From Phycisphaerae bacterium (GTDB lineage Bacteria > Planctomycetota > Phycisphaerae > Phycisphaerales > UBA1924): a stretch of DNA of 49,482 nucleotides. The position numbers and the translations under genes are program-made. The notes under the pieces were generated by a model. That model worked only from the letters and a program-made list of their open reading frames with translations. It was not told where the DNA came from and made no database searches. Below, in pieces: positions 1-49,482 of this stretch. Numbering within the stretch: position 1 is the first letter of the stretch; every line of letters starts with the position of its first letter. The stretch covers positions 1 to 49,482 of the forward strand of contig JAUHYE010000011.1 of NCBI GenBank assembly GCA_030426395.1. The letters run 5' to 3'.

Positions 1-318
1 TGGATGATCCCCGGCAAGATGGTCAAGGGCATGGGCGGGGCGATGGATCTGGTGGCCGGCGTCCGCAAGGTCGTGGTCGCGATGGAGCACTGCAACAAGC
101 ACGGCCAGTCGAAGATCGTCAAGCAGTGCTCGCTGCCCCTCACCGGCCAGCGGTGCGTGAACATGGTGATCACCGATCTGTGCGTGCTGGTGATGGACGT
201 GAACCGGCACCGCTTCGTGCTGACCGAGGTTGCCCCGGGCGTGACCGTCGACGAGGTGAAGGCCAAGACCGAGGCGGAGATCCTGGTGGCCGAAGCCGTC
301 GCCGAGGTCGCGGCCTGA
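1..318 (+). CDS. scoB: 3-oxoacid CoA-transferase subunit B, C-terminal part
   Basis: The reading frame is open from the first base, so the gene is cut by the window edge and only about 105 C-terminal residues are present. The visible part carries the family signature [13 protein letters not shown] near its start, then a KxxVVAMEH segment and [13 protein letters not shown], all typical of the B (beta) subunit of succinyl-CoA:3-ketoacid or acetoacetate CoA-transferase (family I). The enzyme moves CoA between succinate or acetate and a 3-oxoacid in ketone-body and short-chain fatty acid use. The catalytic glutamate lies in the missing N-terminal part. An A subunit gene is expected upstream, outside the window. 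A terminator-like palindrome follows the TGA within a few bases. Confidence 0.9.
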
Positions 319-323
319 ATTGG

Positions 324-347
324 CCGGCCGATCGGCCGGATCGTTTT
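324..347 (+). terminator. probable intrinsic terminator after scoB
   Basis: A perfect 16-bp palindrome, CCGGCCGATCGGCCGG, lies 5 bases after the scoB stop and is followed by ATCGTTTT. In RNA it would fold into a 6-bp GC stem with a GATC loop before a short U-run. This separates scoB from the Mrp operon. The rest of 348-477 shows no gene; a partial copy of the GATCGGCCGG sequence recurs near 410. I see no clear promoter hexamers for the Mrp operon in it. Confidence 0.6.
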
Positions 348-477
348 AAAGCGAGAATCCCGTACAACCGATCCGTAGGGGCCGGTTGATTGGCATCCAT
401 CGGATACGATCGGCCGGTTATCGAACCTTTTCCCCGCGACGGTCGCGGCCAGGGCTCGATACAACGGAGCTCCGCCC

Positions 478-2877
478 GTGATCGTCGGCACCCTGGCTGC
501 CATCTTCGCTCTGGCCCTGCTGGCCCCCACCCTGCACAGAGTGCTGGGTAAGGCCACGGGGTACGTGCTGGCACTCGGGCCCGCGGTCGGGTTTGTGTAC
601 TACCTCACCCAGATGGCGGCGACCGCCACGGGCAAGTCGACCAGCGTGGCCTGGACGTGGACCGAGGCGCTCGGCGTCGATTTCTCGTTACGGGTCGATT
701 CGCTGAGCACGCTGTTCGCATTACTGGTGACCGGCGTGGGCACGGCCATCGTTCTCTATGCCAACAGCTATCTTGACGGGCATCCCAAGCGAGGCCGGTT
801 CTTCGGGTACCTGCTCGGGTTCATGGGCGCGATGCTGGGCCTGGTGCTCGCCGACGACCTGATCCTGCTGTTCATCTTCTGGGAGCTGACGAGCATCACC
901 AGCTACCTGCTCATCGGCTTCGACCACGAGCGAGAGAAGGCCCGCAAGAGCGCCCTGCAGGCCCTGGTGGTCACCGGTCTGGGCGGGCTGTCGATGCTGG
1001 CGGGCATGATCCTGCTGGGGCAGATCGCCGGCACGTTCTCGGTCTCGGGCATCATCGAGCACCACCACGTGCTCACCGAGAGCCCGCTGACGCTGGCGGC
1101 GATGATCCTGATCTTGGGCGGCGCATTCACCAAGAGCGCCCAGTTCCCGTTCCACTTCTGGCTGCCCAACGCGATGGAGGCCCCCTCGCCGGTGAGCGCC
1201 TATTTGCACTCCTCGACGATGGTGAAGGCGGGCGTGTACCTCGTGGCACGACTCAATCCCGCGTTCATGGAAGACCACGTCTGGCAGTGGGCGCTCTCGT
1301 GCTTCGGCGGGGCGACCATGCTGCTGGGTGCGTACCTCGCGACCCGGCAGACGTACTTCAAGAAGGTCCTGGCGTACACCACCGTGAGTTCGTTGGGCAT
1401 CATGATCATGCTCATCGGCCTCGGCGCGCCGCAGGCCGCCGCGGCATACATCCTGGCGCACGCGCTCTTCAAGGGGGCGTTGTTCCTCGTCGCCGGCATC
1501 GTCGATCACGAGGCGGGCGTCAAGGACACCGAGCAGATGGGTGGTCTGTTCGGCAAGATGCCAATAACCGCCGTCGTCGCGATCATCTCTGGGCTTTCGA
1601 TGGCCGGGCTGGTGCCTCTACTTGGCTTCGTGGCCAAGGAATTGATGCTCAAGGGCAGTCTGCACGCTCATGGCGGGCCGCACGACATCGCGTGGCTGTG
1701 GCCGACAATCTCGACCATCGCCGGCGCGTTCATGGGCGTGGCGGGTTTGCAAGCGGGCGTGCGGCCGTTCTTCATGGCCCGCACGGCCGAGGGCGAATAT
1801 CCCAAGCATCCCCATGAGGCTCCGCCGCCCATGCTGCTGGGGCCAGTCGTGCTGACCGGCTTGACGTTTGTCGGCGGCCTCTTCCCGGCCCTGTTTGCGA
1901 ACAAGCTCATCAACGGCACGACGGCCTCGATCGCCGGCGGGCACGAGGTCGAGCTGGTCAAGCTCAGCTCGATCTATCTCGCGACGCACCCGAGCATGGC
2001 GCTTCTGCTCAGTGGCGTGGCGCTGGTCGCTTCGGTCGCCATTTTCGTGCTTCGCCGGCCGTGGCGGACCATCACGGCGCCGCTCGATCGCCTCACGACT
2101 GCCATCGGCTGCGAGCGTATCTACCACCTGCTGTTTGGCGGCACGGTTGGCCCGGTATCGCTCGCGACCGTACAGACCAAGGTTCTCCAGAGCGGCTACC
2201 TGCGTGTGTATGTGCAGATCACGGTGATGACCGCACTCCTGCTCGCGGGCGGATTGCTGCTGTGGCAGGGCGGATTGACCGAATCGGTGTCGCAGGCCAT
2301 GCCCCGATTTGGCGAGATCGCGTGGACAGAATTGCTGTTCGAGGCGGTGCTGGTCGCCATGATCTGCGTGGCGGCGGTCGCCTCGACGCAGATGCGAGGG
2401 CGTTTGTCGACGATCGCCGTGCTTGGTGTCGTGGGGTACTGCTCGGCCATCATCTTCGTGCTCTTCGGCGCTCCGGACGTTGCGATGACCCAGTTCGCCG
2501 TCGAAACGCTGACGGTGATCATCTTCGTGCTCGTGGTATACCACCTGCCGCGGTTTGCGGTGTACAGCACGAGGTTGGGCAAGGTCATGGACGCGAGCGT
2601 TGGAGCGGCGTTTGGTCTGCTCATGGCGGCATTCGTGGTGTCGTCCTTCGCGATCACCGCCGATGACGGCATATCGTGGTACTACAACCACCATGCCCTG
2701 CCTTCCGAAGCAGGCGAGCACGCGGCGTACGGACGCAACCTGATCAATATCATCCTCGTGGACTTCCGCGCCCTGGACACCATGGGTGAGATCACGGTGC
2801 TGGGCCTTGCCGCGGTGGGCGTGTATACGCTGCTCAAGCTGCGCCACGAGAAGCCGGCACAGGGAGGGGTGGCATGA
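478..2877 (+). CDS. mrpA: Na+/H+ antiporter subunit A (MrpA/MnhA)
   Basis: Large membrane subunit (799 aa, normal for MrpA) of the multisubunit Mrp cation/proton antiporter, which exports Na+ in exchange for H+ at the cytoplasmic membrane. The N-terminal two thirds is a NuoL-like proton-translocating domain: FWELTSITSYLLIGF near residue 135 and the segment QFPFHFWLPNAMEAPSPVSA near 222, followed by many hydrophobic helices. The C-terminal part matches the MbhD and MbhE modules fused to MrpA in group 1 operons: MTQFAVETLTVIIFVL (about 670) and NIILVDFRALDTMGEITVLG (about 755). The start is GTG at 478, chosen because GGAG lies at 466-469 with 8-nt spacing. The stop overlaps the mrpB start in ATGA. 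First gene of the operon. Confidence 0.95.
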   Translation: MIVGTLAAIFALALLAPTLHRVLGKATGYVLALGPAVGFVYYLTQMAATATGKSTSVAWTWTEALGVDFSLRVDSLSTLFALLVTGVGTAIVLYANSYLDGHPKRGRFFGYLLGFMGAMLGLVLADDLILLFIFWELTSITSYLLIGFDHEREKARKSALQALVVTGLGGLSMLAGMILLGQIAGTFSVSGIIEHHHVLTESPLTLAAMILILGGAFTKSAQFPFHFWLPNAMEAPSPVSAYLHSSTMVKAGVYLVARLNPAFMEDHVWQWALSCFGGATMLLGAYLATRQTYFKKVLAYTTVSSLGIMIMLIGLGAPQAAAAYILAHALFKGALFLVAGIVDHEAGVKDTEQMGGLFGKMPITAVVAIISGLSMAGLVPLLGFVAKELMLKGSLHAHGGPHDIAWLWPTISTIAGAFMGVAGLQAGVRPFFMARTAEGEYPKHPHEAPPPMLLGPVVLTGLTFVGGLFPALFANKLINGTTASIAGGHEVELVKLSSIYLATHPSMALLLSGVALVASVAIFVLRRPWRTITAPLDRLTTAIGCERIYHLLFGGTVGPVSLATVQTKVLQSGYLRVYVQITVMTALLLAGGLLLWQGGLTESVSQAMPRFGEIAWTELLFEAVLVAMICVAAVASTQMRGRLSTIAVLGVVGYCSAIIFVLFGAPDVAMTQFAVETLTVIIFVLVVYHLPRFAVYSTRLGKVMDASVGAAFGLLMAAFVVSSFAITADDGISWYYNHHALPSEAGEHAAYGRNLINIILVDFRALDTMGEITVLGLAAVGVYTLLKLRHEKPAQGGVA

Positions 2878-3290
2878 ATTCCATCATTCTCCGAACCGCG
2901 ACGCGCTTCATGCTGCCGCTGCTGATCCTCTTCAGCATCGTGGTGCTGCTGCGCGGACACAACCAACCGGGTGGTGGTTTTGTGGGCGGGTTGCTGGCAA
3001 CTTCGGCGTTCGCGCTCTACGCCATGGCGTTCGGCGTGCCGGCGATGCAGCGGATTCTTCGCGTGCCGCTGACAACCTATATCGCCGTTGGCCTGGGCAT
3101 CGCGCTGGCCTCGGGCGTTCCGGGTTTGTTGGAAGGCAAGCCCTTCCTATATGGCATGTGGACCAGCTTCGATCTAGCGGGCTTCGGCACGCTGAAGGTC
3201 GGCACACCGTTTCTGTTCGATATCGGTGTGTACATCACCGTGCTGGGTGTTTGCTTGTTGATGCTGCTCACGCTGGCCGAAGAATCGTAA
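2874..3290 (+). CDS. mrpB: Na+/H+ antiporter subunit B (MrpB/MnhB)
   Basis: A 138-residue MnhB-domain protein with four predicted membrane helices. The hallmark RGHNQPGGGFVGGLL occurs at about residues 27-41, and the N-terminus (ILRTATRFMLPLLILFS) is typical. It starts within the mrpA stop (ATGA overlap), which implies translational coupling. An 18-nt gap carrying an AAAGGAGG ribosome site separates it from mrpC. It is one of the small obligatory subunits of the Mrp complex; no catalytic role can be read from the sequence alone. Confidence 0.93.
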   Translation: MNSIILRTATRFMLPLLILFSIVVLLRGHNQPGGGFVGGLLATSAFALYAMAFGVPAMQRILRVPLTTYIAVGLGIALASGVPGLLEGKPFLYGMWTSFDLAGFGTLKVGTPFLFDIGVYITVLGVCLLMLLTLAEES

Positions 3291-3308
3291 GAGAAAGGAG
3301 GATCGCTC

Positions 3309-3656
3309 ATGGAATTGCTGCTCGCCATCGCCGTCGGTTTTCTGTACGCCACCGGCATCTACATGATCCTCCGGCGCAGCTTCGTGAAGCTCATCATCGG
3401 GCTCGCGCTCATCAGCCACGGGGCGAACCTATTGATATTTGCGGCGGGCGGGCTTACGCGTGGGAAGCCTTCGCTCATTCCAGAAGGCGAGGAGCAACTA
3501 TCCGGTATGTATAGCGATCCGCTGCCGCCGGCGTTGATCCTGACCGCTGTTGTCATCAGCTTTGCCATCCTCGCGTTCACGATCGTGCTCGTGAAGCGGA
3601 CGTACCAGGAGGTCGGCACCGACGACCTCGACGCGATGCGGACGACCGACCGATGA
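3309..3656 (+). CDS. mrpC: Na+/H+ antiporter subunit C (MrpC, NuoK-like)
   Basis: A 115-residue protein with three hydrophobic helices, homologous to NuoK of complex [20 protein letters not shown] (about 15-35) and [15 protein letters not shown] (about 37-52) are typical MrpC segments, followed by [14 protein letters not shown]. It is preceded by the strongest Shine-Dalgarno of the operon (AAAGGAGG, 3295-3302), so it may reload ribosomes after mrpB, the only junction in the operon that is a true gap. Its stop overlaps the mrpD start (ATGA). Confidence 0.94.
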
Positions 3657-5305
3657 ACCTGACCATCGTCGCCCCCATCCTGATCCCCCTTGCCACGACG
3701 GTGCTCTGCATCGGCCTGTGGAAGGACCGCACGATGCAGCGGTTCGCGAGCGTGGCTGGCGCGCTCAGCCTGATGGCGGCCTCGATTTCCCTGCTGTACG
3801 CCACAAGCGATGGCGACATTGTGACATCGGACGCCGCCGGCTGGGCGGCCCCATTCGGAATTACTCTCGTCGCCGACACGCTGAGCGCCATGCTCGTGAT
3901 GCTCAATGGCGTCATCGCCGTCGCGCTCACGATCTACAGCCTTGGCGCGATCGACACGAAGCGCGAGAGCTTCGGCTATCACACGCTGGTCCACGCCGTG
4001 CTCGCGGCCTGCTCGGGTGCCTTCCTGACCGGCGACATCTTCAACATGTACGTGTGGTTCGAGATCATGCTGCTTGCCAGCTTCGTGCTGCTCACGCTGG
4101 GTGGTGAGCGCGGCCAGCTCGAGGGCGCCATCAAGTATGTGACGCTGAATTTGCTTTCCAGTGGTATCTTTCTTGCGGCCATCGGCCTGCTGTATGGCAT
4201 GACAGGTACGTTGAACATGGCCCACCTGTCCATTGTGCTTGATCGGGCCGAGAACCCCGGGGCTATTACGGCACTGGCGATGCTGTTCCTGGTTGCGTTT
4301 GGCATCAAGGCGGCGGTGTTCCCGCTGTTCTTCTGGCTGCCGGCAAGCTATCACACGCCACCTGTAGCGATCACGGCGCTGTTTGCGGGCTTGCTCACCA
4401 AGGTCGGCGTGTACTCGATCATGCGGACGTTTACCCTGCTGTTCGACCAGCAGATGGACATCACCGCGATGATCCTGATGTGGATCAGCGGCATGACCAT
4501 GGTGACCGGCGTGCTCGGTGCGGCGTGCCAGTTCGAGATCCGCCGCATCCTGGCCTTCCACAGCGTGAGCCAGATCGGGTACATGCTCATGGGTCTCGCG
4601 GTCGCGCTGTATGCGCTTGCCAACGCCCAGCCCGATAGCGTGGTGGCTCGCGAAACCGCGACGGTTGCGCTCGCCGGCTCGGCCATGTTCCTGCTGCACC
4701 ACGGCATCGTGAAGGGCAACCTGTTCCTCATCAGCGGGCTCATCCAGCGTCTGGCGGGAACGAGCGAACTCAAGGACCTGGGCGGGCTGATTAAGACCCA
4801 TCCGTGGACCGGCGTGCTGTTCCTTGCTTCGGCATTGTCGCTGGCGGGTATCCCGATCTCGACGGGCTTCTGGGGTAAGTTCGTGCTCATCAAGAGCGGC
4901 CTGGCCGCCGGCGCGTTCGCGCTCGTGGCGGCATCACTGTGCGTGAGCATCCTCACGCTGTACTCGATGACCAAGATCTGGGCCGAGGCGTTCTGGAAGG
5001 AGCCGCCCGAGAGCATGCCCGAACCGCTGGCCATTGAAGGCAAGGGTGATCAAGTGCGTATTGGCCTGATGGCGGCTCCGATCATCGGTCTGGCCGCCGC
5101 GACGATCGGGCTTGGCGTGTTCGTCGATCCGCTCTATCGAGTGGCGGAGCGAGCCGGTGATCAGTTACTGAACACAGAGGCCTACCAGCGGGCCGTGCTT
5201 GGCGAGCACTATGACCGGGCCGTAGAGGGCACCCTGCACGAGTTGGCTACCGTTTCAGACGGCGGCCACGTCCCAGTGACCGCCCATGAGGAGGACCAGC
5301 CATAG
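3653..5305 (+). CDS. mrpD: Na+/H+ antiporter subunit D (MrpD, NuoM/N-like)
   Basis: The second proton-translocating NuoL/M/N-type subunit (550 aa). Visible family segments are [20 protein letters not shown] (about 128-147) and [20 protein letters not shown] (about 223-242), followed by the helices [18 protein letters not shown] and [18 protein letters not shown]. The C-terminus is longer and hydrophilic, ending in HEEDQP. The stop codon TAG at 5303-5305 lies inside ATAG, which appears to contain the mrpE start. Codon use and hydrophobicity match the other Mrp genes. Confidence 0.94.
5289..5304 (+). promoter_or_regulatory. ribosome binding site and AUA start of mrpE
   Basis: AGGAGG at 5289-5294 is followed after 7 nt by ATA at 5302-5304, which overlaps the mrpD stop TAG in ATAG. 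No ATG, GTG or TTG exists in the mrpE frame between the previous junction and 5338, and the GTG at 5338 has no Shine-Dalgarno and would remove a conserved N-terminal helix. This site therefore decides the start of mrpE. Confidence 0.6.
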
Positions 5306-5778
5306 GCACGCTCGTTCTCAATCTTGTTCTCGCGCTGGTGTGGGCCATGGCCATCGGGCCGTTCTCGCCAGCGAACTTCTTCATCGGCTTTGTGATCGCC
5401 TTCGTGACGCTGCGCCTGTGCATCCCCCGGGAGATGCGTGGGTCGTACTACCACAAGGTCGGCCGCACGGCGTCCTTCTGCTTCTACGTGCTTGTTGAGC
5501 TCGTCATCGCGAACGTGAAGATGGCGTACTACACGCTCAGCCCGCTTGGGAAGCTCAAGCCGGGGGTGCTGGCCGTGCCATTGGTTGAGGATTTGACCGA
5601 CACGGAACTCACGATCCTGGCGAACCTCATCACGCTGACGCCCGGCACGCTGAGCCTGGACGTGTCGGCCGATCGATCCATCCTGTTCATCCACTTCATG
5701 CACGTGAGCGATCCCGACGAGATGCGGCGTGAGATCAAGGATGGCTTCGAGCGGCGGCTGCTGGAGGTGACGCGATGA
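5302..5778 (+). CDS. mrpE: Na+/H+ antiporter subunit E (MrpE/MnhE)
   Basis: Start placed at ATA (5302), giving 158 residues, the length I recall for Bacillus MrpE. With that start the N-terminus reads (M)[19 protein letters not shown], a good match to the usual first helix of MrpE; a start at GTG 5338 would cut it to 146 residues and lose half of it. Other family features are NFFIGFVIAF (about 26), REMRGSYYHKVGR, an NVKMAYYTLSPL segment and the cytoplasmic tail LANLITLTPGTLSLDVSADR...IHFMHVSD. Its stop overlaps mrpF in ATGA. The non-standard start is inferred from spacing and homology and needs protein evidence. Confidence 0.88.
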   Translation: MGTLVLNLVLALVWAMAIGPFSPANFFIGFVIAFVTLRLCIPREMRGSYYHKVGRTASFCFYVLVELVIANVKMAYYTLSPLGKLKPGVLAVPLVEDLTDTELTILANLITLTPGTLSLDVSADRSILFIHFMHVSDPDEMRREIKDGFERRLLEVTR

Positions 5779-6101
5779 CCGGCACGCTCCTTGCTCAGGC
5801 AATCCCGACCCCAGCCCTGAATGACTCGCCAGTGTTCATCCAGGTCGTCGTGCTGATCGTGCTGGGCATGATTGCGCTCGCAATGGTCGGCTGCCTCGTC
5901 CGGTTGCTCATCGGCCCGACGCTGCCCGATCGCGTCGTTGCCCTGGATCTCATGGGCATGTTTGCTGTCGCAGTCATCGCGATCTTCTCGATCCTCATCG
6001 GCAAGCCCGTGCTTCTGAGCGTGTGCCTCGTGATGGGGCTCATCCTGTTCCTGGGTACTGCCGCCTTCGCGCTGTACCTCGAGCGGAGGGCCAGACCATG
6101 A
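5775..6101 (+). CDS. mrpF: Na+/H+ antiporter subunit F (MrpF/MnhF)
   Basis: A 108-residue membrane protein with three helices. The family core LIGPTLPDRVVALDLMGM (about 45-63), where the aspartate of LPDRV is conserved in MrpF, is followed by two hydrophobic segments. A short N-terminal extension (LLAQAIPTPALNDSPV) precedes the first helix. It overlaps mrpE and mrpG by 4 nt (ATGA) on both sides. Confidence 0.92.
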   Translation: MTGTLLAQAIPTPALNDSPVFIQVVVLIVLGMIALAMVGCLVRLLIGPTLPDRVVALDLMGMFAVAVIAIFSILIGKPVLLSVCLVMGLILFLGTAAFALYLERRARP

Positions 6102-6625
6102 GTGAGTGGATGACCAATGCCGTCACCTGGCTCAACTACGGCCTTACCGTCGGCCTCGTGCTGATCGGCGGGTTCTTCTGCGTGCTGGCTGCCGTGGGCT
6201 TGCTGCGAATGCCCGACGTGTACTGTCGCATGCAGGCGGCTACCAAGGCGGGCACATTGGGCGTGGGCTGCATGGTTCTGGCCGTCGCGACGCACTTCGT
6301 GAGTCTGGACGTGGTGCTCGAGTCGCTGCTTGTCATTGGCATGCTGTTCATCACGGCGCCTATCGCCAGCCACCTGATCGCTCGCGCGGCGTACTTTGTC
6401 GGCAGCCCGCTGTGGGATGGCACCGCCCACGACGAGATGCGCGGCTGCTACGACTCGGATTCCCATGTGCTGCACCACTGCCCCCTCGGCTCGCCCGGCG
6501 AGGGGGACCGGCGACCATCGATGGTTGCCGGCCGGACCTCTCGCGAGGTAATGGCCGACGAGGACGACGAGGACACCAGCCGGCCATCCAAACAACGGAC
6601 GCAATCGCGCTCGCAGGCCAGCTAG
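6098..6625 (+). CDS. mrpG: Na+/H+ antiporter subunit G (MrpG/MnhG) with C-terminal extension
   Basis: The last Mrp subunit. Start is the ATG inside the mrpF stop (ATGA), giving 175 residues. Residues 1-115 are normal MrpG: three helices with VLAAVGLLRMPDVYCRMQAA (about 30-49) and TAPIASHLIARAAYFVG (about 85-102). MrpG usually ends soon after this point; here some 60 hydrophilic, acidic and Ser/Arg-rich residues follow (DEDDEDTSRPSKQRTQSRSQ). The DNA coding for this tail contains two strong GC dyads (6481-6506 and 6508-6531), so the tail may be formerly non-coding sequence or an embedded RNA structure. Confidence 0.9.
   Translation: MSEWMTNAVTWLNYGLTVGLVLIGGFFCVLAAVGLLRMPDVYCRMQAATKAGTLGVGCMVLAVATHFVSLDVVLESLLVIGMLFITAPIASHLIARAAYFVGSPLWDGTAHDEMRGCYDSDSHVLHHCPLGSPGEGDRRPSMVAGRTSREVMADEDDEDTSRPSKQRTQSRSQAS
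6481..6531. repeat. paired GC-rich inverted repeats at the 3' end of mrpG
   Basis: Two adjacent dyads. The first has 8-bp perfect arms, CCCCCTCG (6481-6488) and CGAGGGGG (6499-6506), with a 10-nt loop. The second is a 24-bp palindrome centred on ATCGAT (6508-6531) with one mismatch that would be a G-U pair in RNA. Neither is followed by a T-run, so a simple intrinsic terminator is unlikely; an RNA-stabilising or attenuation structure at the operon end is possible. Confidence 0.6.
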
Positions 6626-6663
6626 AGCGGGCTAGCTCCACCTCGCCTTCCTACCCTCCATAG

Positions 6664-7203
6664 ATGTCAGACGCAGGCACCCCGCACCCAAGTTCCCCGC
6701 CCGGCCGGCCGCTCGTGGGCGTCATTATGGGCTCGACCAGCGACTGGGACACGATGGCCCACGCCGCCGCCGCGCTCGCCGACCTGGGCGTGCCACACGA
6801 GTGCAAGGTCGTTTCGGCCCACCGTACGCCCGATCTGCTCTTCGAGTACGCCGAGACCGCCAAGGAGCGTGGGCTCCAGGTCATCATCGCCGGCGCGGGC
6901 GGAGCGGCACACCTGCCGGGCATGTGCGCGAGTAAGACGCGGCTACCGGTGTTGGGCGTTCCCGTGCAGAGTAAGGCGCTGAGCGGCATCGATTCGCTGC
7001 TGTCCATTGCTCAAATGCCGGCGGGCGTGCCGGTGGGCACGCTGGCCATCGGTGTCGCCGGGGCGCGCAACGCCGGCCTTCTCGCCGCCCAGATCGTCGC
7101 GCTTTCCGACCCCGCCGTCGACGAGGCTCTGGATCGATTCCGAGCGAATCAGACCCAGACCGTGCTCGACGCGACTCTACCTCAGGCCGAGGACGGCCAG
7201 TGA
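6664..7203 (+). CDS. purE: N5-carboxyaminoimidazole ribonucleotide mutase
   Basis: Class I PurE (179 aa): converts N5-CAIR to CAIR in de novo purine synthesis in the cytosol. Motifs: [13 protein letters not shown] (about 18-30), SAHRTPDLL (about 60-68), [13 protein letters not shown] (about 78-90), then LPVLGVPVQ and [19 protein letters not shown], which form the nucleotide-binding site in the octameric enzyme. About 15 residues of Pro-rich leader precede the domain. It lies 38 nt after mrpG and its stop overlaps the purK start (GTGA), so the two purine enzymes are translationally coupled, as is usual for the PurE-PurK pathway variant. Confidence 0.96.
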
Positions 7204-8288
7204 ATCTCGGGATTCTCGGCGGCGGCCAACTCGCGCGGATGCTCGCACTTGCGGCAGCGCCGCTGGGTGTGCGAGTTCGGGCGTATGACCCGGGCAAAAA
7301 TGCCTGCGCGGGCGACGTGTGCGAGTTGGTCAACGGCGCGTATGACGATCAGGCCAGCTTACGAGAGTTTGCCAAGGGCCTCGACGCCATCACCTATGAG
7401 TTCGAGAACATTCCCGCCGATACGGTCGATATGTTGGCCGCGCTCGTTCCGGTTCGCCCCGGCTTTGAGAGCCTGAGGCTGTCGCAGGATCGCGTCCTCG
7501 AAAAGCAAGCCCTGACCGAGGCCGGCTTCGAGGTCGCGCCTTGGCGACAAGTTGATGACGAGGGCCAACTCGTCGATGCGATCAGTGAAATCGGATTGCC
7601 TGCGATCCTCAAGACCCGCCGCGGCGGCTATGACGGCAAGGGGCAGGCCATCATCGCGGATCCTGCCGATGCGTCACGGGCGTGGGATTCCATCGAGGGG
7701 CGACCGGCGATCCTCGAGTCCATGCTCCGGTTCGATCGCGAGTTGTCGCTGGTCGCCGTACGTGGCGTGGACGGGGCGATGGCGTACTACCCGCTGGTCG
7801 AGAACGAGCACCGTCAGGGCATCCTCCGGGTCACGGTCGCACCAGCCACAAATGTTGATACCGTGTTGCAACACCAAGCCGAGGGCATGGCCAAGCGGTT
7901 GATGTCGAGCCTGGGCCATGTGGGCGTGCTGACGATCGAGTTCTTCGAGGTCCAGGGGCGGCTGGTCGCGAACGAGTTCGCCCCGCGCGTGCACAATAGC
8001 GGCCACTGGACGATCGACGGCGCGCGGACGAGCCAGTTCGAGAACCATGTGCGGGCCGTCCTTGGGATGCCGTTGGGCTCGACCGAGGCGCGGTGCCCCA
8101 CCATCATGCTCAATTGCGTGGGCGACCTGCCGAACATCTCAACTGTACTGAGCTGCCCGGACTCGAAGCTGCATGACTATCGCAAAGAGCCCAGACCGGG
8201 GCGCAAGGTCGCACACGTGAATGTGTGCGATTGTCTCGGAGATCGGGCGTACGAACTCGCCGCCAAGTTCGAGATCGACCTGGGCTAA
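7200..8288 (+). CDS. purK: N5-carboxyaminoimidazole ribonucleotide synthase
   Basis: An ATP-grasp enzyme (362 aa) making N5-CAIR from AIR, ATP and bicarbonate, the step before PurE. Start is GTG at 7200, overlapping the purE stop. It begins with the PurK glycine-rich loop [21 protein letters not shown], has YEFENIP (about 65), [13 protein letters not shown] (about 137-149), and the C-terminal ATP-grasp residues [20 protein letters not shown] with SGHWTIDG. Length and domain order are normal. The 3' end overlaps by 4 nt the end of the convergent phosphopantetheinyl transferase gene. Confidence 0.96.
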
Positions 8289-8875
8289 TCTCGCACTTCG
8301 ATCGACCACGATCGCACGTTCGGCTCGTGGAGTTGGGCTTCGACCACGGTGCACGTACCGCTCTCATCGGGGCCCGCCTGCCCGATCACGAGCGACGCCA
8401 CGCAGCTGTCCTCGCACGGGCAGCCGATCCAGAGCCAGCCGTCGCGGCGAAGCCATCGGCCCGGCTCCGGGGATTCGGTTGGCACCTCCAGCGTGCGAAC
8501 GTCGTCGGGAAGCCCGACGCCCATCGCCTTGGCGAGGGCTTCCTTGCGTGTCCAGACCGACAACAAATCGCGAGCGTCGCTGGGCGAAGCATCGGTTACC
8601 AGTGGTGCGATATCGCGTAAGTGATCCCAGGGCTTGAGCCGCTCGACGTCGATGCCGACGGGCCCGGTATCCGCCACGGCACACATCGCAAGGTCATCGG
8701 TCCTCGAGAGTGAGACCGCCAAGCCATCGGCCATGGGTGGCTTGCCCGCTCTGTGTATGATCTCGATCTCGCGGCCGGCATGCTCTCGCACTGCACGACC
8801 CAGAAGATCTCTCGCCAGTGCCGGCGTTCGACGCTGTCCGGGCCCCCTCAACGACCAGACCGAGATTTGACTCAA
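8285..8875 (-). CDS. 4'-phosphopantetheinyl transferase (Sfp type)
   Basis: Transfers the phosphopantetheine arm of CoA to a serine of carrier proteins. The key superfamily residues are present: GIDVERLKPWD (Mg2+-binding Asp-x-Glu) and WTRKEALAKAMGVGL (the WxxKEAxxK signature). I place the start at TTG 8875, which overlaps the stop of the upstream pseudopilin gene (TTGA), giving 196 residues starting near SQISVWSLRGPG; an upstream GTG/ATG start would run deep into the pseudopilin gene. No carrier protein, polyketide or peptide synthetase is visible in the window, so its target is unknown. It is the last gene of a minus-strand operon behind two pseudopilins. Confidence 0.85.
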   Translation of the reverse strand: MSQISVWSLRGPGQRRTPALARDLLGRAVREHAGREIEIIHRAGKPPMADGLAVSLSRTDDLAMCAVADTGPVGIDVERLKPWDHLRDIAPLVTDASPSDARDLLSVWTRKEALAKAMGVGLPDDVRTLEVPTESPEPGRWLRRDGWLWIGCPCEDSCVASLVIGQAGPDESGTCTVVEAQLHEPNVRSWSIEVRD

Positions 8876-9897
8876 TCGACCCAGATCTGGGCCTCGATCA
8901 GATCGTTCTCGCCGGGGACGACCTTCGAAATGGGCCGGAGGTAGGCGTTGCGTTGGTCGAGGGCGCCAGGGCCGCCGCGCTTGCCCGTCCACTTCACGGA
9001 GCCACGCCCGTCGTTGCCGGCGAAAAGCGCAATGTTCTCATCGATGGTCTTTCGATCACGGTCGGTCTCCGAATGGAACAGGTTGTCGCATTGCATGCGT
9101 TCCATGTCGCCCTCGATGTCGGGGAAGGTCCAGACGAGGGCATCAGGATCGGGCCAAGTCACGAAACTGACGTGCTGGTCGTTGAAACCGATGTTGCCCG
9201 CCCATGAATCTGGCTCACCGTGGATTCGCATCGTGTTCGAGCCGTCGCCAAAGGGGCTGCCCTGCAGCGGCCGCCACACACCACGGTGGAGAGTATACGC
9301 CGGCCCCCGATTGCCCCACGTGGCCTCTGTGGCGGAGAACGTGTTGCTCCAAAGGTGTTCACGCCCACCGAAGTAGGCAACCTGAGCAAAAGAGTTGTGG
9401 CTCGCATCGCCAGCATTACCCGGCACATTGCCTCCCCACTCGTCGAGCGGTGTGCCGCGGAAGGCAGGGTCCCACAGGGCTTGCATCGGATCCACCGCGC
9501 TCGCGGGATCCACGGTCTGGTAGTTCGGCATCACCCGCACGTTGCCCACCTCGGCGGAGCTCACGGTGAGATCGTCCGGGATGAATCCGTTCCAGATCAA
9601 CAGCGACAACACGTTGCCGGTGGTGTCGAGCCTGCGGTCGGGCCCCTTCAGCCCGTCGGGCCTGGCGATCGTCGCACCGTTGCGGTCGATGCGGCTGGGT
9701 GTCGGATACCGCTCGTGGTTGTGCTGGGCCCAGATGGCGCTGGCTTGCAGGATGCCGCGGATCTGGGTGGAGTCCTTCAACTCGCGGGCCTGGTCTCTGG
9801 CCTGCCCCAATTGAGGCACGGCGGTGACATAGGCCACGACGAGGCTCGCAATGATGGCAACGAGTTCGAGGATGGTAAACCCACGGGTGCGATGCAT
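8872..9897 (-). CDS. pseudopilin-like protein with type IV pilin leader (copy 1)
   Basis: A 341-residue protein with a prepilin leader MHRTRG|FTILELVAIIASLV: cleavage after Gly, Phe+1, Glu+5, then a hydrophobic helix. It would be processed by a prepilin peptidase and sit in the membrane with a C-terminal globular domain outside. The rest has the organisation seen in the large planctomycete pseudopilin families, including a FNDQHVSFV segment that resembles their H-x-DG-type motif. It is clearly a paralog of the next gene (shared PDRRLDTTGN, DPAFRGTPLDEWGG, NRGPAYTL, NDQHV, LRPISKV). ATG start with an AGGAAGGA site upstream. Specific role unknown; a type II secretion or pilus-like assembly is the general expectation. 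Confidence 0.85.
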   Translation of the reverse strand: MHRTRGFTILELVAIIASLVVAYVTAVPQLGQARDQARELKDSTQIRGILQASAIWAQHNHERYPTPSRIDRNGATIARPDGLKGPDRRLDTTGNVLSLLIWNGFIPDDLTVSSAEVGNVRVMPNYQTVDPASAVDPMQALWDPAFRGTPLDEWGGNVPGNAGDASHNSFAQVAYFGGREHLWSNTFSATEATWGNRGPAYTLHRGVWRPLQGSPFGDGSNTMRIHGEPDSWAGNIGFNDQHVSFVTWPDPDALVWTFPDIEGDMERMQCDNLFHSETDRDRKTIDENIALFAGNDGRGSVKWTGKRGGPGALDQRNAYLRPISKVVPGENDLIEAQIWVD

Positions 9898-9912
9898 GTC
9901 TGCGTTCCTTCC

Positions 9913-10959
9913 TCAGTCGATCCAGAACTCCGCGCTGATCTGGCCGCTCTGGCCGGGTAGCACTCGAGAGATGGGCCGCAGGTAGTTGTTCTGCTGGTCG
10001 AGCGCGCCGCTGCCGCCTGGACTGCCGTCGCCCTCGATGGTACCCCGCGCGTCATTGCCCATCACCATTGCGATCCGCTCGTCGATGATCGCTCGGGTGT
10101 TGTCGTTCTCAGCATGGAACAGATTATCGGCCAGAATCTGGGGCGTCGCGCCAGACGGACCGGTGAAGGTCCACGTCAGCGTCTGTGGGTCGGGCCGCGT
10201 GATGAATTCGACGTGCTGATCGTTGAAGGCGACGTTGCCGTTCCAGGCGTTGGTTGGTCCATGGATCTTCATCGTGACCGACTTTGCGCCGAAGCTGCTT
10301 CCCGGGATGGGCTCCCAGTTGCCCTTGTCCAGCGTGTACGCAGGGCCGCGATTGGCCAGACAGGCCTGGGTCGCGTTGAAGGTGTCGCTCCAGATGGTCG
10401 CTCGGTCGTCGAACCACGCGACCTGGGCGTAGGAATTGTGGCTCGGGTCGCCGACCTTGCCTGGGATGCCCCCGCCCCACTCGTCGAGCGGGGTGCCGCG
10501 GAAGGCGGGATCCCATTGGGCACGGGTTGGATTGACGGCCGACGCCGGGCTGGCCGCCTGGAAGTTGTTAAAGCGTTGGACGTTACCAGCCTCGGCCGGA
10601 CTCACGCAAAGTTCGACTGGGAAGAAGCCGTTCCAGATAAGCATGGAGAGCGCGTTGCCGGTCGTGTCCAGTCGGCGATCGGGGCCGACGAGCCCGGCTG
10701 GCCTGGCAATCGTGTCGCCGTTGAGGTCGATCTCGCTTGGCGTGGGGTAACGCCCGTTGTTGTTCTGGGCCCAGATGGCGCAAGCCTGGGTGATGCCGCG
10801 GATCTGGGTGGAGTCCTTCAACGGTCTGGCGCCATGCTGGCTGCTCCTGAAGCCCGCAGCAAACGGCAGTACGAGCAGTGCCAACAGGATGACTACGCCA
10901 ACGACGACCAGCACCTCAATGATGGTCATGGCGCGGCGATGTGGGGGGGTCCGGCGCAT
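9913..10959 (-). CDS. pseudopilin-like protein with type IV pilin leader (copy 2)
   Basis: A 348-residue paralog of the downstream gene (15-nt gap). I choose ATG at 10959 because AAGGAG lies 8 nt upstream; the longer upstream frame has no such site and would add a charged tail before the leader. The leader ends HRRA|MTIIEVLVVVGVV with Glu+5 and a long hydrophobic helix. The globular part shares with copy 1 the blocks STQIRGI.QA.AIWAQ, GPDRRLDTTGN, DPAFRGTPLDEWGG, ANRGPAYTL, FNDQHVEF and the Gly-rich GGSGALDQ.NNYLRPIS. It is the first gene of the minus operon and is divergent from the HlyD gene at 11110 across 150 bp. Confidence 0.85.
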   Translation of the reverse strand: MRRTPPHRRAMTIIEVLVVVGVVILLALLVLPFAAGFRSSQHGARPLKDSTQIRGITQACAIWAQNNNGRYPTPSEIDLNGDTIARPAGLVGPDRRLDTTGNALSMLIWNGFFPVELCVSPAEAGNVQRFNNFQAASPASAVNPTRAQWDPAFRGTPLDEWGGGIPGKVGDPSHNSYAQVAWFDDRATIWSDTFNATQACLANRGPAYTLDKGNWEPIPGSSFGAKSVTMKIHGPTNAWNGNVAFNDQHVEFITRPDPQTLTWTFTGPSGATPQILADNLFHAENDNTRAIIDERIAMVMGNDARGTIEGDGSPGGSGALDQQNNYLRPISRVLPGQSGQISAEFWID

Positions 10960-11109
10960 GCGAGTGCTCCTTCGGTTGTATCCCCGCGGGATGGGCGATC
11001 GCCCTGATAACGAATGATAAGGGTTTTTACGGTATCCAGTGCATCCCGGTTGCGATTTGCGCTGCAATGGGGAACAAAGACCTACGCCTCGCCCGTATAC
11101 TGAGGCACC

Positions 11110-12114
11110 ATGGCCAAAGCCAACACGAAGACCTCCCCGGCAATCCCCCTGACCATCGCCCTAACCCTCTCGCTCCTGGCGGGCGCCATGCCCGTTGCGC
11201 TGGCCCAGCAGAGCGGCGAGCAGACCACCCGCTCGTACGAGTACGAGCCCTCGTGGGCAGCCGAATTTGGTGGCATCTATCACTTTACCCAGCCCAGCAA
11301 GGACGCCCTGATGGGCTTTAACCAGCCCAGCGAAGTGCGTGAGGTGCTGGTCGACGTGGGCGACCATGTGAAGAAGGGCGACATCCTCGTCCGGGCCCGC
11401 GACGGCGACATCCAAGCGGCGTATCGCCTCCAACAGCGAAGGGCTGTCAACCGCTTCGAGATCCGGGCGGCCGAGAACCGGGTGCAACTGGCCCAGATCG
11501 AGTTCGACAACCAGCAAGCCGCCCGCGACCAGGGCGGCGGCAATGTGGTGGAGTACGAGCGAACCAAGGCCTCGCTCGAGAACGCCAAGATCGAGCTCGA
11601 CACCGCCAAGGAGCGGTTTATCGAGCAAGGCATCGTGCTCGAGCGGCAGGAGGCCGAACTCGAGCGGTACGCCGTGACGGCCCAATTCGACGGCACCGTG
11701 GCGGCCATCGAGGTGACGCCAGGCCAGGCCATGCAGGACAGCGAACCCGTGTTGCGTCTGGTGTCGATCGACCCGTTGCAGGTCCGCGTGCCGACCCCCA
11801 CTAGCACCGTGCTTGGCACGGGTGTCGAGCGTGGCGACAAGGCGTGGGTTGCTGTAAGCGTGGCGGGCCAGCCCAAGCTGTTCGAGGCCACCGTGACCGA
11901 AGTGAGCCCCGTGGCCGACTTCGGCTCGGACAAGGTGTGGGTAAAGGTCGAGATGGCCAACCCCGACAGGCTGCTGTCGGGCCTGCCCGCGTGGGTGCGG
12001 TTCACCGAGCCGACCGAGGCCTTTATGCGCATCCTTGCGGAGCATGACGAGCGGGCGCCCGGCAATGATGGGGAGCACGAGGGCGAGCCCGCCCTGGCCG
12101 CCGACGCCGGCTAA
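11110..12114 (+). CDS. HlyD-family periplasmic adaptor protein
   Basis: A 334-residue membrane-fusion (adaptor) protein. An N-terminal signal sequence ends at about residue 33 (PVALAQQ). It contains a half lipoyl/barrel-sandwich segment (VREVLVDVGDHVKKGDILVRARD, about 76-98), a long alpha-helical hairpin region rich in Glu/Gln/Lys (about 99-190), the second lipoyl half (ERYAVTAQFDGTVAAIEVTP) and a beta-barrel end. Such proteins bridge an inner-membrane transporter and an outer-membrane channel. Signal, core and length fit an RND/ABC-type adaptor, but no RND or ABC permease or TolC-like gene is beside it; instead it leads a set with a GAF-HlyD fusion, an M50 protease fusion and a SecA-like ATPase. 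A TATACT box 9 nt before the ATG could give an almost leaderless message. Confidence 0.88.
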   Translation: MAKANTKTSPAIPLTIALTLSLLAGAMPVALAQQSGEQTTRSYEYEPSWAAEFGGIYHFTQPSKDALMGFNQPSEVREVLVDVGDHVKKGDILVRARDGDIQAAYRLQQRRAVNRFEIRAAENRVQLAQIEFDNQQAARDQGGGNVVEYERTKASLENAKIELDTAKERFIEQGIVLERQEAELERYAVTAQFDGTVAAIEVTPGQAMQDSEPVLRLVSIDPLQVRVPTPTSTVLGTGVERGDKAWVAVSVAGQPKLFEATVTEVSPVADFGSDKVWVKVEMANPDRLLSGLPAWVRFTEPTEAFMRILAEHDERAPGNDGEHEGEPALAADAG

Positions 12115-12210
12115 CCAGCCCGGCGGCCCAACCAGAACGAATCGAGCGTGCCCGCCTGCGGCCTGCAGGTGGGCCACGCGTTTGGCCCGTTGCCCCAAAC
12201 AGGAGCGACC

Positions 12211-14202
12211 GTGACGGATATCTCGAATCTGAGAACGCCCGCGTGGAAGCGGATCGTCGAGGAACTCTCGGCCGAATCGCCCAACGCGACGACCTTCCTG
12301 GCCCGCTTGTGCGGCGTGCTGACCCGCGTGGCCAATGCCCGGCAGGGCTCGGTCGTCATCGTGTCGGCCGCCGACGCCGAAGGGCAGGGAACCGAGGAAC
12401 CCTCGATCGCCTACGCCGTGACCGCTGGCGAACCGCAATCGGGCAAGCCCGGCGAGCCGAGGCGCATCGACCCGAGCCAGATCGAGCACGGCTCGTGGGT
12501 TCGGTCGGCGGCCGCCGAGGCCGTTCGGGGGGGCGACGCCCGGGTGTTCGCGCTCGGCGCGTCGGACACGCCCATGTACGGTGCGAGCGGCGAGGGCGGC
12601 GCGGTCATCGCCGGGCCGATCGACCTGCCGCTGGGTGGGGGGCACAAGGCCGCGATCTGCTTGACCATCGAGCAACGCTCGCGCGAAGCCACGCAAACGA
12701 CGATGGCGCTCGTCGAGGTGCTGTGCGGTTACGCAAAGTTGCACGCCGCGAGGCAAGAAGCCAAGGGCGCGTGGCAGGCGTCGGCGGCGCTGGACCTCGC
12801 TGGCAGGCTGATCGCCTCGATCAACGAGGCCGACGGTTTTAAGGGCGCGTGCCTGCAACTGGCCAATGACCTGTCGCGCGCCGCTTCGGCGGATCGCGCC
12901 GCGATCGGCTGGGTGCGGGGGCTGGGCGACTCGGGCGTCGTCCGTGTCCAGGCCCTCAGCGACACCGAGCACGTCGATCGCCGTCTGCACATGGTCCGCC
13001 TGTTGCAGGCCGCGATGGAAGAGTGCTACGACCAGGCGCACGCGGTGGTGTACCCGATCCCGCAAGTGCCCAGTGGTGCCGAGGGCGACCTGGCTCCCGC
13101 GGTCGATCCCACACTCTCGGCAGCCGTCACGCACGCGCACCGGCAACTGGCTTCATCGGATGCGCGGCTGAAGGTCGCGTCGCTGCCCGTTCGCGCGGGC
13201 GAGCGTGTCGTCGGCGTCGTCACGATCGAACTGTCCGAAGAAGACCAACTCGAACCGGCCAAGCTCGAATTACTCCAGGCGACGCTCGACCTTGTCGGCC
13301 CGGTGATCGAGCTCCGTCGCAGCGACGATCGGCCAATTCCCCAGCGGGCCTACCACAGCGTGCTGAAGAGCGGCACCTGGCTGGTCGGCCCGCGCCACAC
13401 GGCGTGGAAGGTCGCGGCCCTGGCCGCGCTGCTGGTGTTGTTGATCGTGACGTTCGTGAAGATCCCGTACCGCATCGACGCCCAAGCGGAGTTGTCGGCT
13501 GTGCACGAGCGTGCGATTGCCGCCCCTTTCGCGGGCATCATCGCCAGCGTGCCCGAACGCATCCGGCCCGGCGTGCAGGTGGCCAAGGGTGACGTGCTGA
13601 TGCAACTGGACACCACGGAGCTGCGTGAAAGCCGAATCGATTCGCAGGCATCAGTGACGGCAGCTCGACGCGAGGCCGATGAAGCCCGCAAGGAAGGCGA
13701 CCTCAACGCCGCCGACCAGGCGCTCGGACGCCTCGAGCAGGAGCAGGCCCGGCTCCGGTACATCCACAGCCAGATCGAGCGTGCCACGATCGTCGCGCCC
13801 ATCGACGGCACGATCGTTTCGGGCGACCCGCGGCGGATGATCGGATCGGCCATCAACGTGGGTGAACCCGTATTCCGCATCGCCAACCTCGACGAGCTCG
13901 AGGTCATCGCGCGCGTGCCCGACAACGACATCGGCTACGTCTCGCCCGAGAGCATGGGCGGTTTTGCCACCCGGGCCCGCCCGGGCGAGCGGTTCGAGTT
14001 CAACGCCACCAGCCTCGTGCCGCTGGGCCAGCCCGACGAGGGAACCAACGTCTTCGAGCTCCGCGGCACGCTGACCGATCCTCCCGGCTGGCTACGGCCT
14101 GGCATGGAGGGCATCGCGTATATCGATACCGGAAACAAACGCATCATCTGGGTGCTGAGCCGGCGTTTGCTCGACACCGCCCGCCTGTGGCTGTGGTATT
14201 GA
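12211..14202 (+). CDS. GAF-domain / HlyD adaptor fusion membrane protein
   Basis: Start at GTG 12211 (AGGAG at 12201-12205), giving 663 residues; an in-frame GTG at 12148 lacks a ribosome site. Residues about 15-370 look like two GAF-like sensory regions (NATTFLARLCGVLTRVANARQG... and ...GFKGACLQLANDLSRAASAD, with SLPVRAGERVVGVVTIELSEED). One membrane helix follows (about 401-419, VAALAALLVLLIVTFVKIPY), then an HlyD-like periplasmic part: RAIAAPFAGIIASV, a coiled-coil hairpin (about 470-525) and TIVAPIDGTIVSGDP..IGSAINVGEPVFRIAN. So cytoplasmic sensing is joined to an export adaptor in one chain. The GAF call is from pattern only and is less certain than the HlyD call. 96 nt after the first adaptor and 13 nt before the protease gene. 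Confidence 0.8.
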   Translation: MTDISNLRTPAWKRIVEELSAESPNATTFLARLCGVLTRVANARQGSVVIVSAADAEGQGTEEPSIAYAVTAGEPQSGKPGEPRRIDPSQIEHGSWVRSAAAEAVRGGDARVFALGASDTPMYGASGEGGAVIAGPIDLPLGGGHKAAICLTIEQRSREATQTTMALVEVLCGYAKLHAARQEAKGAWQASAALDLAGRLIASINEADGFKGACLQLANDLSRAASADRAAIGWVRGLGDSGVVRVQALSDTEHVDRRLHMVRLLQAAMEECYDQAHAVVYPIPQVPSGAEGDLAPAVDPTLSAAVTHAHRQLASSDARLKVASLPVRAGERVVGVVTIELSEEDQLEPAKLELLQATLDLVGPVIELRRSDDRPIPQRAYHSVLKSGTWLVGPRHTAWKVAALAALLVLLIVTFVKIPYRIDAQAELSAVHERAIAAPFAGIIASVPERIRPGVQVAKGDVLMQLDTTELRESRIDSQASVTAARREADEARKEGDLNAADQALGRLEQEQARLRYIHSQIERATIVAPIDGTIVSGDPRRMIGSAINVGEPVFRIANLDELEVIARVPDNDIGYVSPESMGGFATRARPGERFEFNATSLVPLGQPDEGTNVFELRGTLTDPPGWLRPGMEGIAYIDTGNKRIIWVLSRRLLDTARLWLWY

Positions 14203-14215
14203 GGGGGCCGCGAGC

Positions 14216-16396
14216 ATGAGCGAACGCCCGACCTTCAGCCCGATGTGGAGCCGAGTGCGCGCGATGAAGCCGCGCCTGCGCTCGCACACGCAGATCACGC
14301 GCCAGCATTACCGCGGCCGGCGCTGGCACGTCGTGCACGACCCGGCCAGCAACCAGTTCTACCGCCTGACGCCGATGGCGTACGAGTTCGTGTGTCTGCT
14401 GGATGGCAAGCGCACCGTCGAGGAGACCTGGCACCTGTGCCTGGAAACCCACGGCGATTCGGCACCGACCCAGGTCGAGACCGTGGAACTCATCGGCCAG
14501 CTCTACAACGCCAACCTGCTCAAGGCCGACGACACGCCCGAGACCGACCAGCTCCTGCGTCGAGGCCGCGAGCGCGTGAAGAAGAAGGCCATCGGCCAGG
14601 CGATGGGCATCATGTACTTCCGGATCCGGCTCTTCAATCCGGATTCGATCTTCACCGCCGTCGAACCGATCGTCCGGCCGCTGCTCAACCGCTGGGGATT
14701 CATCGCCTGGTGCGTGCTGCTCTTCAGCGCCTTACTCGCGCTGGCAAGCGAAGCTGGGGCACTGTTCGATTCCACACGCTTCCAGGGCGCCATCGCCCCG
14801 GCCAACTGGCCATGGCTCATGGTCGTCTTTATCATCAGCAAGATCATCCACGAGAGCGGCCACGGCCTGGTATGCAAACGTTTCGGCGGGCAGGTGCCCG
14901 AACTCGGCATCATGATGCTCGTGATGTTCCCCGCCCCGTTCGTCGACGCGTCGAGCACGTGGGCCTTTGCCAGCAAGTGGCAGCGCATGGCCGTGGGCGC
15001 GGCGGGCATGATCTTCGAGCTGGCCGCGGCGTCCATCGCGGGCTTCGTCTGGCTGGCGACGCTCGACACCGGCGGCGTCGTGAACCAGTTCGCCTACAGC
15101 GCGATGCTGACGGCCAGCATCAGCACCATCCTCTTCAACGCCAACCCGCTCATGCGCTTCGACGGGTACTACATCTTGAGCGACCTGCTCGAGGCACCCA
15201 ACCTCATGCAGCGGGCCCAGAACCTCATCAAGTACCAGTTCCAGCGGCACATGTACCGCGTCAAGAACGCCAAGCCACCCACCATCCAGCCCGGCGAGAA
15301 GCCCTGGCTGATCGCCTATGGCTGGGCGGCGATGGTGTACCGGGTGTTCCTGTTCTTTTCCATCACGCTATTCGTGATGGGGCAGATGTTCGGCCTGGGG
15401 CTCGTGCTGGCGATCTGGACGGCGGCGGTGTGGTTCGTGATGCCCCTCGGCAAGTGGACGCACTGGCTGGCCACCAGCCCGCAATTGGCCGACAAGCGGC
15501 CACGCGCCGTGCTGACCAGTGTGGCCGCAGTGGCGCTGGGTGGCATTCTCGTCGGCGCCATCCCGCTGCCCGACCACAGGCGTGCGAGCGCGGTTATCGA
15601 GAGCGAGCAATTCACCGGCGTGTTTGCCGGGGCCGATGGCTTCGTCGTCGACGTTCTGGCCGGGCCTGGCGAGTTCGTGACCGAAGGCCAGCCGATCGCG
15701 GTAGCCGAGAATCCCGAACTGCTCGCGCAGCTCGAGCAGACCTCGGGCCAGTTCCGCGAACTCGAGGCTCGGTTCAAGTCGGCGATGGCCCAGGGTGTGC
15801 CTATCGCCGACCTGATGACCGAGCGCCGGGCCGTCCTGCTCGATCACCTGAGGTTCCTGGAAGAACGCGTCGCGGGCCTGACGATGCGGGCCCCCCACGA
15901 CGGCTATGTGGCCGACGATCCGCGGAAGCTCGCGGGCGAGTACATCAAGCACGGCCAGCCCGTGTGCACGGTGGTCGCCAGCGACGACATCCGCGTTGTC
16001 GCTTCGATGGACCAGCGGCAGGCCGACTGGCTCCAGACCATGAGCTTCCAGGACGATTTCTCGGCCGAGGTTCGCCGGTACACGCAACCCGGCGAGGCAT
16101 TCGGAGTCATCGAGTTCGTGCGGCGGGACGCGGGCGATCGAGCCTTGCCACACCCGGCGCTGGCCGATGTTGGCGGCGGGCAGGTCCAGACCGACCGGCA
16201 GCAAGGACGCTCACCGCAAGCGACGAGGCCGCGGTTCCTCGTCGAGATGGAGGCGAACTTCGACACCGCAACAACGTCGATGCCGCCCATGCCGGGTGAG
16301 CGGGTCGCGGTGCGATTCAGCCTGCCGCCACGGCCGTTGCTGGGGCAATGGGTTGATCGTCTCCGCCAACTCGTACAGGGACGCATCGACATTTAA
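14216..16396 (+). CDS. PqqD-like / M50 zinc protease / HlyD fusion membrane protein
   Basis: A 726-residue three-part protein. Residues about 20-105 resemble a PqqD-type peptide-binding domain (HYRGRRWHVVHDPASNQFYRLTP... YEFVCLLDG..TVEE). Residues 150-450 are a membrane site-2-type (M50) metalloprotease: HESGH at 212-216 within a helix and NPLMRFDGYY with Asp316 as expected third zinc ligand, plus several helices. Residues about 455-726 form a membrane helix and an HlyD-like segment with two half-lipoyl motifs (GVFAGADGFVVDVLAGPGEF and LTMRAPHDGYVADDP). PqqD-M50 proteins are known near ribosomally made peptide and bacteriocin exporters, so cleavage and export of a peptide substrate is a reasonable inference; no precursor peptide was recognised. 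Confidence 0.85.
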   Translation: MSERPTFSPMWSRVRAMKPRLRSHTQITRQHYRGRRWHVVHDPASNQFYRLTPMAYEFVCLLDGKRTVEETWHLCLETHGDSAPTQVETVELIGQLYNANLLKADDTPETDQLLRRGRERVKKKAIGQAMGIMYFRIRLFNPDSIFTAVEPIVRPLLNRWGFIAWCVLLFSALLALASEAGALFDSTRFQGAIAPANWPWLMVVFIISKIIHESGHGLVCKRFGGQVPELGIMMLVMFPAPFVDASSTWAFASKWQRMAVGAAGMIFELAAASIAGFVWLATLDTGGVVNQFAYSAMLTASISTILFNANPLMRFDGYYILSDLLEAPNLMQRAQNLIKYQFQRHMYRVKNAKPPTIQPGEKPWLIAYGWAAMVYRVFLFFSITLFVMGQMFGLGLVLAIWTAAVWFVMPLGKWTHWLATSPQLADKRPRAVLTSVAAVALGGILVGAIPLPDHRRASAVIESEQFTGVFAGADGFVVDVLAGPGEFVTEGQPIAVAENPELLAQLEQTSGQFRELEARFKSAMAQGVPIADLMTERRAVLLDHLRFLEERVAGLTMRAPHDGYVADDPRKLAGEYIKHGQPVCTVVASDDIRVVASMDQRQADWLQTMSFQDDFSAEVRRYTQPGEAFGVIEFVRRDAGDRALPHPALADVGGGQVQTDRQQGRSPQATRPRFLVEMEANFDTATTSMPPMPGERVAVRFSLPPRPLLGQWVDRLRQLVQGRIDI

Positions 16397-16404
16397 CCCA
16401 ATCC

Positions 16405-18447
16405 ATGACTGGCACGCCTTCCATCCCCGCCCCCGCACCCGGCCAGGCCGTCAGCGAACTGACGCGCTACGAGGTCATGTTCCAGGCGCTCCGCGCCCGG
16501 CAACGCAAGCCCGTGCACTACACGGGGCTGGACACCTTCGCCGTCAAGGCCCGTGCTCGCGTCGATCGCATGCGCACGACGCGTAACCACCTTCTGGCCG
16601 AGGCGAAGCGGGTCGACGCCCTGCGATCGAGCGTCGCCAACCTGACCGAAGCCCAGCTCGACGAGGCGGTGCGCACGGCCCGTGAGGCATTCGTGCGTGG
16701 TCGGGTTGATCCCGATCAGCTCCGCCACGCCATGGCGTTGATGCGCGAGGTCGCCCGACGCGAGACCACGCAGGAGCCCTACCTCGTCCAGGTCGCCGGC
16801 GCGCTGGGCCTCTACCACGGCCGCGTCGTCGAGATGGCCACCGGCGAGGGCAAGACGCTCACCGGCTCGATCGCCGCCCCGCTCATCGCCTGGCGCCGCA
16901 AGCGATTGCACGTGCTGACGGTCAACGACTACCTGGCCGACCGCGACGCGACCAGCCGCAAGCCGATCTACGCGCGGTGCGGCCTGACCGTGGGCGCGAT
17001 CACGCAGGAGCTTTCGCCGCAGGATCGCGCGGGCGTGTACGCCCGGCACATCGTCTACGGCACGCCCAAGCAGATCACCGCCGACTGGCTGCGCGACCAG
17101 CTCCGCATCGGCAAGCTCAAGACGCCCTGGTCCGGCCGCCAGGCGCTGGCCCGCATGGGCAACCGGCCCGAGGCCGCCCAGTTCGCCCCGCTGGTTCCCG
17201 GGCTGCACGCGGCCCTGGTCGACGAGGCCGACGCCGTGCTCATCGACGAGGGCGTCGTGCCCCTCATCATCGCCCAGGCCCGCAAGGAAGACGAGATGGG
17301 CCCGGTCTACCTGACGGCCGCCAGGATCGCCAACCGCCTGGACGAGGGCCCCGATTACACCGTCGAGCACGTCCGCCGCCGGGCCGAGCTCAAGCGCCGC
17401 GGCCGCGAGCGCCTCAAGGATCTGTTCGCCGAGGAAGAAGCCGCGATCTGGAAGGCCCCGCGCCGGGCCGAGGAACTCATCAAGCAGGCCCTGGCCGCCC
17501 GCCACTGCTACCTGCGCGGCCACCACTACCAGATCGTCGACGGCCGCGTGGTCATCGTCGACGAGTACACCGGCCGCTACCTGGCCGACCGCTCGTGGGA
17601 GCACGGCCTGCACCAGGCCGTGGAAGCAAAGGAAAACGTCGAGGTCACCGCCGACCGCGAGACCCTCGCGCGCGTCAGCTTCCAGCGGTTCTTCCGCAGC
17701 TACCGATTCCTCGCGGGCATGAGCGGCACGGCCATCGACGCCCGCGGCGAGATCGAGACCGTCTACTCCCGCCCCGTCGTGGTGATGCCCACCAACATGC
17801 CGCTCATCCGCGAGCAGATGCCCACGCGGATCTTCCGGTCATCGAGCGCCAAGTTCGCGGCCATCGTCGACTCGGTCGTCGCCCAGCACGCCCAGGGGCG
17901 GCCCGTGCTCGTAGGCACGCGGTCGATCGAGGTGAGCGAGCGCATCAGCGAGCGTCTCGAAGCCCGCGGCCTCGCGCACCAGGTCCTCAACGCCAACTTC
18001 GACGCCACCGAGGCCGAGCTCATCTCCCAGGCGGGCCGGGGTGCGGGGGGCGGCGCGATCACGGTGGCCACCAACATGGCCGGCCGCGGCACCGACATCC
18101 TGCTCGACGACGCGGCGCGCGAGGCCGGCGGGCTGCACGTGATCCTGACCGAGCTGCACGCGTCGAAGCGCATCGACCGCCAGTTCATCGGCCGGGCCGG
18201 CCGCCAGGGCGACCCCGGCAGCGCCCAGATCTTCGCCAGCCTCGAGGACGAGCTCGTCGTCCACAACGCACCGCAGTTGGCCGCCTTCATCCGACGCCGC
18301 ACGGCCCGCGAAGAACTCACCGGCGACAAGCTCGCCAGGCTCGCCGTCCGCCGCAGCCAACGCAAGGCCGAGCACCGCGACCGGGTCAACCGCGGGCACG
18401 TCCTGCGGCAGGACGACTGGATCGAGAAGCACCTGCCCGGCGGCTGA
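16405..18447 (+). CDS. SecA-like ATPase, motor core only
   Basis: A 680-residue relative of the preprotein translocase ATPase SecA, well below the usual 850-1000. It keeps the motor parts: Walker A ATGEGKT (145-151), Walker B VDEAD (272-276), a short preprotein-crosslinking-like domain with IVDEYTGRYLADRSWEHGLHQAVEAKE-type sequence (about 388-413), MSGTA, TNMAGRGTDI (556-565) and GRAGRQGDPGS (596-606). It ends about 75 residues after that motif, so the helical scaffold, helical wing, two-helix finger and C-terminal zinc domain seem absent. Gap to the protease gene is 8 nt. It is therefore probably not the housekeeping SecA but a motor dedicated to the adaptor-protease set upstream. Confidence 0.85.
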   Translation: MTGTPSIPAPAPGQAVSELTRYEVMFQALRARQRKPVHYTGLDTFAVKARARVDRMRTTRNHLLAEAKRVDALRSSVANLTEAQLDEAVRTAREAFVRGRVDPDQLRHAMALMREVARRETTQEPYLVQVAGALGLYHGRVVEMATGEGKTLTGSIAAPLIAWRRKRLHVLTVNDYLADRDATSRKPIYARCGLTVGAITQELSPQDRAGVYARHIVYGTPKQITADWLRDQLRIGKLKTPWSGRQALARMGNRPEAAQFAPLVPGLHAALVDEADAVLIDEGVVPLIIAQARKEDEMGPVYLTAARIANRLDEGPDYTVEHVRRRAELKRRGRERLKDLFAEEEAAIWKAPRRAEELIKQALAARHCYLRGHHYQIVDGRVVIVDEYTGRYLADRSWEHGLHQAVEAKENVEVTADRETLARVSFQRFFRSYRFLAGMSGTAIDARGEIETVYSRPVVVMPTNMPLIREQMPTRIFRSSSAKFAAIVDSVVAQHAQGRPVLVGTRSIEVSERISERLEARGLAHQVLNANFDATEAELISQAGRGAGGGAITVATNMAGRGTDILLDDAAREAGGLHVILTELHASKRIDRQFIGRAGRQGDPGSAQIFASLEDELVVHNAPQLAAFIRRRTAREELTGDKLARLAVRRSQRKAEHRDRVNRGHVLRQDDWIEKHLPGG

Positions 18448-18492
18448 GCCGCTCCGCGGCGGGGTGTTGGGCGCAACTGGTTTCGAGCGGGC

Positions 18493-19098
18493 TTAGCGCC
18501 GCCGGCGCGCCGTGAGCAAACACAAGAGCACGAGCCCGCTCGCCGGAGCGGGCACGACGACGATGCGGCCGGCGCCCTCGGTCAGGCCGTCGAAACGGCT
18601 CTCGGTGCCGCTCGACCACTCGGCGAAGTAGACATCGAAGCGGGTGGTCAACGTCGAGAGATCGATCGTGAACGCGCCCTCACCCGTCGGTGCGGTGAAG
18701 GTGGCCTGCCAGAAAGCGATCGGATCGCTCCGATCGGTGGCCCCCGGATCCTGCCACCAGTGGAACTGCCCGGCGATGATGCCCGCGTATCCGCCCGCCT
18801 CGGGCGTGCCGGGCGTCGTGCCGACGAAATCCATCGGGCGCACGAGGTCCACGTCCGACCACGCGCCCGCGATCTCGACCCCGCCCGAATCTGCCAGCAA
18901 GTTGGTGACGACCGCCCCCATCGCGAAGTCCCGAGCGCTGTCGTAGCCCGCCCACAGGCGGACGGCGGTCGACTCGCCCGGCGCGAGCACGGGCTGGTCG
19001 ATCTCGATGATCACCTCGCTGGTGCCCTGGGCGTGGGCCAGGCTGGCGGCAAGGGCGACGGTACCGGCAACGATCGCCGTGCGACGGCGGATGGGCAT
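18493..19098 (-). CDS. secreted VPAPA-CTERM family protein, copy 1
   Basis: A 201-residue exported protein of an unnamed family with nine members in this window. The signal peptide ends ASLAHAQ (about residue 24). The family core follows: IDQPVLAPGESTAVRLWAG, LLADSGG, GGYAGIIAGQ, DPIAFWQATFTAP, FTIDLSTLTTRFDVY. The C-terminus is VPAPASGLVLLCLLTARRRR, a PEP-CTERM-like tripartite sorting signal (motif, hydrophobic helix, Arg cluster). This copy differs in having FHWWQDPG where most have NFPPAMIYADP. Start supported by AAGGAGG 8 nt upstream and a promoter-like pair further up. It stands alone, separated from the tandem cluster by a repeat array and one unknown gene. Confidence 0.85.
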   Translation of the reverse strand: MPIRRRTAIVAGTVALAASLAHAQGTSEVIIEIDQPVLAPGESTAVRLWAGYDSARDFAMGAVVTNLLADSGGVEIAGAWSDVDLVRPMDFVGTTPGTPEAGGYAGIIAGQFHWWQDPGATDRSDPIAFWQATFTAPTGEGAFTIDLSTLTTRFDVYFAEWSSGTESRFDGLTEGAGRIVVVPAPASGLVLLCLLTARRRR

Positions 19099-19131
19099 GG
19101 CGGGCCTCCTTCTCGGACCAGAGTTGCGTCC

Positions 19132-19160
19132 AGCATACCAGAAACGCCCGGGCGATGCAA
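19132..19160 (-). promoter_or_regulatory. predicted promoter of VPAPA-CTERM copy 1
   Basis: On the minus strand TTGCAT (19155-19160) and TATGCT (19132-19137) are separated by 17 bp, and the -10 box is preceded by TGG (extended -10). The -10 region belongs to a 10-mer GGTATGCTGG that recurs before the other family transcription units. The predicted start of transcription is about 27 nt before the ATG. Confidence 0.5.
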
Positions 19161-19276
19161 GGCGATCTGGATGAGGGGACGACCACGCACCACGATGTTC
19201 GCGTTGCGATTGGGGAAACGGCCCTGCGAGCCCGCCAGCGGGGTCGGCACGCCCGAGAAGGCGTCAGCGCTGGCGA

Positions 19277-19507
19277 ATGTCGGATCGGACATCGGCCATG
19301 TCTGATCAGACATCGACGATTGCGGATCAGGCACCGGCCATGTCTGATCAGACATCGACGATGTCGGATCGGACATCGGCCATGTCTGATCAGACATCGA
19401 CGATTGCGGATCAGACATCGGCCATGTCTGATCAGACATCGACGATTGCGGATCGGACATCGGCCAAGTCGGAGCAGACATCGGCGATGGCGGATCGGAC
19501 TTCGGCC
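19277..19507. repeat. tandem array of 21-bp units with 16-bp palindromes (array a)
   Basis: Eleven consecutive 21-bp units with no spacers fill most of the 19099-19515 non-coding stretch, and two decayed units follow to 19549. Units alternate in a 42-bp super-period: one type is the perfect 16-bp palindrome ATGTCTGATCAGACAT followed by CGACG (units at 19298, 19340, 19382, 19424), the other is a near-palindrome with GGATCGGACAT or GGATCAGACAT followed by CGGCC. Nearly every unit has one GATC, spaced 21 bp. Frames are open on both strands through the array (heptads such as SDQTSTM on plus), but there is no ribosome site, so I treat it as non-coding. Confidence 0.92.
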
Positions 19508-19515
19508 GCGGCGGG

Positions 19516-20421
19516 TCAGTCCCCGGCCCCGTCTGGCCCGAAACCGGTAGTCGTTGCCCCCTCGACCTCGCCGGGGGCCAGCCCCGCCCGGGCCCAGCCG
19601 GGGGATTTCTCGGGGCGGGGCTCCAGGTGGGCCAGCTCGTGGCGGACCATCACCCCCGGGGGTCCCCCATCGCTTGGAAAGAGCCGCAGCTCCAGGCGGC
19701 CGGAGGCATCGATCGTCGCCAGGCGCCCGCCGGGCAGCGGCTGGGCCCAGCGGAGGTCGGCGGCCACGAAGCCGGGGTCGATGTCGCCAAGGGGCTTGCC
19801 CGTGTCCTCGCGCAGGACGTCGTAGCGCAGCTCGCCATTGAACGGACTCTGGATGAACTCGCCCGGCGAGGTGTGCGTCGCGCGGGCGAGCCAGCCGGAG
19901 TTGCCGATCGGCTGGAACGCCTCGTAGCGATCGGGGACGGGCTGGTCCCAGCCGGGGCCGAGCATCCGCGCCCACGGGAACGCGCCGCGGTTGGGCGGGG
20001 GAACGGCGGCCCAGAGGCCCTCCTGTTCCTTCTCGCTGAGCGCGTCGCGGCTCTCTCCATCGGCGATGTACCCAGTGGAGCGCGTGTTGGTCAGCGCCGC
20101 CAGCCAGGGCGCGCGGCTGATGGCCCACGCGCCGCCGTAGATGGGGTCGAACGGACCGTCGACGGGGCCCTCGGCCAGATAACACAGGAAGCGGCCGTCG
20201 CGCGAGAGTGTGCTGCGGTGGGCCTTCACGCGCATCTTCGTCCACGCGCCGGGCTCGAGCGTGCCGGCGTCGCAGTCCCAGCGCAGCAGGTGCGTCCAGC
20301 GCGGATCGCCGGGATAGCGCACCACGACGAGCACGACGGGAACATCGCGCGCGGTGAGGCACCAGTAACGCGTCTCGTGCATGGACTCGGACACCGGACG
20401 CTCCCGCCCCACGGCCGCCAC
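19516..20421 (-). CDS. hypothetical protein, unknown family
   Basis: A 301-residue soluble protein. Start GTG 20421 follows the upstream gene by 3 nt; an ATG at 20382 (HETRYWCLTARDVPVV) is also possible and would give 288 residues. No signal peptide or membrane helix is visible. Tryptophan and Gly/Pro are frequent (RWTHLLRWDCDAGTLEPGAW, GPFDPIYGGAWAISRAPWL, GWLARATHTSPGEFI, ARIDASGRL-like LATIDASGRLEL), which suggests a beta-rich fold such as a propeller-like or lectin-like repeat, but I do not recognise it. The last residues are encoded by the decayed edge of the 21-bp array, so the C-terminus may have been set by the repeat. It is probably the last gene of the CTERM operon. Confidence 0.65.
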   Translation of the reverse strand: MAAVGRERPVSESMHETRYWCLTARDVPVVLVVVRYPGDPRWTHLLRWDCDAGTLEPGAWTKMRVKAHRSTLSRDGRFLCYLAEGPVDGPFDPIYGGAWAISRAPWLAALTNTRSTGYIADGESRDALSEKEQEGLWAAVPPPNRGAFPWARMLGPGWDQPVPDRYEAFQPIGNSGWLARATHTSPGEFIQSPFNGELRYDVLREDTGKPLGDIDPGFVAADLRWAQPLPGGRLATIDASGRLELRLFPSDGGPPGVMVRHELAHLEPRPEKSPGWARAGLAPGEVEGATTTGFGPDGAGD

Positions 20422-20424
20422 GCC

Positions 20425-21036
20425 CTACCGGCGCCGCCGCATCGCGGCCAGGCCGAGCGCGAGCACGAGCCCGCTCGCGGGCGCGGGGACGATCGTGATG
20501 CGGCCGGCGCCCTCGGTCAGGCCGTCCAGGCGGGGCTCGGCCCGGCTGGAGTCGCGCTCGATGTAGACGTCGAAGCGATCGGTCCGCGTCGAGAGGTCGA
20601 CCGCGAAGGCGCTGGCGTCCGTGGGCGCGGTGAAGGTGGCCTCCCAGAAGGCGATCGGATCGCTCGGGTCCGCGGTGCCGCCGGAGACGGGAAAATTGAT
20701 CTGGCCCGCGATGATGCCCGCGTAGCCGCCGGCGTCGGGCGTCCCGATGGTCGTGCCCGGGCCGGCCATCGGATGCACGAGCGACACGTCCGACCACGCG
20801 GCCGAGACGTCCACCCCGCCCGAGTCGGCCAGCAGGCTGGTCACGACGCCGGCCACGGCGTAGTCGCGCGTGCTGTCGAAGCCGGCCCAGAGGCGGACGG
20901 TGGTCGATTCGCCCGGCGCGAGCACGGGCTGGTCGATCTCGATGACGACCTCGCCGGGCATCTGGGCGTGGCTCGCGGTGGTCGTGGCGAGCACCGCGGC
21001 GGTCGACGCGAGGGCGGCGAGGGTCGTTCGGATCAT
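20425..21036 (-). CDS. secreted VPAPA-CTERM family protein, copy 2 (internal start of the fusion frame)
   Basis: From ATG 21036 the frame gives 203 residues with a full signal peptide (MIRTTLAALAS... ASHAQ), the family core (IDQPVLAPGESTTVRLWAGF, YAVAGVVTSLLADSGG, GGYAGIIAGQINFPV, DPSDPIAFWEATFTAPTDAS, VDLSTRTDRFDVYIERDSS) and the tail VPAPASGLVLALGLAAMRRRR. A GGGGA site lies about 5 nt upstream, weaker than in the other copies. It is most similar to copy 1 (18493-19098). The presence of its own signal peptide argues that this unit is normally made separately. Confidence 0.75.
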   Translation of the reverse strand: MIRTTLAALASTAAVLATTTASHAQMPGEVVIEIDQPVLAPGESTTVRLWAGFDSTRDYAVAGVVTSLLADSGGVDVSAAWSDVSLVHPMAGPGTTIGTPDAGGYAGIIAGQINFPVSGGTADPSDPIAFWEATFTAPTDASAFAVDLSTRTDRFDVYIERDSSRAEPRLDGLTEGAGRITIVPAPASGLVLALGLAAMRRRR

Positions 21037-22032
21037 GGTTTTCCCCAGAGTGCGGCCAACCGGCGAGTGCCGGGCGGGCGGAGTTCTCATGTTCCGATAC
21101 GGGCCGCGGCCCTCAGCCGGTTCCGTGGGTCCGCACATCCGCCGGATCGGCCCGCACGGGCTCCCAGGGCCGGTGCCGGGCCCGAGAACGGCGATGACGG
21201 TCCTTCGCGCTGCCTTGACCGAAGTTCGGGTTGCCTTGACCGGAGTTCGCGCTGCCTTGACGGAAGTTCGCGCTGCCTTGACCGAAGTTCGGGTTGCCTT
21301 GACCGAAGTTCGCGCTGCCTTGACGGAACTTCGCGCTGCCTTGACCGGAGTTCGCGCTGCCTTGACCGAAGCTCGGGTTGCCTTGACCGAGGCTCGCGCT
21401 GCCTTGACCGAGGCCCGGGCTGCCGTGAACTGTGGCCGGGCCGGGCGTTCTCGGCGGCGGCGCGTGGCCGAGAGGCCCAGGGCCAGCACGGCGGCGCTGG
21501 CGGGGGCGGGGACGACGAAGATCGACGCCTCGCCCTCGGTGACCAGGTCGGTGATGCGGATGCTTGTGGAGGACTCACGCTCGATATACACGTCATAGAG
21601 GTGCGTGTCGGTGAGCATGTCCACGCGGTAGCCGCCGCCGGCACCCAGCGGGGCGGTGAAGGTCACCTCCCACACGTCTACTGGGTTGGTCGGGTCGGCG
21701 TAGATCATCGCTGGCGGAAAGTTCAACTGGCCGAGGACATTGCCAAAGATCCCGACCTCGGTCAGCTCCGGCGGTGTCTGCGGCCCATCGAAGGGTGGAA
21801 GGGCGCGATAGTCGTTCCACGCCGCGCGGGGGTCCAGGTCGCCGTCGTCGAAGCGGAAGTCGAAGCGGGCCCCGGCCAGGGCGTAGTACGCCTCGGGGAA
21901 CGTGGCGGTGACGGTGACGAGCGCGCTCTCGCCGGGCATCAGCACGGGCCGGTCGGCGTGGATCGACAGGCCGACGACCTGCGCCGACGCGAGCGGGGCG
22001 ACCAGGAACGCGGCGGCGATGGCGGTGCGCAT
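20425..22032 (-). CDS. in-frame fusion of two VPAPA-CTERM proteins (copies 3 and 2)
   Basis: One uninterrupted frame of 535 codons holds two complete family members. Residues 1-194 are copy 3: signal peptide ending PLASAQ, PVLMPGESALVTVTATF, GQLNFPPAMIYADPTNPVDVW, FVVPAPAS, hydrophobic helix and RRRR. Instead of a stop the frame continues through GAA (21448-21450). A linker of 138 codons (21450-21037) is mostly the 21-bp array, read as Lys-Ala-Ala-Arg-Thr-Ser-Val heptads. Residues 333-535 are copy 2, with its own ATG. The fourth Arg codon is CGA (21451-21453), one transition from TGA, so stop loss is plausible. Whether the fusion is translated, or only the two parts, cannot be told from sequence. 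Copy 3 has GGGAG 7 nt before its start. Confidence 0.7.
   Translation of the reverse strand: MRTAIAAAFLVAPLASAQVVGLSIHADRPVLMPGESALVTVTATFPEAYYALAGARFDFRFDDGDLDPRAAWNDYRALPPFDGPQTPPELTEVGIFGNVLGQLNFPPAMIYADPTNPVDVWEVTFTAPLGAGGGYRVDMLTDTHLYDVYIERESSTSIRITDLVTEGEASIFVVPAPASAAVLALGLSATRRRRERPARPQFTAARASVKAARASVKATRASVKAARTPVKAARSSVKAARTSVKATRTSVKAARTSVKAARTPVKATRTSVKAARRTVIAVLGPGTGPGSPCGPIRRMCGPTEPAEGRGPYRNMRTPPARHSPVGRTLGKTMIRTTLAALASTAAVLATTTASHAQMPGEVVIEIDQPVLAPGESTTVRLWAGFDSTRDYAVAGVVTSLLADSGGVDVSAAWSDVSLVHPMAGPGTTIGTPDAGGYAGIIAGQINFPVSGGTADPSDPIAFWEATFTAPTDASAFAVDLSTRTDRFDVYIERDSSRAEPRLDGLTEGAGRITIVPAPASGLVLALGLAAMRRRR
21209..21418. repeat. tandem array of 21-bp units between two CTERM units (array b)
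   Basis: Ten contiguous 21-bp units with a few substitutions. Units start GCTGCC or GTTGCC, continue TTGACCGAAGTTC and end CGG or CGC; degraded partial units flank the array on both sides (about 21188-21208 and 21419-21439). Many units contain the odd palindrome CCGAAGTTCGG. The array lies in the linker of the 535-codon frame and has no stop in that frame. It differs in sequence from array a but has the same period. Confidence 0.92.
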
Positions 22033-22053
22033 GGCAAGGCTCCCGGTGGGTGT

Positions 22054-22638
22054 TCAGCGGCGGCGACGCGCGAGCAGCAGGCCGGACGTGAGCACGAGGC
22101 AAACGCCCGGCGCGGGCACGACGAGGATGGAGGCCTCGCCCTCGACCAGCAGATCGAGACGCGACTCGGCGGCCGACATGTCACGATCGGGATAGACGTC
22201 GAACCTGCTGGTGAGCGTCGAGAGGTCGACGCGGTAGCCGCCGCCGGCGTCGGGGTGGGCGTAGAAGGTGAATTGGAAGAAGGGGATGGGGTTGGTCGGG
22301 TCGGCGTAGATGCCCGCGGGCGGGAAGTTGAGCTGGGCGGCGATGATGCCCTCGATGCCGCGCTCGGTGCGAACGCCCGAAGTGGGGCCCGAGGCCATCG
22401 GGGGCAGGAGCGAAAAGTTCGAGATCGAGGCGAACGGATCGGCGCCGTCGACGAGCATGTCGAGCACGGCAGAGGCGAACGCGTAATCGCCGTCGGGGAA
22501 GCTGGCCAGCAGCCGCACGGTCGTGGAGTCGCCCGGCGCGAGGATGGGCTCGTCGACGTCGAAGGTGACGCCCACGACCTGGGCGCCCGTGGCCGGGGCG
22601 ACGCACGCGAGGGCGGATGCTGCGAGGACTCGGATCAT
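22054..22638 (-). CDS. secreted VPAPA-CTERM family protein, copy 4
   Basis: A 194-residue exported protein; signal peptide ends PATGAQ (about 20). Core: VDEPILAPGDSTTVRLLASFPDGDYAFASA, IIAAQLNFPPAGIYADPTNP, then a divergent IPFFQFTFYAHPDAGGG where other copies have AFWE.TFTAP. The tail is VPAPGVCLVLTSGLLLARRRR, with a Cys in the hydrophobic part. It shares AGGGYRVDL with copies 3 and 5, forming a subgroup. An AGAGAGG site precedes the ATG. Gap to copy 3 is 21 nt, so the genes are likely co-transcribed. Confidence 0.85.
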   Translation of the reverse strand: MIRVLAASALACVAPATGAQVVGVTFDVDEPILAPGDSTTVRLLASFPDGDYAFASAVLDMLVDGADPFASISNFSLLPPMASGPTSGVRTERGIEGIIAAQLNFPPAGIYADPTNPIPFFQFTFYAHPDAGGGYRVDLSTLTSRFDVYPDRDMSAAESRLDLLVEGEASILVVPAPGVCLVLTSGLLLARRRR

Positions 22639-22659
22639 GGTGGACCTCTCTCTTCCTTG

Positions 22660-23256
22660 TTACCGGCGCCGCACGGCCGCGGCGCCAAACGCGAACACGA
22701 ACGCGATGCCGCTCGCCGGCGCGGGCACGACGAAGATGGAGGCCTCGCCCTCGACGAGCACGTCGAGACGGGACTCGCTCGTGGACGACTCGCGAGCAAT
22801 GTAGACGTCGAACTTGGTCACCTCGGTGAGGAGATCGACGCGGTAGCCGCCGCCCGCGGCGGGGTCGGCGTTGTACTGCACTTCCCAGAAGGCGATGGGG
22901 TTGCTCGGGTCGGCGTAGATCATCGCGGGGGGGAAGTTGAGCTGGCCGGCGATGATGCCCTCCCAGCCGCGCTCGGTGAACACCGGGCCGCTGGGCGAGG
23001 GGCCGGCGAACGGCGGGAGCAGCCCCGCGCCCGACCACGACTCGCGGGCCCGCCCGGTGACGCCGTCGACCAGCAGGCTCATGGCGATGCCCGCGACGGC
23101 GTAATCGGCGTCGTCGAAGTTGGCATAGAGCCGGACGGTCGTGCTCTCGCCGGGGGCGAGCACGGGCCGGTCGACCTCGATGGTGACGCCCACGACCTGG
23201 GCGCCCGCCGTGCCGGCGAGCACGGCAACCACGGGTGGGACGATGGCGCGCATCAT
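22660..23256 (-). CDS. secreted VPAPA-CTERM family protein, copy 5
   Basis: A 198-residue member with a signal peptide ending LAGTAGAQ. Core: VDRPVLAPGESTTVRLYANFDDADYAVAG, GWEGIIAGQLNFPPAMIYADPSNPIAFWEVQYNADPAAGGG and a Lys-containing EVTKFDVYIARESSTSES. The tail is VPAPASGIAFVFAFGAAAVRRR, only three arginines and a Phe-rich helix. Two ATG codons in tandem (23256, 23253) could start it; GGAAGAGAG is upstream. It has 22 and 15 nt to its neighbours. Confidence 0.85.
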   Translation of the reverse strand: MMRAIVPPVVAVLAGTAGAQVVGVTIEVDRPVLAPGESTTVRLYANFDDADYAVAGIAMSLLVDGVTGRARESWSGAGLLPPFAGPSPSGPVFTERGWEGIIAGQLNFPPAMIYADPSNPIAFWEVQYNADPAAGGGYRVDLLTEVTKFDVYIARESSTSESRLDVLVEGEASIFVVPAPASGIAFVFAFGAAAVRRR

Positions 23257-23271
23257 GGGTTGGCTCTCTTC

Positions 23272-23874
23272 CTATCGGCGCCGGCGCGCGGCGGCGCCCA
23301 GGCCCAGCAGCAGCAACGCCCCGCTGGCGGGCGCGGGCACCAGGAACAGCCGCTCGCTGCCCTCGACGACCATGTCCAGACGCGACTCGCTGAGCGACGA
23401 CATGCGGCTGGGGTACATGTCAAGGCGGCTGGTGTCCGTCGAGAGATCGACGAAGAACCCGCCGGTGTCGCTGGGCGCCGTGAAGGTCGCCTGCCAGAAC
23501 GCGATGGGATTCTGCGGGGCGCTGTAGATCATCGCCGGCGGGAAGTTGAGCTGGCCGGCGAGGATGCCCGTCACGCTGCCCATGCCGTCGGGAGCGCCGG
23601 CGGTGGTGCCCGGGCCGTTCATTGGCGCCACGAGCTGCCAGTCGCTCCAGGCGCCCGAGACGTCGTTGGTCGAATCGGCGAGAAGGCTGGTGGCGATACC
23701 CGCCACGGCGTAGTCGGCCGTGGTGAAGGCGATCTCGAGGGTCACGGTGGTGCTGTCACCCGGCGCGAGCACGGGCTCGTCGACCAGGATGTTCACGTTG
23801 ACGGTCTGGGCCGAGGCCATGCCGGCGGCCATGGTCATGGCGGCAAGGGCGGCGATGGTGATCGGATTCCGCAT
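23272..23874 (-). CDS. secreted VPAPA-CTERM family protein, copy 6
   Basis: A 200-residue member. ATG 23874 is chosen because CAGGAGGAG lies just upstream and because a clear signal peptide follows (ending MASAQ); the frame is open much further upstream but through the next gene. Core: VDEPVLAPGDSTTVTLEIAF, YAVAGIATSLLADSTND, VAPMNGPGTTAGAPDG, GILAGQLNFPPAMIYSAPQNP, AFWQATFTAPSDTGGFFVDL. Tail VPAPASGALLLLGLGAAARRRR. It and copy 7 share SDW.LV.PM.GPGTTAG and SRLDMYP..SSLSESRLD, showing recent duplication. Confidence 0.87.
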   Translation of the reverse strand: MRNPITIAALAAMTMAAGMASAQTVNVNILVDEPVLAPGDSTTVTLEIAFTTADYAVAGIATSLLADSTNDVSGAWSDWQLVAPMNGPGTTAGAPDGMGSVTGILAGQLNFPPAMIYSAPQNPIAFWQATFTAPSDTGGFFVDLSTDTSRLDMYPSRMSSLSESRLDMVVEGSERLFLVPAPASGALLLLGLGAAARRRR

Positions 23875-23900
23875 GATGCACTCCTCCTGAACGTGTTCGG

Positions 23901-24491
23901 TTAGCGATGCCTGCGAGCGAGAAGACCAAGGCCCAGCAAGACGGCCGCGCTGGAGGGCGCGGGGACGGCGATCGCGATGAAGCCCGAGCCCTCGACCACC
24001 ACGTCCAGCCGAGACTCGCTGAGCGAAGAGCCGCGGGTTGGGTACATGTCCAGCCGGCTGGTCCGCGTCGCGAAGTCGATGATCCCGTTCGCCACCCCGG
24101 CGGTGAACGTGGCCTGCCAGAACGCGATGGGGCTGGAGGGGTCGGCGTAGATGCGCGCTGGGGGGAAGTTGAGCTGGCCGGCCAGGATGCCCGTCATGTC
24201 GTATTCGCCGGTGGGCCCGCCCGCCGTGGTGCCCGGGCCATCCATTGGTGACACGAGCTCCCAGTCGCTCCACCGCCCCTCGGTGTCCCCGACGATGTCG
24301 GTGACCACCAGGTCGGTCGCGATGCCCGCCAGGGCGTAGTCGCCGGTGGAGAACTCGGCCCTCAATGTGACCCGGGTGCTCTCTCCGGGGAGTATCAGGG
24401 GCTCCTCGACGTCGATGATGAGGTTGACGGTCTGGGCGCACGCGGCTCCAGCGCTCAGGACGAGCGATGCGATCGCGATTGTTCGGATCAT
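23901..24491 (-). CDS. secreted VPAPA-CTERM family protein, copy 7 (first gene of the cluster)
   Basis: A 196-residue member; ATG 24491 with GGAG 8 nt upstream. Signal peptide ends GAACAQ. Core: VEEPLILPGESTRVTLRAEF, YALAGIATDLVVTD, VSPMDGPGTTAGGPTG, GILAGQLNFPPARIYADPSS, AFWQATFTAG, then IDFATRTSRLDMYPTRGSS. The tail AVPAPSSAAVLLGLGLLARRHR carries a His in the basic cluster. A promoter-like pair with the family 10-mer lies about 40 nt upstream, so transcription of the tandem cluster probably begins here and may run to 19516. Confidence 0.85.
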   Translation of the reverse strand: MIRTIAIASLVLSAGAACAQTVNLIIDVEEPLILPGESTRVTLRAEFSTGDYALAGIATDLVVTDIVGDTEGRWSDWELVSPMDGPGTTAGGPTGEYDMTGILAGQLNFPPARIYADPSSPIAFWQATFTAGVANGIIDFATRTSRLDMYPTRGSSLSESRLDVVVEGSGFIAIAVPAPSSAAVLLGLGLLARRHR

Positions 24492-24531
24492 GTCTTGTCT
24501 CCGACTGGGATGCCTCTCGTCCTCGATACCC

Positions 24532-24559
24532 AGCATACCCGAAAGCGCGCCAGATCCAA
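24532..24559 (-). promoter_or_regulatory. predicted promoter of the tandem CTERM cluster
   Basis: Minus strand TTGGAT (24554-24559) and TATGCT (24532-24537), spacing 16 bp, with the same GGTATGCTGG 10-mer and a preceding GCG.TTTC stretch also present at the copy 1 promoter. This lies 40 nt before the first ATG of the cluster, in the only spacer of the cluster longer than 30 bp. Confidence 0.45.
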
Positions 24560-24590
24560 AGACAATTTGCATGCTTATCGGATACGGAAC

Positions 24591-25202
24591 TTACTGCCGC
24601 AGGGCCAGGATCAGCTCGATGGTCCCCACCTGCTGGTCGAGCCGGCGGGCGATGTCCAGGGGGCTCTGGCCGCCATCGGCCAGCTCGTAGACCTCCTGAT
24701 GGAGCGGGTCGTCGCTGGCATTGGGCTTGGCTGGCCCTTCGTCGGTTTCCGCCCAGGGGTCGCTCGCGGGCTCGGGCGCGGCCCGCCGGGGCTCGGCGGG
24801 CATCCTGGCCTCGGCGACATGGTTCGAGACGGCCCCCGCCGCCAGTCGGGCCTCCAGGTTTTCGATCCGCTCGTCGGCCTGGTCGAGCAGGGCCTCGAGC
24901 CGGGCGGCCCGGGTCTCCAGGCGAGCGGCCAGGTCCCGGACGATCGCACCGACCTCGGCGGCCCGCTCCATGTCGGCCTGGCGGTCGTCGAGCGTCTCGC
25001 GCATCTCGGCAACGGCGTCGTCCTCGGGCGAGCGACGCTGGCGCTTCCATTGCAGGCGCATCAGCGTCCAAGTCAGGATGACCACGCCCGCGCCAAGAGC
25101 GAACCACGAGGCCATGTTCTGGAAGCCGCCCGAACCCCCGGTGCCGGTCTGGGCATCTGTCTGGGCATCCGTCTGGGCCAGGATGAGGACAAGCAGGTCC
25201 AT
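24591..25202 (-). CDS. membrane-anchored coiled-coil protein with DUF6115-like C-terminus
   Basis: A 203-residue protein. A short N-terminus with Ala-Gln-Thr-Asp repeats (QTDAQTDAQTG, from a 12-bp DNA repeat) precedes one membrane helix (about 31-48, WFALGAGVVILTWTLMRL). A coiled coil rich in Glu/Arg/Ala follows (about 60-120), then a disordered Pro/Ala/Glu part. The C-terminal SPLDIARRLDQQVGTIELILAL resembles the small helix-turn-helix-like module of DUF6115/DUF2802 proteins, often near flagellar or motility genes; no such genes are here. ATG 25202 is 30 bp from the divergent tilS start, so the two share a very short control region. Confidence 0.65.
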   Translation of the reverse strand: MDLLVLILAQTDAQTDAQTGTGGSGGFQNMASWFALGAGVVILTWTLMRLQWKRQRRSPEDDAVAEMRETLDDRQADMERAAEVGAIVRDLAARLETRAARLEALLDQADERIENLEARLAAGAVSNHVAEARMPAEPRRAAPEPASDPWAETDEGPAKPNASDDPLHQEVYELADGGQSPLDIARRLDQQVGTIELILALRQ

Positions 25203-25232
25203 CGCCAAGGGTAGTGTCGTTCGGGCGGGCCC

Positions 25233-26270
25233 GTGAGCGTTCGGTACGATGGTCCTGTGTCCAGCAGAGCCACCGAATCCGCCGCCTCGGCCAAGCGACG
25301 CATCGTTCGATCGTGGCGATCCCTGACCGGCGGTTCGGAGGTGCGCGACGCCGATCGCCCGACGCTGCTGGCGGTGTCCGGCGGGGCCGACTCTTGTGCG
25401 TTGGCGATTGCGTTGGCGGGGCGGCCGGGCGTGAAGTGCATCGGCCACGTCGTGCACGACATGCGGCCAAGAGAGGTGGCCGAGGCTGACCGGCAGCTTG
25501 TCGAGAAGCTGGGGCGGGCGCTCGACCTTCCGGTGCTCGTGCAGCACGTCGAGGTCGGGCCGGGGAACGCGGAAGGGAACGCCCGCCGGCTGCGCTACGC
25601 GGCGTTGTCGGAGCTGGCGGCCAACGGCGAGTGCCAGTATGTTGCCGTGGCCCACCATGCCGACGACGTGCTGGAGACGATGCTGGCGAACCTGATCCGA
25701 GGCGCGGGGCCGCGCGGCTTGAGGGGGCCGGCGCCTAGGCGCACGCTCGACGAGAACACCACGCTCGTGCGCCCGATGCAGCACGTCACGAGGAATGAAG
25801 CCGAGGGTATCTGCGACGCGGCCGATTGGTATTGGGCGCACGACGCGACCAACGACGATCCGGGCGGTGACGACGCCCCCCTGCGCGCGGCGATCCGGGC
25901 TCGGGTGCTGCCCGTGCTCGAAGAGCTGCGCCCCGGCGCGGCAGCCCGGGCTTCTCGCGCGGCCGAGGCTGTTGGCCAGGCGGTTCGCGTCATGGATGCG
26001 ATGGTGGATGCGGCGTGGCCAACATTCGCGACCGTCGATGGAAACGGCTTGCGACTCGATGCGACCACGCTCAAGGACCAATTGCCCGCAGTCCGCGAGG
26101 GGCTGTTGAGGCGGGTTCTGGGCCACTTCGGGGATAAGGGCCACGACCAGCTTTCGGCCACGACTACCAGGAGCTTGCTCGGCTGGATGCTCGATGGCCA
26201 GGGCGCGCGTGAGGTCGCCGGCCTGCGCTTCGAGCACGCCGGATCGAGCGTGCTCGTGTCGCGAGCCTGA
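25233..26270 (+). CDS. tilS: tRNA(Ile)-lysidine synthetase
   Basis: An N-type ATP pyrophosphatase that adds lysine to C34 of the CAU-anticodon tRNA-Ile, turning it into an AUA reader. The PP-loop SGGADS is at 49-54; HVVHDMRP and AVAHHADDVLETMLANLIRGAGPRGL are the typical next motifs. At 345 aa it has the catalytic domain and a short C-terminal region but lacks the long extension of E. coli TilS. Start is GTG 25233 or an in-frame GTG at 25257; neither has a clear ribosome site. Presence of tilS means AUA is read normally as Ile inside genes, of interest given the AUA start proposed for mrpE. Confidence 0.92.
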   Translation: MSVRYDGPVSSRATESAASAKRRIVRSWRSLTGGSEVRDADRPTLLAVSGGADSCALAIALAGRPGVKCIGHVVHDMRPREVAEADRQLVEKLGRALDLPVLVQHVEVGPGNAEGNARRLRYAALSELAANGECQYVAVAHHADDVLETMLANLIRGAGPRGLRGPAPRRTLDENTTLVRPMQHVTRNEAEGICDAADWYWAHDATNDDPGGDDAPLRAAIRARVLPVLEELRPGAAARASRAAEAVGQAVRVMDAMVDAAWPTFATVDGNGLRLDATTLKDQLPAVREGLLRRVLGHFGDKGHDQLSATTTRSLLGWMLDGQGAREVAGLRFEHAGSSVLVSRA

Positions 26271-26303
26271 CGCGCCAACCCTCCGGCGCGCCAATCATGG
26301 GCC

Positions 26304-27548
26304 ATGGCCAAGAAAGCACCCACCGCTCCCGGTTCTTCGTACACCCCCATCGCCGCCGACGAGATCAGCAAACGCCGCCAGAAGGTCGGCAAGCTCTTGA
26401 AGGATCGCGTGGGCCTTGTCTTCGCCGGCGAGCACAGCGCCTCGCTGCGGGGTGATTGGGAGCCCAGCGTCGAGTTTTATTACCTCACCGGCATCGCCGA
26501 CGAGCCGGGGGCCGTCCTCTTGCTGGACCCCAGCCACCCCAACCCGCGGCGGCGCGAGGTTCTGATGTTCCGCACGCGCGACCCCGAGGACGAGGCCTGG
26601 CACGGCATCCGCGAGGGGCTGAGCCCGCAGCTCCGCGATCGGCTGGGCGTGGGCACGGTCTTCCGCACCAGCCGCCTGAACTGGCTGGTCACCGAGGCCG
26701 CCAGCCGGACGGGCAAGCTCGCGACATTGCACGAGCCCCGCCCAGCGCCGGCGGGCGTGAACCAGGACCTGGCCACCTACCGCCTGGCCGCCGAGCGCGT
26801 GCCGGGGGTGTCGATCGACTCGGCGTGGCAGCCGTTCTACCAGCTCATCGCCGCCAAGAGCCCCGCCGAGCGCACGCTGATCCAGGGCGCGGTCGACGCG
26901 ACGATGGCGGGTGTGCGCGCGGCGGCGCGCGAGATCAAGCCGGGCGCGAACGAGGGCGCCGTCATCCGGACACTGACAAGGACCTTCGCCGAGCACGGCG
27001 GCGAGGGCAACGCCTTCAACCCCATCGCCGGCTCGGGCGTCAACGCGACGGTGCTGCACTACGGCGCGAACAACCGCGTGATGGAAGACGGCGACATGCT
27101 CGTGCTGGACAGCGGCACCAAGATGGGCGGCTACTGCGCCGACATCACGCGCACGTTCCCGGTCAACGGAACCTTCAACAGCACGCAGGCCGACGCCTAC
27201 GAGCTCGTCTTGAAGGCCATGAAGGCCAGCATCAAGGCCTGCACGCCGGGCACCTGGATGCACGACGTCGACGCCGCCGCCCGCGAGATCATCGACAAGG
27301 CCGGCTACGGGCACGCCTTCTACCACGGCATCGGCCACCACCTTGGCATCTCGGTACACGACGTCGATCCCAAGACCCCCCTCGCGAAGGACGCCATCGT
27401 GACGATCGAGCCGGGGCTGTACCTGCCCGAGGAGAACATCGGCATCCGCATCGAGGACGACATCCACGTCACGGCCGACGGGCCGAAGAACCTGAGCTCG
27501 AAGCTGCCGGTGGACCGCAAGGGGGTCGAGGCGCTCATGAAGGGCTGA
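26304..27548 (+). CDS. pepP: Xaa-Pro aminopeptidase (M24B)
   Basis: A 414-residue metallopeptidase that removes N-terminal residues preceding proline. Residues about 15-165 form the aminopeptidase P N-terminal domain (RRQKVGKLLKDRVGLVFAGE, EFYYLTGIADEPGA). The pita-bread catalytic domain carries all five metal ligands: Asp269 (VLDSGTK), Asp280 (CADITR), His345 (GIGHHLG), Glu369 (TIEPGLY) and Glu384 (RIEDD). No signal peptide, so cytosolic. It lies 33 nt after tilS on the same strand. Confidence 0.93.
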   Translation: MAKKAPTAPGSSYTPIAADEISKRRQKVGKLLKDRVGLVFAGEHSASLRGDWEPSVEFYYLTGIADEPGAVLLLDPSHPNPRRREVLMFRTRDPEDEAWHGIREGLSPQLRDRLGVGTVFRTSRLNWLVTEAASRTGKLATLHEPRPAPAGVNQDLATYRLAAERVPGVSIDSAWQPFYQLIAAKSPAERTLIQGAVDATMAGVRAAAREIKPGANEGAVIRTLTRTFAEHGGEGNAFNPIAGSGVNATVLHYGANNRVMEDGDMLVLDSGTKMGGYCADITRTFPVNGTFNSTQADAYELVLKAMKASIKACTPGTWMHDVDAAAREIIDKAGYGHAFYHGIGHHLGISVHDVDPKTPLAKDAIVTIEPGLYLPEENIGIRIEDDIHVTADGPKNLSSKLPVDRKGVEALMKG

Positions 27549-27689
27549 GGCGGCGCGACGGCACGCGGGACGCCGAGGATCGCGACGAGTATTGGGGCGA
27601 GGACCGGAAACCCGCAGAAGAACGCCCAGGGAACCCGGCAGCGGCCATGCCGCCCGCGAACACCCCGCGGCGGGACGAGATCTCCCATG

Positions 27690-27794
27690 GGAGACCTCAG
27701 GTTCCAGGCCGGTGATCTTAAGTTCCAGGCCTGGAACCTTGGGTCTCCGGCCTGGAACTTGAGACCGCCGGCCCGAAGATTGAGACCTCAAGAA
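27690..27794. repeat. tandem array of 21-bp units with alternating orientation (array c)
   Basis: Five 21-bp units lie between convergent genes (27549-27817 has no gene). Units 1-4 are a 16-bp element followed or joined by AGGCC/CGGCC. The 16-bp elements alternate in orientation: the element of unit 3 is nearly the reverse complement of that of unit 1, and unit 4 of unit 2. Unit 2/3 form the perfect 16-bp palindrome GTTCCAGGCCTGGAAC (27722-27737). Just before it TCTCCCATGGGAGA is another perfect palindrome (27681-27694). Confidence 0.8.
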
Positions 27795-27817
27795 CGGCGT
27801 GCAGCACGGCCCCCCGG

Positions 27818-28228
27818 TCATAGCCGCTCCCGGTGGTCGCGCAGGGCGTCGCGCAGCATGAGGGCGAAGGGGATCCACCAGACAAGGTCATTGGTCAGGA
27901 TGGTCACGCCGAAGGCCGGCGGGAGATCACCGGCGAGAACCGCCTGGGCAAAACCGAGAGGCCCGAAGACCTTGCCCAGCAGGCCAACCAGCACGATGGG
28001 CCAGTGGCGCCGGTGGTCGCGGGCCGCGATGATGTAGCCCACGCCGTAGACGCCCACGATCATGCCGACGCACTGCCAGAGCTGCGGGTAGCGCGGCTGC
28101 TCCATGCCCACCAGATCGAAGAGCAACGCCGGGAACAGCACGACGATGCCGCCCCAGGCGATGTTGTAGACGCCCGCGGCCCAGAGCCACCAGAACGCCC
28201 AGCCGCGTGCGGTCCGTTCGCCGTTCAT
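27818..28228 (-). CDS. small integral membrane protein, unknown function
   Basis: A 136-residue protein with four hydrophobic helices (about 12-33, 48-66, 78-92, 106-124): WAFWWLWAAGVYNIAWGGIVVLF, MIVGVYGVGYIIAARD, WPIVLVGLLGKVFGPLGFAQA, NDLVWWIPFALML. The RDHRRHWPIVLVGLLGK segment recurs in small uncharacterised bacterial membrane proteins, some mis-named alkyl hydroperoxide reductase; no catalytic cysteine is present. ATG 28228. It follows the next gene upstream by 9 nt. Confidence 0.72.
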   Translation of the reverse strand: MNGERTARGWAFWWLWAAGVYNIAWGGIVVLFPALLFDLVGMEQPRYPQLWQCVGMIVGVYGVGYIIAARDHRRHWPIVLVGLLGKVFGPLGFAQAVLAGDLPPAFGVTILTNDLVWWIPFALMLRDALRDHRERL

Positions 28229-28237
28229 GCGTGATGG

Positions 28238-28957
28238 CTACTTCTTCGTCGAGCCGTGGAGGTGCTTGCGGCTGGCGTGCCAGCGGGCCAGGGCCAACGC
28301 GTGCGCGCTGAAGAAGGCGGGCAGCAGCATCTCCAGGCCCTCCTCGATGGCGTAGAAGACCATGCGCACGCGGGCGTGCTCGTCGAGGTTGATCCATCCC
28401 AGGTCGTCGCGCAGGATGGCCGGGGCCCGGTCGACGACCTTCGTAAACACCAGCATGAAGAACGCGAAGCCCAGGGCGAAGACCCACCACGGCCACGGCC
28501 GCTTCCACGGGCGCAGGTGGATGAGGCGTGCGACGAGGACAACCACCGCCGCGAGGACGACGAGCATGATGCCGCCGGCGATGATCCGCTCTGGCATCGT
28601 GCCCTCGCGGTAATAGAACGGCGGCTTGAGCACGCTGTAGTCGGTGAAGGCCACGTGCCAATCCCACTCGCGGGCGGCGGCGGCGATGGCGACGATCACG
28701 CCGGCGGCGACTTCCAGGGTTGGTTTACGGAAGACCAGCGGGATCCACAGGGCGAAGGCCAGCCAGAGCCAGGGGGAGGCTTGTTCGAAGGGGCCGGTTT
28801 CCTCGAAGAGCGGGCCGCTCTCGCTCACCGGCAGGGCCAGGGCCAGCACCGTGACGATCGTCGCGGCCACGATGGCCAGCAGCACGCTGCCGAAGAACGC
28901 GAGACGGCCGGCCTTGGGTCTGGTGGGGGTGCGGGTGGGAGTGGAGGTGGTGCTCAC
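28238..28957 (-). CDS. multi-pass membrane protein, unknown function
   Basis: A 239-residue protein starting at GTG 28957 with a Thr/Pro/Arg-rich cytoplasmic leader (residues 2-14). Five to six hydrophobic segments follow (about 19-42, 62-76, 82-93, 126-146, 156-173, 210-227). A conserved-looking loop REWDWHVAFTDYSVLKPPFYYREGTMPE and the C-terminal EEGLEMLLPAFFSAHALALA carry acidic residues near or in a helix. I recognise no family. It is divergent from the glycosyltransferase gene across 73 bp. Confidence 0.7.
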   Translation of the reverse strand: MSTTSTPTRTPTRPKAGRLAFFGSVLLAIVAATIVTVLALALPVSESGPLFEETGPFEQASPWLWLAFALWIPLVFRKPTLEVAAGVIVAIAAAAREWDWHVAFTDYSVLKPPFYYREGTMPERIIAGGIMLVVLAAVVVLVARLIHLRPWKRPWPWWVFALGFAFFMLVFTKVVDRAPAILRDDLGWINLDEHARVRMVFYAIEEGLEMLLPAFFSAHALALARWHASRKHLHGSTKK

Positions 28958-29030
28958 GGGCGATGGTAGGGTCTTTCACGTCGCCGTCGGCTACTGTCGC
29001 CCTCACGGCCCATCGGCCGGGGAGCCCGCC

Positions 29031-30872
29031 TTGCTGCTCATCTCTCGCGAATACCCACCCTTCGTCGGCGGCGGCATCGGCACGTACACCGTGCGGATGG
29101 CCCGGGCCCTGGCGAGGCAGGGCCGCGAACCCGTGGTGGTAACGGTGGGCGACGTCGACCATCCGACGGTCGAGGAGGATGGCGGCGTGCGGGTCGTCCG
29201 CCTTCCGTTCCTGGCTTATGTTGAACTCGAGCCCGACTGGGCGGGCCCAAGGCCGAGCATCCTCGCGTCCCCATCGGGCCCGGCGTGCCACGCTGCGTTC
29301 TGGGCCTTCCACCGCGAGAGCGTGCTGGCGATGCAACTCCGCGAGCACCTGCCCTGGCTGCTCGAAACCTTCAAGCCACGAGCCATCGAGGCGCCAGATA
29401 CCGGGGCCCTGCTGTGGTTCATCCTCAACGAGCGGCGGCTTGGCCGCGGGCCGCTGGCCGGGATGGGTCGGGATGGCCCGCCCGTGCTGGTGCACCTGCA
29501 CTCGCCCACGGCCTGGATCGAGGAATTGCAGGGCGGCCCCCAGCCCGGACGGGCGATGGCCGAACTGCGATCGATGGAGCGCGACGTGCTGCGGTGGGCC
29601 GATGGTGTGGCGTGCCCAAGCAGGGCGCTGGCCGAGTGGACAAAGCGTTGGGAGCCCCCGATCGATGGCAAGATTCGCGTTACGCCCTACCCGCTGGGCG
29701 AGAAGATCGACGTGGATGCGCCAACGCCTGCCAAGCCGATCGCCCTCTTTGTTGGCCGCATGGAACGACGCAAGGGCTTCGACACGCTTGCCGAAGCATT
29801 GGGAATGCTCGGCGATCGTACCCCACGGCTCCGAGTCGCAGGCCGTGACACGTTCGACTGGGTCACAAACGAGCACTTCGGCGAAGCCGCGATCAAACGA
29901 CATCTGACTGCCCACGATCGCATCGACCTGTTGGGTGAATTGGAACCGCAAGATCTTTCTCAGCAACGACGCGAGTGCGCCTTCGGTGTCATCCCGAGCC
30001 CAAACGACAACTTCCCGAACACCTGCATGGAGGCGATGGCGGCAGGCCAGATCACCATCGCGGCCCGGGCCGGGGGGATGGCCGAGATGGTCGAGGACGG
30101 CGTGAGCGGGCTGCTGTTTACGCCTGAAGATGCCAGCGACCTCGCTCGCGCCATCGAGCGGGCGGTGGCGATGTCTCGGGAGCAGCGTGAAGCGATGGGC
30201 CGAGCCGCGAGGGAGCGCATCGCGTCGATCTGTGGCGATGAGGCCGTGGTGCCTCAACGGCTGGAACACGCGTCATCTGTGACTGCGGGCGTGCCTTCCC
30301 CGACCACCGATCGCGAGGTCGCCGTTCTGGCATTCGCGCGCATCGCCGATGGCGTCCGTGACGCATTCACCGATGCCCTGAGAGCCAATGCCGCCATCGA
30401 CGCTGTGGTCCCATGGTTCGCACGCAACGGGCCCGATGGCCGCGAGGTCATCCCCTTCTCGACGCCCTTGGCTGACCATCCCGAACTCCTCGTCGAGCAC
30501 CCCGGCCCTATCGCTCTCGATGCCGAGTGGTGGCGGCGGCTCGAAGCGGACGGGGTGGACGCCGACGCCGCGAGTGTGTTGGGGGCTCTGGTAGAGCGTG
30601 GGGCCAAGGTCGCGGTGCTCCCCGAGGTGGTCGCTGGATCGGACGACCCCGCGGCTCATGCACGGCCAGGCACGCCGATGCCGCAGCGGCTGAGCGATGC
30701 CGAGCGGGCTTGCAACCACACCCAACGCGACGCCGACGACGCCAGACGAGCTGCCGAGGCCGCATTGGTCGAACGCGATACAGCCCGAGCCGCACTGGCC
30801 GAGATACGGTCCAGCCGGGCATACAAACTCGCCAGCAGGATCGCCCGCGTCCGCCGTCGCCTGCTCGGCTAG
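29031..30872 (+). CDS. glycosyltransferase family 4 with long C-terminal extension
   Basis: TTG 29031 is chosen because GGGGAG lies 6 nt upstream and the protein then starts at the N-terminal beta strand LLLISREYPPFVGGGIGTYT, the usual beginning of GT4 enzymes. Residues 1-400 are a GT-B fold: sugar-acceptor domain, then ALFVGRMERRKGFDTLAEAL (about 240), and the donor site FGVIPSPNDNFPNTCMEAMAAG with AGGMAEMVEDGVSGLLFTPED. Residues 420-613 are an extra part of unknown fold, ending in an Ala/Arg/Glu coiled coil (ERACNHTQRDADDARRAAEA) and a basic tail IARVRRRLLG. It probably builds a cell-surface glycan with the next three genes. Confidence 0.87.
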   Translation: MLLISREYPPFVGGGIGTYTVRMARALARQGREPVVVTVGDVDHPTVEEDGGVRVVRLPFLAYVELEPDWAGPRPSILASPSGPACHAAFWAFHRESVLAMQLREHLPWLLETFKPRAIEAPDTGALLWFILNERRLGRGPLAGMGRDGPPVLVHLHSPTAWIEELQGGPQPGRAMAELRSMERDVLRWADGVACPSRALAEWTKRWEPPIDGKIRVTPYPLGEKIDVDAPTPAKPIALFVGRMERRKGFDTLAEALGMLGDRTPRLRVAGRDTFDWVTNEHFGEAAIKRHLTAHDRIDLLGELEPQDLSQQRRECAFGVIPSPNDNFPNTCMEAMAAGQITIAARAGGMAEMVEDGVSGLLFTPEDASDLARAIERAVAMSREQREAMGRAARERIASICGDEAVVPQRLEHASSVTAGVPSPTTDREVAVLAFARIADGVRDAFTDALRANAAIDAVVPWFARNGPDGREVIPFSTPLADHPELLVEHPGPIALDAEWWRRLEADGVDADAASVLGALVERGAKVAVLPEVVAGSDDPAAHARPGTPMPQRLSDAERACNHTQRDADDARRAAEAALVERDTARAALAEIRSSRAYKLASRIARVRRRLLG

Positions 30873-30888
30873 CCACTACAATCATCAC

Positions 30889-32304
30889 GTGCCAAAGACC
30901 CCGCCTGCCGACATCCAGAACACTGCCCGCGAAGACGACTGGGCGGTTCGTTGCGAGGGCGTCGGCAAGCGTTTCAAGCTGTACGACAACCCGTGGCACC
31001 GCATCGCCGAGTGGTCGGCGTTCAACCGTCTGAAGCTCCACCGCGATTTCTGGGCGGTCCGTGGCGTGACCTTCGGCCTGCGGAAGGGCGAGTGCCTGGG
31101 TGTCGTGGGCCGCAACGGCAGCGGCAAGAGCACGCTGCTGAAGATGGTCACGGGCGTGAGCATCCCCACCGAGGGCTCGGCGTCGCTGAGCGGCCGGGTG
31201 CTGAGCCTCATCGAGCTCGGAGCCGGACTCAACCGGGACCTCACAGGCCGCCAGAACGTGCACAACATGGCCCGGCTGCTGAACTTCCCGCCCGACTTCG
31301 CCAAGTCCAAGATGGCCGAGATCGAGTCCTTTGCCGACGTGGGCGCCTTCTTCGATCGCCCCGTCCGCAGCTACAGCAGCGGCATGACGGTGCGCGTTAC
31401 CTTCAGCATCTTCGCGGCCTTCGAGCCCGAGGTGCTGATTGTCGACGAGGCACTGAGCGTGGGCGACATCTTCTTCGTGCAGAAGTGCACACGCCGCATC
31501 CGAGAGCTGCTCGACAACGGCACGACCCTCCTGCTTGCCAGCCACGACGCCGCGATCACCAACTTGTGTGATCGCGCGATCCTGCTCGAACAAGGCGAGG
31601 TGGCGTTCCAGGGCGAGCCCGTCGACACGATCGCCCGCTACCACGCGTCCTTGCGTCAAGGGGGCGCGAAAACGACGCCCGACAAATGGGAACGAACCGA
31701 AGAGACGCCCGAGCACGCCCAACAGGTCGCCACGCAGCGTGGCGCCCGGCTGGCACAGAGGGTGATCGAGGCCGACACGATCGGTGAGAGCGAGCACCAC
31801 GAACGCCGGCACGGTGAGGGCGGCCTCCGCATCCTCGCGTGCCAGATCTGCGACGACCAGGAGAGGCGGGCGACCGTGCTGGGGATCGGCCAGACGCTGC
31901 ACGTCCGCGTGCTCGTCGAGGCCGCCCAGCCTGTGGAGCGGCCGCGAGTCGGGCTCCGCCTCATCGACCGCTTCGGCACGCAGGTGTTCGGGCAGGGCAC
32001 GCTCCAGCAGCAGACCGAGATGCCATCGCTCGTTCCGGGCGATCGGGTCGTGGTCTCGTTCAATCTCGAACTGCAGCTCAAGCCCGGCGAGTACACGCTT
32101 GGCCTCTCCGCCAGCGAGCCCGACGCCACGGGGGATCCCAACGGGGCCCTGTTCCACGACCACATCAACGGGCTGGGTCCCATCCGCGTCAACCACCCGG
32201 CCCACGAGCCGCTGCCGTTTTTCGGGACGGCCCGCCTGCCCATGTCGGTGACGTGCGAGCCCGCGGGACGCGAATCGCCGACCAGACTCGAGGCCTCGCC
32301 GTGA
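30889..32304 (+). CDS. polysaccharide ABC transporter ATPase (Wzt/TagH type)
   Basis: GTG 30889, 16 nt after the glycosyltransferase, giving 471 residues. The N-terminal ATPase has Walker A GRNGSGKS (74-81), signature YSSGM (162-166) and Walker B VLIVDEAL with Asp186-Glu187, plus the ELGAGLNRDLTGRQNV sequence typical of O-antigen and teichoic acid exporters. Residues about 290-450 resemble the Wzt C-terminal glycan-recognition domain (LRILACQICDDQERR...LRLIDRFGTQVFGQ...FNLELQLKPGEYTLGL). No Wzm-type permease is in the window. Stop overlaps the next start (GTGA). Confidence 0.9.
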   Translation: MPKTPPADIQNTAREDDWAVRCEGVGKRFKLYDNPWHRIAEWSAFNRLKLHRDFWAVRGVTFGLRKGECLGVVGRNGSGKSTLLKMVTGVSIPTEGSASLSGRVLSLIELGAGLNRDLTGRQNVHNMARLLNFPPDFAKSKMAEIESFADVGAFFDRPVRSYSSGMTVRVTFSIFAAFEPEVLIVDEALSVGDIFFVQKCTRRIRELLDNGTTLLLASHDAAITNLCDRAILLEQGEVAFQGEPVDTIARYHASLRQGGAKTTPDKWERTEETPEHAQQVATQRGARLAQRVIEADTIGESEHHERRHGEGGLRILACQICDDQERRATVLGIGQTLHVRVLVEAAQPVERPRVGLRLIDRFGTQVFGQGTLQQQTEMPSLVPGDRVVVSFNLELQLKPGEYTLGLSASEPDATGDPNGALFHDHINGLGPIRVNHPAHEPLPFFGTARLPMSVTCEPAGRESPTRLEASP

Positions 32305-33143
32305 CCCATTCCACCGAGCCCATCGCGTTCCTCACCGGCTGCGGGCGATCGGGCACCAGCATCCTCGGCCAGATGATCGGCGCGAGCCCGAGCGTGCGGT
32401 ACCTCAACGACTACTTCCCGATCTGGGTCGAGCCTTTCCCCCAGTGCGACGCGTGGGGTCTGCGGCACGGCACGCGCGGGCTCGACAACCGCATCGAGCT
32501 CACCGAGGCCGACCTCACCGAGGAGGGGCAGGACCAGTTCTGGGACATCGCCCGCCTGCAACGCCGCGGCAAGCCGCTGCTGGTCGAGAAGGTCGCGCTC
32601 AACAACTACCGCTTGCGCTTCCTCGCGGCCCTCGCGCCCGAGGCGAAGATGATCAACATCGCGCGCCACGGCGTCGAGGTCGCCCGCTCGATCGCCAAAC
32701 GCATCGAGGTCGGCGAGTGGTACGGCGAGGGCGATCGCAAGTGGAGGTTGCTGCAAGACCTCGCCCGTGAGCGGGGGCTCCACGACCAGCTCGGGCTGTG
32801 CACCACCGACGTGGCGCGTGGCCTGCTCGAGTGGCGGATGAGCATCGAGGTCGCCCGCGAGCACGTCGCCGCCATCGGCGAGGGCCGCGTCCTGCAAGTC
32901 CGCTACGAGGACCTCCTCGCCGACGCCGCGGGCGTGGCCACGCGCATCGCCGGGCATCTGGGCCTGCCCGACGGCGGCGAGGCGATGCGGCGATGGGCCG
33001 CGGGCCGCATCGAGCGCAAGAACCCCGCGTCGACCGACGTGCCCCCGCCACCCGAGGCCGAGCCAATCGCCGGCGACGCCCTGCGCATGATGGGTTACGA
33101 CCCCGCGGGGGGCCTGCTGGCGGGGCCTACCGTCGCCCCATGA
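32301..33143 (+). CDS. sulfotransferase family protein
   Basis: A 280-residue cytosolic PAPS-dependent sulfotransferase candidate. The 5'-phosphosulfate loop FLTGCGRSGTSILGQMIGAS is at about 9-28 and the 3'-phosphate-binding region NIARHGVEVARSIAKR at about 118-133; LQVRYEDLLADAAG precedes the C-terminal helix. GTG start overlaps the ABC gene stop, and its stop overlaps the next ATG, so it is coupled on both sides. The acceptor is unknown; the neighbours point to a surface glycan. Confidence 0.82.
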   Translation: MTHSTEPIAFLTGCGRSGTSILGQMIGASPSVRYLNDYFPIWVEPFPQCDAWGLRHGTRGLDNRIELTEADLTEEGQDQFWDIARLQRRGKPLLVEKVALNNYRLRFLAALAPEAKMINIARHGVEVARSIAKRIEVGEWYGEGDRKWRLLQDLARERGLHDQLGLCTTDVARGLLEWRMSIEVAREHVAAIGEGRVLQVRYEDLLADAAGVATRIAGHLGLPDGGEAMRRWAAGRIERKNPASTDVPPPPEAEPIAGDALRMMGYDPAGGLLAGPTVAP

Positions 33144-35110
33144 CCGAGGCCCAGACCCCCAAATCCAAGCCGCCGATCGTGGTCCTCGGCGTCCCGCGCA
33201 GCGGCACCACGCTGCTGCGCACCATGCTCGACGCGCACCCGGCGATCGCCTGCGGCCCGGAGACGCCCTGGCTGGCCGAGCACCAGCCGGCCACGCTGCT
33301 GGGCCTGGTCCGCGCGATGCGCGACGCCGAGCACGGGTATTGCAAGAGCTATAAGCAACCGGCGGACACGCTGCACCGGGCGGCGCGGAAGTTCCTTGAC
33401 GAGGTCATGTTGGCCTACGCGCACGCTCGCGGCAAGACGCGCTGGGCCGAGAAGACCCCCAACAACGCGCTGCACCTCGAGGCGCTGCACACGCTGCTGC
33501 CCGACGCGAGGTGGGTGTGGATCACGCGCGATGCGCTCGACGTGGCGCACAGCACGACGACCGTCGCGGACCACCGCAAGGGCATCGCGCCGGTCTATGA
33601 GAAGTCGCTGCGCATGACGGCGAGGCAGACCACCGCCGCCACGCCGCTGGCCGCGACGCTGCGTTGGGTCAACTGGAACCGCCGGATCGAGGCATTCCTG
33701 GACGGCAAGGCCGCCCACCACCTGACCTACGAGAGCCTCGTCTGCGCGCCAAAGGCCGAGATGCGCCGGCTCTGCGCCTTCCTCGACGAGCCCTACGACG
33801 ACGCGATGCTGGCCTACGACACCAAGAGCCACGACCTGCCGAAGTGGGAATGGGGCAGCACCGACGTCGCCCAGCACGGCCGGGTCGTCACCGGCCGCAT
33901 CGGGGCTGGTCTTGAGCACTTCGACGAGCCGATCCGAGATGGCCTGGCGGCGATGGCCTCACTCTGGAGCCCGCCGGGGCGGCCCGGGCCGGTCGATGCC
34001 CGCCCCTGCCTGCCGGCCCACGCCATGACCGCCCAGCTCCTTGGCGAGCAGGCGGCCGAGTTGCTTCCCACGCGCGAAGCGAGCCCGCCCGAGCGCCTCG
34101 CCCGGCTGGGCGAGTTCCTGGTCGAGCGCGCAGCCCTCGGGCCGGCGGCCGATCACGCCGAACTCCCACCCCTGCCAACCCGCATGGCCCCCGCCGCGCT
34201 CGCGCTGGCGTACGCCGGCGTGCCGGCCACCATCATCCCCGCGCACGACGAGCACGCCGAGGCCCTGCGCACACACGCCGAGCGTTGGGACGTGCAGGGC
34301 ACGCTGACGATCGCGCCCGCCGACACGCACGAGCCCAAGCCACAACCCATCACCACGTCCACCGGCGACCCGACCGGCCTGCGCACGCCCGCCCCCGCGC
34401 CCCTCGCGATCCTGGCCAGGCTCGACGAGCTGCGGAGCCCGCCCTTCACGGCGTTCATGGCGCAACTGAACGCGTTCGCGAAGCTCCACGGCCTGCGCGA
34501 GTTCGACTCGTGGAGCAAGATCTGGGAGTACCCCTGGCTCTGGCTGCACGCCATCGAGTCGCTGCCGCTGGCCGGCCTGCGCATCATCGACATGGGCAGC
34601 GAGCTGAGCCCCATGCCGTGGTGGCTGGCGACGCTCGGGGCACGCGTCACGCTCGTCGAGACCACGCGCGGCATGGAAAAACAGTGGGCCGCGCTCCGCG
34701 ACACGCTCAACGTGCGGGTCGACTGGGCGTTCACCGACGACGAGACGATTCCCGCGCCCGACGGCCACGCGCACCTGCTCACCAGCCTCAGCGTCATCGA
34801 GCACCAGCCCGACAAGCGCAAGGCCATGGACGAGATCGCGCGGGTGCTCGTGCCGGGCGGGGTGCTGGCGATGAGCTTCGACATCTGCGAGCCCGAGCTT
34901 GGGATGGCCTTCCCCGAGTGGAACGGCCGCGCGCTGACGATGGCCGAGTTCGAGCGCGATCTTTGGAGCCACCCATCGTTCTCGAAGACCCGCCCGGCCG
35001 GCGCGATCGACTGGAATACCGACGACATCGGCCCTTACTTCGAGTGGCACAAGTCCACCGCCGCGCACCACACCTACGTGACCGGCGCGGCGGTGATGCG
35101 CTGCGATTAG
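33140..35110 (+). CDS. sulfotransferase-methyltransferase fusion protein
   Basis: A 656-residue two-domain protein. Residues 10-285 are a second sulfotransferase: IVVLGVPRSGTTLLRTMLDA (PAPS loop), KTRWAEKTPNNALHLEALH, RWVWITRDALDVAHSTTTV (3'-phosphate site) and HLTYESLVCAPKAEMRRLC. A Pro/Ala-rich linker (about 290-430) joins it to a class I SAM-dependent methyltransferase: RIIDMGSELSPMPWWLATLG (motif I), VTLVET, HLLTSLSVIEHQPDKRKAMD and VLVPGGVLAMSFDICEPE. It suggests successive sulfation and methylation of the same glycan or lipid. ATGA overlap with the previous gene; its stop overlaps the convergent gene by 4 bp. Confidence 0.85.
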   Translation: MTEAQTPKSKPPIVVLGVPRSGTTLLRTMLDAHPAIACGPETPWLAEHQPATLLGLVRAMRDAEHGYCKSYKQPADTLHRAARKFLDEVMLAYAHARGKTRWAEKTPNNALHLEALHTLLPDARWVWITRDALDVAHSTTTVADHRKGIAPVYEKSLRMTARQTTAATPLAATLRWVNWNRRIEAFLDGKAAHHLTYESLVCAPKAEMRRLCAFLDEPYDDAMLAYDTKSHDLPKWEWGSTDVAQHGRVVTGRIGAGLEHFDEPIRDGLAAMASLWSPPGRPGPVDARPCLPAHAMTAQLLGEQAAELLPTREASPPERLARLGEFLVERAALGPAADHAELPPLPTRMAPAALALAYAGVPATIIPAHDEHAEALRTHAERWDVQGTLTIAPADTHEPKPQPITTSTGDPTGLRTPAPAPLAILARLDELRSPPFTAFMAQLNAFAKLHGLREFDSWSKIWEYPWLWLHAIESLPLAGLRIIDMGSELSPMPWWLATLGARVTLVETTRGMEKQWAALRDTLNVRVDWAFTDDETIPAPDGHAHLLTSLSVIEHQPDKRKAMDEIARVLVPGGVLAMSFDICEPELGMAFPEWNGRALTMAEFERDLWSHPSFSKTRPAGAIDWNTDDIGPYFEWHKSTAAHHTYVTGAAVMRCD

Positions 35111-35703
35111 CGGCGTCGCCTCGCGCACATCAGCAGCCCGCCCAGCACGACCACCCCCGCCGGCGCCGGCACCACGCGGATCGTCGCCTCGCCCTCGGCG
35201 AAGTCGCCCAGGCGGCTCTGGCACAGACTGCTGCTCCTCACCGGGAACACGCAGAAGTCCTCGGTCATCGTCGTCAGCGAGAGATCGAAGGGTGCCGCCA
35301 CGTCCGCCGGTGCCGTGTACGTCACCTCCCAGAACGCGATCGGGTTGCTCGGATCGGCGTAGATCTCGGCCGTCGGGCTGTTCACCTGCCCGCAATTGAT
35401 GCCCAGCACACCCTCGGGCCCCACGACGCCTGGCATCCCAAGCCACGGCGGACGCAACATCCGCGGATCGCTCAGGCCCTGCCCGCCCCCGGACGACAGG
35501 AGGTCGGTGATGACCTGGGCGACCGCGTAGTCGGCGGCGTCGTCGAAGTACGCCTCCATCCGGATCGTCGTCGACTCGCCCGGCCTCAGTGTGTCGTCGT
35601 CCACCACGATCGTGATGCCGTTGGCGGCGATCTGGGCGCTGGCCGCGCCGGCGGTGAGCAGCAGCGCTGCCGCGCTCAGGGTCTTCGCTCGCGTGATGGT
35701 CAT
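35107..35703 (-). CDS. secreted VPAPA-CTERM family protein, copy 8
   Basis: A 198-residue member with a signal peptide ending AGAASAQ. I chose ATG 35703 (GGAGGA 6 nt upstream, matches copy 9); ATG 35709 is an alternative. Core: ITIVVDDDTLRPGESTTIRM, DPSNPIAFWEVTYTAPADVA, ESR-like QSRLGDFAEGEATIR, tail VPAPAGVVVLGGLLMCARRRR. It departs from the family in having two extra cysteines around FCVFPVRSSSLCQ and one in NCGQVNSPT, so a disulfide is possible. Most similar to copy 9 next to it. Confidence 0.85.
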   Translation of the reverse strand: MTITRAKTLSAAALLLTAGAASAQIAANGITIVVDDDTLRPGESTTIRMEAYFDDAADYAVAQVITDLLSSGGGQGLSDPRMLRPPWLGMPGVVGPEGVLGINCGQVNSPTAEIYADPSNPIAFWEVTYTAPADVAAPFDLSLTTMTEDFCVFPVRSSSLCQSRLGDFAEGEATIRVVPAPAGVVVLGGLLMCARRRR

Positions 35704-35722
35704 GGGCATTCCTCCTCCTCCC

Positions 35723-35751
35723 ACCATACCGGACGTTTTGTCGTCGCGCCA
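35723..35751 (-). promoter_or_regulatory. predicted promoter of VPAPA-CTERM copy 8
   Basis: TATGGT (35723-35728, minus strand) inside GGTATGGTGG, with TGGCGC 17 bp upstream (35746-35751). The -35 hexamer is poor, but the -10 10-mer and the preceding AACGTCC are identical to the copy 9 upstream region. Confidence 0.4.
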
Positions 35752-35778
35752 GCAAAGCGCGGCGACCGGGCGCCGCGT

Positions 35779-36375
35779 CTACCGGCGTCTTCGCGCCGCG
35801 ACCAGCAGCCCGCCCAGCACCACCACCCCCGCCGGCGCCGGCACCACGCGGATCGTGGCCTCGCCCTCGGCGAAGTCGCCCAGGCGGGACTCCGTCCGGG
35901 CCGTCGATATCCTGATGTACACGTCGAACCGGGTCGTCTCGGTCGTGAGGCCGACATCCAACGGCGTCGCCACGTCGCCCGGCGCGGTGTACGTGGCTTC
36001 CCAGAACGCGATGGGGTTGCTCGTGTCGCCGTAGATGCCCCCGAGGAAGTGCAACTGCCCGGCGATGATGCCGCTCACGCCGGTGCCATCGATGACACCC
36101 ACCGTCGTGCCCGGCCCGGCCATGGGCCGCGTCAGACGGAGGTCGCTCAGCCCTTGGGACCCCGCCGAGGAAAGCAGATTCGTGGCCACGCCGCTCATGC
36201 AATAGTCACTCGCATCGAAGTACGCCTCCATCCGCACCGTCGTGGCCTGCCCCGGCTCCAGCACCGGGTCGTCCACCAGGATCGTGATGCCGTTGGCGGC
36301 CGTCTGGGCACTGGCCGCGCCGGCGGCCAGCAGCAGGGCCGCCGCGCCCGCGACGGTCGTTGTGGTTCTGGTCAT
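35779..36375 (-). CDS. secreted VPAPA-CTERM family protein, copy 9
   Basis: A 198-residue member; ATG 36375 with AGAGGAGG upstream. Signal peptide ends AGAASAQ. Core: VDDPVLEPGQATTVRMEAYF, VATNLLSSAGSQGLSD, RPMAGPGTTVGVIDG, GIIAGQLHFLGGIYGDTSNP, AFWEATYTAPGDVA. Tail VPAPAGVVVLGGLLVAARRRR, nearly identical to copy 8, whose gene follows after 75 bp with its own promoter-like element. The pair lies about 10 kb from the main cluster, beyond the glycan genes. Confidence 0.86.
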   Translation of the reverse strand: MTRTTTTVAGAAALLLAAGAASAQTAANGITILVDDPVLEPGQATTVRMEAYFDASDYCMSGVATNLLSSAGSQGLSDLRLTRPMAGPGTTVGVIDGTGVSGIIAGQLHFLGGIYGDTSNPIAFWEATYTAPGDVATPLDVGLTTETTRFDVYIRISTARTESRLGDFAEGEATIRVVPAPAGVVVLGGLLVAARRRR

Positions 36376-36394
36376 GGGCCGTCCTCCTCTGACC

Positions 36395-36423
36395 ACCATA
36401 CCGGACGTTCCGCCCGCGTGCCA
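36395..36423 (-). promoter_or_regulatory. predicted promoter of VPAPA-CTERM copy 9
   Basis: TATGGT (36395-36400, minus strand) inside GGTATGGTGG and TGGCAC 17 bp upstream (36418-36423). The order and spacing equal those at copy 8, with ATG 19 nt downstream of the -10 box in both. Confidence 0.4.
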
Positions 36424-36471
36424 GCCGATTCCGAGGAAGTTCGCGCGGGCGGCGCGGGCCGGCGGCGGGCT

Positions 36472-37125
36472 CTACGCGGCGTCTTTGGCGGTCTTCCTGG
36501 CTTCGCGGACCGATCCCAGTTGCACGATCAGGATGGCGCCGCGGACCAGATGCTTGCCGTGCTGGGCGTCGATGGCGTACCAGGCCTCGCCGACGCCCAC
36601 CTTGAGCGTCTCGTCGGTGAACGTCTTGCTGGTCGTCGTGCCCATGATGGTGTAGCCGGTTTCGCCCGGCAGCATCCGCTTGACGATGTAGAACGTCCCC
36701 TGCGGCCCGCCCCCGTCCCACGAGATCACCACCGCCCCGCCCGGGCGCACGACGAACCTCGGGCTCCTCGGGGTCTTGGGCGGCCCGGCGTCGCTGGCCT
36801 TGGCCCTGGGGCTCAGCCCCGCTAAAACGTACACGCCGGTGTCGTCGGTCACGGCCGCGTGCGTCTTCATCGCGCTGATCGCCGCGCGCGTGCGCTTCAT
36901 CGTGTGGCGGATGCTGATGCGCCACGCGAGCGTCGCGCTCTTGGCCCGATTGGCGGCGATGTTGGCCTCCAGCCGCTTCACGCGGCTCTCCTCGGCGAGA
37001 TCGCGGATCTCCTGGGCGAACGCGTCGCTGATCCCGATCGCCGCGGCGTTGTCGATCCACTTCTGCGTGTGGGCCCGGATCCAGTCCAGGGCGTCGGTGG
37101 GGTTGCGGGGCAGGTTCTCGGGCAT
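36472..37125 (-). CDS. hypothetical protein with helical N-terminus and Fn3-like C-terminus
   Basis: A 217-residue protein from ATG 37125 (MPENLPRNPTDALDWIRAHT). Residues 1-110 are mostly helical and charged (EEIRDLAEESRVKRLEA-like, SIRHTMKRTRAAISAMKTHA). After a basic Pro-rich hinge, residues about 130-200 look like a small beta domain (VVISWDGGGPQGTFYIVKRM, GYTIMGTTTSKTFTDETL) resembling fibronectin type III. No signal peptide. The frame is open far upstream through the 21-bp arrays, but the segment before this ATG is repeat-derived and I leave it out. It lies 96 bp downstream of a CTERM promoter region on the same strand. Confidence 0.65.
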   Translation of the reverse strand: MPENLPRNPTDALDWIRAHTQKWIDNAAAIGISDAFAQEIRDLAEESRVKRLEANIAANRAKSATLAWRISIRHTMKRTRAAISAMKTHAAVTDDTGVYVLAGLSPRAKASDAGPPKTPRSPRFVVRPGGAVVISWDGGGPQGTFYIVKRMLPGETGYTIMGTTTSKTFTDETLKVGVGEAWYAIDAQHGKHLVRGAILIVQLGSVREARKTAKDAA

Positions 37126-37138
37126 GTCGGTGGTCCTG

Positions 37139-37222
37139 TCGGGGCTTGTCGGGAACGGACTCGGGCTTGCGGGGAGCGGACTCGGGCTTGTCGGGAGCGG
37201 ACTCGGGCTTGCGGGGAGCGCT
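37139..37222. repeat. tandem array of 21-bp units (array d)
   Basis: Four contiguous 21-bp units with core CTCGGGCTTG followed by CGGGGAGCGGA or TCGGGAGCGGA; the fourth ends in a change to GCT and a fifth is decayed. It starts 13 bp before the ATG of the 36472-37125 gene, so it occupies the place of its promoter. I see no palindrome in this unit. Between it and array e (37223-37346) nothing was recognised. Confidence 0.85.
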
Positions 37223-37346
37223 CGGAGGCTTGCCGGGGGGCCACGCCGGCCCCCGCGCTCCCATCCATCGACCACCCCCACCCGCCGCTGCACCCAAAAA
37301 CCCCGCCGGCGGCCCAGAAAGCCCCACAGGCGCACGTTTTGCGCCC

Positions 37347-37493
37347 GTTGACGGCTTTCAACGGGCCCAAGACAGGTGGAAACGCCCCCGTGACACCCGT
37401 CAACGGCCCATTCCCAAGCGTCAACGCCCCGTTGACGCTTCGCAACGGGGCGTTGACACCTGTCCACGGGCCGTTGCAATGTTTCACGGGCCC
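37347..37493. repeat. tandem array of 21-bp units with 16-bp dyads (array e)
   Basis: Seven 21-bp units. The first 16 bp tend to GTTGAC....GTCAAC-like dyads and the last 5 bp are always G/C (GGGCC, GCCCC, GGCCC, GGGGC). Units 4/5 form a larger inverted repeat, AAGCGTCAAC (37416-37425) and GTTGACGCTT (37431-37440), with a 5-bp centre. This is the most diverged of the longer arrays but the period is strict across 147 bp. Confidence 0.82.
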
Positions 37494-37527
37494 GTCGCCA
37501 TCGCCCGCCCGACCCGCCGGGGCCACC

Positions 37528-37632
37528 GGCCGTCTTGCCCGGGCCCCGGGACGAGTCGCCCGAGCCCCGGGCGGTCTCGCGGTGGCCCCCGGCCGTCTCG
37601 CCCGAGCCACGGGCCGGCTCGCTCAGCCACCG
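37528..37632. repeat. tandem array of 21-bp units overlapping a gene end (array f)
   Basis: About five GC-rich 21-bp units beginning GGCCGTCT or a variant and containing TCGCCCGAGCC. In the plus frame they would read as Gly-Arg-Leu-Ala-Arg-Ala-Pro heptads. The last unit runs into the stop codon of the ankyrin gene (37623-37625). Arrays d, e and f together occupy most of a gene-free 497-bp stretch. Confidence 0.78.
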
Positions 37633-39575
37633 TCGGATGGGCCGGCGTCTCCGGCCGATCTCTCGCGGGCAGCCCACTGGGCCTCGGCGGCTTCGAGCAG
37701 GTCGCACACGACGGCCACCTCGTCCGGCCGGGCCGCCCGCTGCTCGGGCGGGACCTCCCAGAAGGTTCCAAGGGACGCGGCGTTGCGATCCGTGAGCGCC
37801 CCGCGCACGGTCATGCCGCCGACCCGCCGAGTCGGGTCGGCGCCGGCGTCGAGCAAGACACGCGCGACATCGGGCTTGAGCGACAGCGCCGCGTACCAGA
37901 GCAGCGTGTAGCCGCGATCGTCCTGCCACTCGGGCGAGCCGCCGGCGGCCAGGAGCAGGGCGACGATGCCCGCGTCACCCGAGCGCACCGCCTCGTAGAG
38001 CCGGTCGGTCGCCGGCTCGGCGCCGAACTCGACCAGCGCCTCCAGGCACGGCAAGCAGGCGTGGTCGATCGCGGTGGCGACCTCGTAGTCATACTGATTG
38101 CGCATCGGGTGCACGCCCCGTTCCAGCAGGGCACGCGTCAATCCCAGGTCGTGCGGCGGGTCCCATCGCCAGGCTTGGCCGTCGAGCACGATAGCGAACT
38201 TGGACATCTCCGCGGCGTCCCACTGGCCGGGGTCGAGCCCCGCGTCGATGAGCCGGTCGAGCAATGGTACATCGCACGCGATGACGGCCTCGATGCCCGC
38301 CTCGACGAGATCGTGCGGGCCCGGCTGCTCGACCTCGATGACCATGGTCTCGATGGCCCGGCTCGTGTGCGCGAGCGGCTTGGCTTCTGGCCACCAGTTC
38401 CCACCACCGATCTGGTAGGCCAGGAGCACCCCGACGATCCCCTCGTGCCGGCCCAGCATCGCGACGTGCAGCGGCCGGTCCGATGCGTTCCACGGCGTCG
38501 CGTGCGCACCCAGGTCGAGCAGCCGGTCGACCGCCGGGGCGTGCCCGCGGGCCGCGGCCCAGTGCAACGCGGTCGTGAACTCGGTCGACCCATGCCATCC
38601 CGGGGCCGGCTGCAACTCCGCATCGATGTTCGCACCATCGGCCACAAGCCGCTCGATCTGTTGCACATCCCCCACCGCCGCGGCGTAATGCAGCGGCGGC
38701 AGCCGATCGACCGCCATCCACCGATGCACGAGCAGCGAAGCGCTCGCCCCGACGACCAGCACCAGCGCGAGCGAAGCGCCGAGCATCGGGGCGCGGGCGG
38801 TGAGCAACTCGGCGATGGTCGTGCGCTCGCGCAGGTCGCGCCCACACTCCGTGCAAGGCGCTCCATCCGGAAGCCCCCCCACGGAGTGGGCGCAGTGGGG
38901 GCAGCGGTTCTTCTTCCGCCGCCGCCAGCGACGCAGCACGCGCAGCGCGACCAGCGGCGACAGCGCCACGCCCCAGGCGCACGCGAGCACGAGCGTGTTC
39001 ACAAAGAGCCCCGCCGGGATGGCGCCGAGCGGGACGACCGCCGCCAGCCCGCCGGCCGGCCAGGCACCGACGCCGGGACGATCCGCCTCGGCGCTGGCAT
39101 CGTGCGCAAGCGGCCATTCCAGCGCCATCGCCGCCACGCCCCCGCGCACGAACTCGCCGGGCAGCGCGAAGTCAGCCGGCCCCGCCGTGCGCGTGGCGCG
39201 AACACACCGCATCGGCCACCCGGCGCTGACCTCCCACGCGACGTCCCGCGTCCGCTCCCGCGCGGGCGCGAACGGCCCGGGCTGGTCGGCAAGGCCGTGG
39301 CCCACGCTCCACGCGGGTAACGCCGTGGAGGCTTCGAGGTCCGGCGGCTCCACGTGCAGGTCCAGCGCAACGAATGTGCGCCACGTCAGCGTCGCGTCGT
39401 GGCCCTCCTCGACCAGCCACCCACGCATCTCGGTCCGCGTGCCGGAGGGGTTGCGCGTGAGCAGCGTGTCGGGCCACGCGGAGCGATCCACCAGCGCGCC
39501 CGCCCACGCGACGAGCACGCTCGTGCACAGGCCCAAAGCCAGCAGCAGAACCAGCATGACCGCCACGCGACGCAT
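37623..39575 (-). CDS. membrane ankyrin-repeat protein with zinc ribbon, copy 1
   Basis: A 650-residue protein. N-terminal helix (about 5-29), an outside domain (30-180), helix 2 (about 183-212), a basic stretch RRWRRRKKNR, a four-cysteine zinc ribbon CPHCAHSV...CTECGRDL (225-247), helix 3 (about 264-284) and then ankyrin-like repeats to about 590 (PPLHYAAAVGDVQQIERLVADGANID, TTALHWAAARGHAPAVDRLLDLGA, PLHVAMLGRHEGIVGVLL, YTLLWYAALSLKPDVARVLLDAGADP). By the positive-inside rule the zinc ribbon is cytoplasmic and the ankyrin part extracytoplasmic. Closely related to the adjacent gene, with which it forms a tandem pair (18-bp gap). Confidence 0.82.
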   Translation of the reverse strand: MRRVAVMLVLLLALGLCTSVLVAWAGALVDRSAWPDTLLTRNPSGTRTEMRGWLVEEGHDATLTWRTFVALDLHVEPPDLEASTALPAWSVGHGLADQPGPFAPARERTRDVAWEVSAGWPMRCVRATRTAGPADFALPGEFVRGGVAAMALEWPLAHDASAEADRPGVGAWPAGGLAAVVPLGAIPAGLFVNTLVLACAWGVALSPLVALRVLRRWRRRKKNRCPHCAHSVGGLPDGAPCTECGRDLRERTTIAELLTARAPMLGASLALVLVVGASASLLVHRWMAVDRLPPLHYAAAVGDVQQIERLVADGANIDAELQPAPGWHGSTEFTTALHWAAARGHAPAVDRLLDLGAHATPWNASDRPLHVAMLGRHEGIVGVLLAYQIGGGNWWPEAKPLAHTSRAIETMVIEVEQPGPHDLVEAGIEAVIACDVPLLDRLIDAGLDPGQWDAAEMSKFAIVLDGQAWRWDPPHDLGLTRALLERGVHPMRNQYDYEVATAIDHACLPCLEALVEFGAEPATDRLYEAVRSGDAGIVALLLAAGGSPEWQDDRGYTLLWYAALSLKPDVARVLLDAGADPTRRVGGMTVRGALTDRNAASLGTFWEVPPEQRAARPDEVAVVCDLLEAAEAQWAARERSAGDAGPSDGG

Positions 39576-39593
39576 CGGGGCATTATGGCGCGG

Positions 39594-41528
39594 TCAGCCG
39601 CCGTCCGGTGCTTGCTCGCGGGCGTTCCACTCGGCCTCGGCGGCCTCGAGCATCGCGACGATGCGCTCGACCTCGTCCGGCCGGGCCGCACGCTCCTGTG
39701 GGGTCACCTCGGCGTAGGGCCCGACGTAGACGACCTCGCCCCCGGTGAGCGCCTCGCGCATCGTCAGGCCGCCCACGGTGCGCGTCGGGTCGGCGCCGGC
39801 GTCCAGCAGCACGCCCACGATGTCGGCCTCGAGCGCGAGCGCGGCGTACCAGAGCACCGTGCGGCCGTCGCTGTCGGGCGCATCGGGCCGGCCGCCCGCC
39901 GCGATCAGGCTTCGGACGATCGCCGGGCTGCCCGAGCGCACCGCGTCGTACATCTGGCCGTCCACCGGCTCGGCCCCGGCGTCCAGCAGCGCGTCCACGC
40001 ACGGCGCGCAGCGCTTCCAGATCGCCTGCGTGACCGGGTGGGTGTACCAGTGGCGCATTGAGGGCATGTCCGCCTCGGCCAGCGAACGCGTCAGCCCGAG
40101 GTCGTGCGGCGGGTGGCGGTTCCACGCCAGCCCGTCGGTGGTGATGGCGGCCTCGAACAGCGACTCGGCGGTCGAGCGGCCCGGGTCGGCCGAGGTATCG
40201 AAGAGCATGGCCAGCAGCTCGGTGTCGCAGGCCTCGATGGCGCCCGTCGCGGCGGGCAGGCGGTTGTATCGCAGCCAGCTCTCGTCGGCGAGCACGACGC
40301 GGATGATGTCCATGCTGGTGTGCGGCAGCCACGAGCCGTCGACGTAGCCGCCGCGGACCAGCCGCGTCTGGCGGCCGAGCATCTCGAAGGTTTCCAGATT
40401 CCGGTCGAGCATCGCCAGGCGCAGCGGCGTGTCGGTCGCGGAGTAGGCCATCGGCGCCGCGCCCGCGTCGAGCAGGGCGCGCACGGCCGGGGCGTGGCCG
40501 CGGGCCGCCGCCCAGTAGAGCGGCGTCGTGAATTCGGTGCGGTAGTGCCAACCGGCGAGATTGGGGAATTGCTGGTCGACGCTCTCGCCCGCCGCGAGCA
40601 ATTGCTCGATCCGCTGGACGTCCCCCACCGCCGCGGCGTGGTGCATGGGTGGCGGGCGGTCGACGGCCATCCATCGCTGCACGAAGAGCACGGCGCTCGC
40701 GGCGACGACCAGGAGCAACGCGAGCGAAGCGCCGAGCGCGGGCGCGCGGGCGGTGAGCACTTCGGTGATCGCCGTGCATTCGTGCAGGTCCCGACCGCAC
40801 TCGGGGCACGGCGCGCCATCGGGAAGCCCCGCCACGGAGTGCCCGCAGGCGGTGCAGCGTTGCTTCTTCCTGCGGCGCCGGCGACGCAGCGGCCGCAGGG
40901 CGAAGAGCGGCGACAGCACGACGAACCAGATGGCGGCGAGCACGACGGTGTTGGCGAGCAGCCCCACCGGGAGCGGGCGGATGGGAACGACCGCCGCCGT
41001 CCTGCTGAGCGGCCACGGCGCGATGGCGATCCCTTCGTGCCCGGCCACGGGGCCGTGGGGCATCGGCCACTCCATCGCGATCGCCGGCACGCCCCCGCGC
41101 ACGAACTCGCCGGGCAGGGCGTACTCCGCGGGTCCCGAGCCGCGCACGGCGTGCACACAGCGCAGCGGCCAGCCCGCCGAGACTTCCCACGCGACGTCCA
41201 GCGTCCGCTGCCGAGCGGGCGCGAACGGCCCGGGCTGGTCGGCGAGCCCATGGCCGATGCTCCACGCCGGGAGCTTCGCGGGCGCGGCGGCGTCCGGCGG
41301 CGCATCGCGAAGACCCAGCGCGGCGAACGTGCGCCAGGTCAGCGTCCTGTCGCGGCCGGTCTCGACCAGCCACCCACGCTCCTCGGCCCGCGTGCTCCCG
41401 GGCACGCCCGTGAGAACCGTGTCGGGCCATCCCCTGCGATCCACCAGAGCACCCGCCCACGCGACGAGCACGCTGGTGCACAGGCCGAGAGCGAGGAACA
41501 GGATGAGCACGTACGCCACACGACGCAT
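39594..41528 (-). CDS. membrane ankyrin-repeat protein with zinc ribbon, copy 2
   Basis: A 644-residue paralog with identical layout: MRRVAYVLILFLALGLCTSV helix, outside domain, helix 2, RRRRRRKKQR, zinc ribbon CTACGHSV...CPECGRDL, helix 3, ankyrins (MHHAAAVGDVQRIEQLLAAGESVD, TTPLYWAAARGHAPAVRALLDAGA, RTVLWYAALALEADIVGVLLDAGADP). The two copies are near-identical at the N-terminus (VLVAWAGALVDR) and differ most in the middle ankyrins. ATG 41528 starts the conserved MRRVA; the open frame upstream lies in the divergent gene. 34 bp separate it from that gene. Confidence 0.82.
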   Translation of the reverse strand: MRRVAYVLILFLALGLCTSVLVAWAGALVDRRGWPDTVLTGVPGSTRAEERGWLVETGRDRTLTWRTFAALGLRDAPPDAAAPAKLPAWSIGHGLADQPGPFAPARQRTLDVAWEVSAGWPLRCVHAVRGSGPAEYALPGEFVRGGVPAIAMEWPMPHGPVAGHEGIAIAPWPLSRTAAVVPIRPLPVGLLANTVVLAAIWFVVLSPLFALRPLRRRRRRKKQRCTACGHSVAGLPDGAPCPECGRDLHECTAITEVLTARAPALGASLALLLVVAASAVLFVQRWMAVDRPPPMHHAAAVGDVQRIEQLLAAGESVDQQFPNLAGWHYRTEFTTPLYWAAARGHAPAVRALLDAGAAPMAYSATDTPLRLAMLDRNLETFEMLGRQTRLVRGGYVDGSWLPHTSMDIIRVVLADESWLRYNRLPAATGAIEACDTELLAMLFDTSADPGRSTAESLFEAAITTDGLAWNRHPPHDLGLTRSLAEADMPSMRHWYTHPVTQAIWKRCAPCVDALLDAGAEPVDGQMYDAVRSGSPAIVRSLIAAGGRPDAPDSDGRTVLWYAALALEADIVGVLLDAGADPTRTVGGLTMREALTGGEVVYVGPYAEVTPQERAARPDEVERIVAMLEAAEAEWNAREQAPDGG

Positions 41529-41562
41529 GGCCGATGTTAGCGGCTCTCGGGTACCATCCCCG

Positions 41563-42288
41563 ATGCCCGACGATCGCGAAACCCGCCGCCGCCTGCGATC
41601 GGTCGAGCTGCGCAGCGAGGACGTGGTCCTCATCCGGGTGCTCCTGGGGATCACGCTGCGCGTGGTCGGGGCCGTGCTGTGCGTGCTCGGCGTTTCCGCC
41701 GTCGTGACGATCAGCGGCTATGTTGTGCAGCCGGGTTGGGGCCGGCCATCGACCGTTGAGATCGTCGGCCTCTATGGAGACCCCGCGATCAGGATCTTCG
41801 CGGGTTTGTGTGCCGTCTTCATGGCCGGTCCGCTTGCCCGCCGTCTCGTGCCCGCTCGCGTGCCCACGCCCCACTGCCCGGCCTGCGGCTACCAGCTCAC
41901 CACCCTCGACGACGGCCGCTGCACCGAATGCGCGTACGAGCTGACGCCAGCGCGCGAAGGGCCGATGTCCTCGACCGACCGCGTGCTGTTCACGCGCAGC
42001 CTGGTCGCCACGGCCATCCGCATCGCCGGCATCGTGGTCGTCGTTTGGGGCGTGGGACGCTTCGCGCTCTTGGGCTTGACCAAGTACCTGTTCTTCACGC
42101 CGTCGCTGGCCGAGCAGTACAGGGCCGACCGGGAGTTGTTGTGGGCGGTGGTGCTGATTGGGCTAGGCCTGGCGACCTACGGGCTGGCCGAATGGCTCGC
42201 GCGGGTCGCATTGTTCGGCGTCGGGCGCAAGAAAAGGGGACCCGCGTTCAACGACGCGGGTCCCCAAGATGATCAGGATCTGTATTGA
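41563..42288 (+). CDS. zinc-ribbon membrane protein, unknown function
   Basis: A 241-residue protein with two hydrophobic helices (about 24-52 and 76-94), a zinc ribbon CPACGYQLTTLDDGRCTECAYEL (about 105-127) and two more helices (about 148-168, 190-212). The ribbon is of the same CxxC...CxxC style as in the two ankyrin proteins on the opposite strand, which suggests a common origin of this module. Start ATG 41563. The last 18 or so codons overlap the terminator hairpin of the convergent gene, so the C-terminal sequence (KRGPAFNDAGPQDDQDLY) may be of little functional weight. Confidence 0.75.
   Translation: MPDDRETRRRLRSVELRSEDVVLIRVLLGITLRVVGAVLCVLGVSAVVTISGYVVQPGWGRPSTVEIVGLYGDPAIRIFAGLCAVFMAGPLARRLVPARVPTPHCPACGYQLTTLDDGRCTECAYELTPAREGPMSSTDRVLFTRSLVATAIRIAGIVVVVWGVGRFALLGLTKYLFFTPSLAEQYRADRELLWAVVLIGLGLATYGLAEWLARVALFGVGRKKRGPAFNDAGPQDDQDLY
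42231..42265 (-). terminator. intrinsic terminator of the dockerin gene inside the convergent gene
   Basis: Perfect 12-bp arms GGGGACCCGCGT (42236-42247) and ACGCGGGTCCCC (42254-42265) with a 6-nt loop. Read on the minus strand it is followed by TTTTCTT (42235-42229), the hallmark of a rho-independent terminator, and it lies 44 bp after the stop of the minus-strand gene. It also sits within the last coding codons of the plus-strand gene. Confidence 0.85.
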
Positions 42289-42309
42289 TCCGTGGAGCCG
42301 GGGGGAGCT

Positions 42310-43236
42310 TTACTCGCAGCCCGCGTCGAACGCGTTCTGGAAGCAGAGGAAATCGAACAGGGTGAGGCTGCCGTCCTCGTCACAGTCGGCCGCCAGATCG
42401 CCCGCGTCGAAGGCGTTCTGGAAGGCCAGGAAGTCGAAGATGGTCAGGTCGCCGTCGCCGTCGAAGTCGGCGTAGCAGCCGGGCTCGCCGCCCGTGAAGG
42501 CGATGCTGCGGAAGGTGACGGTCGAGAACTCGAGGTTGGCCGCGCCGGTGGCGGTGTCGATGGTGTACAGCCCGCCGCCCTGCTCGCGGGCGCCCCACAG
42601 CGTGCCGCTGCCGTCGAAGGACAGGTCGTTGAACCAGTTGCGGACACCGGGGGAAGTCGCGTTGCCGATGAACTCGGCGGTAGCAGTCGCCAGGTCGATC
42701 TTGAACAGCGAGGCGGCGTCGATATCGGTGGCCCAGCCCACGCCGTCGGCGTCGATGGCGAAACCGGTGATCTGGTCCATGTTGGGTGCCGAGAGGCCGC
42801 CGACGAGCGAAACCATGCCCGTGCCGCGATCGGTCTTATACAGGGCGTTGTCGCGCAGGGTGTAAAGAACGTCACCCACCGAGTCGTAGGCGGTCGAGCG
42901 GAAGTTCCAGTTCTCGCCGGTATCGCCAACGACCGAACCGGCACCCGTGGTCTCGTCGAGCAGGAAGAGACGATCGCTCTCGGCGTCGTTGAACCCGTCG
43001 ATCATGTACAGGTCGCCGTTGTTGTCGAAGTCCATGCCGCTGAAGATGGCCTGGGCCCCGGTCACGAAGGTCGAGCTGAGCTCGCCGCCGGTGGCCGGGT
43101 CGAGTTCCATCAGGATCGGCGAGGTCGGGTTGCGCAGGGCGTAAAGCTGCTCCTGGGCCATCGCGCTCGATGCGATCGAGAGACCAAGGGCCGCGGCGCT
43201 GGCGAGCAGACCGGCACGGTTCAGTTCATGAAACAT
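42310..43236 (-). CDS. secreted protein with GC-type dockerin C-terminus
   Basis: A 308-residue exported protein. Signal peptide about 1-27 (SSAMAQ). The body is a beta-propeller-like repeat with LYALRNPTSPILMELDPATG, MDFDNNGDLYMID, DVLYTLRDNALYKTD, ITGFAIDADGVGWATDID, NDLSFDGSGTLWGARE. The C-terminal 55 residues carry two calcium-loop-like repeats: YADFDGDGDLTIFDFLAFQNAF and a second DCDEDGSLTLFDFLCFQNAF, ending GCE, as in the planctomycete GC-type dockerin domains. ATG 43236 has GGAG 7 nt upstream. It is likely displayed on or released from the surface through dockerin-type binding. Confidence 0.85.
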   Translation of the reverse strand: MFHELNRAGLLASAAALGLSIASSAMAQEQLYALRNPTSPILMELDPATGGELSSTFVTGAQAIFSGMDFDNNGDLYMIDGFNDAESDRLFLLDETTGAGSVVGDTGENWNFRSTAYDSVGDVLYTLRDNALYKTDRGTGMVSLVGGLSAPNMDQITGFAIDADGVGWATDIDAASLFKIDLATATAEFIGNATSPGVRNWFNDLSFDGSGTLWGAREQGGGLYTIDTATGAANLEFSTVTFRSIAFTGGEPGCYADFDGDGDLTIFDFLAFQNAFDAGDLAADCDEDGSLTLFDFLCFQNAFDAGCE

Positions 43237-43436
43237 ATCTCATCTCCAAATCTGTGCAGTTCGCCCGGGGCGAGTTCGAACATCCGCCCGGGCTCCGTCC
43301 GAGGATTGAGCCAGCGCACCGCCCCTTCCGGGCCCCCACGCGGCCTCCATCGCCGGCCTGTCGCCGCGCGTACGCCTCCAAGGCCTTGTCTGTTACGTGC
43401 GAAACCGCAAGGTGGGACGCTCGTACCATATCCCGG

Positions 43437-45134
43437 ATGTCCCTCTCCTCGCCTCCAAGCCATCCCGGGCTCGTCCTCGCCGTGTTTGGTGTCCTATTGG
43501 CTGGCTGTGCACAACAGCCAGCGCCGCGACCGGTCCTGCTGGAAACGCCCACGCCGCTGGTCGCCGATGCCGTTTTGGTGTCGCCCATCGACCACGCCAG
43601 TGCGGCTTGGACGGGCAACCCGATAAGCGAGCATCCACCCATTTTGCTTGGCGATGGCCAACGGATCACCACCTCTGTGACGAGCCTGTATCGCCGCCCA
43701 TCCGATTCTCCCCACAGCACTTGGCTGCCGGACCATGGCCAATGGCAGCGCACCGTGGTCATTGATGAGTTGACGACGACCATGCTCGTCGCCGAACTCC
43801 CGTTGAACGCGATGGGGCAGTCGGTCTGGATGGACGGCCGTCCCCTGCCAGCATTCTGGCTTCTGCCCGATCTCTATGACGCGCCGGGACCGTCGGGATC
43901 GCCAATCAACCGGCAATCCGTTAACGGCGATCAGGTGCTCCCGCTGCTCCAAACGGAGTTGTCCGACCCGACCATCCGTTGGCGGGCCGAACTCGCCCTA
44001 GGACGGCTCGGCATCGAGCCACCAGATCCGGCGTGGACCGATCCGTTGCTCGAAGCCTGGGCCGACCAGTCGAAGGCCCGCTGGATCGCTGCCCAACTGC
44101 GCCTGAGAGCGGCCGATCCGCGTGTGGCCAATCGCCTGATCGAAACGCTCACGCGTTGGCTCGTGACACCCGACACAATGCTCCCCGCTTGGCCGACACA
44201 GGCCGACGAGATCAATGATCTTGTGCTCGCTATCCTCCGCCCAGGCGCGAGCGACGAGGCCGTGACACGCACCGTACTCGCCTTCCTCGAGCGACAGCCG
44301 CAGTGGCTCGCGTGGGTGGTGGACGACGCGGGCGGTGTGGTTGGCGGTGCGATCGCCGTGGTCAATCTCTCCCCGACCCCGGCGTTGTTGTCGGTACGAG
44401 CCCCGACCGGCACATGGCAGGCCCATGGCTTGGTTGAGCCCGATGACCTTGCCTTGGTCCCGGTCCCTTCCAGTCCTGCATCCCCATCACCAGCCGTATG
44501 GGAGGTCCGCCTCGGCGGCCGAACACGGGCACTCCCCATCACGACGGATGCGATTGGCCTTACTCCTCCTGGCCTCACTATCGGGCCCTTCTGGCACGAC
44601 TGGTCCCTCGATGGCCTGATCACCGGCACCGGCCAATCGCCTGGCCCGGGCCAGACAGGCTGGATCGGCGGCCTCATCCAGAAGGATCCGCGGCTCGACT
44701 CCGATTCGAGTGGCTGGGTGGTGTATGTTGAGGTACGGCGCCCTCCGTGCGATCTGCCTCGGCCGGGCCAATCCGCCGCGAGCACCGATGCGGTTCGTCT
44801 GAGCTTCGGCCCGACCAACACCCCCCGGGCCGTGGTCATGGTTCGGTGCACGGGCCTGACGACGTTCGACGCCGGTGCGCCCGGTGAAGTCGCCATGCTC
44901 AACACATCGAGCGACCGCTGGGCCTTCACGCTCCCCATCGACCGCGCTTGGTTCGAGCCCGACGGCACCATGCTCATCGGTGCGCAATCGCTCCCCGGGA
45001 ATGGTCCCCGCGCGACCTGGCCGCGTCCGCTGCTTCCCGGACAACAAGCCGGGGGCCGCGTCCGGGTCGATCCCTCGGCGTGGCATCTCCACGCGTCCGT
45101 CGAACGCCAATCCGGGGCGGTTACTTCTCGCTGA
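43437..45134 (+). CDS. large predicted lipoprotein, unknown function
   Basis: A 565-residue protein. ATG 43437 gives a type II signal peptide with lipobox LLAGC (Cys at about 24). The rest is mostly beta-like with many Trp and Pro (WTGNPISEHPPILLGDGQ, TWLPDHGQWQRTVVID, LPAFWLLPDLYDAPG), a helical stretch (about 165-260) that resembles short helical repeats (RWRAELALGRLGIEPPDPAW, AQLRLRAADPRVANRLIE), and further beta segments (GFWHDWSL-like, GWIGGLIQKDPRLDSDS). I recognise no family. Divergent from the dockerin gene across 200 bp in which I see no clear promoter. Its end overlaps the convergent kinase gene by 14 bp. Confidence 0.72.
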   Translation: MSLSSPPSHPGLVLAVFGVLLAGCAQQPAPRPVLLETPTPLVADAVLVSPIDHASAAWTGNPISEHPPILLGDGQRITTSVTSLYRRPSDSPHSTWLPDHGQWQRTVVIDELTTTMLVAELPLNAMGQSVWMDGRPLPAFWLLPDLYDAPGPSGSPINRQSVNGDQVLPLLQTELSDPTIRWRAELALGRLGIEPPDPAWTDPLLEAWADQSKARWIAAQLRLRAADPRVANRLIETLTRWLVTPDTMLPAWPTQADEINDLVLAILRPGASDEAVTRTVLAFLERQPQWLAWVVDDAGGVVGGAIAVVNLSPTPALLSVRAPTGTWQAHGLVEPDDLALVPVPSSPASPSPAVWEVRLGGRTRALPITTDAIGLTPPGLTIGPFWHDWSLDGLITGTGQSPGPGQTGWIGGLIQKDPRLDSDSSGWVVYVEVRRPPCDLPRPGQSAASTDAVRLSFGPTNTPRAVVMVRCTGLTTFDAGAPGEVAMLNTSSDRWAFTLPIDRAWFEPDGTMLIGAQSLPGNGPRATWPRPLLPGQQAGGRVRVDPSAWHLHASVERQSGAVTSR

Positions 45135-46941
45135 CAAGCGGCAGGCTCAGTGTAAAGCTCGCTCCTCGTTCGACCTCATCGAGCACGAGCGCCCCACCCA
45201 TCTGCCTCGCGAGCCCACGACCGAGCGCCAGGCCCAGACCAAGCCCGTTCTCCCGCAATTCGTCCCGCTGCGAGCGATGGAACGCGTCGAAGATCCGTCG
45301 TTGATCCCGTCGCGGCACGCCCGGCCCCCAATCTCGCACAGTGAAGTTGACCATGCCGCCATGGCAACGAGCCGAAACCTCGACCTCGGCCCGATCGGCC
45401 GAATGCCCATACTTGCACGCGTTCTCGATGAGGTTGCCGAGGATCCTCACCGCAGCGTCGGTGTCGACGTCCAGCAGGAGTGGAGCGGCATCACCGTCTA
45501 TGCGTTGGCGTAGCGAGAGCCCACTCTTCGCCAATGCCAACCCCTGTTCGCTCACGGCCCGCTCGACCAATTCGCCCACGGTCGGCCGCTGCGAGTCACC
45601 GTTCCCGTTCCCATTCGATCGACCTAATCGCGCGTACGCCAGCACGTTCTCGATGATCCGCGCCAGCCGTGCCGACTCTTCGCGCAGCGTGCCCACGAAA
45701 CGCTCCCGCCGCTCTCCGTCCCGCGCGGCGTCGCTTGCCAGCAGGTCGGCGTAGAGCCGCACGCTGGTCATTGGCGTTCGTAACTCGTGGGTGACGGCCG
45801 ACACGAAACGCCCGCGCCGTTCGGCCAGGCTGGTCGCCAATCGCAGCACAACGCCGATCGCCACCACCGCCATCAACGCCGCCGCCCAGGTCAGCACGAG
45901 CACCACGCCAAGCGGCGAGGCCAGTTCCTCACGCACAGATCCACTTGCGGGCAGCTCGATCACGGCCGGTATAACCGCGAGCGACCGAGCCTCGGCGGCT
46001 CCGGCTCGCAACGTCGCTCCGGGAACCAAGTCATTCACCTGGGTAAGCAGCCACTGATGAAGCGAAGGCCAATCAAGCCAGACACCCTGGCGAAGCGTTG
46101 TGCTCCCAATACGCACCTCTCGCATCAGCACGAGTTCCTCGCCACCGAGCCACGACGCCGAGAGCGGACCCAGCACAACTTCCGGTTGCTCAACGGCCGT
46201 CTTCGTCTCCGGCATGCGTCGTGACCGGGCCTCTGGCACGCGGCCAATGCTCTCATCCGCAGGCTGCTGATGTCGGGCCGTGTTCTCGAGTTCGGTGAAG
46301 TCCCTGTCGCCCAACATCCCGGCATCAGACCGAGCAGGATCAGAAAACGATCGCTGCTGCAATGGCGCCTCGGCGAGTTGAGCGGCCGCGGCTGTCTCCT
46401 GGCGTGCCCAGCGGTCTGGATCGAGATCCGTTCGTATCTCTGCGCCAGCAGTGAGCCGTTCCGCCTCACCACTTTGGAGCAACTCGGCCAGCATAAGCCG
46501 CAACGCCTCGGCCGCGATCACGTCGTCTGCCGCAACATACTCCGACTCGGCCAGATCACGCAGATTCCCATCGGGCGCTTGGGGGCTTGTCACCTCACCA
46601 TCAGGAGCGATCTCGAAGTGCAACCGCACGAATGGCGGCACGCGCGTCAGCAAGGGGCTGGGCACCAGCACCTCGCCCGGCTCGACGGGCCCGAGCATCG
46701 CGCTGTACGCACGTTCGGCCGCATGGAACGGACGGTAATGGAAGTACGGCCTGGCACTCTCGGCCGCCAGCACCGCCGTGAGCGCGCTATCCATGCGCCA
46801 CAAAGCCAAGCGTGCCGCCTCGTCCTCGCGTCGCTGGCGTTGCAGGTCGAGCGCTTTGTATCCGGCGTAGCCCAACCCCTCGAGTACGGCTAGCGCGCAC
46901 ACCACATAGATGATCCACGGGATGATCCGTCTCGCGCGCAC
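45121..46941 (-). CDS. sensor histidine kinase
   Basis: A 606-residue membrane kinase starting at GTG 46941, directly after the regulator gene. Helix 1 (about 7-30), a large extracytoplasmic domain of about 310 residues with no recognised fold, helix 2 (about 343-372), then HisKA with VTHELRTPMTSVRLYADLL (His385 as phosphoacceptor), a NGNGNG linker and a HATPase domain: LGNLIENACKYGHSA (N box), VRDWGPGVPRRDQRRIFDAF (G1/F boxes), GLGLGLALGRGLAR (G2). I see no HAMP domain between helix 2 and HisKA. The size of the sensor domain and the upstream VIT-VWA gene suggest a surface or envelope signal. Confidence 0.92.
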   Translation of the reverse strand: MRARRIIPWIIYVVCALAVLEGLGYAGYKALDLQRQRREDEAARLALWRMDSALTAVLAAESARPYFHYRPFHAAERAYSAMLGPVEPGEVLVPSPLLTRVPPFVRLHFEIAPDGEVTSPQAPDGNLRDLAESEYVAADDVIAAEALRLMLAELLQSGEAERLTAGAEIRTDLDPDRWARQETAAAAQLAEAPLQQRSFSDPARSDAGMLGDRDFTELENTARHQQPADESIGRVPEARSRRMPETKTAVEQPEVVLGPLSASWLGGEELVLMREVRIGSTTLRQGVWLDWPSLHQWLLTQVNDLVPGATLRAGAAEARSLAVIPAVIELPASGSVREELASPLGVVLVLTWAAALMAVVAIGVVLRLATSLAERRGRFVSAVTHELRTPMTSVRLYADLLASDAARDGERRERFVGTLREESARLARIIENVLAYARLGRSNGNGNGDSQRPTVGELVERAVSEQGLALAKSGLSLRQRIDGDAAPLLLDVDTDAAVRILGNLIENACKYGHSADRAEVEVSARCHGGMVNFTVRDWGPGVPRRDQRRIFDAFHRSQRDELRENGLGLGLALGRGLARQMGGALVLDEVERGASFTLSLPLVSEK

Positions 46942-47661
46942 CTACCCGGCGGCCTCTCCGGCCGAAACCGTCCCTGCCAGCATGTACCCCTTGCCGCGCA
47001 CCGTGACGATGACCTTCGGGTCGGTCGGATCGTCGCCGAGTTGTTCACGCAAACGCGCGACCGCCATGTCGACCGTCCGCGTGCGCATGCCCCGCGGGTC
47101 GAGCCCCCATACACGGCTGAGGAGTTCGTCCCGCGAGATCGCCCGCCCCGCGCTCCCGGCGAGGTACGCCAACAGCGCGGCTTCCTTCTCGGTGATGTGC
47201 GCCGTCGCGTGTCCCTCGCGCGAGACTTCTCGCCGAGCGAGATTGACGCTCAGGCCATCGAGCGTGATCGTCGCGATCGACGCTGGCCGCTCGGGGCTGC
47301 GCCGCAGTACCGCTTCGATGCGCGCCACAAGCTCTTCTGTGCCGAAGGGCTTCACGACATAGTCATCGGCCCCTCCCCGCAGCCCCTTCACACGCTCGTG
47401 GCTCTCACCCCGCGCGGTCAGGAAGATGACCGGCAAGCCGGGCCGCGCCCGGCGGAGTTCGGCCATCACTTCGTGCCCATCCATGCGCGGCATCCGCACG
47501 TCCAGCAGCACCAGGTCGAAGGCCTCTCCCAACGCGCGGGAGAGGCCCTCCTGACCGTCCTTCGCCAGGGCCGCGTCGTACCCGAAGGCGTCGAGGGCCT
47601 CCGCCACCGCCTTGCGTACGCCGGCGTCGTCCTCGACGATGAGCACCCGCGCCCGGGCCAT
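46942..47661 (-). CDS. OmpR-family response regulator
   Basis: A 239-residue regulator. Receiver domain: acidic pair VEDD (10-12), phosphoacceptor Asp54 (LVLLDVRMPRMDG), Thr in FLTARG and Lys104 in VVKPFG. DNA-binding winged helix at about 140-228: ITEKEAALLAYLAGSAGRAISRDELLSRVWG, RTVDMAVARLREQLGDDP, VRGKGYML. ATG 47661 shares its A with the TGA of the VWA gene (TGATG), and it abuts the kinase gene, so the three are translationally linked. Targets are unknown. Confidence 0.95.
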   Translation of the reverse strand: MARARVLIVEDDAGVRKAVAEALDAFGYDAALAKDGQEGLSRALGEAFDLVLLDVRMPRMDGHEVMAELRRARPGLPVIFLTARGESHERVKGLRGGADDYVVKPFGTEELVARIEAVLRRSPERPASIATITLDGLSVNLARREVSREGHATAHITEKEAALLAYLAGSAGRAISRDELLSRVWGLDPRGMRTRTVDMAVARLREQLGDDPTDPKVIVTVRGKGYMLAGTVSAGEAAG

Positions 47662-49482
47662 CAGGGCGTTTCCGCCACGGGCCGCTTGACCAGGATCACC
47701 CGGCCGCCACGGTTCAACAGCACGTCTTGGCCGAGCGAGAGCACCCCAAGACGCTTCTCGCCAGCCAGCTCATCGGCCAGCTCGAAGTACCGTTCGCTCG
47801 CGAACTCGACGGTCTCGTCCACGTCGGCATTGTTGGCCTCCACCGCCTCGAGCAGCGAGGAATCGATCCACTGCCCGTTGCGGCTGAAGAGCGTCTGGTC
47901 GGCGACCTGTCGCATGCCGGTGAGGATGACTTGGGCGCCGCCGGCGGTCTGGATGCTGTTCGCATGAACTGTCTTGGCGTTGAGCGCGAGCTCGTTGATG
48001 GCTTCTTGCTGGACACCCTCAACACCCGTGCGTTCCCGCTGGGCTCGCCGCATCTGGCCGATCACGCTGGTGTTGATCGGGGCTCGAGACGGCCGAGCTT
48101 GCACTTCTTGCATTTCGCGTCCGAGGCGTGTCGCGCCCGCGACGTCTGAGTCTCGTTGTCCAAAGGCCATCTGATCCCCAAGCTCAACCCCAGCCTCGAT
48201 TGCCAGGAACGAGGTGTACTCGGTCAGGATGCCCCATCGTGTGCTGAGCGCAACGATCTCCTCGATCAGTTCCTTACTGACCGCTTCGCCGTTGCCATCC
48301 GCCCCAGCCTGACGCACGGCGTCCACGAGCTGCGCAATCCGCCGCTGGGCCCACAGCCGCGGCACGAACGAGTGCTCCACGCTGGCCCGCTTGGGGTCGA
48401 AGCTCATCTCGAACGTCCGCTCGCCGTCACCGCCCTTGCCGCTGAGCGTGAACTTCAGGGCCTTGTCCTCTTGGGTGTACCGCCCCAGCACCAGGAGTTG
48501 GTCGCCCTCGAAGATGTCGGGGAGTTCGCCGGGCAGCATGTCCTTGACGCGCAACGCGGTCTCGGGCTTAAGCGTCGGCGAGGCCAGCACCGGGCCGGTC
48601 AAACGGCGAAACACCTGGCCGACCTTCACCTCGACGTCTTCCTGCGGCAGCACGAAAGTCGGCGCACCGCGTGTCTCGCGGCTGACCGCCGTCAGCAGCG
48701 GCGCGTTTACGTCGTAACCCACGCCGAAGCCGAAGACGCGGCGCTCGTGCTTGTTGCCCTTGGCGACCGCCTCGCGGATGGCCGTCTCCTGCGTGATCCC
48801 AACCGTCGGCAGGCCGTCGGTCAGGAAGATGACCATGGGCAGCACGCCCTGGGCCGGTTCGGCGCGCACGGCCGAGAGCAGCGCGTCATGGATGTTCGTG
48901 CCTCCGACCGCGCTGATGTCCTTGATGAACGCGATAGCCTCTGCCTCGGTCTGCGTGGTCTTCTTGACCGCCTGCTCGCCGAGCTTGTTGATCGTGTCCG
49001 AATACGCGATGACGTTGAAGTACTCGCCCTCGTTCAGGCCACTAATGACCTGGATGGCCGCCTCGCGGGCCTGCTCGATCTTCTCGCCGCGCATCGAGCC
49101 GCTCTTGTCGATGACCAGCGTCACCTCACGCTTCACGGCCTCGCGATCGCCCTCCAAAGCAGGCGGCCCGGCCACCAGCATGAAGTAGCCCCCGCCCTCG
49201 GCGTCGGGATACGCCAGGAACGAGCTGGCCAGCATGCCCGCCTCCAGCGGCTCGCGAAGCCAGCCGACGCGCAGCGAGCCCGGCGTGCCGCTGAAGGCCT
49301 CGGGAACCACCGATACCTTCACGCTCGTGGTGTTCAGCTTCTCGGTTCCGACGTCGTGCGTGGGCGAATACACCGTCGCGATCGGCCGCGAGCCGTCGAT
49401 GGTCAACGCGAACGACCACGGCGCACCCTGGAGCATCAGCTCGGCCGACCTCGGCAGCACGTACTCCACCCGATCGCCGACC
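47661..49482 (-). CDS. VIT-VWA domain protein (5' end beyond the window)
   Basis: The frame is open to the window edge; about 607 residues are visible. The N-terminal part fits a VIT (inter-alpha-trypsin inhibitor N-terminal) domain: GDRVEYVLPRSAEL just at the edge, then LTIDGSRPIATVYSPTHDV. A von Willebrand A domain follows with the MIDAS motif DKSGSM, the Thr/Asp positions in GGTNIHDALL and FLTDGLPTVG. The C-terminal 250 residues have IEEIVALSTRWGILTEYTSFLAI, found after VWA in this family, and a tail of unknown fold. Likely exported or envelope-linked; the signal peptide would lie outside the window. First visible gene of an operon with the two-component system. Confidence 0.9.
   Translation of the reverse strand, partial: VGDRVEYVLPRSAELMLQGAPWSFALTIDGSRPIATVYSPTHDVGTEKLNTTSVKVSVVPEAFSGTPGSLRVGWLREPLEAGMLASSFLAYPDAEGGGYFMLVAGPPALEGDREAVKREVTLVIDKSGSMRGEKIEQAREAAIQVISGLNEGEYFNVIAYSDTINKLGEQAVKKTTQTEAEAIAFIKDISAVGGTNIHDALLSAVRAEPAQGVLPMVIFLTDGLPTVGITQETAIREAVAKGNKHERRVFGFGVGYDVNAPLLTAVSRETRGAPTFVLPQEDVEVKVGQVFRRLTGPVLASPTLKPETALRVKDMLPGELPDIFEGDQLLVLGRYTQEDKALKFTLSGKGGDGERTFEMSFDPKRASVEHSFVPRLWAQRRIAQLVDAVRQAGADGNGEAVSKELIEEIVALSTRWGILTEYTSFLAIEAGVELGDQMAFGQRDSDVAGATRLGREMQEVQARPSRAPINTSVIGQMRRAQRERTGVEGVQQEAINELALNAKTVHANSIQTAGGAQVILTGMRQVADQTLFSRNGQWIDSSLLEAVEANNADVDETVEFASERYFELADELAGEKRLGVLSLGQDVLLNRGGRVILVKRPVAETP

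Follow-up and report, generated by a model that had tools for sequence, protein, structure and literature searches.

The window analysed here, a stretch of 49,482 nucleotides that makes up the whole of contig C2 of a Phycisphaerae bacterium genome (GCA_030426395.1), carries six tandem arrays, and TRF gives a period of 21 or 42 bp at all six places, in agreement with the preliminary description of this DNA; three of the arrays are strong (1, 2 and 4), one is moderate (6) and two are weak (3 and 5) (Table 1). Among named relatives of a protein encoded in the window, the best come from Phycisphaerae and Planctomycetota at 45-46% identity, which points to a planctomycete-like host. On the minus strand lie tandem genes for a family of paralogous secreted proteins, each about 200 amino acids long and ending in a VPAP-hydrophobic-RRRR tail that is PEP-CTERM-like by eye; the members tested had no match in Pfam, and array 2 joins two of them in a single ORF. 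The plus strand encodes a second SecA-like protein, which is short (680 amino acids) and has SecA domains, and kin of it were found in 41 of 41 relatives searched, with matches that include ordinary SecA.

Table 1. Arrays and neighbouring features of the window (positions 1 to 49,482; array calls by TRF).
Feature	Position	Structure	Further TRF values	Method
Short SecA-like gene, plus strand	16405-18447			
Secreted paralogs, minus strand	18493-24491 and 35107-36375			
Array 1	19277-19507	11 units of 21 bp, 42-bp higher-order pattern	42-bp unit at 19281-19507: 90% matches, 0% indels	TRF
Long ORF joining two paralogous genes, minus strand	20425-22032			
Array 2	21204-21411	9.9 units of 21 bp	87% matches, 0% indels	TRF
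Array 3	27690-27794 (TRF 27728-27787)	weak; roughly 3-5 diverged units, flanked by convergent genes	2.9 units, 77% matches, 5% indels, score 55	TRF
Gene downstream of array 4, minus strand	36472-37125			
Array 4	37139-37237	about 4-5 units of 21 bp	42-bp row: 8% indels; 21-bp row at 37142-37220: 0% indels	TRF
Array 5	37293-37493	weak, diverged 21-bp units with inverted half-units	37381-37430: 2.4 units, 72%, score 51; further weak piece at 37293-37332	TRF
Array 6	37515-37632 (TRF 37515-37622)	5.1 units of 21 bp	70%, score 104	TRF
Ankyrin-repeat gene	37623-39575			Pfam
81-bp period	42319-42471			

Printed in register, the arrays contain higher-order units of 42, 63 and 84 bp, and the diverged edges of several are, by eye, still in phase, as would be expected from unequal exchange. 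The unit of array 1 is nearly self-complementary (a palindrome of 16 plus 5 bp; self-complementarity p = 0.002, dyad pairing p = 0.02), and the array sequence has no match beyond its own site in the whole genome on either strand. Local identity at lag 21 is 0.74 in array 3; array 4 lies directly upstream of a minus-strand gene and array 6 at the 3' end of the ankyrin-repeat gene. The arrays had been placed outside genes, and their non-coding character is supported below, but array 2 sits inside the long ORF that joins two of the paralogs. By codon usage the array 2 segment rates as non-coding (-7.3, -11.7 and -3.2 per 30 codons), unlike the genic portions of the ORF, whose scores lie between +5.4 and +14.9. 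Array 2 is probably ancestrally intergenic and open in frame here. The congener G002 carries a related array at the equivalent position, and there the predicted end of the upstream gene falls 52 bp short of it, so the open frame looks secondary.

The 21-bp period extends far beyond the window. Our sample covered 0.988 Mb of the 3.49-Mb, 186-contig genome, comprising the window and 71 stretches from C1 and C3-C70 (at most 20 kb from each start, with a second 20 kb for two). A scan of lags 5-119 that scored runs of 42-bp windows with a self-identity of 76% or more gave 54 matches at lag 21, 54 at 42, 43 at 63, 44 at 84, 62 at 81 and 25 at 105. These six lags account for 282 of the 353 self-similarity matches, every other lag having at most 25. 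A dinucleotide-shuffled control (one copy) gave 0 matches at all lags from 5 to 119, and with 54 matches at lag 21 against 0 in the shuffle a chance origin of the signal is rejected. Similarly, of 69 arrays with a TRF score of at least 80, 38 had a unit whose length is a multiple of 21 bp (hereafter 21n arrays), 16 a unit of 81 bp, and the remaining 15 had 12 other periods between them. At this rate the whole genome would hold about 130 strong 21n arrays; TRF group counts omit order loci L091 and L094-L103 and loci L074-L079 (in no group). The excess at 21 anticipated from the window was thus recovered genome-wide by both autocorrelation and TRF. The 81-bp period, which also occurs in the window and at many other loci, is probably coding, and presumably resembles a two-copy dockerin/EF-hand repeat; a few 84-bp arrays look coding as well.

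Gene context was assessed by means of a simple, purpose-built gene finder based on codon usage, applied to 49 strong 21n arrays from this genome (G000) and congeners G002-G005. Across these five species of the genus, 43 of the 49 arrays lie outside predicted genes and 6 inside, although one of the 43, on L065, looks by eye like an acidic coding repeat. Within-array variation has a 3-base rhythm (p < 0.05) in only 2 of 49 arrays, stop triplets occur at 34.0 per kb versus 34.1 in other intergenic DNA, open frames number 4.5 per array versus 4.7 in random intergenic units, and the 61 substitutions between G000 and its sister species G004 in arrays 5-6 are split 19/19/23 over the three positions. 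These results, with the gene end that precedes the array in G002, uphold the view that the arrays are non-coding. The 37 arrays with both neighbours known lie between 24 co-directional, 8 divergent and 5 convergent gene pairs, which resembles other gaps of at least 250 bp (119, 77 and 32, respectively). There was no clear preference of these 37 arrays for gene starts or gene ends over other large gaps, and no orientation bias; the clustering at gene ends that had been raised for the arrays was accordingly not seen.

What these arrays have in common is length and not sequence, as the preliminary description had argued from six of them: multiples of 21 dominate the lag spectrum genome-wide, units are mostly unrelated, and no common motif emerged. 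Across the 1176 pairs of unit profiles compared, similarity averaged 0.425 versus 0.422 when permuted, with 22 pairs at 0.55 or above (6 in the control) and six at 0.60 or above (0 in the control). Two of these six closest pairs occupy corresponding slots between species (G003/G005, and array 2 of G000 with its counterpart in G002), two are on L060, one is on L010 and one spans contigs (L059/L070). Such sharing is mainly local; the proposal that the unit is renewed locally has partial support, in that units recur among three arrays of contig L060 and between two of L010, but most other arrays are unrelated. Among 33 arrays (L065, which looks coding, was left out), no 4- to 8-mer was common to more arrays than in shuffled units. 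The repeats are thus real, genome-wide, non-coding and length-locked.

Their distribution among relatives is uneven. Strong 21n arrays (score of at least 80) number 38 in 988 kb of G000, 1 in 40 kb of G002, 2 in 40 kb of G003, 5 in 240 kb of G004 and 3 in 240 kb of G005. None was found in G001 (180 kb), G006 (60 kb), G021 (140 kb), G016 (120 kb), other family loci (62 kb) or the order loci (135 kb), a total of 697 kb that includes two of the six congeners (G001 and G006). About 7 would be expected in the 180 kb of G001 at the G000 rate and about 2 at the G005 rate; the arrays are therefore probably, though not surely, absent from G001, and the 60 kb of G006 make too small a sample. Individual sites also vary: the gap at 27.5 kb, which holds array 3, contains repeats of differing units in G000, G003 and, more weakly, G005, and no clear repeats in G004 or G002 (boundaries approximate in the latter), while alignment at 37.1 kb shows array 4 to be missing from G004 and arrays 5-6 to be kept.

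We judge it somewhat more probable than its opposite that these arrays are non-coding minisatellites of a published class, formed and homogenised locally in steps of two helical turns in part of one genus. An array would start with the local tandem duplication of 21 bp (two turns of B-DNA) between genes, after which unequal exchange or slippage between units would expand and homogenise it with register kept, giving rise to multiples of 21; short inverted repeats may favour this process or be favoured among its products. Most speculatively, 21 may be retained because no smaller whole number of bases makes up a whole number of helical turns (2 x 10.5), such that a shape-reading protein or recombination complex would meet every unit on the same face. 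The lag spectrum, the unrelated units, the non-coding tests, the dyad symmetry described below, the absence of array 4 from G004 and the published length class all support this explanation. Counting against it are patchy symmetry, weak covariation, indels that are no rarer than elsewhere, and the lack of any 10.5-bp component in unit AT or purine profiles. No half-unit rhythm was found either, and self-identity is lowest at lags 10-11; the AT profile shows a 7-bp component at z = 2.5, one of ten harmonics tested. One of the roles first suggested for the arrays, that of a phased element for protein binding or bending, finds no backing in these profiles or in the gene context.

The strongest rival to local formation in two-turn steps is a fixed-step mutational origin without function, in which a 21-nt step (for example, staggered breaks that are filled and joined) would duplicate any sequence, the product being tolerated between genes. 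We regard this as unlikely, but as the alternative that deserves most weight: it agrees with the sequence independence of the units, their lack of orientation preference, their restriction to part of the genus and their varying presence between species at the same site, but by itself it would leave the dyad excess and the clustering of conserved columns within units unexplained. Indels bear on it at one locus. Arrays 5-6 align between G000 and G004 over 356 columns with 61 substitutions and 0 indels, whereas other G000-G004 gaps have one indel event per 10.5 substitutions, and therefore about 6 would be expected, which hints at selection on array length at this single locus. Within-array indel counts give no such hint: the paucity of indels first remarked in the window is true of the arrays but not special to them, with 0% indels by TRF in 27 of 43 intergenic 21n arrays and, in the other genomes sampled, in 28 of 38 whose period is at least 10, so that indels are no rarer in 21n arrays than in those of the other genomes. 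Over array gaps as a whole there were 59 substitutions and 7 indel events versus G004, a count that includes the non-orthologous array 4, and 38 substitutions and 4 indel events versus G005, a small sample.

Many units carry an inverted repeat. Self-complementarity was significant (p < 0.05) in 21 of 44 G000 arrays with a score of at least 60, some of them within genes, and dyad pairing (p < 0.05) in 12 of 43 intergenic arrays, with a combined p of about 1e-10. Stems of at least 7 bp at 75% pairing were present in 13 of 43 arrays, whereas 60 permutations gave 0.7 on average and never more than 3, and consensus units exceed random intergenic 21-mers from the same genomes in dyad symmetry (p = 8e-7). 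Stem columns were less variable than permuted controls (-0.225 versus -0.138, s.d. 0.031) in a permutation-controlled comparison, the uncontrolled stem-entropy version being biased by the choice of best geometry. Within units, variable columns tend to lie together (z = 3.4 at lag 1). Nonetheless, dyad symmetry is far from universal among the arrays, and significant symmetry is absent from several strong ones (array 2, L022 and L056).

This dyad excess is what would be expected if the arrays were transcribed and each unit formed a small stem-loop of a structured RNA or protein sponge, and transcription has been suggested for constant-length repeats of this kind in passages of an earlier study (PMC8161180). 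We consider such RNA hairpins distinctly improbable. The best single case of paired change, at L039 (2923-3127), where two hairpins with different 6-bp stems alternate on the same spacer, is in their favour, but compensatory change is not general: only 2 of 43 arrays showed significant covariation (p < 0.05; combined p = 0.97), and L039 alone is strong. Stem mismatches comprise 22 G-T and 24 A-C pairs, with no G-T excess and hence no signature of RNA wobble; the lack of orientation bias also argues against transcribed hairpins, and the window has no Rfam match at gathering cut-offs.

A second lineage bears on the role of sequence. Among 80 outgroup loci (1343 kb), 5 arrays were 21n, of which 4 came from one record, Ureibacillus terrenus, whose locus L239 has 21-bp CTYGGGC arrays at 7773-8204 and 14020-14544. 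In the U. terrenus genome, CTYGGGC is repeated at 21 bp in 386 places and the reversed pattern in 0; among 81 genomes of the same family, 15 had a match (43 in G109, the one further genome in which the arrays are strong, 10 in G053 and 7 in G045), single matches being no more than the reversed control gives. These arrays share with those of the planctomycete the exact 21-bp spacing, but they belong to another phylum and have one motif genome-wide, whereas the planctomycete arrays are without a common motif. They also show 1-bp register shifts, which would be incompatible with a strict helical constraint. The single motif of Ureibacillus, like the clustering of conserved columns within units, would suit a binding array for one sequence-specific polymerising protein, as proposed for Bacillus in passages of the same study (PMC8161180); for the planctomycete arrays we hold this to be very unlikely, given that no motif was found in more of the 33 arrays than in shuffled units.

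Two further readings have almost no standing. Seven-codon coding repeats, suggested by 21 being seven codons, by the open frame of array 2 and by the 6 of 49 arrays in predicted genes, are rejected on the absence of codon rhythm, the ordinary stop frequency and the even spread of substitutions reported above. Mobile extragenic palindromes of the REP/RAYT kind, which the extragenic, often palindromic, tandem units of about 20 bp bring to mind, are just as hard to credit and not supported, since most loci have unshared units, no dispersed family-wide palindromic consensus was found, and the Y1 transposase family PF01797 has no match in array-bearing G000 (93% complete), G003, G005 or G041, with matches in G002 and G004. 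Passages on the palindromic units (REP) of Escherichia coli describe elements that are likewise intergenic, palindromic and often clustered, but have units of 30-37 bp with one family consensus (PMC2884548). The tandem repeats of archaeal Borg elements, as described in passages of another report, are similar in their independent origin, fast evolution, partly intergenic location and occasional hairpins, but differ in having varied unit lengths, perfect copies and about half (43-65%) of their number in ORFs (PMC9879509).

The preferred reading assigns the arrays to a known class. The preliminary description had seen no described class with this property, but repeats of constant length (20-21 nt) and variable sequence are already published: in the passages concerned, Subirana and Messeguer report two main repeat sizes, 20-21 and 51-53 nt, in 176 Bacillus genomes, with length constant and sequence not conserved, extend the 20-21-nt repeats to other bacteria, remark on the match to two helical turns, and propose a polymerising protein or small RNAs as roles (PMC8161180). 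We read the planctomycete arrays as a variant of this published, unexplained class and not as a new one: constant length, differing sequences and a mainly non-coding position are all found here, and a species-wide short sequence is not. An earlier survey by the same two authors in J. Bacteriol. is said to treat the same constant-length repeats. As far as the published passages go, both sets of repeats have 20-21-nt units, are mainly non-coding, comprise several unrelated sequences per genome, are species-specific, are scattered over unrelated bacterial groups and include multiples (40-41 nt in the published class; 42, 63 and 84 bp here) (PMC8161180). They differ in host lineage, Bacillus and others versus a planctomycete, and in that, according to those passages, most arrays of several species have a characteristic short sequence, of which we found none (PMC8161180); this trait does not strictly define the class. 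The strings 'palindrom' and 'hairpin' are absent from the main text of that paper (PMC8161180), and the dyad excess is, as far as its passages go, new. New here, then, are the planctomycete-like host, the absence of a common motif, the dyad excess, and the existence of congeners with and without detected arrays.

More tentatively, and at rather less than even probability, the clade may possess a system that reads length and is indifferent to sequence, producing or maintaining tandem DNA in exact two-turn quanta with a preference for dyad-symmetric units. It could be an architectural protein or a recombination or repair enzyme of fixed step; such a system would have been gained or lost inside a single genus and would have a counterpart in Bacillota. 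Fixed length, free sequence and the lack of a common motif together make the published proposal of a polymerising protein that binds a motif less convincing, and the dyad excess is a new clue to constant-length repeats. The clade offers a cleaner test of these repeats, whose function published work leaves unexplained, and, with congeners in which no arrays were detected, the responsible gene or process could be sought by genome comparison within one genus.
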